From a virus, in the IMG/VR virus record IMGVR_UViG_3300041409_001215, positions 1 through 49,528 of that record: a DNA stretch of 49,528 nt, one strand, 5' to 3'. The stretch's first letter is position 1, and the number at the start of each line of letters is the position of its first letter. Shown here piece after piece: positions 1-49,528 of this stretch. A model generated the notes under the pieces. The model made no database searches. It saw only the letters and a program-made list of their open reading frames with translations, and was not told the DNA's origin. Position numbers and translations under genes: made by a program.

Positions 1-315
1 TCATGCCCATATCCCCACGCTGACCTTGCGGACCAGGCCGCGCTTCGCCAAGCGCTTCATCGCCGACAGGCCGTCGGTGGAGGCGTAGTGGTAGCACGCG
101 AGTTTCGACGGGCCGACGCCCTTCGCGCACTTGGTACCGCGAGCCAGGTGGACGATGACCCCGGCTTCAACCGAGCGGATCTGCCCTTTCTCGTTGATCG
201 TGTCGAGAATCAGCCGCTGTGCCTGGGTCAGCCGCCCGCCAGCGGTCGAGGTTCGGCGCGCCTCCTCCATCGAGACCTCGCGGCCATCGAGGGTGATCTG
301 GGACTCACCCGCCAT
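1..315 (-). CDS. Hypothetical small protein, possible winged-helix fold
   Basis: A 104-residue protein. The ATG at 315 was chosen because it overlaps the TGA of the upstream gene in a TGATG junction, the style used throughout this operon. The C-terminal two thirds (LTQAQRLILDTI, then a basic AMKRLAKRGLVRKVSVG tail) looks like a small winged-helix module, with a helix rich in A/K/R followed by a short beta hairpin. No catalytic motif is visible. Its stop codon is exactly at the first base of the window, so what follows it is unknown. It is the last gene of the early leftward operon. A DNA-binding role is inference only. Confidence 0.6.
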   Translation of the reverse strand: MAGESQITLDGREVSMEEARRTSTAGGRLTQAQRLILDTINEKGQIRSVEAGVIVHLARGTKCAKGVGPSKLACYHYASTDGLSAMKRLAKRGLVRKVSVGIWA

Positions 316-548
316 CAACCATCGCCACCTTCCGCGCCGCCGCTCAAGGACATGACCCACCGCTCGCGAGGATGAAGCGAGACGTGGGTGAACCGGATGC
401 CCTTGAAGTTGATGTTCTGGATCGGTCGCTCCGACGCCTCGCAGCCGGGGACGGGACAGGCGATCATCTCCAGCACCTGGGGGTCCGGCTTGTCAGTCCG
501 CATGTCGAACACCCAGCCCACGTCGTGGCAAAGCGTGCAGTCAGACAT
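315..548 (-). CDS. Small zinc-finger-like protein
   Basis: A 77-residue protein with CTLC near the N-terminus and CPVPGC about 30 residues later, which together could bind one zinc ion. The rest is a short polar segment ending in GGAEGGDG. It overlaps the 3' end of the integrase gene by 8 bases and the next gene by 1 base, so it is translated as part of the same transcript. Its function is not recognised; it belongs to the set of small cysteine-pair proteins that fill the left 7 kb. Confidence 0.65.
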   Translation of the reverse strand: MSDCTLCHDVGWVFDMRTDKPDPQVLEMIACPVPGCEASERPIQNINFKGIRFTHVSLHPRERWVMSLSGGAEGGDG

Positions 549-1821
549 CGCTCATCGCGTCCTTCCGCGCTGCGGTATCGGAGCGCTCCAAGAATGCATC
601 GAGCGCACCGGCTGATTTCTTCTCGCTGCCAGGGAAAAGGTGGCCATAGCGGTCGATGGTGATCGCGATCGTCGAGTGGCCCATGTAGGTGGAGAGCAGC
701 TTCGGGTTGAAGCCCTCTGGGGACTCGGCCATCGCCGCGATCATCAGCGAGGCGTAGGTGTGGCGGCAATCGTGGAAGGTGAGGCGGCGGAGCAGCACTG
801 GCTCGCTGCCCTCCTCCGCGGCCTCGACGCGCCGGTCGTTCTCCGCCTTCCAGGCCGCCGTCGCTCGGCGCTGCACGGTGTCGGCACGGAAGGCGTTGTC
901 GACGGCGCGGCCGAAGAGGAGGCCGCGGGTCGGCGCGCCGGCAAGCCGGTGGTCGAGGAGGTGCTGGCGCAGCACTCCGGCCACCGGCACGGTTCGCACC
1001 CCAGCCGCCGACTTCGGCCGGACCTTGCCCTCAATGCGATCCCAGTTGAACTCGACGTTGATCACCCCGGTGGCGAGGTCGACGTCATTGACATCGAGCG
1101 CCTGGATCTCACCGATGCGTAGCCCGCCATACATCGCGATCGCCCAAATCGCCCGCTCAGGCTCGGGAACCGCGGCGATGAGCACAGCCGCTTCCTCCGG
1201 CGGAGCGATCCGCAGGCGCTTGCCGCGCACCGCCGGCAGCTCGAGGTCGGTCATCGGCGACGTGGCGAGGTCTTCAAGCCGGATCAGTCGCCGGTAGAGA
1301 ACCCGCAGCGGAAGCATGACGTTGTGCACCGTGCTGGCTTCCTTGCCGTCTCGAACCAGGCGACCGACCAGACGCTGGACATCGGCACCGCGAATGTCAC
1401 CCGGCTTCGCCGAGCCGAAGAGGGGCAGGATGTGGTTGCGCGCGTCCCGCTCGTACTCCCGGATGACACCGGGCTTGTAGGTCTCGCCGGACCGGTTGCG
1501 GACGATGCCGGCGCGCATGTCGGCGAAGAGCTCGTCGAAGGCGACGCGCAGAGTGACCTGGCGCCCGGGCCGGAAGGAGCCGCGACGGATCTCCAGCTTC
1601 TTCTCAGCGAGCCAGTCTTCGGCTTCGCCGATGCGCGGGAAGGTCTTGGTGGCGCCGCGCCGACCCGTGCCCGGCGCCCATGCCTGGGCCTGATAGGTCG
1701 GGAGGCAGGTACAGCGCTCGCCGCCATTCTTCTTGCTGCAGGTGCGGGCGTGTCGCGGCGTGATACCCTTCGGCACGGTTTCACCTCCTGTCGTCGGGGT
1801 CTCCGCGACGGTAGCCGTCAT
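541..1821 (-). CDS. int: Tyrosine-type phage integrase
   Basis: A 426-residue site-specific recombinase that would integrate the phage between attP and attB. The N-terminus has a small Cys-containing arm-binding segment (CSKKNGGERCTC) followed by QAQAWAPGTG, then a SAM-like core-binding domain, then the catalytic domain. Catalytic residues are visible: Arg in GGLRIGEI, Lys in RPKSAAG, H350-x-x-R353 in HDCRHTYA, His382 in MGHST and Tyr392 in DRYGH. The ATG at 1821 forms an ATGA overlap with the upstream excisionase-like gene; longer in-frame starts lie inside that gene. No att site could be identified next to it. It is a complete, normal-length enzyme. Confidence 0.95.
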   Translation of the reverse strand: MTATVAETPTTGGETVPKGITPRHARTCSKKNGGERCTCLPTYQAQAWAPGTGRRGATKTFPRIGEAEDWLAEKKLEIRRGSFRPGRQVTLRVAFDELFADMRAGIVRNRSGETYKPGVIREYERDARNHILPLFGSAKPGDIRGADVQRLVGRLVRDGKEASTVHNVMLPLRVLYRRLIRLEDLATSPMTDLELPAVRGKRLRIAPPEEAAVLIAAVPEPERAIWAIAMYGGLRIGEIQALDVNDVDLATGVINVEFNWDRIEGKVRPKSAAGVRTVPVAGVLRQHLLDHRLAGAPTRGLLFGRAVDNAFRADTVQRRATAAWKAENDRRVEAAEEGSEPVLLRRLTFHDCRHTYASLMIAAMAESPEGFNPKLLSTYMGHSTIAITIDRYGHLFPGSEKKSAGALDAFLERSDTAARKDAMSDV

Positions 1822-2033
1822 ACGCGGACCCCCAACTCCATCTCCGCCGCACTTTCCGCCCATTTCTCCAGCTCACGGACCGGGAACAGGGCGAGCGTGC
1901 CGCTATGGACGACGCGAAGGTGCGGGCGGACGTGGCGGTCGAAGTGGTCGACTGACATCCCGCAGGCAGCGGCAGCCTCGGGGCGAGTGAGCGTGATGCG
2001 GGGGATGGGGCGATCGCCACGCGGTCTAACCAT
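1818..2033 (-). CDS. Excisionase-like MerR/HTH_17 DNA-binding protein
   Basis: A 71-residue protein with the layout of a small excisionase: ITLTRPEAAAACGMSVDHFDRHV is a helix-turn-helix of the MerR-like HTH_17 type, followed by a wing ending FPVRELEKWAE. The ATG at 2033 overlaps the end of the preceding gene by 8 bases; upstream in-frame codons are inside that gene and look non-coding. Overlap with the integrase start (ATGA) supports a functional pair, with this protein setting the direction of recombination. It could instead be a repressor of the int promoter, but the coupling to int favours excisionase. Confidence 0.8.
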   Translation of the reverse strand: MVRPRGDRPIPRITLTRPEAAAACGMSVDHFDRHVRPHLRVVHSGTLALFPVRELEKWAESAAEMELGVRV

Positions 2034-2274
2034 CCATCGATCTCCCGCGGCATTCGAAGCAGCGACCGCCGTTGCTCGCTGGCGCATTCTCACATTCGGG
2101 GCAGAGCCTCTCCTTGATCTGACGTGCCGATGCCGAGCGGTAGCCGCAGCCTGTGACGAGAGGCTCGATCGGCCAGCGGCCACCATCGGGATCGCCGATG
2201 ATTCGCGCCGGGAAGATACGGCCGCGGATGTCAACGCTGACTGGCATGCCCACGCATAGAGAGCTGGGCTTCAC
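2026..2274 (-). CDS. Small zinc-ribbon protein
   Basis: An 82-residue protein. The N-terminal half (VGMPVSVDIRGRIFPARIIG) looks like a short beta-barrel, and the C-terminal half has a four-cysteine ribbon, CPEC then CFEC about 14 residues later. The GTG start at 2274 overlaps the upstream stop in a GTGA junction; an internal ATG ten codons later is possible. It lies between a conserved hypothetical gene and the excisionase-like gene. Function not recognised. Confidence 0.65.
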   Translation of the reverse strand: MKPSSLCVGMPVSVDIRGRIFPARIIGDPDGGRWPIEPLVTGCGYRSASARQIKERLCPECENAPASNGGRCFECRGRSMDG

Positions 2275-2579
2275 CGCCCCTCACCGCCCTTCCCTTTGGC
2301 TGCCTGCTCGTATTCAGCCTCGAACTGCGCAGGTACGGGGTAGGTGGTCAGGCTGCCGTCGACCTCGCGGACGATCGTGTAGCCGATTGCAGCGAAGACC
2401 GTGGCGCGGGTGGGCGACTCGATGTGGATGTCGCCATTCAGGACTCCTCGGCCAGCCGATCGGATCTGCTCGTCGTCGCGAAGGAACTCCAGCGGGAAGC
2501 CGCCCGTGTAGTGCAGGACCTCGACTACGGGCACCCGTTTGCGGTAGCTGCCGATCATGCTCTCGGCTCTCTCAGCCAC
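2271..2579 (-). CDS. Conserved phage-type hypothetical protein
   Basis: A 102-residue soluble protein beginning MAERAESMIGSYRKRVPVVEVLHYTGG. The RKR-P-V-V-E-V-xxYTG opening followed by a short alpha/beta domain recalls a class of small actinophage early proteins of unknown role. The GTG start at 2579 overlaps the preceding gene by 8 bases, within the junction GATCGTGGCTGAG that recurs at 2763 and 4997. The tail is acidic/basic low complexity. No catalytic residues are evident. Confidence 0.65.
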   Translation of the reverse strand: MAERAESMIGSYRKRVPVVEVLHYTGGFPLEFLRDDEQIRSAGRGVLNGDIHIESPTRATVFAAIGYTIVREVDGSLTTYPVPAQFEAEYEQAAKGKGGEGR

Positions 2580-2763
2580 GATCCGCCACCTTCACCTTCG
2601 TGGCCTCGAAACCGCACTGACGACAGAGCAGGCGAAGGCAGCCGTCTTGGTAGATCGCGGTGTTGCCGGCCTCGGGATGGCTGGTGCAGCCGAGATGGAC
2701 CGGCGCACCGCCGGCGGAGATCGTCAGGCGATCAAGGGCCGAGCGGGTCAGAGGCTCAGCCAC
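2572..2763 (-). CDS. Small Cys-containing hypothetical protein
   Basis: A 63-residue protein with cysteines at CTSHPEAGN and CLRLLCRQCGF, which could form one zinc site. It begins with GTG at 2763 and ends with the residues DRG, sharing the repeated eight-base start/stop overlap seen at two other junctions. The first 15 residues (MAEPLTRSALDRLTI) are weakly like the start of the following gene. Function unknown. Confidence 0.55.
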   Translation of the reverse strand: MAEPLTRSALDRLTISAGGAPVHLGCTSHPEAGNTAIYQDGCLRLLCRQCGFEATKVKVADRG

Positions 2764-3403
2764 GATCCACCTCTGGTGTAGAAGGACCGTGGATCAGCTC
2801 GTAGGCGAGCCAGGAGCCGCAGGGGTCGCCGTCGTCCAGCTCGCCGATCCGAGACTCGGGAAAGTCGTGCCCTTCGTGACAGCCGGGGCACCAGCATTCG
2901 GGACAGACGCCGGCGCAGGTCGAGTTCTCGTGGCCTTCGGGCGCGTCGCCGCCACCGTAGCCTTCACACACCGGGCAGATGCGCCGCTCCTTGGCCTCCT
3001 CCAAGCCGACCGCCAACACAAGAGCTGCCGGGGTCTCTGGTGTAGAGGCGGCCTGTAGGGCTGAGGGCTCGGGGATCGCCTGACCGCAGGTAGGGCAGGA
3101 TTCAACGAGGCGAAAGTCGTGGCCCTCGGCTTCGCCCTGGGTGAGAACGTCTCGAAGGGCGTCCTCGACCACCTGGTAGGGCAGCGAGATCACTTCGCCG
3201 TCCGAGCCTTCCACGATCTGCTTGGTCAACTCATGGATCACCTCGTCGCTCAGCAGCCGATCAGAGAAGTGCTTGTAGATCGATGGGAGAGCAGCGCGGA
3301 GCGACAAAGCGATCTCCTCATCGCGAAGCATGAAGTCCTCGATTGGCATCGCTTGGCGAAATGCTTTGACCGCGCCCTCCGGCACCTCTACCTGCTTACT
3401 CAT
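2756..3403 (-). CDS. Two-zinc-ribbon early protein
   Basis: A 215-residue protein starting MSKQVEVPEGAVKAF at an ATG (3403) that lies just before the TAA of the upstream gene. Residues 1-90 are helical and acidic. A first cysteine pair (CPTCGQ) sits near residue 105 and a second cluster (CPVCEGYGGG, CAGVCPECWCPGC) around residues 145-180. CxxCxGxG is the DnaJ-type zinc-ribbon signature, here without any J domain. It shares this feature with the genes at 3945, 5672 and 6205. Its role is unknown; a host-takeover or nucleic-acid/protein-binding adaptor is speculation. Confidence 0.7.
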   Translation of the reverse strand: MSKQVEVPEGAVKAFRQAMPIEDFMLRDEEIALSLRAALPSIYKHFSDRLLSDEVIHELTKQIVEGSDGEVISLPYQVVEDALRDVLTQGEAEGHDFRLVESCPTCGQAIPEPSALQAASTPETPAALVLAVGLEEAKERRICPVCEGYGGGDAPEGHENSTCAGVCPECWCPGCHEGHDFPESRIGELDDGDPCGSWLAYELIHGPSTPEVDRG

Positions 3404-3644
3404 GGTCGGTCTCGTTTCCGGCTTCGTGGCGGAAGAGCACGCAGAGGTCGCAGTCGGGGGTTGAGCCGTTCGGTTTGTGGCACCCAGAGCAGGTGGTGAA
3501 CTCATCCTCGTCCTCGGGCGCCGGGATGTAGCGGCACGTTTCCCGGTAGTCGCTGCCATACGCTGGGTCGAGAATCCAGGGTTGCTGGTCTGGGTACTTC
3601 CGGGCGAAAATGATCTCGGCAGGCCATTCCCCCTGCTTACTCAT
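3396..3644 (-). CDS. Small zinc-finger-like protein
   Basis: An 82-residue protein beginning MSKQGEWPAEIIFARKYP. Its start region (ATGAGTAAGCAGG) is identical at DNA level to the start of the next gene at 3403, suggesting duplication of a translation start. CSGCHKPNGSTPDCDLC supplies two cysteine pairs for a single zinc knuckle. It overlaps both neighbours by a few bases. Function not recognised. Confidence 0.65.
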   Translation of the reverse strand: MSKQGEWPAEIIFARKYPDQQPWILDPAYGSDYRETCRYIPAPEDEDEFTTCSGCHKPNGSTPDCDLCVLFRHEAGNETDHE

Positions 3645-3955
3645 TGGTGTGTGGCTCCCGCGAAAGGAACCCAGCCGGCTGAGCCGCTCTCCTGGCTCAT
3701 TGCTTCAGCGTCGGGGTTCTCGGTCAAGGCGGTCGCGCCAGCCCAGAGCCGATCTTCAAGCTCCTCGTTGCGGAGCGGAACGTCCCCTAGTGCAAGGCCA
3801 GAGGGACCACCTGCGGTGAGGGTGCAGCGCCAGCCAGCAGGGCCAAGCTCGTACAGAACCTCGGTCGATCCGAGGGTAGCCGTGGCAATGAAGTGCGGCC
3901 ATTCCTCTAGGTAGGCGGGGTCGAAGCAAACCTCGACGCGCGTCTCACTCGCCAT
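3641..3955 (-). CDS. Hypothetical early protein
   Basis: A 104-residue protein. ATG 3955 was chosen over an upstream in-frame start because the extra residues overlap the preceding gene and are arginine/serine-rich shadow sequence. The protein (MASETRVEVCFDPAYLEEWPHF...) looks like a small alpha/beta fold rich in Trp and Gly, ending with a Gly/Ser-containing tail. No motif recognised. It overlaps the upstream gene by 11 bases and the downstream gene by 4. Confidence 0.6.
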   Translation of the reverse strand: MASETRVEVCFDPAYLEEWPHFIATATLGSTEVLYELGPAGWRCTLTAGGPSGLALGDVPLRNEELEDRLWAGATALTENPDAEAMSQESGSAGWVPFAGATHQ

Positions 3956-4997
3956 CGCCCTGCACCTCCTTAGAAGAAGCAGGAAAGGCTTGGTCGAGCG
4001 CGGCGTTGAAGTCCTCCAACGCGACGACTTGCACGACTTCTTCAAGTACTTCACGACCCCCGGCCAGGTCACCGAAGTTGATGCAGTTGCCCGGCCCTAC
4101 TGACCCCTGCCGTGCTTTCTCCATCGCGTCGAGCAGCCGCGTGCGGGCCTCGTCAATCGAGAGACCGGCAGCGAGTTCGGCTTTGAGCTTCGAGATCTGA
4201 GCTTCAAAGCTCCCGACGGCGACCGTGGCCACTCCACTTGCGATTGCCTCGTCGCCGTCTCGCACCTCCTTGGAGGTATCGGTAGCGGGGGCCTGGACCA
4301 TCCAGACGGTGCGGCCCTCGAAGTACTGGTGGGCGATCTTGACCCGGTCCCAGAGCCTGTAGGAAGGAGAGGCTGCGGAGAGGACTTTGCCGTCTGGCTC
4401 ACTGCCCTTCGCGATACCTAGCAGAGCCTCCTCAGCGGCGAGCAGGTGGAGCTCGGGGATCACGGCGATGTTCTCCTCCACCGCCGGGCCGTCGAGGACG
4501 CGTGCGCCGTCGCCGCCAGGGCCTATCAGCCAATTCCGCTCCTCCTCCCCCTGCTCCCCGGAGGGATGGGGAACGGGCTTCTTGCCGGTGCCGTTGCAAC
4601 GAGGACACGGTTCGGAGATCCCGGCGCGGCCCACGAAGAAGCGGCGGCCGGTTCCTTCGCACGGCTTGCACTGCTCGACGCTCTCCTCCCCGGAGGGATC
4701 GAGGGTGGCGAGGGAGCGGCAGTGAGCAGCGGCCTCGTCGTAGGCGTTGAGCGCTCCGCGTTCCTCGTCGCTACGAAGGCTCAACGCCAGCAAGTCCTCG
4801 GATCGCTGCGAGAACTCAGCCGCCACCTCCTCTAGTACCTCTTGGCGGGCCTGGTCGCGTTGGGCTTCGAGGTGAGCGGGAACGTTCGACCAGATGTAGG
4901 CAGCGATCGACTCCGGGGAATCGCCCTTGCTCACCGCCTCACAGGCGCGGTCGATGACGCCGCGTAGGTCGTCCAGCCGCTCCACCCCCTCAGCCAC
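3945..4997 (-). CDS. DnaJ-type zinc-ribbon early protein
   Basis: A 350-residue protein. Residues 1-105 are helical (MAEGVERLDDLRGVIDRACEAV...). Around residues 109-140 it has CKPCEGTGRRFF and CPRCNGTGKK, a classic DnaJ-like CxxCxGxG pair, flanked by Glu/Gly/Pro-rich linkers (HPSGEQGEEE). The second half is an alpha/beta region with KAELAAGLSIDEARTRLL. The GTG start at 4997 lies in the repeated GATCGTGGCTGAG junction. No J domain or chaperone partner is encoded nearby, so the zinc module was probably reused for another purpose. Function unknown. Confidence 0.7.
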   Translation of the reverse strand: MAEGVERLDDLRGVIDRACEAVSKGDSPESIAAYIWSNVPAHLEAQRDQARQEVLEEVAAEFSQRSEDLLALSLRSDEERGALNAYDEAAAHCRSLATLDPSGEESVEQCKPCEGTGRRFFVGRAGISEPCPRCNGTGKKPVPHPSGEQGEEERNWLIGPGGDGARVLDGPAVEENIAVIPELHLLAAEEALLGIAKGSEPDGKVLSAASPSYRLWDRVKIAHQYFEGRTVWMVQAPATDTSKEVRDGDEAIASGVATVAVGSFEAQISKLKAELAAGLSIDEARTRLLDAMEKARQGSVGPGNCINFGDLAGGREVLEEVVQVVALEDFNAALDQAFPASSKEVQGDGE

Positions 4998-5310
4998 GAT
5001 CGGCCTCCAGGGTGTCTAGGGCGGCTTCGATTGCCTCTTTCGCCCAGTCTTCGGCGGTGTCGTGTTCGCTGCCAGGCAGCCGACCCCCGGCCGCCCGCAT
5101 CGCCTTATCGCTCAGCAGCGCCTCCTTAAGCCGCTGACGCTCCGACTGGGCGGCGTCCTCTTCGGCGATGGTGAGCGCGGCGCGGATCATGATGCCGAGA
5201 TTGCTCTCGGGGTCGACCAAACTGAGCGCCCCTGGCAAGTCGCCGCTTCGGAATAGCCGCTGACGCTCCTGGTCGGCTCCCTGTTTGTGGAGGAAGGGGC
5301 AGCGGCTTGG
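4990..5310 (-). CDS. Downstream frame of an apparently frameshifted early gene
   Basis: From about 5310 down to 4990 the reading frame that looks coding differs from that of the gene at 5187-5522. It encodes QERQRLFRSGDLPGALS, NLGIMIRAALTIAEE and SERQRLKEALLSDKAM, ending in ADRG. There is no good ATG/GTG start for it; a TTG at 5220 is the only in-frame alternative and lacks a Shine-Dalgarno sequence. The simplest reading is a frameshift near 5290-5320, either natural or a sequence error, joining it to the upstream cysteine-rich segment. The left boundary is firm (stop at 4990), the right one approximate. Confidence 0.5.
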   Translation of the reverse strand, partial: PSRCPFLHKQGADQERQRLFRSGDLPGALSLVDPESNLGIMIRAALTIAEEDAAQSERQRLKEALLSDKAMRAAGGRLPGSEHDTAEDWAKEAIEAALDTLEADRG

Positions 5311-5522
5311 AGGGCATTTAGCAGCCAGCCGTCCCGCTCGACCCCCTCGGCGGCTTCCATCGCCTCGCTCGGGATGAACTGCTTGCAGGTGCAGTCCCGG
5401 TCGTACTCGCACGCGCCGCTCCCCCGTGCTCCAGGCAAATCGCCGTGCCACTTCGCCGGATGCCCGCAAGCGCAAAGCCGTGCCTCCTCCGGTACCTCAG
5501 CGGACTGTGTAGGGCTAGCCAC
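5187..5522 (-). CDS. Small cysteine-rich protein, 5' part of probable frameshifted gene
   Basis: Starts at GTG 5522, overlapping the upstream 55-residue gene. The first 75 residues carry CACGHPAKWHGDL and CEYDRDCTCKQFIPSE, a cysteine/histidine arrangement common in small actinophage and actinobacterial zinc proteins. After WLLNALQAA this frame turns into Ser/Thr/Arg-rich sequence without coding character, while the next frame takes over (see 4990-5310). Either this is a separate 111-residue protein or, more likely, the N-terminal part of one protein of about 170 residues. Confidence 0.55.
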   Translation of the reverse strand: MASPTQSAEVPEEARLCACGHPAKWHGDLPGARGSGACEYDRDCTCKQFIPSEAMEAAEGVERDGWLLNALQAAAPSSTNREPTRSVSGYSEAATCQGRSVWSTPRAISAS

Positions 5523-5682
5523 GTGTCGCCTTCTTTGCCGCTCTTACAGCCATACACCGAAACGGGTAGCCCCCGTGGCCTTCACTCTTCGCCGGGACCT
5601 CGATCCAGAACCAGTTGAACCAAGGGATCCACTGCTCCTTGTCTTGGTAGACGTCATAGGGCTTGGTGGGGCTATTGGGCAT
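5515..5682 (-). CDS. Small Trp-rich protein, 55 residues
   Basis: A short gene easily missed by length cut-offs. ATG 5682 is preceded by a good Shine-Dalgarno sequence (AAAGGAG, 6 bases upstream). It begins MPNSPTKPYDVYQDKEQWI, followed by an aromatic stretch (PWFNWFWIEVPAK) and a basic tail ending KKATRG. It overlaps the upstream gene by 11 bases and the downstream GTG start by 8, exactly the operon's packing style, which supports it being real. The Trp/Phe-rich core suggests a small folded or protein-binding peptide rather than a membrane span. Function unknown. Confidence 0.7.
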   Translation of the reverse strand: MPNSPTKPYDVYQDKEQWIPWFNWFWIEVPAKSEGHGGYPFRCMAVRAAKKATRG

Positions 5683-6208
5683 TGGAGTCTCCTTTTAGGG
5701 CGGCGCCTTCAATTTCGGCGAATTCCTGACACTCGCCAAGGTCGATGCACTCGGCGCGGCGAAAGCCGACTCGGCGCATCAGGAAGTCGACATCACTCGG
5801 CTGGGTGCCGCACCGATGGCAGTTGTCTCGGCCGTCCCAGAACCACTGGCCGATGCTGAGGTAGTGCGAGGCGGCCCAGCGCAGTTTGCTCGCCCAGCGC
5901 CAGGCCGCTACGCCTTCACTGTCAGCACCAACGCCGAGACCGCGCCTGAGCCACACAGGAACATCAGCGGGTGACTTGGGGGCATGCCAGATCGCCAACT
6001 CGATCCGGCGCTTCCGCTCGGCGACCCAGCGGGACAGGCGAACCTTTAGCGGCGGCTCTCCTGCCTGCCCGCTCCCGCCGCATTTGGGGCAGGCCCGATA
6101 CATCGCGTACAGCTCGTTGCCCGTGCCGTTGCAGTGGCCGCAGAGCGTCCACCCGGCTCGTTCGTTGGCCGCTCTTACCTGCTGGTCCCGCCAAACGCCA
6201 GCGTTCAT
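5672..6208 (-). CDS. DnaJ-type zinc-ribbon early protein
   Basis: A 178-residue protein. Residues 20-50 contain CGHCNGTGNELY and CPKCGGSGQ, the paired CxxCxGxG signature of DnaJ-like zinc ribbons. The rest has a basic helix (RLSRWVAERKRRIELAIWH), a Trp-rich region and a second cysteine pair, CHRCGTQPSD, followed later by C(ID)LGEC. No J domain. It overlaps the 493-residue zinc-ribbon gene by 4 bases. Likely a structural relative of the neighbouring ribbon proteins; function unknown. Confidence 0.7.
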   Translation of the reverse strand: MNAGVWRDQQVRAANERAGWTLCGHCNGTGNELYAMYRACPKCGGSGQAGEPPLKVRLSRWVAERKRRIELAIWHAPKSPADVPVWLRRGLGVGADSEGVAAWRWASKLRWAASHYLSIGQWFWDGRDNCHRCGTQPSDVDFLMRRVGFRRAECIDLGECQEFAEIEGAALKGDSNAQ

Positions 6209-7686
6209 TTGGCCTCCCCTCCTTTCAGGGCGGCTGCCTTCTCACGTTCGGCGTCTTCGAGTTGCTTGTAGCCCTCTTGGACGATCGACTGCTTCAGGTC
6301 TTTCGGGGCTTGTAGGAGCGCGACGCGGGCGTGGTCGATCATGTGCCGCTCGTTCTCGGTCAGCGCGCCGTGGGTGCTGATGTTCAGGAGGGCCTCAACC
6401 TGCGTACGGACCCAAGGCTCCAGCACTGAGGGCTCTGAAGGAACAGCAGCGGGTAGGGCTTGGGGGGCGGGGACGTAGCGGCGGACCTCGATCTCGCCGT
6501 CGGTGTCCGGCCCACGCACGTAGGTGCCAAGGACCGGGTGCTTGTGAATCGTCCATTTCTCCGGCCAGTCCTCCTCGTCTCCTCCCTCTCCCCGGCGGGT
6601 CTGCTCCGACTCCAAGCCGGGGTACTGAGCCGAGCTGAGCTTGCCGAGGTTTGTGTCCTCGAAGCCCTCTCCCGGAGTAGAGGCCGGATCGCAGTCGGGG
6701 CAGGGGCCTAGATCGGCCTCGAACTTCTCTTCGGTGACGGGCGCTCGCCGTGTTTCGGTAAGGCGCTTGCTTCCGCCACACCGCTTGCACTGCTCCTGCC
6801 CTCCCTGGGACTGGGTGGGGGCTGAGTGCTTGACGGCGGGCATGTATGTCTCGCTCGGCCGTGGCGCGATCCAGAGTGGCTTCTCCTCCTGCCCTCCCTG
6901 AGAATCGGAGGGGGCCGGAAAGGAAGCATCGAAAACTGAACTCAGGTAGGAGGCCGCGAAGACGAACGGCTCGGGGTCGCTGCCGACTTGACGACAACCG
7001 GCGGCCCGCTCCTCGAATTCCGTGATCGCCTTTCGGACCACACCTTCAATCGCCTCGCGTTCCTGCAAGATCTCATAAGCGGTCCAGCGCGCACCCTCCA
7101 GCCGCTCCCGTAGCCTCGCTGCCTCTCCTGTTGAAGGCTGGGGCAACGGATCAGCGCTGAAGGTGTTGCTCGGCGCGTCTCGCCACTCGTTGAGGTGCTG
7201 GGCGAGCGTTTTCCCGTCAGCCAGAACGGCCTTGCGATCAGCGTCAACGATGATGCTCGGGTCGCGCAGAGCCTTAGCGAGTTCCGGGGGCAGACCATCC
7301 GTCGTCGTCTCCTCCCCCCGATGCTCCTGAGAGGCGAGGTTGCGGAGGAAGGCGGCGGCCTCGCGCTGGTTACCGGCAATGGCGATTTCCTTGCCCCGGA
7401 TCTCATTCGCGTGAGCCATGACGTCGAGCGCCTCCGCAATCTCCTCCAGCTTGGCTCGATCCTCATCGCCCAGTACAAGGCTCGGTGTCTCTCGTCGCTC
7501 TGGAAGAGACCCACCATCAAGACCGCGGAAGTGCTCCGCTGCTTCTCGAAGTGCCTCTGCCTTGGGTTCTGCATTAGCCCATGCCTTTCTTGAGCGAGAA
7601 GGAGGGATGGCGAAGAGTGCCTCGGCTTGGCGCTCAAGCTCTTGGGCGACGGTCTCTGGGGAGAGGGTCGGGGTGCGGTCGCTCAC
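6205..7686 (-). CDS. Large helical zinc-ribbon early protein
   Basis: A 493-residue acidic, mostly helical protein (MSDRTPTLSPETVAQELERQ...). It has several Ala/Glu-rich coiled segments, a ribbon made of CKRCGGSKR and CPDCDPAS around residues 300-335, and two near-identical linkers, SDSQGGQEE and TQSQGGQEQ, encoded by a repeated DNA segment. The C-terminus is helical again (HARVALLQAPKDLKQ). It starts with GTG, 33 bases downstream of the methyltransferase stop. It looks like a mosaic of helical and ribbon modules; no enzymatic motif is visible. Confidence 0.7.
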   Translation of the reverse strand: MSDRTPTLSPETVAQELERQAEALFAIPPSRSRKAWANAEPKAEALREAAEHFRGLDGGSLPERRETPSLVLGDEDRAKLEEIAEALDVMAHANEIRGKEIAIAGNQREAAAFLRNLASQEHRGEETTTDGLPPELAKALRDPSIIVDADRKAVLADGKTLAQHLNEWRDAPSNTFSADPLPQPSTGEAARLRERLEGARWTAYEILQEREAIEGVVRKAITEFEERAAGCRQVGSDPEPFVFAASYLSSVFDASFPAPSDSQGGQEEKPLWIAPRPSETYMPAVKHSAPTQSQGGQEQCKRCGGSKRLTETRRAPVTEEKFEADLGPCPDCDPASTPGEGFEDTNLGKLSSAQYPGLESEQTRRGEGGDEEDWPEKWTIHKHPVLGTYVRGPDTDGEIEVRRYVPAPQALPAAVPSEPSVLEPWVRTQVEALLNISTHGALTENERHMIDHARVALLQAPKDLKQSIVQEGYKQLEDAEREKAAALKGGEAK

Positions 7687-7719
7687 TGCTTCTCCTTCGC
7701 TGTAGTGATCAAGGGCATG

Positions 7720-9237
7720 TCAGGCGGCCACCTTTTGCTCGGCTTCGAGGACAGGGGCGAGGAGGGCAGAGAGGATCGCGTGGGCGAGCAGGGGCGGGAC
7801 CGCGTTGCCGATCTGAAGGAAGCGCTGGCTTTTCGTCCCCTGCACGGGATAGTCGGCGGGGAAGCTCTGAAGGGTCAGGGCCTCTTCCTCGGTGACCCGG
7901 ATGGCGTCTTTCTGCTGACTCCCTGACTCCTCAGGGTCGTGGCGGCCAGGCTGACTGATCCGAGGGTCGCCGTTAACGCTGGTTGCCGGGCGCTCGCGGA
8001 CCCATTGGTGGGTGCTCTTGGCGAGGCCGCCTGCGGTAAGCGTCGGCGCTGGCTCGCTCGTGGGTACAGGGGGTACAGGGGAGCCGTCGCTGTTTTGCTG
8101 GCGGCGGTCGTAGACCCAGTCCACCTTGTTGGATCGGGCACCGAAGTGGAGGGTTGGTGCCCGTTCGCTGGCCTCCCGCTCTGCCGCGTTCTCTCGGTTG
8201 CCGTTGCGGAACTTCCAGCGATCAGCATTAGTCGCAACGGTGAAAGCTGGCTCGTCCTCGCTGCGCTCACCGCACTCGCCTGTCGAGCCGTTTCTCTGGA
8301 TGGCTTCGAGAACGCGCTTGCGAGAATCTGCGCCGGCGAAGACCTCAACCCCACCACCGCTCCCTGTGCCGCCGCCGCTGACCGTTGGCGCAGGCGAAGG
8401 CTCGACACCCTCAAGCCAGCCGAGCGCTTCAGCCATCGACACCCAAGGCAGCACCTCGCCCTCCATCGTCGCCTCATGGCGCTGGGGCTCCCCCTTCACG
8501 TAGCGCTGGTGAGTGGGCCTTGGCGGGTGTACCGGCCCCTCCCGGTCGGCCATGAGGATCGCGCGCTCTCGCGTCTGGGGAACTCCGTAGCGCTCCGCCT
8601 CCATGACGCCAGTCCAAGTGCTGTAGCCGAGGACGCCCAGGATTGCCGCGATCTCCGACCACAGGCCGAGCACCTCAGGGACCTGCTCGAGCGCCACGAA
8701 GCGAGGCTTGAGCGCGAAGACCCAGCGCAGCGGCTCAACCACCAGCAGCGACATCTCCGCTTCACGGAATCGCTTCTCGCGCAACTTCTGGCGTCGGGCG
8801 AGACGGGCCATGCGGATCGGTGAGGCTTCAGCTTGACTGCGCCTCCGAACCCGGCGCGGGGCGGGCCAAGCATCGACATCTCCGAGAGACGCCAGCGGCT
8901 CGAGGATCTCGTATGCCTCCTGGATCCTCTCGCCCCGGGTGTCGTTCCCGGCTGCGAGCTCGTGCATGCAGCGAACCACTACATCGGTGAGCAGTCGACC
9001 GGCGCCCTTACCCGCCGAGGAGTAGGTCGGACAAGGAGCCGAGGCAAGGATGAGCTCGCACGGCGCGAAGCCGTTCGGGTCGAGCTCGGCGACGTCCGCC
9101 TGGAGCGTCCGCAGGCCCGCCGCCTCCCTCGTCGCGCAGGCCGCGTCATCCCACTCGATACCGAGGGGCTCGACGCCGAGAGTGCTCAGGGCGAGATCCA
9201 AGCCCCCCGGGCCTGCGAAGAGGTCGATCGCCTCCAC
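7720..9237 (-). CDS. dcm: DNA (cytosine-5-)-methyltransferase
   Basis: A 505-residue C5-cytosine methyltransferase. Motif I DLFAGPGGLD (residues 5-14) binds S-adenosylmethionine; motif IV is APCPTYSS with the catalytic Cys69, reading PCP rather than the usual PCQ; motif VI is LEQVPEV in place of ENV, with Glu184; motif VIII is QTRERAIL; motif X is QIGNAVPP. The long variable segment before motif IX would be the target-recognition region. It starts with GTG immediately after the TAG of the preceding gene. No restriction endonuclease is beside it, so it is probably an orphan enzyme protecting phage DNA from host restriction. Confidence 0.93.
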   Translation of the reverse strand: MEAIDLFAGPGGLDLALSTLGVEPLGIEWDDAACATREAAGLRTLQADVAELDPNGFAPCELILASAPCPTYSSAGKGAGRLLTDVVVRCMHELAAGNDTRGERIQEAYEILEPLASLGDVDAWPAPRRVRRRSQAEASPIRMARLARRQKLREKRFREAEMSLLVVEPLRWVFALKPRFVALEQVPEVLGLWSEIAAILGVLGYSTWTGVMEAERYGVPQTRERAILMADREGPVHPPRPTHQRYVKGEPQRHEATMEGEVLPWVSMAEALGWLEGVEPSPAPTVSGGGTGSGGGVEVFAGADSRKRVLEAIQRNGSTGECGERSEDEPAFTVATNADRWKFRNGNRENAAEREASERAPTLHFGARSNKVDWVYDRRQQNSDGSPVPPVPTSEPAPTLTAGGLAKSTHQWVRERPATSVNGDPRISQPGRHDPEESGSQQKDAIRVTEEEALTLQSFPADYPVQGTKSQRFLQIGNAVPPLLAHAILSALLAPVLEAEQKVAA

Positions 9238-9623
9238 TACGCCTCCACCGCCCCAAAGCCCTCAAGCTCCTGCTGGGGCGGGCTCTCCAGCTTCAGCCGC
9301 TCATACATCGACTGGTGGCCGGGATTCATCAAGAGCCACCCATTCGTCGCCGCGCGTCTTGTCGAAGAACATCCAGTGCGATCTCTCGAGCTGGTCGTGC
9401 GCGGGAAGACGGAGGTGCAGCCATCGCCGCCGAGATAAATCGAGCCGCACGGTGAAGCCAACTGATCATTGGCCGTAGCGCTCCTCGGCCGCGAGCCGCG
9501 CTGCGTCAGGCGCAGTGATTGGTGCTCGCCGGCGCGCTTCGCGTAGGCAGCGAGCAGGTGCTCGATGCCCTCAAGGCGCGATTCGACCTCGGTCAGTCGG
9601 TCCTCGATGCTTGGGCCGGTCAT
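9237..9623 (-). CDS. Small hypothetical protein with N-terminal coiled coil
   Basis: A 128-residue open frame from ATG 9623, overlapping the DnaA-like gene by 4 bases. Residues 1-38 (IEDRLTEVESRLEGIEHLLAAY) form a clear short coiled coil. The middle (residues 45-95) is Ser/Arg/Thr-rich and less convincing, while the end (SMYERLKLESPPQQELEGF) looks coding again. A 49-codon open frame overlaps the middle (9301-9450). Either one 128-residue protein or two or three tiny genes occupy this stretch. Confidence 0.5.
   Translation of the reverse strand: MTGPSIEDRLTEVESRLEGIEHLLAAYAKRAGEHQSLRLTQRGSRPRSATANDQLASPCGSIYLGGDGCTSVFPRTTSSRDRTGCSSTRRAATNGWLLMNPGHQSMYERLKLESPPQQELEGFGAVEA
9301..9450 (-). CDS. 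Possible 49-residue protein overlapping another frame
   Basis: A GTG-started frame (MRLDLSRRRWLHLRL...) containing the protein-like stretch SHWMFFDKTRGDEWVALDE, ending at a TGA that overlaps the ATG of MYERLKL in the 9237-9623 frame. Its aromatic/acidic composition is more typical of a real protein than the alternative frame over the same bases. It has no clear Shine-Dalgarno sequence. Offered as an alternative reading of the region. Confidence 0.3.
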   Translation of the reverse strand: MRLDLSRRRWLHLRLPAHDQLERSHWMFFDKTRGDEWVALDESRPPVDV

Positions 9624-10075
9624 TGGGCGTACACCTCGCGCATGGGCGTCGGCAGCGTGATGCTCGCGAACCGCACACCGGCAAATGCCTCGGTCCCGCG
9701 CACAGCTTCGCCGATGAGGCCGGCATAGCGGCGCTCGGCCCAAGCACTAATTCGGGTCGGAGCAGCGACGACCAGCAGCCCGTCGTCCTCGCCAACAAGC
9801 TCGATCGGATCGATCCAAAGGGTCATCGTGGACTCGGAAAGCACCGCACGAAGACGCTCCAGGGCGTCCTCCCAAACTGCCCGCGCCGTGCTGGTTTCCA
9901 TCGAGGCCCGCCGGCGCGCCTCTCGAAGCACGATGGCGTCGCGGAGCGGCAAGCCCTTCTCCAAAACGACCAGGACCCCCCAACGCAAATGCTTTTCAGA
10001 GCACCCCGACGCTCGAAGCCCGTGAACCACTCGATCAACTTGATCAAGAAATCTCTGTCGATCGGGGCGGCTCAT
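9620..10075 (-). CDS. DnaA domain I-like replication protein
   Basis: A 151-residue protein. Residues 66-135 (VWEDALERLRAVLSEST, then MTLWIDPIELVG, DGLLVVAAP, AWAERRYAGLIGEAV) match the pattern of the N-terminal domain I of DnaA, the part that in bacteria binds the replicative helicase and initiation regulators. The AAA+ ATPase and the DNA-binding domain IV are absent. The first 60 residues are helical and unrelated. It sits next to the replisome-organiser-like gene and a repeat-rich gap, so I infer a role in recruiting host helicase to the phage origin or in competing with host DnaA. Confidence 0.7.
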   Translation of the reverse strand: MSRPDRQRFLDQVDRVVHGLRASGCSEKHLRWGVLVVLEKGLPLRDAIVLREARRRASMETSTARAVWEDALERLRAVLSESTMTLWIDPIELVGEDDGLLVVAAPTRISAWAERRYAGLIGEAVRGTEAFAGVRFASITLPTPMREVYAQ

Positions 10076-10229
10076 ATGCGTGCGCCCCTTCCGTTAACTA
10101 CAAACGTTTCGCGTCGACGAAGAACTCTCGTCTTTAGTTGAGCGGTTGGGAAACCGAAGGCTCCCTTCCCTTCCCTTCCCTTAAAAAAGGAAGGTGGGAC
10201 AAAGTGGGACACGCTTGACTCGGAAAGCA
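10076..10229 (-). other. Repeat- and hairpin-rich gap between replication genes (origin candidate)
   Basis: A 154-base non-coding gap. It holds the direct repeat GTGGGACAAAGTGGGAC (10194-10210), a tract of CCCTT repeats at about 10165-10182 followed by AAAAAAGGAAGG that can fold back on it, a hairpin CGGTT/AACCG at about 10142-10156, and GACGA/TCGTC arms at 10118-10134. An A/T-rich stretch (TTAACTACAAACG) precedes the DnaA-like start. Such clustering between two replication genes is compatible with an origin, or with an attenuator/terminator. Confidence 0.35.
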
Positions 10230-10652
10230 TCACCCGAGCGCTCCCTCGACAGCACGTTTGGCGATCCGTTGACGGGCGCGCTGCTCACGCTTACGAAGAC
10301 GCTCGCCCTCCCGGCTCTCGGCGGCAGGCATGGGGTTGTAGAGGAGGAAGTTGGGAACAAACTCGCAGGCGAGCTCGTCATCCATCTGGACAAGCTCTAG
10401 CGTGCGGAAACTGGCCAAAGCTTTGCGGGCAACACCGATTCCAACTGAGGCTTCCTCAGCGATGTCCTTGGCGGTGACGTGGTCGGCGTCGACCAAGAGG
10501 AGGTGCCCCCGGATCGGCGACTGGGCGGCGAGCGAAAGAACGCCCGCCACCCAGACCCACCGCTGCTGCGCCGGCACACGGCGGAGCTGGCGATCGGCAC
10601 CGATCTTCAGGGCGACCATGAACTTGTCGTACGGACGAGGGCGGGGGGCCAT
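10230..10652 (-). CDS. Replisome organiser-like winged-helix protein
   Basis: A 140-residue protein. Residues 8-100 (YDKFMVALKIGADRQLRRVPAQQRW, then HVTAKDIAEEASVGIGVARKALASF) have the layout of phage replisome-organiser/DnaD-type N-terminal winged-helix domains. The C-terminus is a highly basic tail (RLRKREQRARQRIAKR) suited to DNA contact. It starts at ATG 10652, two bases after the SSB stop. It probably binds the origin and helps load host helicase, with no phage helicase or polymerase in the window. Family assignment is by pattern only. Confidence 0.55.
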   Translation of the reverse strand: MAPRPRPYDKFMVALKIGADRQLRRVPAQQRWVWVAGVLSLAAQSPIRGHLLLVDADHVTAKDIAEEASVGIGVARKALASFRTLELVQMDDELACEFVPNFLLYNPMPAAESREGERLRKREQRARQRIAKRAVEGALG

Positions 10653-10654
10653 GG

Positions 10655-11116
10655 CTAGAACGGGATGTCGTTGTCCGTGCCGTCGTCGGTCGAGGTTGGG
10701 GCTTTCCCGAGCACCTCGTTGATGTAGGTGTTGCGGAACGTCTTGCCGTCCTTGGGAGGCTTAGTAACGACGCGAATCGCCACCGTTGTTCCGACGACAT
10801 CCTCCAGGGCGCTCTCCAGCTCGGAGAGCTTCATTCCTTCGAGGCCGAGTAGGTGTAGATAGCCCTTCACATAGCCAAGGCGATCAGGGTCTTCAAGGTC
10901 ATGCCACACCGACGGCGCCTTCATCCCGGCGTATTTGTCACCCACTACAGTCAATTCAGTGACGAGCTTGAGCGGACGTTGGCCGTTGTCGTCCCAGAAA
11001 TCGAAGCGCTCAATCTGCGCCTCGTAATCCCCGTCCGGCAGAGATCCACTGCTCTTCGCCTCGGCGCTCTCGAACTGGTCGTCCATGCCTTTGAGTCGAT
11101 CCGCGTAGGTGCTCAC
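10655..11116 (-). CDS. ssb: Single-stranded DNA-binding protein (DUF669-like)
   Basis: A 153-residue protein with an OB-fold-like pattern (GSLPDGDYEAQIERFDF, then LVTELTVVGDKYAGMK, VAIRVVTKPP) and the acidic C-terminal tip DGTDNDIPF, the hallmark of SSB proteins that recruit partners. It resembles the phage DUF669 SSB group, which travels with Sak4-like ATPases and Cas4-like nucleases exactly as here. The GTG start overlaps the upstream ATPase stop (GTGA). It would coat single strands during replication and annealing. Confidence 0.82.
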   Translation of the reverse strand: MSTYADRLKGMDDQFESAEAKSSGSLPDGDYEAQIERFDFWDDNGQRPLKLVTELTVVGDKYAGMKAPSVWHDLEDPDRLGYVKGYLHLLGLEGMKLSELESALEDVVGTTVAIRVVTKPPKDGKTFRNTYINEVLGKAPTSTDDGTDNDIPF

Positions 11117-11901
11117 GCCGGGACGGGCTCAGACTTGCGGCTGGACCCCCTCGTCGACTCGGCTTTCGCGGGTGCCTTTTTCTCCTGTTTCGGTGGCGCG
11201 AGCGCGCGAGCCATGTCCTTACGCAAAGCGCCAGCGTCAAGCGGCAGTGGGTCGGTCAACGGCTGCGCGTTACGCGGCATTCGCCCCCCGGCCTCGTGCT
11301 CCTCGGCGCCCTGGGTGCGCAGAACCCGCTTGCTTGACTCCTCGTCCCCTTCCCAGGTCGCCAGGAAGATGAAGTCGCAGAATCCGGTGATGAACTCCCT
11401 GCCTTGGCCTGACACGGTCGGCGTGGTGACGGTCTTTGATCCGACCTTCTTTTTCACCTCGCGGTCCTTCGCGTGGGAAATGAACCACACGCCGAGGCCG
11501 AGATTGGCGAGCTTGCCTACGCGCAACCTGAACTCGTCGGCGACGGCAGCCCAGCCCTTTCCGTAGTCGGCGTCGGCAGGGTGCTGGATGCCCATCTCCT
11601 TGCAGATGTGGTCGGAGCACATCCGGTAGAGCTCATCGACGGTGTCGACGACGACGATTTTGTAGTGGCCAGGGTCACTGGCCAGATCGGCACCGACTTG
11701 GCGGAAGCTCGTCCAACCGCTCACGTCGACAGAGAAGACCTCGAGCGCACCGAGCCCCGGCTCGCAGGCCAGGAAGAGGGTGTGATCCGGGTCGATCTCT
11801 GCTGCAAATGTCGACTTGCCGATCTTCGGTGGCCCGTAGAGCAACGCCTTGGCCGTCTCGAGTCGAAGACCAGCTTTCGACTTCTCCGTGGGGAGAGTCA
11901 T
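11113..11901 (-). CDS. RecA-like/Sak4-type ATPase (AAA_24)
   Basis: A 262-residue P-loop ATPase. Walker A is YGPPKIGKST near residue 25; Walker B is YKIVVVDTVDE around residue 73; later motifs include GLGVWFISHAKDRE and a Gln/Thr-rich segment. The Lys/Ala/Pro/Glu-rich C-terminus is disordered. This is the layout of phage AAA_24/Sak4 ATPases, which promote single-strand annealing with their cognate SSB. ATG 11901 is preceded by a strong GGAGGT. It lies between the nuclease and the SSB, forming a recombination cassette. Confidence 0.85.
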   Translation of the reverse strand: MTLPTEKSKAGLRLETAKALLYGPPKIGKSTFAAEIDPDHTLFLACEPGLGALEVFSVDVSGWTSFRQVGADLASDPGHYKIVVVDTVDELYRMCSDHICKEMGIQHPADADYGKGWAAVADEFRLRVGKLANLGLGVWFISHAKDREVKKKVGSKTVTTPTVSGQGREFITGFCDFIFLATWEGDEESSKRVLRTQGAEEHEAGGRMPRNAQPLTDPLPLDAGALRKDMARALAPPKQEKKAPAKAESTRGSSRKSEPVPA

Positions 11902-12881
11902 GCTGGTACCTCCTGGTTGTTGTTTGAAACTCGGTCGCTCTCGGGCTTTGGCCCATACAACGCGGGCGCGTCGGGATCGCCAATGCACAGCGACAGGAAC
12001 GCGCAGCCGCCGTAGTCGTGGCAATGAGAGGAGTTGCGTGGGTAGATCCGCTGACGATCGGCTTCGCGTCGCTGGGCGGCCCACTGCCAAAGCTCGGCCT
12101 CCGTGCGCGCCAAGTCGTCCGTCGTCCGCGTGAGCGTCTCCTCGTGGAGGTAGAACTCCGGCCGAGTTTCGTAGTCGACCTGGAGGCGGTCGAGGAATTG
12201 ATCGAGCGTCTCGCTCTGCTTCTGTTTGATCGACGGCTTGCGCGTGAAGCGATAGCGGACCTCGGTGACCGGCTTCCCGGTTGCCCGCCAAATGCCGTAA
12301 CAGGTGAGCGCCAGCTGGCGGTCGAGAGGCAATCGCTTGACCGCAACAGTCTGGATCGTGCCGACCAGCTTGTCCTCGATGAGAGTCCACGCGTCGTCGC
12401 CGGCTTGAAGCTGGTCCGCGTAGCCGAGCAGGTCGAAGGTCCGGGAGTAGGCACCGGTGGCCGGGTTGCGTAGCCGGACCCGGTAGGCAAACTCGCGCTC
12501 GTCGGGATCCGTCTGACCATAGGCGCCGAGGTAGGCCTTGATTGCGGCGCCGACGGTGATGCCCTCGATTCGTGTGCGATCTTCGTCGGCTTGGGAAAGG
12601 ACGTTGGCCTTTTCGACAACCTCGCGGATGCCGGCCTCTGGATCGCCCAGCTCAAGGCCCTTCGCGAAGGCGGCCCCCATTCGCTGGGGTGCGCCCTTTG
12701 AGATCGGCGCTATGCAATCGACGTACTCGTAGCCGTACTTCTGCTGGCAGGCCAGTTGCGCGTTCAGAGAAGAGTGCGAGAGGTGGGCGCGGCTGAGCTC
12801 CTCGTCGGTCTTGCCTGCCAGGTTCTCGGCCTCCGGCGGTCGGAGCTCGGGTAGTCCTTCGAGGACCGTCAAGGGCTTCAT
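11898..12881 (-). CDS. PD-(D/E)XK exonuclease, Cas4/RecB-like with Fe-S cluster
   Basis: A 327-residue nuclease. The core is LLGYADQL followed by WTLIEDKLVG, the D...ExK catalytic pattern, with a downstream QLALTCYGIWRATG helix. One cysteine near the N-terminus (LACQQKYGY) and three near the C-terminus (HCHDYGGCAFLSLC) match the four-cysteine iron-sulfur frame of Cas4/AddB nucleases. It would resect DNA ends for the neighbouring annealing ATPase. ATG 12881 overlaps the upstream gene (ATGA). No CRISPR genes are near, so this is a recombination nuclease rather than a spacer-acquisition enzyme. Confidence 0.85.
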   Translation of the reverse strand: MKPLTVLEGLPELRPPEAENLAGKTDEELSRAHLSHSSLNAQLACQQKYGYEYVDCIAPISKGAPQRMGAAFAKGLELGDPEAGIREVVEKANVLSQADEDRTRIEGITVGAAIKAYLGAYGQTDPDEREFAYRVRLRNPATGAYSRTFDLLGYADQLQAGDDAWTLIEDKLVGTIQTVAVKRLPLDRQLALTCYGIWRATGKPVTEVRYRFTRKPSIKQKQSETLDQFLDRLQVDYETRPEFYLHEETLTRTTDDLARTEAELWQWAAQRREADRQRIYPRNSSHCHDYGGCAFLSLCIGDPDAPALYGPKPESDRVSNNNQEVPA

Positions 12882-13105
12882 CGCGGAATGCCCTCCCACG
12901 CGCGGTACTCGCGGTGTGGCCTGTCGCGATCGAGTGACTTCAGGGCGGCGTCGAAGTCGATGTCCTGGTCGTCATCGCCGGCGATCTGGACGGGAGGGGA
13001 CTCCGGCAAGCGCAACCACTCGCGCCAGTTGCGGACGAAGTGGATCAGCGCGAAGGCACCGGCGCCAATGCCGAGGAGAAGGATGGGAGAGAGGCCGTTG
13101 ATCAC
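12878..13105 (-). CDS. Small single-span membrane protein
   Basis: A 75-residue protein with one N-terminal membrane span (LSPILLLGIGAGAFALIHFV), then a Trp/Arg boundary and an acidic cytoplasmic tail (GDDDQDIDFDAALKSLDRD). It lies between the wHTH protein and the nuclease with ATGA-type overlaps. It could be a membrane anchor or an early exclusion/inhibition peptide; nothing in the sequence decides this. Confidence 0.65.
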   Translation of the reverse strand: MINGLSPILLLGIGAGAFALIHFVRNWREWLRLPESPPVQIAGDDDQDIDFDAALKSLDRDRPHREYRAWEGIPR

Positions 13106-13518
13106 GCTGCCGCGATTTCCTCGGAGTCCGCGTAGCCGCGCCGCCCGGCGAACTGATTTGCATCGAACAGAGCTCCGCCGCCGGGGTGAGAGATCCCGGC
13201 GGCGGAGTCGTCGTCCATCGAGCGAGCAGGGTCAGTCCCACCCGAATCGACGCTGGCGGAGACAGGGGTATGTGCGCCAGCGTCGATGCCGGTGGGTTCA
13301 GCTCGCAGGAAGTAGCGGGACCTGCCTTGCCCCTCGCGGACCGTCTCAATGGACCAGCCCAATTTGCGCATCTCGCAGATGCGACCCCCGAACCGGGCCA
13401 TGTAGGCACTAACGAAGTCACCGTTGCTTACGCCGCGGTCGCCTGCTGAGCGGAGCATCTCGAGGACACGCCGCGCCTGGGGCTTGAGGTCGCCCTCGAG
13501 GCGGCTAGAGTTCGCCAT
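13102..13518 (-). CDS. Winged-helix protein (HTH_39-like)
   Basis: A 138-residue protein starting MANSSRLEGDLKPQARRVLEM. Residues 10-70 (LRSAGDRGVSNGDFV, then ARFGGRICEMRKLGWSIETV) match the phage HTH_39 winged-helix pattern in which a helix reads 'RI-x-E-L/M-R-K-x-G-W-x-I'. The rest is Gly/Ser/Asp-rich and probably flexible. ATG 13518 overlaps the upstream gene by 14 bases; longer versions intrude far into that gene. Likely a small DNA-binding regulator of early or replication genes. Confidence 0.7.
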   Translation of the reverse strand: MANSSRLEGDLKPQARRVLEMLRSAGDRGVSNGDFVSAYMARFGGRICEMRKLGWSIETVREGQGRSRYFLRAEPTGIDAGAHTPVSASVDSGGTDPARSMDDDSAAGISHPGGGALFDANQFAGRRGYADSEEIAAA

Positions 13519-14086
13519 GTCGACCGCTCCCACGGTCTTCCGCGGCGCCGGCAGCTCCACACTGCGCGGCGTCGCTGTTCGTTTGAGCAAGCGCCCAAAG
13601 CACGGCGAACTTCTTGGCACCAAGCTCGTGCTCGACTGCTCGACTGAGAAGCATCAGCAGGGGGATTGCGTGGACTGCTTCACTCAGCGCATTCCGGGCA
13701 TTGACCAAGTCAGCGACCGGGACGCCGTCAGGTGAGGAGACGTGGGCGAGTGGGGTTCGAAGATGGCGAGCGATCGCCTTGGCACTCAATGCGGCGTTGC
13801 CCCCGTTGCGCTCGATGTGCCGAAGGTCGGTAACGAGCTGGTCGGCTGCACCACAGATCGCCAGCTCGGCTTCAGCCTCGCGGAGGTTGGACGCGATCGC
13901 CGCGTCGACCTCGGCCATGAGCGCCTCGCACTCAGGGCTGGGAGGAAGCCTGAGCGCGAGGGCTCGAATGCGCTCGAGCTGTGAATCGACCCCGGGGGAC
14001 GGATCGTACTGGTCGAGGTTATGGGCCCTGGCCTCCATGCCGGGTCCGAGGAAAGCTCCGTCGATGGCTGACGATGTCACGGTCAT
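13505..14086 (-). CDS. Hypothetical helical early protein
   Basis: A 193-residue, Ala/Leu/Glu-rich helical protein (RIRALALRLPPSPECEALM, later IPLLMLLSRAVEHELGAKK). It overlaps the Cro-like gene by 4 bases (ATGA) and is the second gene of the leftward early operon. No conserved motif is recognised. The position immediately after a Cro-like gene is typical of phage early regulators or replication accessory proteins, but this is context only. Confidence 0.6.
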   Translation of the reverse strand: MTVTSSAIDGAFLGPGMEARAHNLDQYDPSPGVDSQLERIRALALRLPPSPECEALMAEVDAAIASNLREAEAELAICGAADQLVTDLRHIERNGGNAALSAKAIARHLRTPLAHVSSPDGVPVADLVNARNALSEAVHAIPLLMLLSRAVEHELGAKKFAVLWALAQTNSDAAQCGAAGAAEDRGSGRHGEL

Positions 14087-14310
14087 CCGGCGGCGCTGCC
14101 TTCCTTCGGAGGGAATACGTCGGAGACATCCCGCCCAAGGGTCTCGGCGATCAAGTGCTGCTTATCGTCTGGACAATGGAGGCCGTTGACGTAGCGCGAG
14201 AGCATCCCGGTGTCGATGCCGGTCACTTGGGCAAGCCAGCTCTGCTTTCGGCCCTCGGTATCGAGGATCTTGGCGAGGCGGGTCTTGGGTCTGGTTCGGG
14301 TTGCGGACAT
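14083..14310 (-). CDS. Cro-like XRE-family repressor
   Basis: A 75-residue protein from ATG 14310. The helix-turn-helix is SWLAQVTGIDTGMLSRYVNG, followed by AETLGRDVSDVFPP, the usual end of the XRE fold. It is the first gene of the leftward early operon and is transcribed divergently from the CI-like gene across a 72-base control region. A -35 TTGACA and -10-like TACTTA lie just upstream, placing the predicted RNA start within about 10 bases of the ATG. An upstream in-frame codon run (MCLVLIVPDT) would overlap the promoter and is rejected. It probably acts as Cro or as an early repressor. Confidence 0.8.
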   Translation of the reverse strand: MSATRTRPKTRLAKILDTEGRKQSWLAQVTGIDTGMLSRYVNGLHCPDDKQHLIAETLGRDVSDVFPPKEGSAAG

Positions 14311-14311
14311 C

Positions 14312-14338
14312 GTGTCTGGAACAATAAGTACCAGACAC
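14312..14338. promoter_or_regulatory. Palindromic operator, early-left side
   Basis: GTGTCTGG and CCAGACAC form a perfect 8-bp inverted repeat with an 11-base spacer. It covers the -10-like element of the leftward early promoter and ends 2 bases before the Cro-like start codon. A repressor bound here would block that promoter directly. Confidence 0.65.
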
Positions 14339-14353
14339 AACAGACGTTGTCAA
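14325..14353 (-). promoter_or_regulatory. Leftward early promoter
   Basis: On the minus strand TTGACA (14353-14348) is followed by a 17-base spacer and TACTTA (14330-14325). The -35 is a perfect consensus match. The expected RNA start lies around 14318-14316, only a few bases before the ATG at 14310, so the transcript would be nearly leaderless. It would drive the early operon from the Cro-like gene leftwards. Confidence 0.6.
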
Positions 14354-14376
14354 TAGGTGAGGTACACAGTTGCATT
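14347..14376 (+). promoter_or_regulatory. Candidate promoter for the CI-like repressor
   Basis: On the plus strand TTGTCA (14347-14352) overlaps the leftward -35 back to back, and TGCATT (14371-14376) lies 18 bases further on. The start of RNA would fall near the GTG at 14383, giving a leaderless message like that of lambda cI from PRM. The -10 match is weak. Confidence 0.4.
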
Positions 14377-14385
14377 CAAACTGTG
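14365..14385. promoter_or_regulatory. Second palindromic operator, repressor side
   Basis: CACAGTT and AACTGTG form a perfect 7-bp inverted repeat with a 7-base spacer. It overlaps the proposed -10 element and the GTG start of the CI-like gene. Its sequence differs from the operator at 14312-14338, implying two different DNA-binding proteins. Confidence 0.55.
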
Positions 14386-14835
14386 CCTGGGCCAGAGACA
14401 TGGGTCGCGATCGTCGAGCGAGAGCGGAAGGCGAGGGGACTGAGCCAGGACGATCTCTCTTACGAGGCCAGGCAGCATGGTGCCCCGAAGGGCATGAGCA
14501 GCGCATGGTTCTCGAAGGTGAAGCAGGGGCAGCGGCCGGCAACGCTTGATTTTTTGCGTGGGATTGCCGGTGCCCTACAGATAGAGCCCGAGCGTTTCAT
14601 CGAGTACAGGCTGGCCGTGGCTAGGCGTCAGCTCGATGAGCGCGAGGTCGGCCTAGAGGAGGCGGTCCGAGCGCTAGAGCGCTACGAAGGTGGGGAGGAC
14701 TCAGGCTCTATCGCACAACCTGGAGTGCTGGACCCCGACTCGCCACCTGGGCGCGCCGCTGCGGCGGCAAAACAGGCGAAGGATGAGATGTCTCGCCAGC
14801 AAGGGTCTCAACCATCTCGCCGGAGATCAGGCTGA
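14383..14835 (+). CDS. CI-like XRE-family repressor
   Basis: A 150-residue protein, the only plus-strand gene in the immunity region. The start is GTG 14383; residues upstream in the same frame cover the operator region. The helix-turn-helix is RGLSQDDLSYEA...GMSSAWFSKVKQGQ, with LRGIAGALQIEPERFIEYRL closing the XRE fold. A helical stretch follows (REVGLEEAVRALERYEGG), then a disordered Pro/Ala/Lys tail without a LexA-type peptidase, so it is probably not SOS-cleaved. It likely maintains lysogeny by repressing the divergent early promoter. Confidence 0.75.
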   Translation: MPGPETWVAIVERERKARGLSQDDLSYEARQHGAPKGMSSAWFSKVKQGQRPATLDFLRGIAGALQIEPERFIEYRLAVARRQLDEREVGLEEAVRALERYEGGEDSGSIAQPGVLDPDSPPGRAAAAAKQAKDEMSRQQGSQPSRRRSG

Positions 14836-14932
14836 GGGACAGCGCCCACGGCGAATCGGGCTCAAGCTGCCCGGCGCCCGTCGCAATGCGTTTCTGTAGC
14901 CCTCGCAGCACTTCTGCTTCCGCTTGCGTCAC
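14708..14932 (-). CDS. Possible small protein antisense to the repressor 3' end
   Basis: A 74-residue GTG-started frame preceded by GAGGGAGAG. The first 47 residues (MTQAEAEVLRGLQKRIATG, then WALSLSLISGEMVETLAGE) look like a real helical protein and lie mostly outside the repressor gene; the last 27 overlap it antisense and look non-coding. It could be a genuine small gene whose RNA also opposes repressor expression, or chance. Confidence 0.35.
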   Translation of the reverse strand: MTQAEAEVLRGLQKRIATGAGQLEPDSPWALSLSLISGEMVETLAGETSHPSPVLPPQRRAQVASRGPALQVVR

Positions 14933-15082
14933 CCCTGCTCTCCCTCGGTTCGTCGGCTCAGCTTAGTGCTCGACCCGAACACTGTTCCCTTGGAACGCTG
15001 TAGACAATAGCATTCGCTTCCCGACTGTTCATGATTGGCGACAGAATTTCAGAACAAAAAACGGATTTCTACTGGAAACTTC

Positions 15083-15685
15083 TTAAGTATCTGTATCGGG
15101 TAGCTTGAAGCAGAGCTGGATCGAGGCGGCTCGCATCCCGACCTCGCCGCGGTCGGCTAGTCGGTTCGTGCTCGCGGCGACGATCGCGTTCATCCGCTCT
15201 TCCAGCTCGTCGTGCAGCTCGGCCGCTTCCTGCCAGCCAGCCTCATCTACAAGCACGGTGTCATCGCAGGTTAGATGAAGCTCCTTCTGCGTCATCAAGC
15301 TCCCGCTCTCGGCTGCGAGCTTCATTGTTGCCACAACCTGGCGCCAGACCTGGCCGGCGTAGTGATCGGCAACGGCCGGATGGACGGCCTGGGCATCCTC
15401 CAGGGTCACGAAGTTCCGAACGGTCGCTCGGTAGGTCGTCTTGTTCCACCCCCGCACTCTTCCTTCTTCTACGACCTCGGCGACTTCGAGCTCGACCAGG
15501 CGCTTCGTGTGGTAGGCGATGTCCTCCAGCTTCGCCCCCGGTAGCTCCTTCAGCATTTCGGAAGGGCTCGCCTTCCTGATGCTGAGGATCGTGAGGATTT
15601 CCGAGCGCAGCGGATGAGCGATCGCCTTCGCGAGATTGCGCTCTTGGCGCTGCCGCTCTTGCTGGCCTTTGGCTGAGGTGGTCAT
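15083..15685 (-). CDS. ArsR-family winged-helix regulator
   Basis: A 200-residue protein. The first 90 residues are an ArsR/SmtB-type winged helix: LAKAIAHPLRSEILTILSIRKASPSEM and LEDIAYHTKRLVELEVAEVVEE, a pattern frequent in soil actinobacteria. The C-terminal half is helical with no metal-binding cysteine pair, so a metal sensor is unlikely. ATG 15685 follows GGAGGGGGA. An inverted repeat (15742-15777) in its upstream region is a candidate operator. It looks like a cargo regulator rather than a phage-core gene and stands alone between the immunity and conversion genes. Confidence 0.75.
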   Translation of the reverse strand: MTTSAKGQQERQRQERNLAKAIAHPLRSEILTILSIRKASPSEMLKELPGAKLEDIAYHTKRLVELEVAEVVEEGRVRGWNKTTYRATVRNFVTLEDAQAVHPAVADHYAGQVWRQVVATMKLAAESGSLMTQKELHLTCDDTVLVDEAGWQEAAELHDELEERMNAIVAASTNRLADRGEVGMRAASIQLCFKLPDTDT

Positions 15686-15741
15686 GGAGTCCCCCTCCGC
15701 TGGAGGAATCCCAAGCGTAGACGGTGCGCCCGGGCGGTAAA

Positions 15742-15777
15742 GCTGGAGGTACGTCCACTACTGGAACAATCTCCAGC
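15742..15777. promoter_or_regulatory. Inverted repeat upstream of the ArsR-type gene
   Basis: GCTGGAG and CTCCAGC are perfect 7-base arms separated by 22 bases, 57 bases upstream of the ATG at 15685. The 340-base stretch 15686-16025, between the divergent ArsR-type and membrane-protein genes, otherwise holds only this repeat and a weak open frame beginning near 15823. Confidence 0.45.
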
Positions 15778-15822
15778 ATTAGCACGGTCTAAGGGAAGAC
15801 ATCCGTATTGCGGAGGGAGGTG

Positions 15823-16056
15823 ATGCGTGATGAAGATCTCCAAAACGGAGCCGGTAGCCCCCTTGCTATCAACGATGAAGACGCGCTGAGTCGGATCGGG
15901 GCTGGCCTCCAAGCCACGCCGCTGCTTCAGGCAGGGGAAGAGGTCGGCCCCACCCAAGTACGAAGCCAGGCTCCGCCGAAGCTGACGCAAGACTGTCGGG
16001 CTGATAGGAAGCTTGAGCAATCAAGATGGCCTCGGTCGCGATCAACAGCCAGCTGA
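15823..16056 (+). CDS. Doubtful open frame behind a strong ribosome-binding site
   Basis: GGAGGGAGGTG at 15812-15822 is the strongest Shine-Dalgarno match I see in the window. It precedes ATG 15823 (77 codons, MRDEDLQNGAGSPLAINDED..., overlapping the next gene) and, at better spacing, ATG 15830 (a 19-codon peptide beginning MKISKTEPVAPLL). Neither product resembles a known protein. A leader peptide for the downstream membrane/secreted genes is possible. Confidence 0.25.
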   Translation: MRDEDLQNGAGSPLAINDEDALSRIGAGLQATPLLQAGEEVGPTQVRSQAPPKLTQDCRADRKLEQSRWPRSRSTAS

Positions 16057-16436
16057 ACCTTGGCACGGATCCCGTGCAGGCCAGGTCGTGGGTGCTGAGT
16101 GATCTTGGCCCGGTTCTCGCGAAGGCTGGCTATCGAACCACCGCGACATCTTCTGAGAGCGTGACCTTCACTCGGCGCCATCTACCTGGCTGGGCAATCG
16201 TGGTGGGGATCTTGACCCTGCCGTTCGGCATCTTGATCTTGGCGCTTGTCCGGAGCACCGACGCGCTGGTGGTCGATCTCGGCATCAGTGGCGGGTTTGT
16301 GCTGGCGACTGCGGCAGGTACGGGGCCAAAGATGGTGAGGGATCTGATGGAAAAACTGAACCGTGAGGGCGTTGTAATGCGCGCAGCTGCGACGCCTACG
16401 GAAACCCAAGGTGCTGCGCAGGAGAGGCCTGGATGA
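16026..16436 (+). CDS. Membrane protein, conversion cassette
   Basis: A 136-residue protein with a central hydrophobic segment (GWAIVVGILTLPFGILILALV) and a weaker second one (GFVLATAAGTG). An N-terminal soluble region (VLSDLGPVLAKAGYRTTATSSESVTFTRRHLP) resembles small actinobacterial membrane proteins with a PH-like face. It overlaps the secreted-protein gene by 4 bases (ATGA), so the two are co-translated. It probably acts at the host membrane in lysogens. Specific function unknown. Confidence 0.65.
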   Translation: MASVAINSQLNLGTDPVQARSWVLSDLGPVLAKAGYRTTATSSESVTFTRRHLPGWAIVVGILTLPFGILILALVRSTDALVVDLGISGGFVLATAAGTGPKMVRDLMEKLNREGVVMRAAATPTETQGAAQERPG

Positions 16437-17101
16437 AAAAGCTTTGGAAGTACTACCCGGCAATCGCATCGACGTTGGCGCTCGCGATTGCGCTGACCGG
16501 TGCCACGGCCGCAGCGACAGGTGTCTTCGTCACCTCGAAGCAGATCAAGAACGGCACGATCCTCACCCAAGACATCCACAAGAACGGCGTCAAGTCCAGC
16601 GACATCGGCACCGACGCCGTGAAATCGGCGGACATCGGCACGGGTCAGGTGGGCACTTCGGATATCGGTGAAGGCCAGGTGGCACCGCAGGACGTCACGA
16701 TGCCCGCTCCTAATCAGCTCCAGGAGGGCGATACAGCCAGCGCCACCGTGGGCAGCGATTTCGCTCCCGTCGACATCGTTGGCACCTACGCGAAGCAGGA
16801 TCCGACCTCTCTACTCGAGGTCGATTGGACTGGCACCGCCGGCTCAGGGTTCTCGCCGTGCGTCTTCCAGTTGCGAGTGGATGGTCAGCCCAGCGCCGTC
16901 GGCGCCGGGGACACCTACGTCGGTAGCGGTGCCGTCAGTGTGTCTGCGACGTCGCTATTCAGCGGACTCGCCGCCGGGCCTCACCAGATCGAAATCTGGG
17001 GTCGGATCACAATCGGCGGAGGTGCGCAGTATCCGTGTACCGTCGGCCCCGCATCGGCTGGGATCAGCCAGACCTTGGTCGTCAGCGAGCAGGTGGTCTA
17101 G
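16433..17101 (+). CDS. Secreted repeat protein, probable lysogenic-conversion factor
   Basis: A 222-residue protein with a signal peptide or N-terminal anchor (LWKYYPAIASTLALAIALTG). Four imperfect 10-residue repeats follow (KNGVKSSDIG, TDAVKSADIG, TGQVGTSDIG and relatives), a pattern I associate with secreted proteins of Thermoleophilia. The remainder is a beta-rich domain with two cysteines (SPCVFQLRVD, QYPCTVG) that could form a disulfide. No enzymatic motif. Its stop overlaps that of the convergent holin-like gene within the palindrome CTAG. It likely alters the surface of the lysogen. Confidence 0.75.
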   Translation: MKKLWKYYPAIASTLALAIALTGATAAATGVFVTSKQIKNGTILTQDIHKNGVKSSDIGTDAVKSADIGTGQVGTSDIGEGQVAPQDVTMPAPNQLQEGDTASATVGSDFAPVDIVGTYAKQDPTSLLEVDWTGTAGSGFSPCVFQLRVDGQPSAVGAGDTYVGSGAVSVSATSLFSGLAAGPHQIEIWGRITIGGGAQYPCTVGPASAGISQTLVVSEQVV

Positions 17102-17313
17102 CGCTTCGCCGGCGAGACGAAGTGATGCGTAGCCTCGCCGCCGAGGAGGATCGGCGCCTCAAGCACGACGATGTCCTTGGCGGTGGCCGCGTCGACCGCG
17201 ACTCCGAAGGCGCCCGCCAAGGCGACGACCCCGGCGACGATCAAGGTGTTCGAGCGGGCCGGGTAGCGACGGTAGAGCCTGCGGACTCCAAAAACCAACC
17301 TCTTCGCGTTCAT
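17098..17313 (-). CDS. Small membrane protein, holin candidate
   Basis: A 71-residue protein from ATG 17313, translationally coupled to the lytic transglycosylase gene (TGATG). One hydrophobic span (SNTLIVAGVVALAGAFGVAVDAA) follows a basic N-terminus (MNAKRLVFGVRRLYRRYP). It is the last gene of the leftward late transcription unit, directly downstream of two wall hydrolases, which fits a holin or a membrane-anchored lysis accessory. A single span is unusual for classical holins but known in small actinophage examples. Confidence 0.6.
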   Translation of the reverse strand: MNAKRLVFGVRRLYRRYPARSNTLIVAGVVALAGAFGVAVDAATAKDIVVLEAPILLGGEATHHFVSPAKR

Positions 17314-17837
17314 CAGCTGTCTTTCCCGGCCAGGATCGGCCGCCATCGGTGAGCCCGGTCCAGCACTTCGCCGGCATAGCTCATGTTGGGATTGCCCTCG
17401 CCGCCGTTGTAGGCGCCGCAGCCGACCGACTCGCCGAGCCGGTGGACGAGGTCGGCGAGGATCGAGGTGGCAAGGAAAACCTCGACGCGAGGCTTCCACA
17501 GCCCCACGTGGTCGCGAATGTAGGTCCAGAAAGTGATCTGCCCGAGGCCGACGCCGTTAGCACCACCACCGTGTCGCCGGATCAGTTCCTCGCGGAAGCG
17601 CGCATAGTTCTCGCGCGTCACTCTGTGGCCGCGGAGCAGGCCGCCGGCGTCGTGACCGTAGATCAGTTTGAAATCAGACTCCTGTTCGAACATGCCGAAG
17701 GCCAAGGCGTAGGGCAAGTGGTATTTGCGGCAGGCGAGGGCGATGTCAAGAGCGATAGCCTTCGGAACGCCGTGGGGGGCCGCGCGCTTTGCGACCCGCT
17801 TGGCTGCACGTCGGGTATAGAGCTCGTGCCGCTTCAT
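17313..17837 (-). CDS. Lytic transglycosylase (SLT-like) endolysin
   Basis: A 174-residue wall hydrolase. The SLT-type core is visible: YALAFGMFEQESDFKL with the catalytic Glu in EQESD, GVGLGQITF as the GxGxxQI motif, and GAYNGGEGNPNMSYAGEVL. A basic N-terminal stretch (RRAAKRVAKRAA) may bind wall polymers. No signal peptide. ATG 17837 overlaps the upstream peptidase gene (ATGA); longer versions lie inside that gene. Together with the M15-like peptidase it would cut both glycan and peptide bonds at lysis. Confidence 0.8.
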   Translation of the reverse strand: MKRHELYTRRAAKRVAKRAAPHGVPKAIALDIALACRKYHLPYALAFGMFEQESDFKLIYGHDAGGLLRGHRVTRENYARFREELIRRHGGGANGVGLGQITFWTYIRDHVGLWKPRVEVFLATSILADLVHRLGESVGCGAYNGGEGNPNMSYAGEVLDRAHRWRPILAGKDS

Positions 17838-18385
17838 CGCCGGTACCCGTCTTTGGGAGCGATGTGGTCGTGATCGCCGTGGTCGGGAAAGCGTGCGTTG
17901 ACGATCGACCCCTCCTTGACGTAGAAGCCGTCCGGGCCAAAGAGCTCGTGGAAGTCGTTGGCCTTCCCCGGCGTCTGCTCGAGGGCGAAGCGCTGGAACT
18001 CTTCCATCTGCCCAACCGTGGCGAAAATCAGGTCGATCGCGTGGCCCAGCGGCGTCGGGTTGTGCCAGCTCCCCGGCGCGTGCGTCCCGTCCGTGGTCGC
18101 GGTGACGGTGCACACGTAGCCGCGCTGGGCGGCGAACTTGTACGCGAGGGCGACGAGGCGCTTGCACGCGTCGTCGATGTTGGCCGGATGGCCGTCGAGC
18201 ATCCCAACGTGGAAGCTGCCGACGCGGCGGCGGTGGATGTTGGCCACCTTCTGCATGGTGCGCCGGGCGGCGATGCCAAGTCGCTTGGCGAGTGAGAAGT
18301 GCTTGTGCTCGATTGCCTTACGGCGGCGGCGCAACAGCTTCTTGTTCTCGCGGAGGGTTGCGTTCTCGTCAGACCGTAGGCTCAT
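17834..18385 (-). CDS. M15-like peptidoglycan peptidase (endolysin)
   Basis: A 183-residue protein. Zinc-peptidase residues of the M15/VanY type are visible: GSWHNPTPLGHAIDL supplies His and Asp, and FPDHGDHDHIAP near the C-terminus gives the last His and surrounding acid. The basic N-terminus (LRRRRKAIEHKHF) may bind the wall. ATG 18385 lies 6 bases from a GATAGTCG element and has no Shine-Dalgarno sequence. It is the first of two coupled wall hydrolase genes. Confidence 0.75.
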   Translation of the reverse strand: MSLRSDENATLRENKKLLRRRRKAIEHKHFSLAKRLGIAARRTMQKVANIHRRRVGSFHVGMLDGHPANIDDACKRLVALAYKFAAQRGYVCTVTATTDGTHAPGSWHNPTPLGHAIDLIFATVGQMEEFQRFALEQTPGKANDFHELFGPDGFYVKEGSIVNARFPDHGDHDHIAPKDGYRR

Positions 18386-18391
18386 CGCCGC

Positions 18392-18399
18392 CGACTATC
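18392..18399 (-). promoter_or_regulatory. GATAGTCG start-associated element
   Basis: GATAGTCG on the minus strand, 6 bases before the ATG at 18385. Flanks read CCGTCA and GCGGCG. Candidate -10 box of a leaderless late promoter, or start-associated sequence. Confidence 0.7.
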
Positions 18400-18406
18400 T
18401 GACGGC

Positions 18407-18928
18407 TCAGCAGAGGTGCTGTAGGTGGCGCGCCAGCGTGCAGAGGTCTTCCACCAGGGGGGCGACTTCGTCGGCAGCGACTTCCGCGGTTTCCTTAACC
18501 CCTTCGACAACGGTTCCCGACCCTGCTGTGGGTGCTTCTGGTTCAGGGCCCGGACCACCCGGGCTGGGCTGTGTCTCCGGGCCAGAGGATTCCCCCTGAC
18601 CCGGGGCTAAACCGGAGGGATTTTGATTTCCGCCAGGCACCACCCCCTTCTGAGTTGCTGATCGCATCAGCGCCAGGAATGCAGCACGACAGTCGTCATC
18701 GTGGGCGCAAGCACTGAGGCCGATCTCGATTCGCCGAGCGCAGGCGGCCAGATGGTGGGGGGTGTCGAGGGTCGATGCCCGACATGCGGCTGTCGCCCGC
18801 ACTACCCTCGTCACCTGCGGTTCGATCCGGTGGATGTCGGTCTGGGTCTCGTGGCTGGTGATGGCAGCGTAGATCGAGACGATCACGACCAGGCCGAAGG
18901 CCACTCCTTGTCGTGCAGGCCTACTCAC
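18407..18928 (-). CDS. Membrane-anchored Pro/Gly-rich lysis-region protein
   Basis: A 173-residue protein: an N-terminal span (GVAFGLVVIVSIYAAIT), a small domain with five cysteines (RATAACRAS, LAACARRIEIGLSACAHDDDC), a long Pro/Gly/Glu linker and a C-terminal helix with two more cysteines. The topology resembles phage spanin-like or lysis-accessory proteins facing the outside, where disulfides could form. The GTG start overlaps the holin-like gene by 8 bases. No enzymatic motif; function uncertain. Confidence 0.55.
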   Translation of the reverse strand: MSRPARQGVAFGLVVIVSIYAAITSHETQTDIHRIEPQVTRVVRATAACRASTLDTPHHLAACARRIEIGLSACAHDDDCRAAFLALMRSATQKGVVPGGNQNPSGLAPGQGESSGPETQPSPGGPGPEPEAPTAGSGTVVEGVKETAEVAADEVAPLVEDLCTLARHLQHLC

Positions 18929-19127
18929 GGCGCCGCTTTCCCAGCACGTCGATCAGCCCATAGGGCAGGACGAACTCGCCAACCCCCATCAGCACAGCGG
19001 CAACGACCAGCGTCACGGGCCGCTCGCCTGCGCGCCCGCTCAGGCCCTGCACGATGAACACCACGAAGCCGCCGAGCTTGAAGACGGTGTCGAGGGTCAG
19101 TGAGACGATCTCGCGTACGCGCGACAA
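18921..19127 (-). CDS. Two-span membrane protein, holin candidate
   Basis: A 68-residue protein from TTG 19127, preceded by GGGAGCAGG. Two hydrophobic spans (VFKLGGFVVFIVQGL and VTLVVAAVLMGVGEFVLPYGLI) are linked by a short polar turn (SGRAGERP), with a basic tail GKRRRE: the layout of a class II holin. It lies upstream of the two wall hydrolases. A GATAGTCG element further upstream points to a different, 22-codon frame (19097-19165), so the start may be translationally coupled to a leader peptide. Confidence 0.6.
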   Translation of the reverse strand: MSRVREIVSLTLDTVFKLGGFVVFIVQGLSGRAGERPVTLVVAAVLMGVGEFVLPYGLIDVLGKRRRE

Positions 19128-19165
19128 ACACCTGCTCCCTCTCCATCGATCGTGTCCGTTGCCAT
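19097..19165 (-). CDS. Possible 22-residue leader peptide
   Basis: ATG 19165 sits 4 bases from a GATAGTCG element, as at twelve other starts, but opens a frame of only 22 codons (MATDTIDGEGAGVCRAYARS...) that ends inside the holin-like gene. It may be a translational leader, or the remnant of a gene shifted out of frame. Confidence 0.3.
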   Translation of the reverse strand: MATDTIDGEGAGVCRAYARSSH

Positions 19166-19169
19166 GCCA

Positions 19170-19177
19170 CGACTATC
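19170..19177 (-). promoter_or_regulatory. GATAGTCG start-associated element
   Basis: GATAGTCG on the minus strand, 4 bases before ATG 19165. Its TAG is also the stop codon of the upstream tail gene (19173-19175). Confidence 0.65.
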
Positions 19178-20774
19178 CGCCGCGCAACTGTCCGTTCTGG
19201 GCGAGTCGGGTCTCCAGCGTGCTGATCGCATCGTTGGTTTGGTCGACCTCGACGGTGGTGACCGGTACCGACTTGCTCGCTGCGTCTACCGCGATCCGCT
19301 TGATCGGAAAGGTTGTGCGGCGGTCGGGGGTGGAGTCGAGCGCGAAGAGGGAAGGGGAGGGCAGGACATCAGGGATACGGAACGCGGAGCCATCGGCGCG
19401 CATGTAGTGCGATGGCAGCACCCCCCGGCTGACATGTCGGATCGGCTGCGAGATGACGACAGTGCCGCGAGCCGGCGCGAAGCCACCGCTGAGCGCGAGG
19501 ATGGCGTCCCCGAGCGTTTCAGCGCCCGCGGTTGTGAGCTTTCCGCCGTCGACGCTTTCTTCTCGAGGAATCCCATTGAGCTCGGGCACATACGCGGTTC
19601 GGGTGACAACGCGCTGAACGCCCGAGGCATCCGTGTAGTTGACATGGACGGTGTCGAAGAGCGTCGCTGTCTCAGAGTGAAGGTTGCAGCTGTCGCACTC
19701 GGAGCGAAAGGCGATCCACGTCGGGTCGCTGTCGATCGAGCGGTAGTCGAAGTAGCCGTCCGTCGATGTGTCGAGCGGCGAGTCCGGTCCCCAGGTTCCA
19801 TAAGTCCGATGGTTTTGCTCGTACCTGTTCAGCTCGGCAACGACGTCTTCGACCTTGGTCGGGTCGCGGAAGGCTGCCTGCTCGCAGACGAACGTCGTGT
19901 TGTCGATCCGGCGCAGCTGGACCCCCGCCGCGCGCCCCACTGCGTCGGCGACCATCTGCGAGATGAGGAAGCCTTCATTGGGTGCGACGCCTTGCTTGAC
20001 GAGGCTGTGGTCACCGAAATACTTGAGGTGTCGAAGCATCGCTCGGTACTGAGCGCCGTCGGCGCCGGCGCCAGTGAGTGCGTAGTACCACTGCCATGCG
20101 AGGACTCGCTTCCCGGTAGCGAGTTTGATCGTTCCTGACCCGGCGGAGACCCCGCCCGCGAGATCGCCATTGCTATGGAAGTTGGTCGGAGCATCGTCAT
20201 CGGCATCTGCGAGCTCCAAGATGAAATTCGGGTCCGTGGTGCTGAGAGTCCAGTCGACATAGACCGACGCGATCCTGATCTCTGACCCAACGTCGAGCAT
20301 GGCGAACGCAACCGGCCGCTGTGATTCCCAGTGTCCATCCAGCTCAAGGGCGATCGACGGGCGGCCTTCGGTGTCATCGGGCGCGACTGAGAAACCTGCC
20401 CCCGAATAGGAGGCCCCCCAACCGATGCGCCACTGCGCACTCGCTTCGGTCCATTCGCCAAGATCTCCGCTTACGTAGATCTCCTGCATGAAGGTGTCCT
20501 TGAGCCGCGCACCTAGGCCATAGGCCGTGACACCGATCTGCTCTGTGCTCTCGCCGCTGCGATCGGTCTCCTCGACGCGACCCTGCCAAAGCACGTCGAT
20601 GCCATCCATGACGCGAAGCAGGTTGCCCCGCTCGATCTCTGGGCTGCTCGCGAACCAGCTGCGCTTCAGCGTGAAGGTGCAGGTCTCGTCGCCACCGGGA
20701 TTGACCGAGGACCAGTTGAGGCCCTCGATGTCATCAGTGATGTCGTAGCTGCCGGAGACAACGCGGATCGCCAT
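19173..20774 (-). CDS. Minor tail protein
   Basis: A 533-residue beta-rich protein beginning MAIRVVSGSYDITDDIEGLNWSS, the style of siphovirus distal/minor tail components in which an N-terminal hub domain starts with an 'xVxxGxxxxxxxI' strand. The middle (PNFILELADADDD... and YGLGARLKDTF) suggests beta-sandwich modules; the end has DQTNDAISTLETRL, a short coiled coil. Third gene after the tape measure in transcription order, as expected for baseplate proteins. ATG 20774 is 5 bases from a GATAGTCG element. Confidence 0.7.
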   Translation of the reverse strand: MAIRVVSGSYDITDDIEGLNWSSVNPGGDETCTFTLKRSWFASSPEIERGNLLRVMDGIDVLWQGRVEETDRSGESTEQIGVTAYGLGARLKDTFMQEIYVSGDLGEWTEASAQWRIGWGASYSGAGFSVAPDDTEGRPSIALELDGHWESQRPVAFAMLDVGSEIRIASVYVDWTLSTTDPNFILELADADDDAPTNFHSNGDLAGGVSAGSGTIKLATGKRVLAWQWYYALTGAGADGAQYRAMLRHLKYFGDHSLVKQGVAPNEGFLISQMVADAVGRAAGVQLRRIDNTTFVCEQAAFRDPTKVEDVVAELNRYEQNHRTYGTWGPDSPLDTSTDGYFDYRSIDSDPTWIAFRSECDSCNLHSETATLFDTVHVNYTDASGVQRVVTRTAYVPELNGIPREESVDGGKLTTAGAETLGDAILALSGGFAPARGTVVISQPIRHVSRGVLPSHYMRADGSAFRIPDVLPSPSLFALDSTPDRRTTFPIKRIAVDAASKSVPVTTVEVDQTNDAISTLETRLAQNGQLRGG

Positions 20775-20779
20775 GCCGA

Positions 20780-20787
20780 CGACTATC
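20780..20787 (-). promoter_or_regulatory. GATAGTCG start-associated element
   Basis: GATAGTCG, 5 bases before ATG 20774; preceded by CAGCCG. No Shine-Dalgarno sequence nearby. Confidence 0.7.
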
Positions 20788-20794
20788 CGGCTGG

Positions 20795-22228
20795 TCAGCG
20801 TAGGTAACTGAAGCGCTCACGAATGGCGATGTCGACGCTGATTGGTCGGTTACCAACGAAGTCATCGTCTTCATCTCCTGCGCGATCGCCGCCGAAGATG
20901 AACACTGCCGCCCCACCGCTGGCTGCTGGTGAGCCCACTGGGGGCAAGCTCGGCAGATTCCCGCGAAAGACGGCGGTGAGATCGCGCAAGGGTGCGCCGC
21001 TGGCCACAAAGCTCCCAACTCCCGAATACCTTGTGACTGTTTTTCTGATGCTGTCCATCTCCCAGCGCCAGTTGTCTGACCTTCTCAGGGTCGAATGGTC
21101 CTCGACCACAAGACCAGCCACCTGGTCAATGGGCACAGTCCAGAGGCTCTCGATCTGTATTGGATAGGTCGCTATCGCGGTTGCGCCACTCGCTCCCACG
21201 TAGAAGATTGATACTCCGATGCCCCCGGGGTCATTGAGGACTGACTCTGCTTTCGTCGCGCCAAAGCTGGCCACCGAGATCTCGCCGAAGTCCAGTATTT
21301 GCCAGCGTTGAGTGACTACAGATGCGAGAGCGACCATGCCGGTTCCTCCAGCGCCTGAGTCACCGCACGCCCAGTACAAGCCACTGAGGTTGGGAGGCAG
21401 TTTGCGGATGAAGTGCCGAACGCCGCCAAACAATCGGTACCGACCGGAATCCTGGGGGCGCAGTGGCAGGTAGGTAAGGGGTTCTCCATCCCCGATCGCC
21501 GCGGGATCGGGTCCGGTAGCGGCAACTTTCCAAGCCTTGTATTGAGAAGCAGTTCGCCCGGATGCCCCGACAATCGTGGCCGCGACCATCCCTCGCGGAG
21601 AGGCCATCTGTGCAGGCCGGTAGACGGGTTCCCAGCCACTAGGCACCGGGTACTTAACGCCATACCCGATCAACGGACTCAGGAACCCCGATTCGGTGGC
21701 ATACGACGCGAGGCGGATCCCGATCACAGCTTGTGCGGAATGGTCACCTCCAATGCCGGTGGCGGAGGTGACAAAGGCTCCGGTTCCGGTTGCGGCCGCT
21801 ATCGCTCGCGTGGTTCCAGCATGTCCATACGGGCGCGTCCAGAGGTGCAGCATGCACCTGGCGCGTGCGGCCTGGTCGAGCCAGTACTCGTAGGTGACCT
21901 CAAGGCGACCTCGCTCCAAGTCGAAAAAGGTGGACTGAGAGGCACCACCGGAGCGGTACTCGACTTGCTCACCCTTCTTCAACTCGCCGTTGATATCACG
22001 CGCCAATTGGTACAGCGCATCGGTGTTTGCCGCCTTGAGAATGAGGGGGTAGCTCTGCAGCCGATTGCCTACGGCATCGCCGACGAAGGACTGTCCCTCT
22101 GAGAATGCCGGCGCGCCGCTGAACTGGGGTTCGCTGTACTCCGAGTTGGCAGGATCGAGACCATCCTCATGGGCGACTCGAATAAAGGCGGAGAAATCGC
22201 GTTCGCCGACTTTCAGAAGTAGTGCCAT
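20795..22228 (-). CDS. Distal tail/minor tail protein
   Basis: A 477-residue beta-rich protein (MALLLKVGERDFSAFIRVAHEDG...) immediately downstream of the tape measure gene, the standard position of distal tail (Dit-like) proteins that connect tail tube to baseplate. The N-terminal segment up to about residue 120 (FFDLERGRLEVTYEYWLDQAARAR) fits a Dit-like hub; the later Gly/Ala/Ser-rich region may be a sugar-binding or decorative beta domain. ATG 22228 lies 6 bases from a GATAGTCG element whose TAG is the stop codon of the tape measure gene. Confidence 0.7.
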   Translation of the reverse strand: MALLLKVGERDFSAFIRVAHEDGLDPANSEYSEPQFSGAPAFSEGQSFVGDAVGNRLQSYPLILKAANTDALYQLARDINGELKKGEQVEYRSGGASQSTFFDLERGRLEVTYEYWLDQAARARCMLHLWTRPYGHAGTTRAIAAATGTGAFVTSATGIGGDHSAQAVIGIRLASYATESGFLSPLIGYGVKYPVPSGWEPVYRPAQMASPRGMVAATIVGASGRTASQYKAWKVAATGPDPAAIGDGEPLTYLPLRPQDSGRYRLFGGVRHFIRKLPPNLSGLYWACGDSGAGGTGMVALASVVTQRWQILDFGEISVASFGATKAESVLNDPGGIGVSIFYVGASGATAIATYPIQIESLWTVPIDQVAGLVVEDHSTLRRSDNWRWEMDSIRKTVTRYSGVGSFVASGAPLRDLTAVFRGNLPSLPPVGSPAASGGAAVFIFGGDRAGDEDDDFVGNRPISVDIAIRERFSYLR

Positions 22229-22234
22229 CGCCCG

Positions 22235-22242
22235 CGACTATC
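22235..22242 (-). promoter_or_regulatory. GATAGTCG start-associated element
   Basis: GATAGTCG, 6 bases before ATG 22228. The TAG within it (22238-22240) terminates the tape measure gene. Confidence 0.7.
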
Positions 22243-25200
22243 TGCCGGGAGCAGAGGCGCGTCGGCGGCCCTCCGCCCCGAGGTACGTGTCGACCTTGGC
22301 CATCTTGCCGTCCACCCGCGCATCGACAAGTTCCACCAGGGCGCCGGCCTTGTCGCGAAGGACGAGAGTCACCTGCGGCGAAGAAGCGCTGGCGCCTGTA
22401 GGGGCAGCGAGTTGCGAGCTGGCCGGACCCTTCGGATCAGGCGTAACCCTCTCGTCGCGGTGCAGCATCGCGAGGCCGCTCTTGCCAATCCGCATTCCGC
22501 CGGTGCCCTGCATGTAGGCACCGAGGTACGGAACGTGCAGCCCCAACTCGCGGAAGAAGTCGCCGAAGACGCGCGTCTCGCCCTGCGAGAGCGCAAGGTT
22601 CTGCTTGTCCTGTAGCGCGATTGCTTCCTTCGCGGCCGTCCAGCCACTGGTGTCGGGGGCGCTTTCCGTCTTGAGGCCTAGCTGACGGATTGTGTTCTGA
22701 GTGTCAAAGATCAACCCGCCGAACGTCCCGGCCTCCGGTATAGAAGGCAGTGGGCTGATCGGGTTGTGCGGGCCGCCAGTCCCCTGCACATTGGTGAGAG
22801 ATTCCTCGAACGACCCCGTGTGCTTGTCGGCCCACCAGAACCCTCGGGCTTCGCCGATCGCCTTTTTCAGCTCCGGGATGCGGTACTTCTGTTTTTTCCA
22901 GGCTTCGGGTTTCGCGCCCCGCAGCGCTTCAATTTTCTCGATCTGCCTTTCCATAGCGGTGATCGTCGACGTCACCGTTTCCTCGGCACCGAGGATCGAG
23001 TTGCGCCAGCCGGCCTCGGCTTCGAGGACGGCACCGTAGGCGCTGCTCTCGCGGCCGATGTAGTCGCCGGTGAGGTTTTCGGGCTCGAGCGCCACCACTT
23101 GGCTGGCGAACTGGTCGGCCTCGTCGTAGGCCTTGCTCTTCCGGTTGAGCAGGTCAGTGAGGTCGGAGAATTCGGCCCGTTTAGCGATCTTGCCGATAAC
23201 GCGTTCTCGCTGCTTCTTCTGGACCAAGCGCGCCTGCTGCTTGATCAGGGCCTGGATGCGCTGTTCGATGGCCTTCACGTTGGCTTCGAGGGCTCGCTTG
23301 GTTTCTGGGTCTTTTGCGTGCTTGACCGCAGCCTTGTATTCGGAGAGTTTGCGCGGCGGCCGGAGTTCGTGCAGCTCCTTGCGGCAACCCTCGATCGTGT
23401 CGGGCAGGGACCCGAAGCTCAGCGCGCCGGTGAGCGCCTTGTATTTCCCCTTCTCGTCCTCGGCATAGGTGCCGCCGCCGGCCGAAGTCGACCCTTTCGG
23501 GTGCTTCACGTATTTGCCGGAGACTGCCGCCGGTACTTTTTTGGCGGCCGAGCTCGACGACGAACCCGCTCCGTCCCAGCCATCGGCCCAGTGCTGGCCC
23601 TCGGACTTCCACTGCTCATACAGCGTTGGGTGTGCCGAGCCCTCGACCATCTGCGCGATCACGCCAGGGTCCGTCTCCGTCTTGCTGAGGCCGATTCCGC
23701 TGCCTTCGTAGTACCCGTCTTTGAACCAGTGGACGGCTTGGTCGTAGGTACTCGAACTCGGCGTCACGCCTTTGAACGGACCGGTCAGCTGGAAAGTATT
23801 GCTGCCGGACACATCGTTCTCTTGGGTGGCCGCCATCATGGCTGCCACTCGGGCAAGGTGGTTGGCGGTGGTGTCGTCGGCGGCTTTCATGATTTCGGCG
23901 GCGACATGCATCTGCGCCGAAGAAGCTGTGGCTCCCTTGACGGTGTAGGTGCCCTTGGCGAATCCGCCTTCGGCGAGCATCTGGATGAAGCCGCCGAGCT
24001 GATGTCCCGTGCCGGAGGCATGGCCGTCGTCGCGGAAGCCGATCGGCGCCAAGAGCGGGTACTTGAAATCCTTCGTGGCGTTGACCACGGCCATCTTGGC
24101 TGGCAGCGATGCCGGGTCGACCATGCCGCCGAAGTCGACCGCCCCTCGCGGGTACTGGTCGAACTCGTGTTCCGAGGTGTAGTCGCGGCCTTCGGAGACG
24201 TTCTGAGCATGGCTGCGGTAGCCCGAGGTCGGCTGCGGGTCGACCCCCTTTCCAGCAGCGTGCTGGAGCGCCTGGATCACCCAGTTCGCCATCGACACTC
24301 CCTTGTAGGTGCCGATGCCCTTCGGGCCATACGCTGTCCCTCCGACGCCGCCCTTCGGCCGGTGCTTGTCGACATACGCCATTGCTGCGGCGAGGACCTG
24401 GTCGAGTCCGGCTTGTCCGAGGGTGCGCAACGGCTCTGGCCCGGCCACCTGCTCCTTCTTGACCCCGGCGCTACCGCCCTTCTTCAGACGGACAGTGCCC
24501 CCTTCCTGGAAGCGGGGCACTGCCTCATTCATGGCTTCGAGGCGGCCGCGGCCGATCTTTTTGACTTCTTCTGGAGTGAATTCGCGCTCGCCTGGCTCAA
24601 GCATCACCGGCACGAGACCACCGTCGCGGAAGCCGTGAGCCGCTGTGGCTTCTCGGTTCAGGATGAAGGTGTCGGGGCGCACAAAGCGGTGGACCTTGTC
24701 TCCATCGCCGATACCTGGGACGATCCCGCCCTCCTGGCGGCCGATGCCGAGGATGGCTGCTCCCTCAGCGGCGGCGACCTTGCCAACGGTGGCGAGGCTG
24801 AAGGCAAACTTTTTACTCACGCCAAAGCCTTCAAGTGCAGAATTTACGTTCTTGGCCATGGCGCCAATGCCAGCCCCGACGACGTCGTTCAAGGACGACG
24901 CACCGAGGCCGACTCCCTTGACGAGGGCCACCCACTCAGCCAAGGATTCTGTCTTCGTCTGCCCGAAGCTTGTGACCAGCGATGAGCGCAGCCGAGAGAC
25001 GGCACCCTTGGCGAGCTTGCCCTCAGATTCCATCTTCTGAGCCATCGCGAGCATCGTCGTCTGCGCTATTTCCCGGGCCGCTGGGGGCATCTTGCGCAGG
25101 TCGACCAGCATGCCCTTGATCTGGTTGCTGTTGACGTCGCCGGCCTTCTTCCAGCTCTTCGCGAAGCCTTCGGCTATGTGGAAGGGGTCGTCTCCCTGGA

Positions 25201-27580
25201 CTAGATGCGTCTCGTGCAGCAGCTTGGCGATCTGCGCCTGCCCTGCCTTTATCGGTATGACGCTTTGCTGCATTCCTGCCTTGATCGCACCGATCGCTGC
25301 CTGCATGTTCTGAGCGGTGGCGGTGCGCCAAGCACTGCCACCTTTGACCCAGGTCTGATCGATATCTCGCGTGTTGCTCTGGACGACTTTTTTTATGTCT
25401 GCCATGCGAGTGACGACTCCGGAGCGGAGCTTGTCGAGGTTGTCGCCGAAGTCTGCGCGTAGGTCCACCGTGGCCGTGACCGCCCCCAAGCGATCGCGAA
25501 GCGGTTTGAGGTCGGCGTCGGAGGCGCCATTTTGGATCGCGGTCTGGATCATGTCCCGCAAGCCCTGCTGCAGGTCCTCGAGGCCCTCGGTCGACTTGCG
25601 CTTTAGGGATTTGGCGATGGCGGGACCAAGCTGTTCATCAAAGGCTTCGGCAGCGCCCGTTGCAAGCTGCGAGCCGAGCGATGGTCCAGCTTCTGGAACC
25701 AGCCCGAAGGTTGCTCCGCTAAGAACGTTCTGAACGTGGTGGATGGCGCTATCCGCGGGGGCGAGCGCGCCAGCGATCCCCCCGCCGATGAGCATGGAGG
25801 CACCGAACCCCTTAAGGAAGCTCTTGCCCCACGCCATTCCATTCTTCAATCCGCTTGCCGAATCGGTGCCGGGGATGCCTGTTGTGGCGGACGAGGCAGC
25901 GGAGGGTCCGGTTGCGCCAGCTCCATAGCGGCCGCGAGTCTGTGCGGCGACGACGTTCTCGCGGCGCCAACTCTGTGGCCCCCTTCCGATGATCACACTG
26001 CCGGCGGCTGACCTGGCCACCCCGCTATCCATCCCGACCGCCATCCCGGCCCCTACCTCTGAGCCAGCTTTGATCCCGGCTGCCTTGAGGGCGGCGAAGC
26101 CTCCGAGCTTGGTGAATAGCCAAGCACCGATAACCAGTCTGCCCAGAACGTCCGACTTCATGAAACCTTCAGCGAAGGACTGTGCGACGACCAGCGATCC
26201 CTTGCCAGCGGCCTCGGCCACCTTTGGCAGCGCATAGTTGAAGGCGGTGATCAGCCCTTCGGTGATGTCGTCCTGAAGCCCGCTGTCCTTCCAGACTTCG
26301 CCAACGGCGTCGGCCAAGATTTCGGCCTTCTTAGCGACATCGCTTTCCTTGAACTCCGGCGTAGCCATCGCTTTGTCGAGCGCTTCCTGTAGGGCCTCCC
26401 CCTCGACGTTGACGAAGTGGGTCGCGTCCAGGAGCGCTTTCTTCAGCGGCTCGGAGAAGTGTTCGTACAACTCGATCTCAACGGTTTCGAAGGAGCCCTT
26501 AAGCTGTTCGAAGGAGCCTTTGACCGTGTCGTTCATGGTCTTGGCCGCTTTGGCTGAAGCACCGTCGGAGTTTTCGAATTCCTTGGTGAGCTTGGCCAAC
26601 TTCGCCGGACCTGCGTCGACGACTGTGAGCATTCCTGAGAGCGCCTCTGTGCCGAAGACCTGCGCCAGCGCCTGCGCCTGCTGTGCCTTGGAGAGCCCGC
26701 CGAGCCCGGCTTGGAGCTTTCCGATGAGTTGAGGTAGTGGCAGAAGCCCTTTCGGACCCTGGAGTTCTTCGATGTTGATGCCGAGAGCGCCGAGGCCTTC
26801 TTTCACCTGTTTCGTCGGCTTGACAAGGCGGAGTAGCCCACCGCGCAGCGATGTGCCGGCCTGCTCTCCCTTAATCCCGGCATCGCCCATTAGGGAAACG
26901 GCGGAGATCATTTCCTCGAAGCCCTCGCCGGTGGCCTTTGCGACCGGCCCGATGTACTTCAGCGATAGCTGGAGATCGTCCATCTCCACCGAGGAGCTGT
27001 TGACCGATTGGGCCAGCACGTCGGAGACGTGAGTGCTTTCTTCGGAACGCAGCCCGAAGCCACGCAAAGCGTTGGAGCTGATTTCAGCCGCAGTCGCTAG
27101 GTCGACGCTCGAGGCGGCCGCCAACGAGAGGGTGCCCGGTAGCGCCTTCTGGGTTTCCTGGACATCGAAACCCGCCGAGGACAGCTCGTACATCGCTTCG
27201 GCCGCGTCGTTGGCCGAGAACTTCGTGTCGGCACCAAGTTTGATCGCCAGCTTGCGCAGCTGGTCCATCTCCTTGCCGGTGGCGCCGGTAACGGCCTGGA
27301 CTCGCGCCATCTGCGACTCGAATTCAGCACCGGTCTTGATTGCCGAGGCAATGCCCACGACCAGGACGCCGCCGATCGCGAAGCCTGCGGTCTTGGCGAA
27401 GGTGCCTACCCCACGCAGCGTTTCCCGCTGCTTGTTCAGGGCAGCGTTGAACGCAAGGGCGCCGCGGCTCTGGGATTTGACCTCAGTCCCAAAGCCACGG
27501 ACCGCCGTGCCGGCACCAAGGAGCTCCCGTTTGAGCGGGTCCGCGTCAGCGTCGACTATTACGCGGAGGTCATCGTTCAC
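22238..27580 (-). CDS. Tail tape measure protein with wall-hydrolase domains
   Basis: A 1780-residue protein that sets tail length and spans the tail lumen. Residues about 75-330 are a TP901-type tape measure core (EFESQMARVQAVTGATGKEM, then DAAEAMYELSSAGFD and EEMISAVSLMGDAGIKGEQ). Hydrophobic/Gly-rich segments follow at 480-620. Around 1055-1195 lies an M15-like peptidase module (TSGYRSHAQNVSEGRDY, EHEFDQYPRGAVDFGG, HASGTGHQLGG), and around 1230-1330 a lysozyme-like module (RVAAMMAATQEND...). Long coiled coils (1380-1530) precede the C-terminus. It starts with GTG 27580, overlapping the frameshifted chaperone stop (GTGA). The tail is predicted to be roughly 240-270 nm at 1.5 angstroms per residue. 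Confidence 0.92.
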   Translation of the reverse strand: MNDDLRVIVDADADPLKRELLGAGTAVRGFGTEVKSQSRGALAFNAALNKQRETLRGVGTFAKTAGFAIGGVLVVGIASAIKTGAEFESQMARVQAVTGATGKEMDQLRKLAIKLGADTKFSANDAAEAMYELSSAGFDVQETQKALPGTLSLAAASSVDLATAAEISSNALRGFGLRSEESTHVSDVLAQSVNSSSVEMDDLQLSLKYIGPVAKATGEGFEEMISAVSLMGDAGIKGEQAGTSLRGGLLRLVKPTKQVKEGLGALGINIEELQGPKGLLPLPQLIGKLQAGLGGLSKAQQAQALAQVFGTEALSGMLTVVDAGPAKLAKLTKEFENSDGASAKAAKTMNDTVKGSFEQLKGSFETVEIELYEHFSEPLKKALLDATHFVNVEGEALQEALDKAMATPEFKESDVAKKAEILADAVGEVWKDSGLQDDITEGLITAFNYALPKVAEAAGKGSLVVAQSFAEGFMKSDVLGRLVIGAWLFTKLGGFAALKAAGIKAGSEVGAGMAVGMDSGVARSAAGSVIIGRGPQSWRRENVVAAQTRGRYGAGATGPSAASSATTGIPGTDSASGLKNGMAWGKSFLKGFGASMLIGGGIAGALAPADSAIHHVQNVLSGATFGLVPEAGPSLGSQLATGAAEAFDEQLGPAIAKSLKRKSTEGLEDLQQGLRDMIQTAIQNGASDADLKPLRDRLGAVTATVDLRADFGDNLDKLRSGVVTRMADIKKVVQSNTRDIDQTWVKGGSAWRTATAQNMQAAIGAIKAGMQQSVIPIKAGQAQIAKLLHETHLVQGDDPFHIAEGFAKSWKKAGDVNSNQIKGMLVDLRKMPPAAREIAQTTMLAMAQKMESEGKLAKGAVSRLRSSLVTSFGQTKTESLAEWVALVKGVGLGASSLNDVVGAGIGAMAKNVNSALEGFGVSKKFAFSLATVGKVAAAEGAAILGIGRQEGGIVPGIGDGDKVHRFVRPDTFILNREATAAHGFRDGGLVPVMLEPGEREFTPEEVKKIGRGRLEAMNEAVPRFQEGGTVRLKKGGSAGVKKEQVAGPEPLRTLGQAGLDQVLAAAMAYVDKHRPKGGVGGTAYGPKGIGTYKGVSMANWVIQALQHAAGKGVDPQPTSGYRSHAQNVSEGRDYTSEHEFDQYPRGAVDFGGMVDPASLPAKMAVVNATKDFKYPLLAPIGFRDDGHASGTGHQLGGFIQMLAEGGFAKGTYTVKGATASSAQMHVAAEIMKAADDTTANHLARVAAMMAATQENDVSGSNTFQLTGPFKGVTPSSSTYDQAVHWFKDGYYEGSGIGLSKTETDPGVIAQMVEGSAHPTLYEQWKSEGQHWADGWDGAGSSSSSAAKKVPAAVSGKYVKHPKGSTSAGGGTYAEDEKGKYKALTGALSFGSLPDTIEGCRKELHELRPPRKLSEYKAAVKHAKDPETKRALEANVKAIEQRIQALIKQQARLVQKKQRERVIGKIAKRAEFSDLTDLLNRKSKAYDEADQFASQVVALEPENLTGDYIGRESSAYGAVLEAEAGWRNSILGAEETVTSTITAMERQIEKIEALRGAKPEAWKKQKYRIPELKKAIGEARGFWWADKHTGSFEESLTNVQGTGGPHNPISPLPSIPEAGTFGGLIFDTQNTIRQLGLKTESAPDTSGWTAAKEAIALQDKQNLALSQGETRVFGDFFRELGLHVPYLGAYMQGTGGMRIGKSGLAMLHRDERVTPDPKGPASSQLAAPTGASASSPQVTLVLRDKAGALVELVDARVDGKMAKVDTYLGAEGRRRASAPGR

Positions 27581-27873
27581 GACCTACCTCGCATCTGCCT
27601 GTGCTTCTCGCGCTGCTGCGCCCACCAGGCATCGCTGTCGTAGCCGTCCCAGGAATCTGGGTCGGTCACGGTCTGCCCCGCCTCTGCCTTGCGGGCGCGG
27701 TTGCACTCGCGGAGCCAGTGGCGGAATTCCCGCCACCCCATGCTCCGCCAGAAATCCGGTGCCCAGCCGTAGAAGCGGCATAGCTGGCCTACCGCTTCGA
27801 ACCAGGAGACTTCTTCCGTGGCGTCTTCTTCGTACTCGGCGTCGAAGCCCTGGTAGGGCGCTTCTCGTCGTCC
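27577..27873 (-). CDS. Frameshift extension of the tail assembly chaperone (T part of G/GT)
   Basis: In the -1 frame relative to the upstream chaperone gene, the sequence is open from just after a TGA at 27874-27876 to the TGA at 27577. It encodes FDAEYEEDATEEVSWFEAVG, then RFYGWAPDFWRSMGWREF and DPDSWDGYDSDAWWAQQ. Trp-rich ends like this are typical of GT-type extensions, and there is no start codon for it. It must therefore be joined to the 27789-28178 product by ribosomal frameshifting between 27873 and 27789. No canonical XXXYYYZ heptamer stands out; the switch may use GACGAGAAG near 27861-27869. Confidence 0.75.
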   Translation of the reverse strand, partial: GRREAPYQGFDAEYEEDATEEVSWFEAVGQLCRFYGWAPDFWRSMGWREFRHWLRECNRARKAEAGQTVTDPDSWDGYDSDAWWAQQREKHRQMRGRS

Positions 27874-28178
27874 TCAACCTCGGCCCCACCGCTGTAGAGC
27901 GAGACGACTAGGACACCGAGGCGTCGCGGGCCGATCGGCAGCTCCTCGAGGTCCGGCTGCTTAACCCGGAAAAGCTCGAGCACGCGGTCGTAGAGCTCCG
28001 ACAGGCGCTCCTGTCCGCTGCCCTCGGCCTCGGGGTCGTTCAGCGCTTCGACGAGCCGCTCGATTTCGATGTAGTCGGGGATCGGAATGTCCCCAGGGAT
28101 GTCGTAGACGACCCCGCCGCATTTCACTCCAAGGTTCTCCGGAACTGCCGCGTCGAGGTCGATGATCTTCTGGGCCAT
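27789..28178 (-). CDS. Tail assembly chaperone (G protein)
   Basis: A 129-residue protein (MAQKIIDLDAAVPENLGV...) located between the tail tube gene and the tape measure gene, the fixed position of the G/GT chaperones that coat the tape measure protein during assembly. The acidic, helical body (ERLVEALNDPEAEGSGQER, then YDRVLELFRVKQPDLEEL) is typical. The final 30 residues are Lys/Thr/Ser-rich (TPSTKKTPRKKSPGSKR), which suggests that the unshifted product simply runs into a frame designed for the shifted one. Confidence 0.82.
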   Translation of the reverse strand: MAQKIIDLDAAVPENLGVKCGGVVYDIPGDIPIPDYIEIERLVEALNDPEAEGSGQERLSELYDRVLELFRVKQPDLEELPIGPRRLGVLVVSLYSGGAEVEDDEKRPTRASTPSTKKTPRKKSPGSKR

Positions 28179-28254
28179 GAGGCCACCTCCGTTGTCGTGT
28201 GGACGTGCTGCGGGGAGGTGGTGCTGCGCCGGATCCGCTTACCGGCCGCCCTCA

Positions 28255-28270
28255 GAGAGCCGTGGCTCTC
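28255..28270. other. Short perfect inverted repeat in the chaperone leader
   Basis: GAGAGCC and GGCTCTC separated by GT, which as RNA would fold with a six-pair stem and a four-base loop. It lies between the orphan GATAGTCG element and the chaperone start, in a 113-base gap. No U-tract follows on the minus strand, so it is more likely a leader structure or weak pause site than a terminator. Confidence 0.35.
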
Positions 28271-28276
28271 CGTCGG

Positions 28277-28284
28277 CGACTATC
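28277..28284 (-). promoter_or_regulatory. Orphan GATAGTCG element
   Basis: GATAGTCG preceded by CCGTCA, but with no ATG at the usual spacing. The nearest downstream start is the tail chaperone at 28178, about 100 bases away, with a hairpin in between. If the element is a promoter this would be the one transcript with a long leader. Confidence 0.55.
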
Positions 28285-28291
28285 TGACGGG

Positions 28292-29296
28292 TTAGAACGC
28301 GCCGCCGGAGGCGGTCTGGGTGCGCGTGAAGACCTGGTGCGTGGCGCCGCGAACGCCCATGGCAGTGATGTCGAGATACATCGTCTTGCCGTCTGGGTCG
28401 AGCTTGTTGACCCTGGCGCCGGTGTAGACGATCAGCGGGTGATTCAGCTCGAAGAAGCGAAGGCCAGTGCCAGCGCCGAACTCGGTGTAGGCCTTAAAGG
28501 CACCGGTGGCGAGGCCGATCGCGTTCGGGCTGATCGTGGTCCCGGAGAGGTAGTGGACCTTGTCGTACATCGTCGCTTCTTCGTACTTCAGCGTGAACTC
28601 CAGGCTGGAGTCGAAGTTGAGCGCGACGACGTCCTCGCGAAAGAGGGAGGTCGTGCGAATGTCAGTGTCGAGACCGCGCTCGACCGTCGATTTGAACTTG
28701 GTGATCTTGGTGTTGCCGGCGCCGTCGATCACGTAGGAGCCGCCCGGGTAGAAGTAGGGCTGGCCCGTCTCGCGCGTGGGGGTCAGCGCCGACGCGGCGG
28801 CATTGCGCCGGTACGGCGTGCCGCCGGCGACCATGCTGTGGGTGATCTTGAGCGGGCGGCCTGCTTCGCCCTCGATGACCATGTTGGTCAACTGGACGTT
28901 GGAGACCCGCTCGATGACGTCGCCCCACATCTGCTCAGCGGTCAGGTAGGGAAGGGTGGATGTCGGCGTCCCGAAGTGCACCTGCGCTGCGCCGGAGGCT
29001 TCGCCAACTCCGGCTTCTACTTTGTCGGCGCCGAGAGTCCATGCAGCGCCGCGGGCAGCGCGCTCGGGGCGAGCATTGGCGACGACGTCGCCATCCATCG
29101 AGATTGCGGTCTTGTGGACGAAGCCGACTTCCTGACCGTCTCCGCCCTCTCGCACGGACTGGGTCTGCTCATCGGGATCGAGGCCAGTGCCATCGAGGTG
29201 GCGGAAGAAGAAGAAGGTCGTCGCCTCGGTGTCCTTGGCGGACTGCTTGCCGAGGGCGAAGTAGTTGCTTGGCTCGTTGGTGGAGCGGCCGGGCAT
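28292..29296 (-). CDS. Major tail tube protein
   Basis: A 334-residue protein directly upstream of the tail chaperone gene. It is beta-rich (YFYPGGSYVIDGAGNTKITKF, then DSSLEFTLKYEEATMYDK and FFELNHPLIVYTGARV), with the late strand order and length of Phage_tube-type siphovirus tail tube subunits. It starts MPGRSTNEPSNYFALGKQS; 'YFALGKQSAKDTEA' is a common N-terminal arm in tail tube proteins. It overlaps the 29296-29649 gene by one base. Confidence 0.75.
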   Translation of the reverse strand: MPGRSTNEPSNYFALGKQSAKDTEATTFFFFRHLDGTGLDPDEQTQSVREGGDGQEVGFVHKTAISMDGDVVANARPERAARGAAWTLGADKVEAGVGEASGAAQVHFGTPTSTLPYLTAEQMWGDVIERVSNVQLTNMVIEGEAGRPLKITHSMVAGGTPYRRNAAASALTPTRETGQPYFYPGGSYVIDGAGNTKITKFKSTVERGLDTDIRTTSLFREDVVALNFDSSLEFTLKYEEATMYDKVHYLSGTTISPNAIGLATGAFKAYTEFGAGTGLRFFELNHPLIVYTGARVNKLDPDGKTMYLDITAMGVRGATHQVFTRTQTASGGAF

Positions 29297-29649
29297 CAGT
29301 CATTGCTCCCATCGTTCTCGCTGGCCGGTGCTGTCTCTGCCGGCGTCTGGGGAGCTTCAGCGCCCTCACCGTTTGCCGATGCGCTTTCCTTCTCGGCGAT
29401 GAGGTCTTCGATCTCGTCCTTCTTCGCTTTGGCGGGCACGTTGATGCCCAGCGACTTGGCCAGCTCTTTCAGGTCTTTCTTGGTCGGGCCGGCAGACTTG
29501 CCAGTGCTGAGGACTTCCCAGTTGTTGGAGACCTCGGCCTCGTGCTCGGAGATCTCGACCACGGTCTCCTGCGACACGAGAACGGTGCCATTGGAGAGCT
29601 GCGCCTCGTAGGGAGCGATCCAGCGAGCCTTGACGAGCTTCGATGCCAT
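29296..29649 (-). CDS. Small tail-region protein with a SAP/HeH-like helix pair
   Basis: A 117-residue protein. Residues 1-50 form a short beta domain (LVKARWIAPYEAQLSNGTVL). Residues 55-88 (KKDLKELAKSLGINVPAKAKKDEIEDLIAE) are a helix-extended-helix of the SAP/HeH type found in many phage head-tail proteins. An acidic disordered tail follows. It lies between the tail terminator-like gene and the tube gene; ATG 29649 is 6 bases from a GATAGTCG element. Confidence 0.6.
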   Translation of the reverse strand: MASKLVKARWIAPYEAQLSNGTVLVSQETVVEISEHEAEVSNNWEVLSTGKSAGPTKKDLKELAKSLGINVPAKAKKDEIEDLIAEKESASANGEGAEAPQTPAETAPASENDGSND

Positions 29650-29655
29650 CGCGCC

Positions 29656-29663
29656 CGACTATC
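29656..29663 (-). promoter_or_regulatory. GATAGTCG start-associated element
   Basis: GATAGTCG within the palindrome CCGATAGTCGG, 6 bases before ATG 29649; preceded by CCGT. Confidence 0.7.
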
Positions 29664-29678
29664 GGACGGAGCCCCTTG

Positions 29679-30164
29679 CTAGTCGCCTTCGTCGCGCTTG
29701 GCCCAGATCCGAATGCCCGACCATGAGAACCACTCGCGTGGGTTATCGGCGTCGTCGACGAGTGTGCGTCCGGGTGCCGTGCCGCGCAGTCCCGTGCCCC
29801 AGGCAGCGTCGCCAAGCTTGCGGCCAGCCAGAGCGACGCGAGTGATCGCCAGGGTCCATCGGCGCAGTTGCCAGGCGAGCGCTTCCTGGTCAGAGGATTG
29901 GTCGTAGGCGACGATGAGCAGCTCGTGCCGGCCGGTCGCAGAGAAGCCGGTGTCGTCCTCGAACTGAGAAGGGGCATCCCCGATACCGATCACCGGCGGA
30001 TCCAGAAGGTCCGAGGGTGGTGGGATGTAGGTGAGGATCTTCGGCGTCGCCAGGGTGAAGCCGTCATCGACGGACTCGTTGATGTCCTCGATTGCCGCCG
30101 GGAGGTCGTCCTTCAGGCGCTGCTCGAGCGCCCTGATCACCGGTTCGTTCAGCTCGATCGCCAT
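29679..30164 (-). CDS. Tail terminator/completion protein
   Basis: A 161-residue protein in the slot of tail terminators, two genes before the tube protein. The pattern (PAAIEDINESVDDGFTL, PPVIGIGDAP, TGRHELLIVAYDQS, LRRWTLAITRVA) fits the alpha/beta fold of gpU/gp17-like terminators, in which a ring caps the tail tube and joins the head. Starts at ATG 30164, 6 bases from a GATAGTCG element. Assigned by position and pattern. Confidence 0.6.
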   Translation of the reverse strand: MAIELNEPVIRALEQRLKDDLPAAIEDINESVDDGFTLATPKILTYIPPPSDLLDPPVIGIGDAPSQFEDDTGFSATGRHELLIVAYDQSSDQEALAWQLRRWTLAITRVALAGRKLGDAAWGTGLRGTAPGRTLVDDADNPREWFSWSGIRIWAKRDEGD

Positions 30165-30170
30165 CGCAGG

Positions 30171-30178
30171 CGACTATC
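30171..30178 (-). promoter_or_regulatory. GATAGTCG start-associated element
   Basis: GATAGTCG, 6 bases before ATG 30164; preceded by GCGGCA and, further up, TTCTGAAG. Confidence 0.7.
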
Positions 30179-30191
30179 TGCCGCTTCAGAA

Positions 30192-30674
30192 CTACAGCCC
30201 GGCGAGCTTCTCGCGACGGATGCTGTTGAGCCATTCCACGAAGTAGCGATCCCACTGCCGGCGGTCGGTCTCAGGGATCTCCACCATCTTGCGCTGGGGC
30301 ATCCCGTCCTCCCCCTGTTGGTGGCGGAGCGCATATTTCGGTGCCTTCGGGTCGTAGACCATCCGCCGCGGCGAGACGCTGACCGCGCTGCGGGCGATCA
30401 TCGCGTCGCGGGTAGTGCCCTTGAAGACAAGGATCGGCTCCTCGCCCACCTGCTGGCGCTTCCACTCGGCGTAGCCGGGGCTCAGCTCCTTCCACTTCGA
30501 GCCATGCCCGAAGGTGCCCTCGGTGCGGAACTGTTCGAAGACATCCCGCAGAACGGCGTCGCCGACCTGTCCGAGCGGTTCACTGAGATCCTCGGCCTCC
30601 TTGGCCGCGGCCTCGAAGGCCCTCGCATACTGGACGTCGCCGGCGACGTCGAAGCGGACCGTCTGGAGCGGCAT
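30192..30674 (-). CDS. Phage virion morphogenesis/tail completion protein
   Basis: A 160-residue protein from ATG 30674. The pattern DVAGDVQYARAFEAAAKEAED, DVFEQFRTEGTFGHGSKWKEL and SPGYAEWKRQQVGEEPIL is characteristic of the Mu gpG-like virion morphogenesis family (Phage_tail_S/HK97 gp10-like), which helps join tail to head. The longer in-frame version from 30821 overlaps the connector gene. Immediately before ATG 30674 the sequence reads CTGTAGTC, a shortened relative of the GATAGTCG element. Confidence 0.75.
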   Translation of the reverse strand: MPLQTVRFDVAGDVQYARAFEAAAKEAEDLSEPLGQVGDAVLRDVFEQFRTEGTFGHGSKWKELSPGYAEWKRQQVGEEPILVFKGTTRDAMIARSAVSVSPRRMVYDPKAPKYALRHQQGEDGMPQRKMVEIPETDRRQWDRYFVEWLNSIRREKLAGL

Positions 30675-30676
30675 GA

Positions 30677-31150
30677 CTACAGCTCCATGTCGCGGGTGAA
30701 GAACGGCGTCGCGGCGCTGCTGTTCGAGCCGAAGCCGCCGAGGGGCATCCCTGCCTGCACATCGCGCTCGGCGTCGAGCTCGACCGTGCCATCGGAGAGC
30801 ATCTTCTGCGCCGATTCCCACATCTTCCGCGCCTCCTCGCGACGGTCGGAGTTCTTCGCCGCCATCTCAACGCGGTAGAAGCCGCCGATCGCGTTGTAGC
30901 CCTCCAGCGTCTTGAAGGCGAACGGCGCCGCGGTGGGGGAGACCGGCACGACATAGCCGCGCTCGCGCAAGATGCCGTCGAGGACGCCGGCTGTCTCTTC
31001 GAGGTACTGGACGACCTGGCCTTCGGTCACCTGGTCCTTGCCCGACGCGGCAGTGGCGACGATTGAGCGGCCGAGGTTCATCCCGCGAACGAGGTCGACA
31101 GTCGCGTAGGCCGACTGCGGGTAGTAGGTGCTGATTGTCGAGGCGCTCAC
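30677..31150 (-). CDS. Head-tail connector protein
   Basis: A 157-residue helical protein (MSASTISTYYPQSAYATVDL, then QVVQYLEETAGVLDGILRERG and YNAIGGFYRVEMAAK, EEARKMWESAQKML). Helices with this length and the position next to the completion protein fit gp6-like head-tail connectors that extend the portal ring. GTG 31150 overlaps the upstream gene (GTGA). Assigned by context and helical pattern. Confidence 0.6.
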   Translation of the reverse strand: MSASTISTYYPQSAYATVDLVRGMNLGRSIVATAASGKDQVTEGQVVQYLEETAGVLDGILRERGYVVPVSPTAAPFAFKTLEGYNAIGGFYRVEMAAKNSDRREEARKMWESAQKMLSDGTVELDAERDVQAGMPLGGFGSNSSAATPFFTRDMEL

Positions 31151-31548
31151 GGAGCCCAGAGCGCCTTGTTGATTTGGACCGTCGGGTTCTGGTCATTGTC
31201 GAGGGTCTCAAGCGCAGGTGGAGTTGTGCCGCTGTCAACTATGACCTTCAACTGGACCTCGTAGAGGCCCTGGGCAGACTCGTGTCCATCGTCGTCGAGT
31301 TCGGTCGTGTCACCTTCCTGCCACGGGTATTCCCAGTTGAGTTTGGGCCCATCCGGCTCGTCGGGATTCGTGATCGGCGGGTTGATCGGTTTTGCTTCGC
31401 CCATGATGATCCGAGGGCTACCATCCGTTCTCTTCAGCACCGCTTCGAAGGACTCGAATTTCGTGAAGTCGAGAAGCCCTTGTGCGTCGGATGCCGAGCC
31501 GCGGACGGCCGGGAACGTGTCGCCAGTGTTTATCGTCAGGTCAGCCAT
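31147..31548 (-). CDS. BppU-like structural protein
   Basis: A 133-residue beta-rich protein. Its opening (LTINTGDTFPAVRGSASDAQGL, with FESFEAVLKRTDGS) follows the immunoglobulin-like N-terminal pattern of baseplate upper/BppU-type phage domains. Ends in QINKALWAP. It overlaps the LamG protein gene by 8 bases and is therefore probably made in stoichiometric relation to it, perhaps as its docking partner on the virion. Confidence 0.55.
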   Translation of the reverse strand: MADLTINTGDTFPAVRGSASDAQGLLDFTKFESFEAVLKRTDGSPRIIMGEAKPINPPITNPDEPDGPKLNWEYPWQEGDTTELDDDGHESAQGLYEVQLKVIVDSGTTPPALETLDNDQNPTVQINKALWAP

Positions 31549-32842
31549 CGAGGTCGAGCTCCGTTTTGTGGGCGGCGATCGTGAGTCGACTATCGGGCGC
31601 GGCGAGGGAGAGCCTCGCTGACCGGCTGGCGATGGTCAGCGTCGTCTGCCGACCCGCGATGGCCAGTGCGGTGTCGAGACTTGCGATGCCGAGTTCGACA
31701 GCCCGACCGGCGATCGTCATCGAGGTCTCGCGACCCTCGAGCTTCAGCTCGGTCGGAAGGTCGACGAAGGGAAGCACCGCGACGATGGCTTCGAGAGATG
31801 CCGAGAGCACGCCGCTTCCCGCGAGACTGGCTGCGAGCGCCAAGATCTGAGCGATTTCTCCGTTGAGTTCGCCTCGAGCCTCCAAGCTGGCGGCCATCGA
31901 AGCAAGCGCCATCAGCTCCCCACCCAAGACACCGCCGCCAGTCAGGGCGGCGGCCATCGACGCGAGCGCCCGTAGGTCACCGCTGAGCCCCCCTTGGCCG
32001 CTAAGTGCTGCCGCCATAGAGGCGATACCGCGCAGCTCGCCGGTGAGGATGCCCGTGCCGCTGAGCGATGCCCCCATGCTGCCTGCGGAGATCAGGGCGC
32101 CGGCGGCCGATCCGATCCCGGCGAGGGACGCTTCCATGTCGACGGGTCCGGATTCTTCTTTCGCCGCCGCTTCGAAAAGCGCTTTGACCTGAGCCCCGCT
32201 CAGCGCGCCAGGGAGAAGGAACGCCTCGTCGATTGTCCCGTCCAGGTGGTCGACGTTGTTGTAGGCCCCCCAGTACAGGAGTTCGTTGTTGGCGGTGACG
32301 TTGCCGGTCTTCGCGGCTTTCGTCAGTTCGACGCCATCGACGTAGAGGAAGACGTTGGTGCCGTCGTAGACGAAGGCGATGAAATAAGTCGTCCCCGTCG
32401 TGAGCGTTTTGGCGACTTTCGTGCTCGTGAAGCCACCTGATGTCCGCACCCCACAGGCCAGCCGCGTTGTCCCCGATTCGTTGCGGTAATCGATCGAGTA
32501 GGACTCGTTGGATCCGGCTGCGTTGGTCTTCGCGGCGATGGTGAAGAACTGCCCCGACGACGGCTGGGAGGTGAGCTTGACCCAGCAGCCCAGCGTGAAC
32601 GAGGCATCGCTGATGTCCGTCGAGGCGCCGTCTGGGACCGTGATCCGCTGGCTCGAGGCTCGGAGCAGCGTGACCGCTTTGTCGGAGTCGGCCGACAGGA
32701 GTCCTTTGACCCCCAGCGTCGGACCGTTGACGTAGGTGCCGTTGGACCCTGCGACTGCGACTGCCGTGGATCCGCTCGCGTCGTTCAGGCGGAGCCAGGA
32801 GAGCGGCGAGAGGGCTGCGAGAGCTTCGCTCCAGGCTGACAT
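31541..32842 (-). CDS. LamG-domain virion protein with two repeat arrays
   Basis: A 433-residue protein. Residues 10-225 are a LamG/concanavalin-A-like sandwich (LSWLRLNDASGSTAVAV, SFTLGCWVKLTSQPSSGQFF, YFIAFVYDGTNVFLYVDGV, HLDGTIDEAFLLPGAL), a fold that binds sugars. Residues 237-356 are six exact-length 20-residue repeats of the form AaxLsGxGxLxGeLxalaSM. Residues 370-432 are seven 9-residue repeats ending LxIA. No enzyme motif. Located with the connector genes rather than after the baseplate genes, it may decorate the head or neck and bind host glycans. Confidence 0.75.
   Translation of the reverse strand: MSAWSEALAALSPLSWLRLNDASGSTAVAVAGSNGTYVNGPTLGVKGLLSADSDKAVTLLRASSQRITVPDGASTDISDASFTLGCWVKLTSQPSSGQFFTIAAKTNAAGSNESYSIDYRNESGTTRLACGVRTSGGFTSTKVAKTLTTGTTYFIAFVYDGTNVFLYVDGVELTKAAKTGNVTANNELLYWGAYNNVDHLDGTIDEAFLLPGALSGAQVKALFEAAAKEESGPVDMEASLAGIGSAAGALISAGSMGASLSGTGILTGELRGIASMAAALSGQGGLSGDLRALASMAAALTGGGVLGGELMALASMAASLEARGELNGEIAQILALAASLAGSGVLSASLEAIVAVLPFVDLPTELKLEGRETSMTIAGRAVELGIASLDTALAIAGRQTTLTIASRSARLSLAAPDSRLTIAAHKTELDLDG
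31547..31735 (-). repeat. Seven 9-residue (27-bp) coding repeats
   Basis: Units GRETSMTIA, GRAVELGIA, SLDTALAIA, GRQTTLTIA, SRSARLSLA, APDSRLTIA and AHKTELDLD run without gaps at the C-terminus of the LamG protein. Alternating polar/hydrophobic residues suggest a small beta-helix or stacked strands. Confidence 0.8.
31587..31594 (-). promoter_or_regulatory. GATAGTCG copy inside a coding repeat
   Basis: GATAGTCG preceded by GCCC, within the APDSR repeat unit of the LamG protein, 38 bases before the ATG at 31548. Same orientation as the other copies but not at the usual spacing, so it may be coincidental. Confidence 0.3.
31775..32134 (-). repeat. Six tandem 20-residue (60-bp) coding repeats
   Basis: Residues 237-356 of the LamG protein. 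Leucines fall at 240, 260, 280, 300, 320 and 340, so the period is exactly 20. Typical units are AAALSGQGGLSGDLRALASM and AAALTGGGVLGGELMALASM. Confidence 0.85.
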
Positions 32843-32851
32843 GCCGTATGC

Positions 32852-33223
32852 CTAGACCAAGCTGAGTTTCAGTTTTTCGGCTTTGATCCGAGCGTCTTTT
32901 TCTTTGGTCAGTTTCTCTTTGGCCGTGAGTTCGCCATAGATGCGTGCATTGCCCGCTTCTTTCGCGTCCCAGACCGACACGTGAGAGATTTCCTCGGTCG
33001 CAGCCAGCCCCGCCCATTCGAGGACGTTTTCGTTCGTCCATTCCCCGGCGGCGAGTTCTTTCATCGTGATCTGAATCCGTTTGGATTCGGTCGCGACGTT
33101 CGAGGTGCAGGCTTTGCCGGGGTCGCCGGTATGGAGTTGCACCCACAGGGAGGTGGCTTTTGTCGGCGCTTCGTTCACCCACGCTTTGGCGAGGTTTTTC
33201 TTCTCGAAGTCGCTGAGCGGCAT
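32852..33223 (-). CDS. Small structural protein (LHTGDPG-type)
   Basis: A 123-residue protein beginning MPLSDFEKKNLAKAWVNEAP. The string VQLHTGDPGKACTSNVATES matches the recurring 'LHTGDPG..GT.N' opening of small tail/appendage proteins in actinophages. A Lys-rich helical end (EKLTKEKDARIKAEKLKL) follows. ATG 33223 lies 5 bases from a GATAGTCG element. It stands between the LamG protein and the modification island. Confidence 0.65.
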   Translation of the reverse strand: MPLSDFEKKNLAKAWVNEAPTKATSLWVQLHTGDPGKACTSNVATESKRIQITMKELAAGEWTNENVLEWAGLAATEEISHVSVWDAKEAGNARIYGELTAKEKLTKEKDARIKAEKLKLSLV

Positions 33224-33228
33224 GCTGC

Positions 33229-33236
33229 CGACTATC
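33229..33236 (-). promoter_or_regulatory. GATAGTCG start-associated element
   Basis: GATAGTCG, 5 bases before ATG 33223; preceded by CGGTCA. Confidence 0.7.
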
Positions 33237-33244
33237 TGACCGCG

Positions 33245-33973
33245 CTACGGCACGTTCATATGGCACTCGGCGCAGCCCACGGGGCGGCCACCGATCTCGG
33301 TCTCCCAAGGCTGGATCGAGAGCGAGCCGATCGCGTCGTCGACATGCCCGACCACGCCAGCGCCGCTGGCGTCGAGGCAGCAGGTGGTGATTCGGCCGTC
33401 GGCCAGGACCACAGCCCAGCCTGAGCGGAGGAACTCGCAGGTGACCGAGCCCTCGGGAATGGAGACCTCCCAGTCAAGCTGGCCAGCCCAGTCGAACGCA
33501 AGCGTGGCGAACGAGGCGTTGGTGGCGGCGAGCAGCCCGGCTTTCTGCGCTGCGTCGATCGCGCCCTTCGCCTTCTCGGGGCGGTGGAGGGAGATATAGA
33601 TCTCCGGCTTGTACGGTGCGACTTCCTCAACGAGCTGCTCCGTCAGCAGTAGGCCGTTGGTCGAGAAGGTGATCGGGTTGCGAGGCAGGGCCTCGCGCGC
33701 GAGGCGGACGAAGTCAACGAAGTTGGGGTGCAGCAGGGCCTCACCGAGCCCGGTCAGCGCCAGCTCGCCCTGGGTGCCCTTGCGGTGGAAGTGCTGCGCC
33801 CATCCCAGTGCCCGCTCGAAGTTCGCCATGGAGATGTCCTCCTTGGCCCGGCCGCTCCCGCCGTCGGCGACCGGCTTATCGAGGTCCTTCGACGGGCAGT
33901 AGACACAGCGCAGGTTGCACTTCGAGCTGATCTCGATCTGGTGGATCGAGGTGATGGGGCGGGGGTACTGCAT
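33245..33973 (-). CDS. Radical SAM enzyme with SPASM-like C-terminus
   Basis: A 242-residue protein. CNLRCVYC near residue 19 is the CX3CX2C motif that binds the radical-SAM 4Fe-4S cluster; GLGEALLHPN corresponds to the S-adenosylmethionine-binding GGE-like motif; ITFSTNGLLLT and EIYISLHRPE are barrel strands. Late cysteines (TTCCLDASG, VGCAECH) could ligate a second cluster as in SPASM/twitch proteins. No precursor peptide is obvious, although small genes lie next to it. It heads the cell- or virion-modification island; substrate unknown. Confidence 0.82.
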   Translation of the reverse strand: MQYPRPITSIHQIEISSKCNLRCVYCPSKDLDKPVADGGSGRAKEDISMANFERALGWAQHFHRKGTQGELALTGLGEALLHPNFVDFVRLAREALPRNPITFSTNGLLLTEQLVEEVAPYKPEIYISLHRPEKAKGAIDAAQKAGLLAATNASFATLAFDWAGQLDWEVSIPEGSVTCEFLRSGWAVVLADGRITTCCLDASGAGVVGHVDDAIGSLSIQPWETEIGGRPVGCAECHMNVP

Positions 33974-34089
33974 CAGTCCCGGCCGTACTCAAGATCAGCC
34001 TGGATCTCGCGTTCGAGCCGCTGGCGCTCCTGCGAGCGGAGCATCTCGGCGACGGCGAAGACGGTCGCGACGAAGTCCTTGAACGTCAC
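33973..34089 (-). CDS. Very small helical protein (38 residues)
   Basis: Starts at GTG 34089, overlapping the fusion gene stop (GTGA), and ends one base into the radical SAM start. It begins MTFKDFVATVFAVAEMLRSQ, then a charged helix ending ADLEYGRD. It could be an accessory of the radical SAM enzyme or, speculatively, its peptide substrate, but has no cysteine and no leader/core layout. Confidence 0.5.
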   Translation of the reverse strand: MTFKDFVATVFAVAEMLRSQERQRLEREIQADLEYGRD

Positions 34090-35654
34090 GCCTCGACGAC
34101 CTCGCCCTCGATCAGCCCGGCGACCTGGCGCGCGACCCCGCCCCAGCCGAGGTCGGCCGCTGCCTTGGGTCCTGCAATCTGCGCCCACTTCTGCGTCTCG
34201 GTGTTCCTCAGCCCGTCGACGATCTCGCGCACGAAGCCAGCGCGCCAGCGGTCGCTGAGCGGCCCGGAGTTCACCAGACGCCCGACCTTCACGGTTTCCG
34301 AGAGCGCGCCCCAGTCAGAGGCGACGACCACGCAGCCGGCAGCCTGCGCCTCCATGGCCCCGATGCAGCTGGTCTCGTGGAAGGGCTGTCCGTGCGGCGT
34401 TGCGTAGGAGGGGTGCGCCCAGACCAGCGAGGTCCGCATCAAGCGCGCCAACTCCTGCTGGGGCAACGAGCCGAGCGCCGAGGTGCCCTCGGTGGCTGCG
34501 GCAAGCTCGCGGATGCGCTCGCGGTGCGCGGCGACGGTCGCGTCCTTCTCGGCGATGCGATCGTAGACCTCCGAGTAGCAGTAGGCGAGCTCGGCGTCGG
34601 GCACCTGCTCGCGGATCTTCGGCCATAGCTCGAGCAGGATGTCGAGGCCGCGGTCGGGGGACGAGGTGTAGAGGACGCGCTTCTTACGCTCCGGCGTCTC
34701 CCCGGCGAAATACGAGTGCTCGATGCCGTTGCGGGTCTGGCGCAGGCGCCCGCGCAGGAAGGGGTACATCCCGCTGACGTGTTCCTCGTGCCAGCGCGAG
34801 AGGACGAGGACGTGATCGAAGGCCTCGGCCCGGGCGGCGGTGAGGCGGTCGCCGGCGTCGGTGTCGTGCATCCACAGCAGCCGCGATCGGGCGTTGATGT
34901 GGCGATCGCCGACCTCGGGAATGCGGGAGGCAATCACGGCCAAGCGACGCTCCATCGGGTCGAAGACGCTGTGGTGGCGATAGATCACGTCGCGGAAGGC
35001 GCACTGCTCGACCTCGCCGTAGACCGTCACCACGTAGCCGATCTCAGAGAGCTGCTGGGCCAACCGAATTGCCGCCGTCTCCGAGCCCCCGAGGCCGCGG
35101 CTCTCGATGTCGTGTGGCGACCATGTCTCCCAGCCGGGCCCGGCGTAGATGGCGATCTCACCGCGGCGCTCGATGGGCGTATAGGCGGCGGCGGTCACGC
35201 CGTCGTGTCCTACCACCATGTCGCGCAACTGCCCCCTGCGGCGGAGAAGATCGGCCAGGTCGACCGCGCGAAATACGCGGAGATGATGCGGGTTCTGGCC
35301 CGTGCCGAAGGTGCCATCGGGAGTCGAGATGTAGACGGCACCGTCCGGCTTGCACATGGTCTCCAGAGCCTCAAGTAGAGCTTGAGGCTCTGGGACGTGC
35401 TCGATCACCTCGAAGGCAATCACCGCGTCGTAGCTGCCCGGTTCAAACTGGACGTGGCTGGCAACGTCGAGGGCATCACCGACAGCGAACTCGCCAGCAA
35501 AGTCCTCATCAGCGAAGCGCCGGCGGGCGACCTCGACCGCGTCCGCGTTCAACTCGATGCCGTCGACCTGGACCTCATGGCCCTGCTCGCGGAGCCGCCG
35601 AGCAAGCCAGAGGGCGACGTAGCCGTCATGGGCGCCACAGTCGAGGATCTTCAT
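34086..35654 (-). CDS. Methyltransferase-glycosyltransferase fusion
   Basis: A 522-residue two-domain protein. Residues 1-165 are a class I SAM-dependent methyltransferase (MKILDCGAHDGYVALWLARR, DGIELNADAVEVARRR, FEVIEHVPEPQALLEAL). From about residue 175 a GT-B, GT4-like glycosyltransferase follows: GLGGSETAAIRLAQQLSEIG, LLWMHDTDAGDRL, VLSRWHEEHV, RKKRVLYTSSPDRGLDILLEL, and the donor-site region HETSCIGAMEAQAAGCVVVAS. It could build and methylate a sugar on virion proteins or host surface glycan. ATG 35654 overlaps the small zinc protein (ATGA). Confidence 0.85.
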   Translation of the reverse strand: MKILDCGAHDGYVALWLARRLREQGHEVQVDGIELNADAVEVARRRFADEDFAGEFAVGDALDVASHVQFEPGSYDAVIAFEVIEHVPEPQALLEALETMCKPDGAVYISTPDGTFGTGQNPHHLRVFRAVDLADLLRRRGQLRDMVVGHDGVTAAAYTPIERRGEIAIYAGPGWETWSPHDIESRGLGGSETAAIRLAQQLSEIGYVVTVYGEVEQCAFRDVIYRHHSVFDPMERRLAVIASRIPEVGDRHINARSRLLWMHDTDAGDRLTAARAEAFDHVLVLSRWHEEHVSGMYPFLRGRLRQTRNGIEHSYFAGETPERKKRVLYTSSPDRGLDILLELWPKIREQVPDAELAYCYSEVYDRIAEKDATVAAHRERIRELAAATEGTSALGSLPQQELARLMRTSLVWAHPSYATPHGQPFHETSCIGAMEAQAAGCVVVASDWGALSETVKVGRLVNSGPLSDRWRAGFVREIVDGLRNTETQKWAQIAGPKAAADLGWGGVARQVAGLIEGEVVEA

Positions 35655-35830
35655 CGCTGCGACCCCGCTCGCGGCATGTCCCCGCCGCAGTCGGTGCAGA
35701 GCCGCATCTGCTCACCCTCGGTCGGTTCTCGGAGCGCGGTGAACTTGTGCAACCCGCAGTTCTCACATGGCAGGTACCCGATTGCATTCGCCTCCGCTGC
35801 CGCCTCGCGCTCTGCTTTTGTCAGCGTCAC
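35651..35830 (-). CDS. Small zinc-ribbon protein (59 residues)
   Basis: GTG 35830, overlapping the glycosyltransferase-TPR stop. It carries CENCGLHKFTAL and CTDCGGDMPR, four cysteines for one zinc ribbon of the type that ends many actinophage genomes' small DNA- or RNA-binding proteins. It is sandwiched between two glycosyltransferase genes with overlaps on both sides. Role unknown. Confidence 0.65.
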   Translation of the reverse strand: MTLTKAEREAAAEANAIGYLPCENCGLHKFTALREPTEGEQMRLCTDCGGDMPRAGSQR

Positions 35831-37260
35831 GCCGCGGCCTCTTCGAGCTGCTCGGTGATGCCACCAAGCAGGAACGCACAACGGGGCAAGTAGCTACCAA
35901 TCTCATCAACCTTCTCGTCCGGCGTGAAGTCCTCGGGCTTGCTACCGCCGCTCTCGTAGTGCTCGGCGTAGCTTGCTGGCTCCAGCAGCGGATAGACACG
36001 CTCGCGAAGCTGCGAGCGAAGGGCGACAACTTCGGCGTGGTCCTGGGCGAAGTGGGGAACGGTCTGCTCGAGCAGGATCAACGCCTTCAACTGCTCGTCG
36101 TGGTTGATCAGCTGGCGCGCAGCGGCGACGAAGGTCTGGGCGGTGGCGTCGCGCTGTCCCTGCGCGATCCATCCCTGACGAGCCTGCAGCAGGCCTTGGT
36201 GGTCGGGGACGACCGCGAGCAGCTCTTCGGCGACCTGCAATGCCTCCTCGATCCGGCCGAGCTGGGCGAGCGCGCTGGCGAGCACCATCCGCGGCAGCAC
36301 CGTGTAGTCGAGCGGGTTGACGATCAGCATCGTCTGCGGCTGGCCGCGGCGCAGGACCTCGCTGGCCCACTCGATCGCCTTCGGCCACTCTCCGCGCTTG
36401 TGGTAGGCCTCGGCCAAAGTCAGGTAGGAGTCCGGCCACTGGGGCATCAGCCGCAACGCCTCCATCGCTGTGTCGATCGCCTCGTCGTGGCGGCCCTGGC
36501 GGATCCGCACGCTGCCGAGCTTGCGGTGGATCTGCGCGCGCTCCTCGTCCCAGCCGGTCTTCAGCGTCAGGTAGCGCTCGAACAGCTCGCCGGCGCGGTC
36601 GATCTCGTCCTTGATCAGCAGCTCGGTGCCGAGATAGCCAACCACGCGGGGGTCTTCCGGCGCCTCCTCGATCCACTTCTCAAGGATCCGCAGGTTGCGC
36701 TCGTTGGAGTCGCTCGGGTCTGGCGGGTGGTTGTGGACCCACTCGACGACGTCGGGAGAGACCATCGACTGGGTGCCATGGATCAGCTGGGACTCGTGGA
36801 CCCGACCAACCCACTCACCGGCGCCGCGGCGCACGAGGCGCTCTCGGACGAGGTAGCAGGCGCAGTTGCCGTGATGGTCGCGCGCGTAGTCGTAGCCGCA
36901 GATGAAGCCCAGCACGTCGGGAGCGGCGTCGACAGCGAGCTGGCGCAGGTTCTGGGCGTTGCGCAGGACATCGTCGGCATCGGCCCAGCAGGTCCAGTCG
37001 GTACGCAGAAAGGAGTCGGCGTAGGCGCGCGCGGCCGCGAAGTCGTCGATCCAAGTGAAGCGGCAGACGTTGACGCCTAGCTCAAGGTCCTCCTCATGCT
37101 TGTCCGCCCAGGCTTCGAAGACGTCGATCGTCGCGTCCTCGGAGCCGGTGTCGACGAGGACGATCTGGTCGAAGGCACCCTCGATCGACTCCAGAAGGTT
37201 CGGAAGGGTCTTCTCCTCGTCGCGGACGATCAGTGCGAGACCAACAGTGGGTGCACTCAC
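35827..37260 (-). CDS. GT2-family glycosyltransferase with TPR domain
   Basis: A 477-residue protein from GTG 37260. Residues 1-210 are a GT-A, GT2-type domain: TVGLALIVRDEEKTLPNLL, QIVLVDTGSEDATIDV and the metal-binding DADDVLRN (CWADADD). Residues 225-430 are TPR-like helical repeats (ELFERYLTLKTGWDEER, DSYLTLAEAYHKRGEW, LASALAQLGRIEEALQVAEE), as in many bacterial SunS-like or surface-glycan GT2-TPR enzymes that glycosylate proteins or peptides. It works with the adjacent methyltransferase-glycosyltransferase fusion. Confidence 0.85.
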   Translation of the reverse strand: MSAPTVGLALIVRDEEKTLPNLLESIEGAFDQIVLVDTGSEDATIDVFEAWADKHEEDLELGVNVCRFTWIDDFAAARAYADSFLRTDWTCWADADDVLRNAQNLRQLAVDAAPDVLGFICGYDYARDHHGNCACYLVRERLVRRGAGEWVGRVHESQLIHGTQSMVSPDVVEWVHNHPPDPSDSNERNLRILEKWIEEAPEDPRVVGYLGTELLIKDEIDRAGELFERYLTLKTGWDEERAQIHRKLGSVRIRQGRHDEAIDTAMEALRLMPQWPDSYLTLAEAYHKRGEWPKAIEWASEVLRRGQPQTMLIVNPLDYTVLPRMVLASALAQLGRIEEALQVAEELLAVVPDHQGLLQARQGWIAQGQRDATAQTFVAAARQLINHDEQLKALILLEQTVPHFAQDHAEVVALRSQLRERVYPLLEPASYAEHYESGGSKPEDFTPDEKVDEIGSYLPRCAFLLGGITEQLEEAAA

Positions 37261-37508
37261 GCTGCGAGTCCTCCGCGCCGCAGCATCCGAACGCCACGGC
37301 CGCCGATGATCATGTCCTCCAGCCCCTCGTCGGCAACGCCGCGGTGCTTCAGCTCCGGCGCGATGTTCGTCTGCCCACGGCGGCGACGCTCCCAGTGGCA
37401 ACGCGCTGCGCCCATCTTCTCGACCCGGGCGCGGCGTCGGGCAGCGCGCCGCTCTCGGCGGCGCTGCTTCTCGGCAGCGCTCATCTTGCGCTTGCGCTTC
37501 ACGGCCAC
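37257..37508 (-). CDS. Small strongly basic protein
   Basis: An 83-residue protein from GTG 37508; the first 45 residues are Arg/Lys-rich (KQRRRERRAARRRARVEKM) and probably bind nucleic acid. The rest (GLEDMIIGGRGVRMLRRGG) is short and glycine-rich. It overlaps both neighbours (GTGA and TGA types). A capsid-interior DNA-binding peptide or a regulatory RNA binder are possible; nothing decides it. Confidence 0.55.
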   Translation of the reverse strand: MAVKRKRKMSAAEKQRRRERRAARRRARVEKMGAARCHWERRRRGQTNIAPELKHRGVADEGLEDMIIGGRGVRMLRRGGLAA

Positions 37509-37699
37509 AGCTCCGCTTCCGGCTGCTCCAGGGCCTTCGCGAGTGCCGCCTGCCGATGGGGCGGTGGCACTAGGCCATGCTCGATCATCGATAGGTAGCT
37601 GACCGAGATCCTCGCATTGCCTGCGACATCGACCAGCCGCTCACCGCGAGATTGACGGGCGGCCTTCACGGGGTGGACCGGCGTTTCAGAACTTGGCAT
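37499..37699 (-). CDS. XRE-type HTH regulator in the late region
   Basis: A 66-residue protein with GERLVDVAGNARISVSYLSMIEHGLVPPP, a complete helix-turn-helix of the XRE class, followed by ALAKALEQPEAELWP. ATG 37699 lies 6 bases from a GATAGTCG element. It is the first gene of the unit that runs into the modification island, and may regulate those genes. A regulator here, away from the immunity region, is unusual. Confidence 0.75.
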   Translation of the reverse strand: MPSSETPVHPVKAARQSRGERLVDVAGNARISVSYLSMIEHGLVPPPHRQAALAKALEQPEAELWP

Positions 37700-37705
37700 C
37701 GCGCC

Positions 37706-37713
37706 CGACTATC
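37706..37713 (-). promoter_or_regulatory. GATAGTCG start-associated element
   Basis: GATAGTCG within CCGATAGTCGG, 6 bases before ATG 37699; preceded by GCGT and, further upstream, TTCTGAAATTCGAATC. Confidence 0.7.
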
Positions 37714-37747
37714 GGACGCGATTCGAATTTCAGAAGTCCCCTACGGA

Positions 37748-37930
37748 TCAGGTGGGGCGAGAAGCGTCCTGTGAGGCTGCTGACGCAGCGTCGACGCCTT
37801 CGATGGCGTGCTGGCGGGTCTCGTAGCCCTCGCTCGAGCGATCGACCGTCTCGCCATTGCCGGCGACGAGGTGCCAGTACCACTTGCCGTCTCGCGTGCT
37901 CTGCCAGACGTCGTAGTGCGAAGCGCCCAT
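37748..37930 (-). CDS. DUF1508/YegP-like small protein
   Basis: A 60-residue protein: DVWQSTRDGKWYWHLVAGNG, then ETVDRSSEGYETRQHAIEG, the repeat unit of the YegP/DUF1508 fold, in which a single beta-beta-beta-alpha unit packs as a dimer. The Ala/Ser-rich tail (AASAASQDA) is disordered. It is located just downstream of capsid genes. Its role on or off the virion is not known. Confidence 0.75.
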   Translation of the reverse strand: MGASHYDVWQSTRDGKWYWHLVAGNGETVDRSSEGYETRQHAIEGVDAASAASQDASRPT

Positions 37931-37938
37931 GTCGGCGC

Positions 37939-38361
37939 TCAGGAGTCCGTGGAGGCGTCTGCGGCCTCAAGGGTGCGGACGAGGTCGTCCTTGGTCACGG
38001 CCCCTTTGGAGCCAGTGCCCTCGACCTGGATCTCGCGCTCTGCGACCAGCTTCTCGAGGTCGGCCTTGTCCTGCTCGGAGTAGTTGGTCACGGTCGCTTC
38101 GATGCTGGCGGTGTTGAGACCGCGCGACTCAAGCTCGGAGAGCAGATCCTCATCGGAGAAGTCCGCGAGGGTGACTGTCGGCACCGCGGCGTCCGACGTC
38201 GTGCCCGGCAGCGGCTCGGGGGAAGGCTTGGTGGTCGAGATGCGCCCTTCATCGAGCAGCTGCTTGCGGGTCGTCTCGTTCTCGATCGTAACCTCGTCGC
38301 CGCGCTCGTAGGCGAAGCCGTTGACGAGAAGTCCGTCGGTGACGTAGAGCTTGCGAGCCAT
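37939..38361 (-). CDS. Capsid-adjacent protein with HeH/SAP-like ends
   Basis: A 140-residue protein. Residues 1-40 (KLYVTDGLLVNGFAYERGDEVTI) form a small beta domain typical of proteins following the major capsid gene. A Pro/Thr-rich linker leads to SDEDLLSELESRGLNTASIEA and TKDDLVRTLEAAD, two short helix-extended-helix units. The start overlaps the capsid stop (TGATG). Possibly a head completion or head-fibre protein. Confidence 0.6.
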   Translation of the reverse strand: MARKLYVTDGLLVNGFAYERGDEVTIENETTRKQLLDEGRISTTKPSPEPLPGTTSDAAVPTVTLADFSDEDLLSELESRGLNTASIEATVTNYSEQDKADLEKLVAEREIQVEGTGSKGAVTKDDLVRTLEAADASTDS

Positions 38362-39362
38362 CAGAGCACGTCCGCGATCTCGTAGGCGACGTCCGGCGCG
38401 GTCAGCTTCTCCTGGACCTTCTCCCAGGCGCGGATGTAGTCGACGGGTGGGTCAGCCGTGGCCCATTTGTCGATAGCGAAGTGGCCGCCACCGGTGGACT
38501 GGGACCGGCTGGTCCGCCCCTCGTTGGTCGCAGCGACCTGGCCGTACAGGCCCTTAAGAGTGGAGGGTTCCTCCAGCTCGTTGTCTTCGCCCCGCTTGAA
38601 GAGGATGACGTTGTCGGACCAGATGTTGGACAGGGAGCGCGCGGCGCCTTTGCGAGCCGTGTTGAACTTGGTGCCGTCGGCGATGACGACGTTCAGGCCG
38701 TGCAGCACTTTCGGCAGGATCGCCTCGCCTTTGGAAATGATCAGCTCGCCCGGGACGGTGTACTTGATGATTTCCCGAATCGCGGGGTCCAGCGCCATCG
38801 CGTAGGCGACGTCCCAGTTGATCAGCATCGAGTCGACGTGCTGGCCGGTAAAGTCGTAGACCGCCTTCCGAGCCCCCTTGATGTCCAGCTCGATAGTGGC
38901 TTCTTTTTCGCCCCACTTTTTGGTGACGCCGCCGCCGAGGGTTATCGCTCCACCGTTGGTCGTCTTGCGCAGCAGCACGGCAAGACGACGCTCGCGACGC
39001 AGCAGCATCCGCCCGAGGAGGAACTTGGTCTTCCGCGTTTCAAGCTTGAGCTCGTCGGCCGCCTGCTCGCGGTCTTCCGGCGTGATGGAGACCTTGAGCC
39101 TGTAGTTCTGCAGGAGGTAGCTTTCCATCGTGAAGCTGAGGTCGATCTCGGGCGTCTCGGCCCGGGCGTCAACCTTGCTCTCGACGTCGTCGCGCAGAAG
39201 GTCGTCGAGCGACCACACCGGGTACTGGCCGGCGTTCTTCTTCACGTCGATCTTCGGGACAAGCTGGTCGTAGATGAAACCCTGAGGCATGTAAGCGATC
39301 GCCAGGTTCGTCAGGATCGGGTCGATTACCTGAAGGCCCTGCGGGTCTCGAAGCTGAGTCAT
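38361..39362 (-). CDS. Major capsid protein
   Basis: A 333-residue protein between the decoration and completion genes. Its pattern (NLAIAYMPQGFIYDQLVPKI, PVWSLDDLLRDDVES, KVSITPEDREQAADELKLET, SMLINWDVAYAMALDPAIREII, NIWSDNVILFKRG) follows the HK97-fold subunits of the encapsulin-like/Mu-type major head family. There is no N-terminal delta domain, consistent with the separate scaffold-like protein upstream. It starts at ATG 39362, 3 bases after the decoration gene stop, with no GATAGTCG element. Confidence 0.82.
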   Translation of the reverse strand: MTQLRDPQGLQVIDPILTNLAIAYMPQGFIYDQLVPKIDVKKNAGQYPVWSLDDLLRDDVESKVDARAETPEIDLSFTMESYLLQNYRLKVSITPEDREQAADELKLETRKTKFLLGRMLLRRERRLAVLLRKTTNGGAITLGGGVTKKWGEKEATIELDIKGARKAVYDFTGQHVDSMLINWDVAYAMALDPAIREIIKYTVPGELIISKGEAILPKVLHGLNVVIADGTKFNTARKGAARSLSNIWSDNVILFKRGEDNELEEPSTLKGLYGQVAATNEGRTSRSQSTGGGHFAIDKWATADPPVDYIRAWEKVQEKLTAPDVAYEIADVL

Positions 39363-39365
39363 GGG

Positions 39366-39773
39366 CTATGCCCCTCCGCTCAGTGCTCGGGGGCGGACGT
39401 AGAGAGCGAAGTACTCGCCGGGCGCGGCCGGGGTAAGCGCGACGCCGACTGCGTTCCGGGCGACACCGGAGGCGGCGGCCACCGGGGCAAAGCCGCAGTT
39501 GGTGGAGGCGACTGCCACCTCGCCGCCGACACCCATCGAGGCAGCGGCGAGACCCTCAACGACGGCGCCGGTCTCGTAGACGGTGAGAGCTTCGCCGGGA
39601 AGGGCCGTGGCCACGCGGGTGTCAACGACGCCCGCGGCGAACTCGGAGCTGGTGGCGACGATCGGGATCACGCCGCGGTCGACGCCGCCGCCGAACTTGA
39701 CGACCTCGCCCGGTCGGATCGCCGAGCCGGCGATCGCCGGGAAGCCTTTGTAGCGGTCGAGGGTCCCGGGCAT
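39366..39773 (-). CDS. Capsid decoration protein (DUF2190-like)
   Basis: A 135-residue Gly/Ala/Val-rich beta protein (PAIAGSAIRPGEVVKFGGG, FAAGVVDTRVATALPGEALTV, EVAVASTNCGFAPVA). The alternating short beta strands and length match DUF2190-type head decoration/stabilisation proteins, which typically lie between scaffold and major capsid genes. The start codon overlaps the upstream stop (TGATG). It would sit on the capsid exterior as trimers. Confidence 0.72.
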   Translation of the reverse strand: MPGTLDRYKGFPAIAGSAIRPGEVVKFGGGVDRGVIPIVATSSEFAAGVVDTRVATALPGEALTVYETGAVVEGLAAASMGVGGEVAVASTNCGFAPVAAASGVARNAVGVALTPAAPGEYFALYVRPRALSGGA

Positions 39774-40450
39774 CAGACCTTCTCCTCGGCGCGGACCTTG
39801 CGCAGCGCCTCTGCGTAGTCGCAGTCGTCCGCAGCCATGCGGGCTTCGACCTTCTCATTGAGCTCGAAGCGGTCCTCGTCGACGTTGTCGGGCGCCTCTT
39901 TACCGCTGCCGCCGTCACCGGAGCCACCGCGGCCGGAGGTGTTGGCGAGCTTCGGCAGCTTCTCGAGGATCTCGATGGTCTCCTCGGGCGCCTTGTCGTA
40001 AAGCTTTTGATAGGTCTCGCGCGTCTCATCCTTCGCGTCGACCCGGACCGCGTCGAGCGCCTTGGTGAAGGCGTCATCGAAGTCGCGCTGGTGCAGCTTG
40101 TCGGCGGCCTCCTTGCCGGCCTTGGAATCGGCCTGCAGAGCAGCGACGTCTTTGGCATCGAGAACGATCTTGCCCTCTGCCTTGGCCTTGTCCTCAAGGG
40201 ATTCGGTCTCCGGCTCGGCTTTCGCCTTGATTGCGTCGAGGATCTCCTGCTCGGCGGCGTCCTCTTTGAGGTCGAGGGCCTTCGCGATGCCGGCGGTGCC
40301 GGTCCGGGCCTTCAGCGCTTCGAGGATTTGCTCCTCGGTAGCGGCCTCGTCGAGCCCCAGCAGTTTGGCGATCTCCTTCATGCACGGGCGACTATCGGAC
40401 GCACCTGGCACGACGACGGAAGCGATGCGGTCGATGTCGATTGCGGCCAT
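39773..40450 (-). CDS. Capsid scaffolding protein
   Basis: Up to 225 residues. From Met24 it reads MKEIAKLLGLDEAATEEQIL, the usual opening of phage scaffolds, followed by long Ala/Glu/Lys helices (EDKAKAEGKIVLDAKDVAAL) and a C-terminal ARMAADDCDYAEALRKVRAEEKV that would bind the capsid. ATG 40450 adds a 23-residue N-terminal extension. Both possible starts have their own GATAGTCG element (40457 and 40389), so two forms may be made. Like other scaffolds it should be lost during maturation. No prohead protease gene of the usual S14/U35 type is nearby. Confidence 0.72.
   Translation of the reverse strand: MAAIDIDRIASVVVPGASDSRPCMKEIAKLLGLDEAATEEQILEALKARTGTAGIAKALDLKEDAAEQEILDAIKAKAEPETESLEDKAKAEGKIVLDAKDVAALQADSKAGKEAADKLHQRDFDDAFTKALDAVRVDAKDETRETYQKLYDKAPEETIEILEKLPKLANTSGRGGSGDGGSGKEAPDNVDEDRFELNEKVEARMAADDCDYAEALRKVRAEEKV
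40389..40396 (-). promoter_or_regulatory. GATAGTCG element, internal scaffold start
   Basis: GATAGTCG, 7 bases before the internal ATG at 40381; preceded by GCGTC. It lies inside the longer reading frame as codons GAT AGT CGC. Confidence 0.65.
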
Positions 40451-40456
40451 CGCCGG

Positions 40457-40464
40457 CGACTATC
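40457..40464 (-). promoter_or_regulatory. GATAGTCG element, upstream scaffold start
   Basis: GATAGTCG, 6 bases before ATG 40450, in the 30-base gap between the scaffold gene and the divergent plus-strand pair; preceded by AGCCG. Confidence 0.7.
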
Positions 40465-40480
40465 CGGCTACGCTGTGGTC

Positions 40481-40684
40481 ATGGAGACCACTGAGATCCG
40501 CGCCTCGCTCGATCAGCTAAAGCCTGGCACCAAGATCCGGGTCAAGCTAGAAGACGGCACTGAAGTCGCCGGGGAGTACGGCGGCACCGAGGGCAACCAG
40601 GTCCATATCGAGGGCGCGGACGATGTCGCCGTCGACAAGGTCGAGACGTTCCTCATGGACGTGTCGACCGACGGACCCGAGTGA
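40481..40684 (+). CDS. Small Sm/KOW-like beta-barrel protein (moron candidate)
   Basis: A 67-residue plus-strand protein from ATG 40481. Residues 10-58 (LDQLKPGTKIRVKLEDGTEV, then GEYGGTEGNQVHIEGADDVAV) form a five-strand SH3/Sm-like barrel. It is one of only two plus-strand genes in the late region, lying between scaffold and portal genes, and so has the placement of a moron expressed on its own. It overlaps the next gene by 4 bases. An RNA-binding or an immunity role are both possible. Confidence 0.7.
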   Translation: METTEIRASLDQLKPGTKIRVKLEDGTEVAGEYGGTEGNQVHIEGADDVAVDKVETFLMDVSTDGPE

Positions 40685-40932
40685 GCGCAAGCCGCGACAC
40701 CGACTCCCGTAGTGCTAGGCAGATGCACCGGGCCATCGATGAGGTGCTGCCCACTCTGCGCTCGCTAGTTGGTGAACTCCGCTCTGACGACCAGACCATT
40801 CGAGCTGTGGCCCTGGAGAAAGTGGCGAGCCGGCTGGCCAACTCCCGGTCCTATGTGGCCCCACCAACGGCAGAGCAGTTTGAGGAGTTGAAGGACGCCC
40901 TTCCCAAGCCCCGAGCCGACCTGCCCGACTGA
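40681..40932 (+). CDS. Small helical protein (moron/immunity candidate)
   Basis: An 83-residue plus-strand protein from GTG 40681. It is helical (AIDEVLPTLRSLVGELRSDD, then AVALEKVASRLANSRSYV), ending with FEELKDALPKPRADLPD. Its stop lies 2 bases from the stop of the convergent portal-MuF-metalloprotease gene, with no terminator between, so the two transcripts must run into each other. If that fusion carries a toxic C-terminal domain, this and the preceding gene are the natural immunity candidates. Confidence 0.65.
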   Translation: MSASRDTDSRSARQMHRAIDEVLPTLRSLVGELRSDDQTIRAVALEKVASRLANSRSYVAPPTAEQFEELKDALPKPRADLPD

Positions 40933-40934
40933 GG

Positions 40935-43829
40935 CTAGCCGGCGTTCGTCAGACCTCGGGCAGCGAAGAAGCGGTCAAAGACGTCGGCAATCGGCTCGAA
41001 GTCCGCGTCTGACCAGTAGACGTTCGAGTCGTCGCTCATCCGCTTCGCGATCTTCGCCAGCAGCACCTTGTTGCCTGAGCGCAGCGCGATGTACTGCTCG
41101 TAGCTGCGTGCGAGCAGCTCGGTGATCGACTCGCGGTAGCCGTCGCCTTCCGCGACGAGGTTTCGATAAGCGGTGCTGGTGGTCACGGCGTTGCGCCACT
41201 CGGTCATTGCCGGCGTCGAGGAGTACATCGTCTGGAAGCCGCCCCGCATGATCGCCTCGATCGGGGTGCCGTCGCCGAAGCCGTGGCTGTCGAGGGAGTG
41301 GCCGATCTCATGGACGGCGGATGGGAAGGGCGGGTCAAGGCGCAGCGCCTGGGCGCTCAGCTTGATCTGCTCGTCGTGCCAGTTGCCTTCGACATCTAGG
41401 CCGCCGCCCCACTGGCCCAATCGCTTGCCCTTCCCGCTATCAAGAGTAGGCCGGATCTTGATCGGCACCACTGGCATCGAGGCCGGTATCCGGTGCACCT
41501 TGTCGATCGCCGCGAGCTGGTCGGCGATCAGGGCTTGCATCTGTGGCGAGCCGCCATCAACCTCATAGTGCTCAGCTGCCAGCCCGCCCGGGCCCTCCGG
41601 TGGCGCCAGGGGTGGCTCGGGCGGAGCGGGGCCGCCGCCATAGCCCGGCGCCTCCTCCTCGAGCTCGTAGAACTCCATGCACCTGCAGCGTCCACCGCCG
41701 TAGCAATCTTGGTTGGGCGGGATGTGCTCGATACGGACCGGGTCATCGAGCTTACGAAGGACATCGTCGTCGGCGAGCGCGCACTGATCGCAGCGGGTGC
41801 GGTCGAGGATGGATGTGTAGCGGGCGCCCTCGATCTCATCGCTCTGGATAGAGGCTTGATCCTGGCGGCCTTCGTTCAGCGCGCCGGCGGCGTGTAGCTG
41901 AGCCTCGGCGCGCAGTCCGGCCGCAGCCTCTGCCTCGCCGGCCTTCTGCGCGGCCGCGCGACCGCCCGGTCCGTTCAGCACGGTGTGAGAGACCTTCTGC
42001 CAGATCCGGTTGCCGATCGACTGTGCCCCCAGCCTTGCCCGCGCCATCAGCCGCTTGCGCGCCTCAGACTCCTCATCGGCCCCCGCGGCGTCCCTGGTGC
42101 CGGGGCGCTGTGCGTTCAGCTCGTCGACGACTGTGGAGCGGCCGGTGCGATACAGCCGTGCCAGCTCGGCATAGATCGCCTTCTGAAGCCCCTCGTCGGC
42201 TTTCGGGGTGAGGGTCTTGCCGGCAAGTGCGGCGTCAGCCATCTCGGAAGCAATGCGACGGGCGTCATCACCGCCAGCGGCTTCGAAGCGGGAGCGGGCG
42301 TTGTCAATCGCCGTTTCGATCTCGTCGAGCGACATGAGTTCCTCCCACCAGCGCATCTCCCGTTCGTCGCGTAGGACCTGGTCCTCGTCGGCCTTCGGTT
42401 TCGGCTCGGGTTTGGAGGCCGTGGCGGGTTTGGGTGGTGCTGGCGACGGCTGGGGGCGGGGATCACCTGGCACTGAAGCCGGCGCGGGAGGCGATTCGGC
42501 AGCCTTCTGCGCAAGCGCGCGTGCTTCCTCGGAGGCTTTCTTGCGCTCTTCTCGGGCCTCGGCGTCTGCCGGCGGGAGGTCAGCGCGCTTGCGCAGGAAG
42601 TCCTCAAGCTCGTCGTCTGGATGGACGGCTTCCCGTTCGACCAGTTTCCCTACGTATTCGGCGAGCTCGGTCAGCGAAGTCGAGTCGACCAACGACATCT
42701 TCAGCTTGGGCGGCTCCTCCACATCGAAGTTGAGGGCGGCGAAGCGCGTGGCAAGGTCTTCGAGTGGACCTTCGACTTCCCCCGCCAGCGCCTCGCAGGC
42801 GGCGAGGAACGGGTTTTCCTGCGAGTCGGCAGTGGCACGAGCGCCGCTGGCTCCCTGACCCTGGCCGAGGCGCATGAAGTCCTCGATGAAGGAGCCAGCG
42901 ATCTTGTCGGAGTGGTATTCGAGCGAGGGCTGCACCGAGACATTCGCTTGGCCTTTCTCGATGCCGAGGATCTCGATTCGCCAGCCCTTGGCAGCGGCCA
43001 GCTCTTTCAGATCCTGCGCGTGCGGGCCTGGCGCGATGATGAACCCCTGCTCGGAGGCGCGGATGCCACCGAGGATGTCTTCCATCTCTTTCAGCTGCTC
43101 CGGCGACGCGTTGTCGGGCGGGTAACAGATCGGGATGCCCATTGCCTGGCGCTCGGCCTTGATCACGTCGATCCGTTCGAGCTTGTCCTTGAGGAACCAG
43201 GGCTTGTAGGTGGCACGCAGCAGCGAATTGCCCTCCCAGTTGTCGCCCTCGGCACCAAGCCTGTAATAGAGGAGGTCCTCCAGCGGGAGATCAACTTGGC
43301 CACCGATCGGCAGCTGCTGCTTGAGTTCGACTAGCTCGCCGGTCCCGGGGTCGGGGATGAAGCGTTCGATCGACCTGGGCAGCTTCAGCTGCAGCGTGCG
43401 CGGGACAATCAGATCCTTGCCATCGCGCTTGACGTGCTCCCAGATTTCTTCGAATGGGGTAAAGCCTGAGCGCACGAGCACCGGCAGCAGTTCAGCGAGG
43501 TGTCCGCCGAATCCGGGGCGCATGTTGGAGAAGAGCGCCCACTCGAACGCTTCGGCGACCTCGCGATCCTTGTCCTCGGCCTCATCGCCACCGTAAGGCT
43601 CGACACCCCAGGTGCCGCCGATGATTGGATTGACCACCATCCGCACCGCCCGGCGCACATCCGGGTCGGTCCGATACATCCGGTCGTACTTCTTGAGCCC
43701 GTGGGGGTGGCGAAGCTCGAAGTTCTCCTCTTCGATCTCCTGGTAGCCCCCGTAGTTGGCACGGCCGGAGCCGCCGCGAGGCTTAGTCGGCGGCGGAGCA
43801 GCGCTGCGGAATCGATCAAGGAATCCCAT
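40935..43829 (-). CDS. Portal-MuF-zincin metalloprotease fusion
   Basis: A 964-residue three-part protein. Residues 1-440 are a DUF935-type portal (HPHGLKKYDRMYRTDPDVRR, VVNPIIGGTWGVEP, GFTPFEEIWEHVKRDG). A Pro/Ala/Lys linker follows. Residues about 500-715 are a Mu F-type head morphogenesis domain with RTRCDQCALADDDV and PPNQDCYGGGRCRC. After a second Pro/Gly linker, residues 750-964 hold a zincin: PSAVHEIGHSLDSHGF, with the HExxH motif at 840-844 and His849. Portal and MuF are normally separate genes. ATG 43829 is 6 bases from a GATAGTCG element. Confidence 0.85.
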   Translation of the reverse strand: MGFLDRFRSAAPPPTKPRGGSGRANYGGYQEIEEENFELRHPHGLKKYDRMYRTDPDVRRAVRMVVNPIIGGTWGVEPYGGDEAEDKDREVAEAFEWALFSNMRPGFGGHLAELLPVLVRSGFTPFEEIWEHVKRDGKDLIVPRTLQLKLPRSIERFIPDPGTGELVELKQQLPIGGQVDLPLEDLLYYRLGAEGDNWEGNSLLRATYKPWFLKDKLERIDVIKAERQAMGIPICYPPDNASPEQLKEMEDILGGIRASEQGFIIAPGPHAQDLKELAAAKGWRIEILGIEKGQANVSVQPSLEYHSDKIAGSFIEDFMRLGQGQGASGARATADSQENPFLAACEALAGEVEGPLEDLATRFAALNFDVEEPPKLKMSLVDSTSLTELAEYVGKLVEREAVHPDDELEDFLRKRADLPPADAEAREERKKASEEARALAQKAAESPPAPASVPGDPRPQPSPAPPKPATASKPEPKPKADEDQVLRDEREMRWWEELMSLDEIETAIDNARSRFEAAGGDDARRIASEMADAALAGKTLTPKADEGLQKAIYAELARLYRTGRSTVVDELNAQRPGTRDAAGADEESEARKRLMARARLGAQSIGNRIWQKVSHTVLNGPGGRAAAQKAGEAEAAAGLRAEAQLHAAGALNEGRQDQASIQSDEIEGARYTSILDRTRCDQCALADDDVLRKLDDPVRIEHIPPNQDCYGGGRCRCMEFYELEEEAPGYGGGPAPPEPPLAPPEGPGGLAAEHYEVDGGSPQMQALIADQLAAIDKVHRIPASMPVVPIKIRPTLDSGKGKRLGQWGGGLDVEGNWHDEQIKLSAQALRLDPPFPSAVHEIGHSLDSHGFGDGTPIEAIMRGGFQTMYSSTPAMTEWRNAVTTSTAYRNLVAEGDGYRESITELLARSYEQYIALRSGNKVLLAKIAKRMSDDSNVYWSDADFEPIADVFDRFFAARGLTNAG

Positions 43830-43835
43830 CGCCGC

Positions 43836-43843
43836 CGACTATC
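43836..43843 (-). promoter_or_regulatory. GATAGTCG start-associated element
   Basis: GATAGTCG within CCGATAGTCGG, 6 bases before ATG 43829. Upstream lies TTCTGAAATCC, also seen near the elements at 37706 and 46613. Confidence 0.7.
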
Positions 43844-43858
43844 GGGCGGCACCGGATT

Positions 43859-44080
43859 TCAGAACTCGGCGGCTGCGCTCTCGCGAAGGCGACGCTTTCG
43901 ATCAACCCAGCTCCGGGCGATAGCCTCTCTTTGTCGCTCATATCCTTCGGGGCTGACGTTGATCCTCTGCGCCCTATCCCAGCGCCGCAGCATGGCCTCC
44001 GCGATCTCTCCTGGGGCCACGGTGTAGGTGCCCGTTTCGACTTCGAGCTTGAGCTTGGCCAGCTTCGCCGCGTGGGACAC
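43859..44080 (-). CDS. FlgM anti-sigma-like small protein
   Basis: A 73-residue protein from GTG 44080. Residues 10-32 (LKLEVETGTYTVAPGEIAEAM) follow the FlgM signature in which a helix is followed by 'GxYxVxxxxIAExML', the part of FlgM that binds sigma-28. The rest is a charged helix (YERQREAIARSWVDRKRRL). It lies three genes downstream of the terminase and directly before the portal gene. With a sigma-factor-like gene nearby, an anti-sigma role is plausible, but similarity covers only about 20 residues. Confidence 0.5.
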   Translation of the reverse strand: MSHAAKLAKLKLEVETGTYTVAPGEIAEAMLRRWDRAQRINVSPEGYERQREAIARSWVDRKRRLRESAAAEF

Positions 44081-44110
44081 GCAGACGAATATCTGGCGTC
44101 GATGTCTAAG

Positions 44111-44350
44111 TCAGCGCCCGTGCCCCAGCATTGCCGCGGTCTCGTAAACCCGAGCGTCAAGCTCGGCGAGCTTGACGTCTATCTCCTCGAGGGTAAGGCC
44201 GTCGCTGCACATCCCCCGGATCGTCTGAAGGGTTCCGTGGACAGGGCCGAGTAGCTGAACCACTGCCTTGGCCTTGTCGCCCTTCTCCTGCGCGATCCTC
44301 AGCTTCAGGAAGGCGATCCGCACATTTCTGACCGAGCAGCGGCGCCTCAA
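44111..44350 (-). CDS. Hypothetical helical protein
   Basis: A 79-residue protein from TTG 44350, overlapping the upstream stop (TTGA). Two helices (NVRIAFLKLRIAQEKGDKAK and LTLEEIDVKLAELDARVYE) suggest a small coiled or helical-bundle protein. It lies in the short cluster between terminase and portal. Function unknown. Confidence 0.55.
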   Translation of the reverse strand: MRRRCSVRNVRIAFLKLRIAQEKGDKAKAVVQLLGPVHGTLQTIRGMCSDGLTLEEIDVKLAELDARVYETAAMLGHGR

Positions 44351-44571
44351 GTTGCCTCCGCCAGCACTCGAACCAAGCGCCCCGCAATGTTCGGGATCAC
44401 CTGCATCTCCTGCTTGTGGTCGTGGCGTATCCGCTCAAGCGTCTCGACCAGCTCCTCGCGCCGGAATGCGATGAAGCCGCGGCTGTCAGGCGGGCTATGC
44501 CGGACAAGCTCAGTCAGCATCGCGAGCTGCGTGTCAGCAGGCGTCGATTGGGGAGGTGATGGCTGCTCCAC
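44347..44571 (-). CDS. Hypothetical helical protein
   Basis: A 74-residue protein starting MEQPSPPQSTPADTQLAML. Helices LVRHSPPDSRGFIAFRREE and LVETLERIRHDHKQEM follow a flexible Pro/Ser N-terminus. It begins 36 bases after the terminase stop and overlaps the next gene by 4 bases. No family recognised. Confidence 0.55.
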   Translation of the reverse strand: MEQPSPPQSTPADTQLAMLTELVRHSPPDSRGFIAFRREELVETLERIRHDHKQEMQVIPNIAGRLVRVLAEAT

Positions 44572-44607
44572 TTACTAAAGGTTAGCCGCACGGCGGACGA
44601 CTCCTGC

Positions 44608-46128
44608 CTACAACGGTGCACTGGCAAGGCCACCGGCAATAGTGCTCCCGCGCTCTCGTTGCCGGCGGGGCTCGGCAATCTCGACGTTTGGCAGATCTCT
44701 CGCTGCGTAGGCGATCGTGTCGACCTGGTCATCGTGCTCGCCGGCGGGGAAAGCCAGCATCTCGGCCTCGAGATCACCGAGCCACTCTGCCCCACGCAGG
44801 TGGTAGACCTTCCCACCGCGGTAGAGCGCGCCGGCGGCCGAGGCGCGGGTCACCTTGTCTTTGTCGGGGAAGACCGGCTCAGCAGGGAAGCCGCGGCGGA
44901 GCATTTCCTGAATCAGCGTCGACTGGTAGCCGATCGACTCGACCTTGACTGCACCGCCTGCGTGGTGGTCCTCGAAGAACTCAGGCTGCTCGGGCCCGGC
45001 GATACGGTCGCGGATGACATTCCGCACCAGGAGGTCGCGCTTCGGCGTGACCCAGACCTCGGTCATCACCGTGTAGTCGGCGGTCTGTTTCTCCGAAGCC
45101 GCAAGGTCGACGTACTGGACCTTGCGGCAGTAGTCGAGCCCGAAGCTCTCGACCTCGCCGCCGGGCCGATGCAGCGTCACCAGGTCGCCATCGATCGTGA
45201 AGTAGTGGAAGTACTTGCGGGCGAAGATGCCGCCCTCATCCGGCGTGGGGCTGCCCTGGTACATGGCGGTGAACCAGTAGGGGCCGAGCACCTTTCGCGT
45301 GTGCTCCAGCCAGTCAGCTGAGTAACGCTCCGGCCAGAGCGCCTCGCCGGGCTCGCGGCCGAGTGGGTCGTCGTCCAGGGCAAGTGCCGGCAGGCGGATC
45401 TCGCGCACGGGATCGCCACCGTCATCTGACGCGGCGAGCATGCGGCCGGCGATGTCGTCCTGGTGCCAACGGGTCAGCAGCACGATCACCACAGCACCGG
45501 GCTCTAGCCGTGTGCGCGCCGTCGACAGCCACCACTCCCAATGCTTCTCGCGGATCACTTCGGACATCGCCTGCTCGGCGTTCTTGATCGGATCGTCGAT
45601 GATCAGCAGGTGGGCGCCCTTGCCGGTGATGGGTCCACCGACGCCGGCAGTGACCATCCCGCCGCGGTGGCCCTCCAGGCCCCAGCGCTTGGCCGCTCTG
45701 GAAGACGCATCGAGCTTGACCCCGTAGAGGTCAGGGCCATGCTCCTCGAGCAGGGACCGCGCCTTCAGCCCCCAAGAGGAGGCGAAATCGGCCTCGTAAG
45801 AGCAGAGGATGACGTGGCGCTCGGGGAAGGTGCCGATGAACCAGGCAGGCGTGTATTCGGAGACCTCCGTCGACTTGCCGTGACGGGGGCCAAGCTCGAT
45901 GAGGAGGATCTCGGGCCGGTCGTCGACCTCTTTTCCTGCAGCTGCTCGGCGCTGGCGCTCGTGGGCCCGGGCGACCGCCTCCATGATCTCTCTGTCGATC
46001 AGGCGGATGTGTGGCGGGAAGGCATAGCGACGAACAGCGCCCTGGTCGGCGAGCCGCTCATCGACGGCGATCGCCAGGCCGGCCGGGCTAGCCCTCGCGA
46101 GCGTCGGCAACGGCACTGACGAGCCCAT
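44608..46128 (-). CDS. terL: Terminase large subunit
   Basis: A 506-residue packaging motor. Walker A is ELGPRHGKST (residues 78-87), Walker B AHLLIIDDPIKN, followed by the coupling-motif region VVIVLLTRWHQDD. The C-terminal RNase H-like nuclease shows VDLAASEKQTADYTVM and the last acidic pair in GEHDDQVDTIAYA. Length and motif order fit the Terminase_6 type. It overlaps the small subunit by 41 bases; a later start is possible because the first 20 residues are not conserved in character. It cuts and pumps DNA through the portal encoded downstream. Confidence 0.95.
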   Translation of the reverse strand: MGSSVPLPTLARASPAGLAIAVDERLADQGAVRRYAFPPHIRLIDREIMEAVARAHERQRRAAAGKEVDDRPEILLIELGPRHGKSTEVSEYTPAWFIGTFPERHVILCSYEADFASSWGLKARSLLEEHGPDLYGVKLDASSRAAKRWGLEGHRGGMVTAGVGGPITGKGAHLLIIDDPIKNAEQAMSEVIREKHWEWWLSTARTRLEPGAVVIVLLTRWHQDDIAGRMLAASDDGGDPVREIRLPALALDDDPLGREPGEALWPERYSADWLEHTRKVLGPYWFTAMYQGSPTPDEGGIFARKYFHYFTIDGDLVTLHRPGGEVESFGLDYCRKVQYVDLAASEKQTADYTVMTEVWVTPKRDLLVRNVIRDRIAGPEQPEFFEDHHAGGAVKVESIGYQSTLIQEMLRRGFPAEPVFPDKDKVTRASAAGALYRGGKVYHLRGAEWLGDLEAEMLAFPAGEHDDQVDTIAYAARDLPNVEIAEPRRQRERGSTIAGGLASAPL

Positions 46129-46606
46129 GCAGCGCCTCCCTCACGGTGGGGTCGGAGAAATCGAGCTCGGTCTTGACTGGTCCGCCGTCCTCACCGGCGA
46201 GCTCAAGCGGCTGCCGCGGCTTTCCGTAGACGTAGGAGAGGACAAGCTTGAGCGCCTTCATCCCAAGCTCTGGATCGTCGACGTAGACGATCTCGTGGGC
46301 GCCCTCGGCCGTGTTCCACGTCTTGATCGGCTTGCCAGCACCAAGCGCAGCCTCGATTGGCGCCAGGTAGCGCTCGATGTCCTCCTCGATCCGGCGGCGC
46401 ATCTCCTCGTGGGGACGGGGAAGCCGGGGGCGGCCACCGAGCTTGCCAGCCTCCCCCGCCTGCTCCGGTGATCCAAACCGGGGCGAATCGGGATCAAGCG
46501 GGTGGGCGCCGCAGCGCTTGGTGCCCTTCAACGGGGGCGCCTTGCAGCGCTTGCCGGTCGCCTTGGACTTGCCAGTACAGCGGGGTGGTTTCTTCCCGGT
46601 CGCCAT
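46088..46606 (-). CDS. Terminase small subunit-like protein
   Basis: A 172-residue protein directly before the large subunit. The N-terminus (CTGKSKATGKRCKAPPLKG, then RCGAHP) is a Cys/His knuckle common in actinobacterial and phage small terminases and related DNA-binding proteins. The helical centre (EMRRRIEEDIERYLAPIEA) and GMKALKLVLSYVYGKPRQPL complete the usual layout. ATG 46606 lies 6 bases from a GATAGTCG element. It would recognise the packaging site. Confidence 0.78.
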   Translation of the reverse strand: MATGKKPPRCTGKSKATGKRCKAPPLKGTKRCGAHPLDPDSPRFGSPEQAGEAGKLGGRPRLPRPHEEMRRRIEEDIERYLAPIEAALGAGKPIKTWNTAEGAHEIVYVDDPELGMKALKLVLSYVYGKPRQPLELAGEDGGPVKTELDFSDPTVREALHGLVSAVADAREG

Positions 46607-46612
46607 CGACGG

Positions 46613-46620
46613 CGACTATC
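46613..46620 (-). promoter_or_regulatory. GATAGTCG start-associated element
   Basis: GATAGTCG, 6 bases before ATG 46606; preceded by GCGCCG and, further up, TTCTGAAATC. Confidence 0.7.
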
Positions 46621-46673
46621 CGGCGCGATTTCAGAAGCGGGGCACAGGCAGAAGCGGGTCGCGCGCCGCTCGC

Positions 46674-46925
46674 TTACGCGAGCTTGTGCCCGACCCGCTT
46701 AAGGCGCTCGAACGCCGCCCGCACTTCCGCCGGCGATGCTCCCGTGATGACGGCGATCTCCGCGCGCGAGTGATGCAGCGCGGCGAGCGTCCCAACCTTG
46801 GTGGCGAGTTCGACTTCGGCCCGCGCATCAGCGGCGAGCGCGGCGGTCAGCTCACGCAGGAAGTGGGACCGGGGCCTGGTGCGCGGTGGGCCGGATGTGC
46901 GTCTCGGCGCCGGCTCGGCCAGCAC
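46674..46925 (-). CDS. Sigma region 4-like HTH segment (second part of split sigma factor)
   Basis: In a different frame from the sigma region 2-like gene, ADARAEVELATKVGTLAALH and SRAEIAVITGASPAEVRAAFERLKRV form a helix-turn-helix resembling sigma-70 region 4. The only plausible start is GTG 46925, without a Shine-Dalgarno sequence and inside the upstream gene. Either it is a separate protein of 83 residues or the two frames are joined by a frameshift near 46860-46960 into one sigma-like protein of about 200 residues. Confidence 0.5.
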   Translation of the reverse strand: MLAEPAPRRTSGPPRTRPRSHFLRELTAALAADARAEVELATKVGTLAALHHSRAEIAVITGASPAEVRAAFERLKRVGHKLA

Positions 46926-47289
46926 CCGAGACGGACGAACTGCCGGCGGTGAGGAACTGGTCGAGTGAGATCGGCGTGTCGCGGTAGACCCATCGCCGTT
47001 TGCCGTCCTCACCGACGACCCGGACGTGCTCCGGGTGTCGGGAGTGCCAGGCATCGCCGAGGCGGCGAGGGAGGAACTGCGCGGCGAAGCCGCTGAACCG
47101 CCCTGCTTGCGCGTAGCCCGGTCGGTGCGGTTCGAACGTGGCGGCGAGGCCATAGAGGATGCAGATGCCATCTGCGACTAGCTCTTCCTTCTCGTGTTCG
47201 GAGGGTTGGATGCCCGAGCGCTCGATCGTCGCGCACACGAAACCTTCGACGTCGTCGATGTCGTGTAGCTGGACCGTCGTCGGGAGCAA
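46852..47289 (-). CDS. Sigma-70 region 2-like protein, candidate late regulator
   Basis: A 145-residue frame from TTG 47289. Residues 36-55 (ELVADGICILYGLAATFEPH) and 63-90 (GRFSGFAAQFLPRRLGDAWH...) follow the pattern of sigma-70 region 2, where a helix 'DLxQxGxxxLxxAxxxFdP' precedes 'F..yA...I...l.D..R'. After ISLDQFL the sequence becomes Ser/Gly/Ala-rich and stops, while a region 4-like segment appears in another frame. The position directly upstream of the small terminase is that of RinA/ArpU-type late activators. Assignment is by pattern. Confidence 0.5.
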   Translation of the reverse strand: MLPTTVQLHDIDDVEGFVCATIERSGIQPSEHEKEELVADGICILYGLAATFEPHRPGYAQAGRFSGFAAQFLPRRLGDAWHSRHPEHVRVVGEDGKRRWVYRDTPISLDQFLTAGSSSVSGAGRAGAETHIRPTAHQAPVPLPA

Positions 47290-47436
47290 ATCGTAAGCCC
47301 TACGCTAGTCCCTGGCCGGTGAGGTGAAGTTGGCCGGGGAATGATTTGCAGCGAGGCATCGTCGTCGAGTATCAGCCAGATGCTGCGAGCAGCCGTACTC
47401 ACTTCTTGGATTTCCGGCACCGCCGGGCGCGATCGT

Positions 47437-48012
47437 TCAACGGCGCTGCTGAATCTTGCGGGCGAGATCGGCCTCGAAGATGTGGGTGTAGACGACGGTC
47501 GTGCGAATGTCGGCGTGGCGGAGCAACTGCTGAACCTCCCGCACGTTGAAGCCCTCGCGCAGCAGCTCGGTCGCGTAGGTGTGGCGCAGCATGTGCGGAT
47601 GCACCGGTCGCTCAATGCCGGCGCGGCGCGCGTATCGGCCCGTCATTTCCCAGACGTACTTCCGGGAGACCTTCCCGCCCTTCAGTGTGGTGAAGAGCCG
47701 CGGTTTGCGCGCCGCGTATTTCCGGCGAACGACGATCCAGTTGCGCAGCAGCTCGGTGGCCTGATCATCGAGATAGACGAACGCCTCGCGGCCGCCCTTC
47801 GCCACCTCGGGGCGGAGATGGATCTGCCCATCGTCGAGGCGAACGTCGCGGAGATGGATGCCGATGGTCTCGCTGACCCGCAACCCGCACCGGTACATCA
47901 GCGTCAGCATGCAGAGGTTCCGCAGGCCGGTCGGCGCCGCTCGATTCGGCCTCGCGAAGAGCGCCTCGAGCTCAGTCGAGGAGAGCGTCTTCGGCAGCTT
48001 GCGGACAGCCAT
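47437..48012 (-). CDS. Minimal tyrosine recombinase (XerC/D-like catalytic domain only)
   Basis: A 191-residue enzyme with every catalytic residue in place: Arg45 (CGLRVSE), Lys72 (VAKGGRE), His140-x-x-Arg143 (HMLRHTYA), His166 (LRHADIRT) and Tyr175 (VVYTHI). It begins at residues that in XerD lie after the SAM-like core-binding domain, so that domain is missing altogether; normal Xer proteins are about 300 residues. ATG 48012 is 5 bases from a GATAGTCC element. It is the second recombinase in the window. A perfect 18-bp inverted repeat lies just upstream. Confidence 0.88.
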   Translation of the reverse strand: MAVRKLPKTLSSTELEALFARPNRAAPTGLRNLCMLTLMYRCGLRVSETIGIHLRDVRLDDGQIHLRPEVAKGGREAFVYLDDQATELLRNWIVVRRKYAARKPRLFTTLKGGKVSRKYVWEMTGRYARRAGIERPVHPHMLRHTYATELLREGFNVREVQQLLRHADIRTTVVYTHIFEADLARKIQQRR

Positions 48013-48017
48013 ACAGC

Positions 48018-48025
48018 GGACTATC
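48018..48025 (-). promoter_or_regulatory. GATAGTCC start-associated element (variant)
   Basis: GATAGTCC, with the final base changed from G to C, 5 bases before ATG 48012; preceded by GCGCG. Confidence 0.6.
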
Positions 48026-48058
48026 CGCGCGACCGCTCAGCACCGGGCCGGCGCCCAT

Positions 48059-48135
48059 ATAGAGGGGACATTTCGCACCGAATGGGGTGTCTACGGGGGC
48101 GGCGGGTGGCGGCGACGGCGAAATGTCCCCTCTAT
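48059..48135. repeat. Perfect 18-bp inverted repeat beside the minimal recombinase
   Basis: Left arm ATAGAGGGGACATTTCGC (48059-48076) and right arm GCGAAATGTCCCCTCTAT (48118-48135) are exact reverse complements, separated by 41 bases of G-rich sequence. It lies 47 bases upstream of the recombinase start codon and 13 bases from the end of the next gene. It could be the recombinase's crossover or binding site, a small invertible segment, the ends of a relic element, or a large RNA hairpin. Confidence 0.85.
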
Positions 48136-48147
48136 GTATTGGGCCGA

Positions 48148-48408
48148 TCAGAAGTCTTCGGCCAAGAGAAGAGTGCCGCCAGAAGCGCTGACGGCGTAGA
48201 AAAGGCGACCACCCGAAGTTCGCCTTCGGCGGCGTTCAGCCAGCCCTCTATTCACCAAAACGACGAGACACTCAGCCGCCCAAGCGTAGGGCCTGTCTAT
48301 CTCATCTGCGACTCGGTCAATCGTGACCCAGCCATCGCCGCCGTCCTCCTGGTCGTCGTAACTAGCAGCGTCGAGAGCCTTCAGCGCCGCAACTTCTCTG
48401 TCCGTCAC
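48148..48408 (-). CDS. Small winged-helix protein
   Basis: An 86-residue protein from GTG 48408. VTIDRVADEIDRPYAWAAECL with VVLVNRGLAERRRRRTSGG and LFYAVS form a compact winged helix: recognition helix, then a basic wing. It overlaps the preceding basic protein gene by 4 bases. It stands upstream of the recombinase and its inverted repeat, so it might regulate recombinase expression. Confidence 0.7.
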   Translation of the reverse strand: MTDREVAALKALDAASYDDQEDGGDGWVTIDRVADEIDRPYAWAAECLVVLVNRGLAERRRRRTSGGRLFYAVSASGGTLLLAEDF

Positions 48409-48530
48409 ACCCGCCTCTTCTTCGGGTGCAGCTGCAGCGGCGTCAGGGGCGCCGCGTTCTGCCGCCGCCCCTTGTGCCGATGCTGACCTTGGTGGTTGAA
48501 CTTCCGCGGATTGCGGTGGCGGCGGGGCAT
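48405..48530 (-). CDS. Very small basic protein (41 residues)
   Basis: ATG 48530 overlaps the upstream stop (TGATG), and its TGA overlaps the GTG of the winged-helix gene (GTGA). The product begins MPRRHRNPRKFNHQGQHRHK and ends in LHPKKRRV: strongly basic with many His, likely nucleic-acid-binding or a small structural peptide. The perfect overlaps on both sides are the main evidence that it is real. Confidence 0.6.
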   Translation of the reverse strand: MPRRHRNPRKFNHQGQHRHKGRRQNAAPLTPLQLHPKKRRV

Positions 48531-48955
48531 CACCGACCCGCCACCGGCTGAACGATTGGGATGCCGCTCTGCCCGACCGGGATGAACTCGATGGTGTTGG
48601 AGGGCGACTGCGCGATGTCCTCCAACGCCTGGACGTACTCGTGCTGGACGTAGAGCGGCGTCAGCGACTTGTTGATCTCGACCTGCGCCTTCTTGAGGCC
48701 GACCGATTCGGCGACCTTCTTTTCCGCCTCGGCTTCCGTGGCCTTGACCTGTGCCCGGTTGACCTTGGCTTCTTCGGCCGCCTTTTCGATTTCGATGTGC
48801 GCGACCTTGACGTTGTTGCTCGCCTCCTGCCGCGTCTGGTACCGGTTGTAGGCAGCACAGCCGGGGCCGAGGGCACCGACGATCAGGGCCAGGAACACGA
48901 TGCAGCCAATGGTCAGCGCGACGACGCGACCGGCGTTAATGCTGGATTGGTTCAT
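48530..48955 (-). CDS. Membrane protein with SPFH/band-7-like C-terminus
   Basis: A 141-residue protein. One N-terminal span (VVALTIGCIVFLALIVGAL) ends in GPGC, a weak lipobox. A long Ala/Glu/Lys helix follows (IEIEKAAEEAKVNRAQVKA, EAEKKVAESVGLKKAQVEI), then TPLYVQHEYVQALEDIAQSP and NTIEFIPVGQSG. The helix-then-'YVQALEDIAQSP' end resembles the C-terminal part of band-7/prohibitin proteins without the SPFH head. It probably oligomerises at the host membrane. Starts at ATG 48955. Confidence 0.65.
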   Translation of the reverse strand: MNQSSINAGRVVALTIGCIVFLALIVGALGPGCAAYNRYQTRQEASNNVKVAHIEIEKAAEEAKVNRAQVKATEAEAEKKVAESVGLKKAQVEINKSLTPLYVQHEYVQALEDIAQSPSNTIEFIPVGQSGIPIVQPVAGR

Positions 48956-48977
48956 TGGTTCTCCTCCTGGTTGTGGG

Positions 48978-49379
48978 TCACGTGGTGAAGCTCCGAAGCT
49001 CAGCGTCGAGTCGGGTCAGCTTGTTTTTGAGGTCGCGGTCCTGGGCGCGCATCCGTCGCAGCCGCGCCTTCGCGTTGCGCTCCTCGCGGTGCAGGTCGTC
49101 CACCCGGTGCTGCGCCAGCCGGGCCTCGCGTTCGGCGGCCTCGCGTGCCTTCGAGTACCGATCGAAGTCGGCGGCCAACATCTGGAGGCTGTCGATCGGG
49201 TCAACGACCTCGCCGCAGCTCTTGCAGACCACGCGCCGATGGTTCGGGTCAACCTCGATCTCGCGGTGCTTGCACTCACGAGATCGCGGCGTCAACGGGT
49301 CCCGCGGCTTCGCTGTCACCGGCGCATCCCGGTCGCCGGTCTTCGAGAACAGCGGGACGACTTTCGCGCCGTCGCTCAC
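48978..49379 (-). CDS. Zinc-ribbon plus coiled-coil protein
   Basis: A 133-residue protein from GTG 49379, overlapping the upstream stop (GTGA). RECKHREIEVDPNHRRVVCKSCGEVVDPID holds a Cys-His-Cys-Cys zinc site; residues 70-130 are a long charged coiled coil (REARLAQHRVDDLHREERNA, RLRRMRAQDRDLKNKL). This combination occurs in small phage proteins of unknown role. It stands between a two-span membrane protein and the band-7-like gene. Confidence 0.65.
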   Translation of the reverse strand: MSDGAKVVPLFSKTGDRDAPVTAKPRDPLTPRSRECKHREIEVDPNHRRVVCKSCGEVVDPIDSLQMLAADFDRYSKAREAAEREARLAQHRVDDLHREERNAKARLRRMRAQDRDLKNKLTRLDAELRSFTT

Positions 49380-49528
49380 CGCGACTGCCGCTCCTGCACA
49401 ACCCATGCGATCAGCGCCGCGGTGACCAGCAACGCGCCAATGACGCCCTCGCTCAGCGTGAAGCTGCCGCGACCATCCGAGGCATCGCTGAGCAGCAGTA
49501 CTCCGACGATGCCAGCGATCCAGATCAT
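49376..49528 (-). CDS. Two-span small membrane protein at the window edge
   Basis: A 50-residue protein whose ATG is the last three bases of the window. Two hydrophobic segments, WIAGIVGVLLL and GVIGALLVTAALIAWVV, are separated by DASDGRGSFTLSEG. It is complete as read from this start, but an upstream start outside the window cannot be excluded. It resembles small holin-like or host-membrane proteins. Confidence 0.55.
   Translation of the reverse strand: MIWIAGIVGVLLLSDASDGRGSFTLSEGVIGALLVTAALIAWVVQERQSR

Follow-up and report, generated by a model that had tools for sequence, protein, structure and literature searches.

In phage T4, late transcription (gp55, gp33, gp45) uses dispersed short −10-type elements with no −35 element, together with a sigma-domain-2 protein and a sigma-domain-4 mimic (PMC2988020). 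The late consensus of phage SPO1 is CGTTAGA-N17-19-GATATT (PMC3601020). Cluster K phages carry start-associated sequences (SAS and ESAS), which are short one-way repeats located 3-9 bp before an ATG, present in 11-19 copies per genome, with an inverted repeat upstream of a subset (PMC3203893, PMC11373665). The SAS is defined as the 13-bp GGGATAGGAGCCC with at most 2 mismatches, contains a Shine-Dalgarno (SD) core and is found at non-structural genes (PMC3203893). In actinobacterial leaderless promoters, the −10 element stands a few bases ahead of an ATG that doubles as +1, and there is no SD (PMC4633059). Here we examine a short one-way element in a stretch of viral DNA of 49,528 nucleotides (the window) and in related contigs.

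The octamer in the window and its relatives

The minus strand of the window contains 14 exact copies of GATAGTCG and one GATAGTCC (at 48018), and all 15 coordinates given in the original prediction were correct. The ATG said to lie 4-7 bases downstream is present at 13 of the 15 sites, the exceptions being 28277 and 31587.

18392..18399, minus strand: GATAGTCG, 6 nt upstream of the ATG of a 183-aa gene; context alike in contig G001
19170..19177, minus strand: GATAGTCG, 4 nt upstream of an ATG opening only a 22-codon frame
20780..20787, minus strand: GATAGTCG, 5 nt upstream of the ATG of a 533-aa tail-region gene
22235..22242, minus strand: GATAGTCG, 6 nt upstream of the ATG of a 477-aa tail-region gene
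28277..28284, minus strand: GATAGTCG, no adjoining start; ATG of a putative tail-chaperone gene at 28178
29656..29663, minus strand: GATAGTCG, 6 nt upstream of an ATG (117 aa)
30171..30178, minus strand: GATAGTCG, 6 nt upstream of an ATG (161 aa)
31587..31594, minus strand: GATAGTCG, 38 nt upstream of the ATG of a 133-aa gene with an SD (CGGAG)
33229..33236, minus strand: GATAGTCG, 5 nt upstream of an ATG (123 aa)
37706..37713, minus strand: GATAGTCG, 6 nt upstream of the ATG of a 66-aa HTH gene
40389..40396, minus strand: GATAGTCG, 7 nt upstream of an in-frame second ATG of the 225-aa gene of the next site
40457..40464, minus strand: GATAGTCG, 6 nt upstream of an ATG (225 aa)
43836..43843, minus strand: GATAGTCG, 6 nt upstream of the portal gene ATG
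46613..46620, minus strand: GATAGTCG, 6 nt upstream of the ATG of a putative small terminase gene
48018..48025, minus strand: GATAGTCC, 5 nt upstream of the ATG of a tyrosine recombinase gene

The gene that follows the 19170 site (68 aa) has its own SD-like GGAG stretch upstream. The 40389 site has a counterpart in G001 and is the only site at that gene in G002, and the portal start carries the motif in all 8 phages compared and a drifted form in further relatives. The excess over chance proposed for the octamer is real, with 15 copies seen and about 1 expected on both strands of the whole window: 100 dinucleotide shuffles of the whole window, both strands counted, gave 0.93 ± 0.95 copies with a largest value of 4, and none of the 100 reached 15. 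A single exact GATAGTCG on the plus strand, at 7848, falls inside a gene that runs the other way and appears to be a chance copy.

Both the one-strand bias and the start-linked spacing recur in relatives. Nine related contigs have 100 copies of GATAGTCG on the strand of the late genes, against 4 on the opposite strand. In a further 8 contigs, which were selected on their portal protein irrespective of the motif, the motif or a drifted form stands 6-9 nt before starts in 25 cases, compared with 0 on the other strand. Counted from the final T of GATAGT, the start codon is 6-11 nt away (mode 8, never less than 6), a distance that never falls below the usual minimum between −10 and +1. Upstream of the motif, no conservation corresponding to a −35 element was detected in any contig group examined. 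The element has the form GATAGTC[GAC], with no SD inside and a first base that is always G. Its conserved core is 8 bases long; in G033 it extends to 14 bases that reach the start codon and hardly vary among 19 sites. A C two bases before GATA is found at 43 of 43 sites in the window phage, G001 and G002 and is gone in more distant relatives. T was said never to precede GATA directly; this is true of the window, whereas in relatives T is common at that position.

When viral contigs were scanned loosely for a 14-base motif, most of those recovered had just one chance-like hit. Nucleotide comparison of the window with named phages gave no match, and a terminase search of bacterial genomes found no close prophage. 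The phage group that carries the motif is previously unstudied.

Shine-Dalgarno exclusion and layout switching

Starts adjacent to the motif were predicted to lack an SD, and this was borne out: an SD 4-mer occurs at 3% of 96 motif-adjacent starts (8 contigs), compared with 13% at random ATG or GTG codons. The companion statement that early genes have SDs is true of many of them, but not of all, as judged by eye. At most of the conserved sites that do not adjoin a start, an SD-led gene lies downstream, and orthologues differ in which layout they use. For the tail-chaperone gene, the motif lies 74-100 nt upstream and an SD is present in the window phage, G001 and G002, and the motif is likewise upstream, with a leader and SD, in G036; in G017 and G033 the motif adjoins the ATG. 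The G002 gene similar to the 133-aa gene downstream of 31587 also has the motif adjoining its ATG, and TerL, which has an SD and no motif in the window phage, has the motif in G018, G033 and G036.

We infer that the 28277 site is a leadered promoter of the putative tail-chaperone gene, for which the following leader is predicted.

28175..28271, minus strand: predicted leader RNA with a 5′ hairpin and an 8-bp helix pairing the Shine-Dalgarno sequence GGAGGUGG with CCACCUCC

The same pairing is found in G001 and G002. We also considered this leader as an unusually stable RNA, but its folding energy is not exceptional compared with shuffles, and for this reason only the shared SD-pairing helix is noted. 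Known RNA families had no match within the window.

A sigma-like gene pair and a palindrome element

Two overlapping ORFs near the small terminase gene encode candidates for a factor that reads the motif, and a variant of the motif lies upstream of the first.

47366..47373, minus strand: variant GATACTCG, 6 nt before the ATG of an 18-codon frame, upstream of the sigma2-like gene
46852..47289, minus strand: sigma-region-2-like protein, 145 aa, TTG start, a candidate promoter-recognition factor
46674..46871, minus strand: sigma-region-4-like HTH, about 65 aa, +1 frame relative to the sigma2-like gene, whose end it overlaps

The counterparts of the 47366 variant are GATAATCG in G001, GATACTCG in G002, GATAGTCA in G033 and GATAGTCC in L273. 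The ORFs are split in the window phage and fused in some relatives; both domains are in one ORF in L312, in the order sigma2-sigma4, and likewise, weakly, in L310 and L311. The region-4-like ORF of G001 has no obvious start codon.

The sigma identity of the pair is suggested by remote similarity that lies below curated thresholds. With hhalign, the region-2-like protein aligned with sigma region 2 (P 0.008) and the region-4-like ORF with sigma C-termini (P 0.0002), 0 of 120 column shuffles being as good in the first case and 0 of 120 shuffles in the second, and the cross comparisons were null. The most probable Foldseek matches of the sigma2-like model (pLDDT 65, moderate) were sigma domains 2 and the top match of the sigma4-like model was SigH, with E-values that were not significant for either; what resembles region 4 is in essence a helix-turn-helix. 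No Pfam or PHROG model called sigma above its cut-off (best Sigma70_r2, E 0.078, and Sigma70_r4_2, E 0.065), nor did the sigma-like proteins of relatives match Pfam Sigma70_r2 or Sigma70_r4 above the curated cut-off. A PDB sequence search gave no hit for the sigma2 profile and only weak, mixed hits for the sigma4 profile, and tblastn of the sigma2-like protein against named phages gave no match.

The sigma2-like family co-occurs with the motif. A homologue search with this family matched only motif-bearing phages, including a new one, L273, which on being scanned after the match proved to contain GATAGTC 6 times forward and 0 times in reverse; the family is also present in further portal relatives. 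It is absent from all 12 of the 12 distant TerL relatives searched, and those scanned for the motif lack it. In L014, which has a motif variant, the 2.7 kb preceding TerL gave no sigma2 hit. In relatives with a more divergent sigma2, the motif has drifted. The sigma2-like/sigma4-like pair is probably the phage reader of the motif.

Some motif sites are accompanied by a second element, for which the 66-aa HTH protein is a candidate.

37499..37699, minus strand: HTH_31 (XRE-type) protein, 66 aa, conserved in 8 of 8 phages compared
37728..37735, minus strand: TTCTGAAA palindrome element, 22 bp upstream of the motif at 37706
37684-37691, minus strand: second copy of TTCTGAAA, inside the HTH gene start
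43857..43864, minus strand: TTCTGAAA element, 21 bp upstream of the portal motif
46629..46636, minus strand: TTCTGAAA element, 16 bp upstream of the small terminase motif

The HTH_31 protein is a candidate binder of TTTCTGAAA. We rejected the TTTCTGAAA palindrome as a −35 element: it is missing from most sites and, where present, stands 15-16, 21-22 or 24-27 bp from GATAGT.

Late promoter model, alternatives and known systems

We consider it probable that GATAGTCG is a −10-only late promoter read by a phage two-domain sigma-like factor, giving mostly leaderless mRNAs. The octamer would be the core of this promoter in a temperate siphophage, to which the factor (region-2-like plus region-4-like, here two overlapping ORFs) would direct the host RNA polymerase. 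Transcription would begin about 6-9 nt after GATAGT, so that most late mRNAs would start at the AUG or a few bases off and be leaderless; at a few sites, the promoter would lie further upstream and yield a leader with an SD in the mRNA. The sequences themselves show how many sites there are, their orientation, spacing and conservation, the SD exclusion, the switch of layout among orthologues and the co-occurrence with the sigma-like genes; promoter activity, the transcription start, sigma function and recognition of the sites by the factor are what we infer. The original reading of GATAGT as a −10 box with transcripts beginning at the ATG is upheld insofar as dispersed, mostly leaderless late promoters best fit the spacing, the lack of a −35 element and the layout switching. 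It is revised in one respect: with G invariably at the first position and a conserved core of 8 bases, the element does not appear to be an ordinary −10 box of actinobacterial sigma-A, and the phage-encoded pair is the more likely reader. A base-by-base classical −10 reading is unsure because some variants, GATAGCCC among them, have C in place of the T expected at −7. Since the sigma2-like gene sits among the late genes, the model leaves the onset of the cascade unexplained.

One alternative is that leaderless late promoters are read by a host alternative sigma, with the phage ORFs acting as an anti-sigma, coactivator or DNA-binding protein. The promoter evidence given above (strand bias, SD exclusion and layout switching) applies here too. 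Most of the top-scoring portal and integrase relatives are phages of actinobacteria, and mycobacteria have many leaderless genes, with nearly one-quarter of their transcripts of this kind (PMC4633059). The sigma call is also remote. However, the sigma2-like gene tracks the motif over diverse contigs and is absent from motif-free terminase relatives, and the motif drifts where sigma2 has diverged; we regard a host reader as unlikely. More doubtful still is an mRNA translation start signal for the ribosome or a phage factor, like the role proposed for the cluster K sequences. Tight linkage to the ATG, replacement of the SD and the near-identical bases that reach the start codon in G033 would suit such a signal, but a conserved copy located tens of bases ahead of an SD-led start would have no use in translation, and orthologues swap between the adjacent, SD-less layout and the upstream, SD-containing one, behaviour that does not fit a translation signal.

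The original prediction had also raised stoperators, that is, sites at which the prophage repressor would bind and thereby keep late genes silent. The sites are dispersed, one-way and close to starts, and the phage has an integrase; however, the early/integrase half of the window, the expected place of the repressor's own operators, has 0 minus-strand copies of GATAGTCG, and SD exclusion would not be expected, making this explanation very improbable. Boundary sequences marking gene junctions for modular recombination or packaging would account for sites at gene borders, but hardly for the fixed 6-9 nt start spacing, the SD exclusion or the copy at 40389, which lies inside a gene with its own in-frame ATG, and are equally improbable.

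If the late promoter model is true, late control of a whole phage group would come down to an 8-base word plus a small sigma pair, promoter and translation start would be a single element, and the group would offer a naturally occurring series of sigma/promoter pairs whose promoters drift along with the protein. It might also provide a precedent for the action of start-associated repeats in other actinobacterial phages and, because these genes lack an SD, would give a working rule for placing start codons when such genomes are annotated. A fuller picture, which we offer tentatively, is of a previously undescribed temperate siphophage clade with a largely leaderless late transcriptome, in which about 15-20 −10-only promoters are welded to start codons and read by a private, co-evolving sigma of ECF-like architecture (one protein in some members and two, possibly +1-frameshift-joined, in others); a small XRE-type protein would act at TTTCTGAAA on part of these promoters.

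Among known systems, ECF sigmas resemble the candidate factor in having region 2 and region 4 only, at about 200-235 aa where fused (L310, L312). In contrast, the sigma-like ORFs are below all Pfam thresholds and split in two in the window phage, and there is no −35 element here, unlike ECF promoters, which have one. Actinobacterial leaderless promoters share a −10-type element close to the ATG and starts with no SD, but use a host −10 hexamer, whereas here one invariant G-initial octamer is private to a phage group. The cluster K SAS likewise lies 3-9 bp before start codons in one orientation, and both elements contain GATAG; however, the SAS is GGGATAGGAGCCC with an SD core and serves non-structural genes, whereas GATAGTC[GAC] has no SD and precedes terminase, portal and tail-region genes. 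We know of no sigma-like partner for the SAS. The comparison with cluster K made originally is thus apt for position and number, but not for sequence, SD content or gene class (PMC3203893).

SPO1 gp33/gp34 is a two-protein phage factor, as the candidate pair would be, and the SPO1 late −10, GATATT, is one base off GATAGT. SPO1 differs in having a −35 element, none being detectable here, where CGTTAGA-N17-19-GATATT does not occur at the sites, and in being a low-GC Bacillus myophage rather than one of the GC-rich siphophages described here. Neither T4 gp55/gp33 nor SPO1 gp33/gp34 showed a sequence link to the phage pair, and no sliding-clamp gene was seen among the annotated genes. The T4 late TATA-box consensus differs from the GATAGTCG core, and in this temperate siphophage the starts abut the ATG and the factor would be encoded by overlapping ORFs near TerS that are fused in relatives. 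In common with T4, there are many dispersed −10-only elements with no −35 conservation. The two adjacent ORFs, with their remote similarity to sigma regions 2 and 4, could be counterparts of gp55 and gp33 in layout.

Distribution of the motif in the window and in related phages

The fifteen minus-strand sites of the original prediction were all recovered in place, fourteen as GATAGTCG and one (48018) as GATAGTCC, and 13 of the 15 have an ATG 4-7 bases 3′ of the motif, as had been claimed. Dinucleotide-preserving shuffles of the window gave 0.93 +/- 0.95 copies on both strands together, and 15 copies were reached in 0 of 100 shuffles. The single additional plus-strand copy, at 7848, lies within a coding region and is unremarkable. 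Read in the direction of transcription, the sites begin at a recombinase gene and continue past the small terminase gene (TerS) and the portal gene to the tail region, and no copies were found on the coding strand of the other half of the window (Sak4-like and methyltransferase genes, integrase). The features concerned are:

47437-48012, minus strand: tyrosine recombinase that opens the late block and carries a predicted promoter motif of its own
541-1863, minus strand: tyrosine recombinase (integrase) at the opposite end of the window
40389 and 40457, minus strand: paired motifs, separated by 68 bp, that each precede an ATG in the frame of a single gene

The gene with paired motifs encodes 225 or 202 aa depending on which ATG is taken; the pair is kept in the related contig G001, and G002 has the inner motif only. 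Between the capsid and tail genes, the minus strand at 33245-37401 encodes a radical-SAM protein, a methyltransferase-glycosyltransferase fusion and a beta-1,4-glycosyltransferase-like protein, the last retained in 8 of 8 phages compared.

A terminase search of IMG/VR yielded three close relatives, G001, G002 and G003, with large terminase (TerL) identities to the window of 87%, 76% and 65%. G001 and G002 contain 13 motif copies apiece, every one on the late strand, and G003 contains four copies of GATAGTCA. Four further contigs (G017, G018, G033 and G036) were reached through pattern searches; their late proteins show mostly ∼30-50% identity to those of the window, and the motif still precedes them. 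The scan of relatives for the octamer, proposed originally as a check, bore out the strand bias across nine contigs (100 copies of GATAGTCG on the late strand vs 4 on the other). The clearest case is G033 (IMGVR_UViG_3300037852_000143), in which GATAGTCGCCGGCG occurs 19 times with 14 bases nearly invariant and a start codon 0-3 bases after it, and with no conserved bases 5′ of it. Contigs L246-L248 are listed with G033 for this promoter observation. CGCCGGCG within GATAGTCGCCGGCG is palindromic, and the 19 near-identical promoters look as if they had been homogenised inside one genome; other phages vary there. Eight more contigs, picked by a portal-alignment search that took no account of the motif, were scanned for it and for drifted forms (GATAGCCC, GATAGCCG, GATAGTTC and GATAATCC): 25 copies stood 6-9 nt 5′ of starts on the coding strand vs 0 on the opposite one, and the same count in the original contig set was 93 vs 0. 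All contigs compared are metagenomic virus records, and the best-scoring relatives of the portal and the integrase are for the most part actinobacterial phages.

Promoter or translation signal

Start codons follow the T of GATAGT at a spacing of 6 to 11 nt (mode 8). The lack noted earlier of Shine-Dalgarno (SD) sequences at these starts held, since an SD 4-mer was found at 3% of 96 motif-adjacent starts vs 13% of random ATG/GTG. Conserved motif copies away from a start were the informative ones. The motif at 28277 lies ∼95 nt 5′ of a tail-chaperone-like gene, a layout kept in G001, G002 and, shorter, in G036, with an SD present in each; the orthologue in G017 and G033 carries the motif directly at its ATG. 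Similarly, 38 nt separate the motif at 31587 from the SD-led gene downstream of it, an arrangement shared with G001 and G036, and a similar gene of G002 has the motif at its ATG. In the window TerL is preceded by an SD and not by the motif, which does stand before TerL in G018, G033 and G036. A motif next to the ATG would give a leaderless mRNA, making an SD impossible, whereas a motif further off would give a leader that needs one; the switch between the two arrangements is thus what a promoter predicts. A translation signal, in contrast, would be idle 40-100 nt from the start. A -35 element was not detectable in any phage group. In our judgement the motif very probably functions as a promoter, and we expect with good confidence that the starts next to it are leaderless.

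28175-28271, minus strand: leader of the tail-chaperone-like gene, with a predicted 5′ hairpin and SD-pairing helix

In three phages this helix pairs GGAGGUGG with CCACCUCC, an upstream anti-SD-like sequence that pairs with the SD of the leader, and it could regulate translation of the tail-chaperone-like gene.

Candidate proteins acting at the motif

Two small ORFs close to TerS are shared among the motif phages whose contigs reach that end:

46852-47289, minus strand: sigma2-like ORF, sequence pattern aligned with sigma region 2
46674-46871, minus strand: sigma4-like ORF, one long helix and then a helix-turn-helix

The sigma2-like pattern is E-[DE]-L-x-x-[ED]-G-x-x-x-L ... F-S-G-[FYH]-A-x-x-[FY]-[LF]-P-R, with a later SLD. 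Against alignments of real sigma factors from four genomes, hhalign matched the sigma2-like ORF with region 2 (P 0.008) and the sigma4-like ORF with the region-4 (C-terminal) end (P 0.0002). Both matches surpassed 120 of 120 column-shuffled versions; the crossed comparisons were null, and the analysis was repeated with more sequences. Pfam and PHROGs gave no above-threshold match. The highest-probability Foldseek matches of the sigma2-like model were SigA (0.63), SigH (0.60) and SigE (0.54), and the top match of the sigma4-like model was SigH (0.92), all with E-values that were not significant. As in ECF-type sigma factors, a single ORF (206-235 aa) holds both domains in L312 and, weakly, in L310/L311. 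A remote sigma identity of the pair is likely, and we consider it fairly probable that a phage sigma reads the motif. At 46674-47289 (minus strand) the sigma4-like frame, offset by +1, extends across the stop of sigma2; this frame has no usable start codon 5′ of the conserved part in G001, has its own start in G033 and G036, and forms one ORF with sigma2 in L312. The overlap is possibly a +1 programmed frameshift or a recent fission.

With the sigma2-like alignment as sole query, the matches were confined to known motif phages and one new contig, L273, which on inspection carried GATAGTC six times forward and not once in reverse, nearly all at starts. The sigma2 profile matched L310-L314, L317 and L318 (the same contig as L273) and did not match L308, L309, L320, L014 or G017. 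The contigs of L308, L309, L320 and G017 miss the sigma2-bearing end (L308 and L309 are without TerL, L320 is cut inside it and G017 ends near it); L014 had no match in the 2.7 kb upstream of TerL. Among distant terminase relatives, 0 of 12 had a sigma2 match, and those that were motif-scanned had no motif before starts.

15047, 22211, 37684, 37728, 43857 and 46629: TTCTGAAA, a palindromic element mostly near the predicted late promoters

This second element, often TTTCTGAAA, occurs six times in the window vs 0.4 expected and lies 15-16 or 21-27 bp 5′ of about a quarter of the motifs. Its placement is most consistent at the gene for a 66-aa XRE-type HTH protein, which is conserved in 8 of 8 phages compared and is the natural candidate for its binder.

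Proposed mechanism and known systems

Late in the infection cycle, host core polymerase carrying the phage sigma2/sigma4 pair would most likely open the GATAGTCG promoters to give short leaderless transcription units, a minority of promoters giving leadered mRNAs. Variants of the motif also stand 5′ of the sigma2-like gene, as GATACTCG in the window and in G002, GATAATCG in G001, GATAGTCC in L273 and GATAGTCA in G033, where a 12-bp hairpin follows; this suggests that sigma2 is autoregulated.

In the open literature, to which our survey was confined, we found no account of late phage genes whose promoters are fused to the start codon in this way. The start-associated sequences of cluster K are alike in position and number but do not fit in sequence, SD content or gene class (PMC3203893, PMC11373665). 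T4 gp55/gp33 form, by published description, a split sigma whose promoters are of the -10-only type (PMC2988020); for SPO1 gp33/gp34 the late consensus is CGTTAGA-N17-19-GATATT (PMC3601020). Because no sequence link to either pair was found, and the TATA box of T4 and the -35 of SPO1 are absent here, we claim membership in neither system and would regard the two as the closest working analogues.
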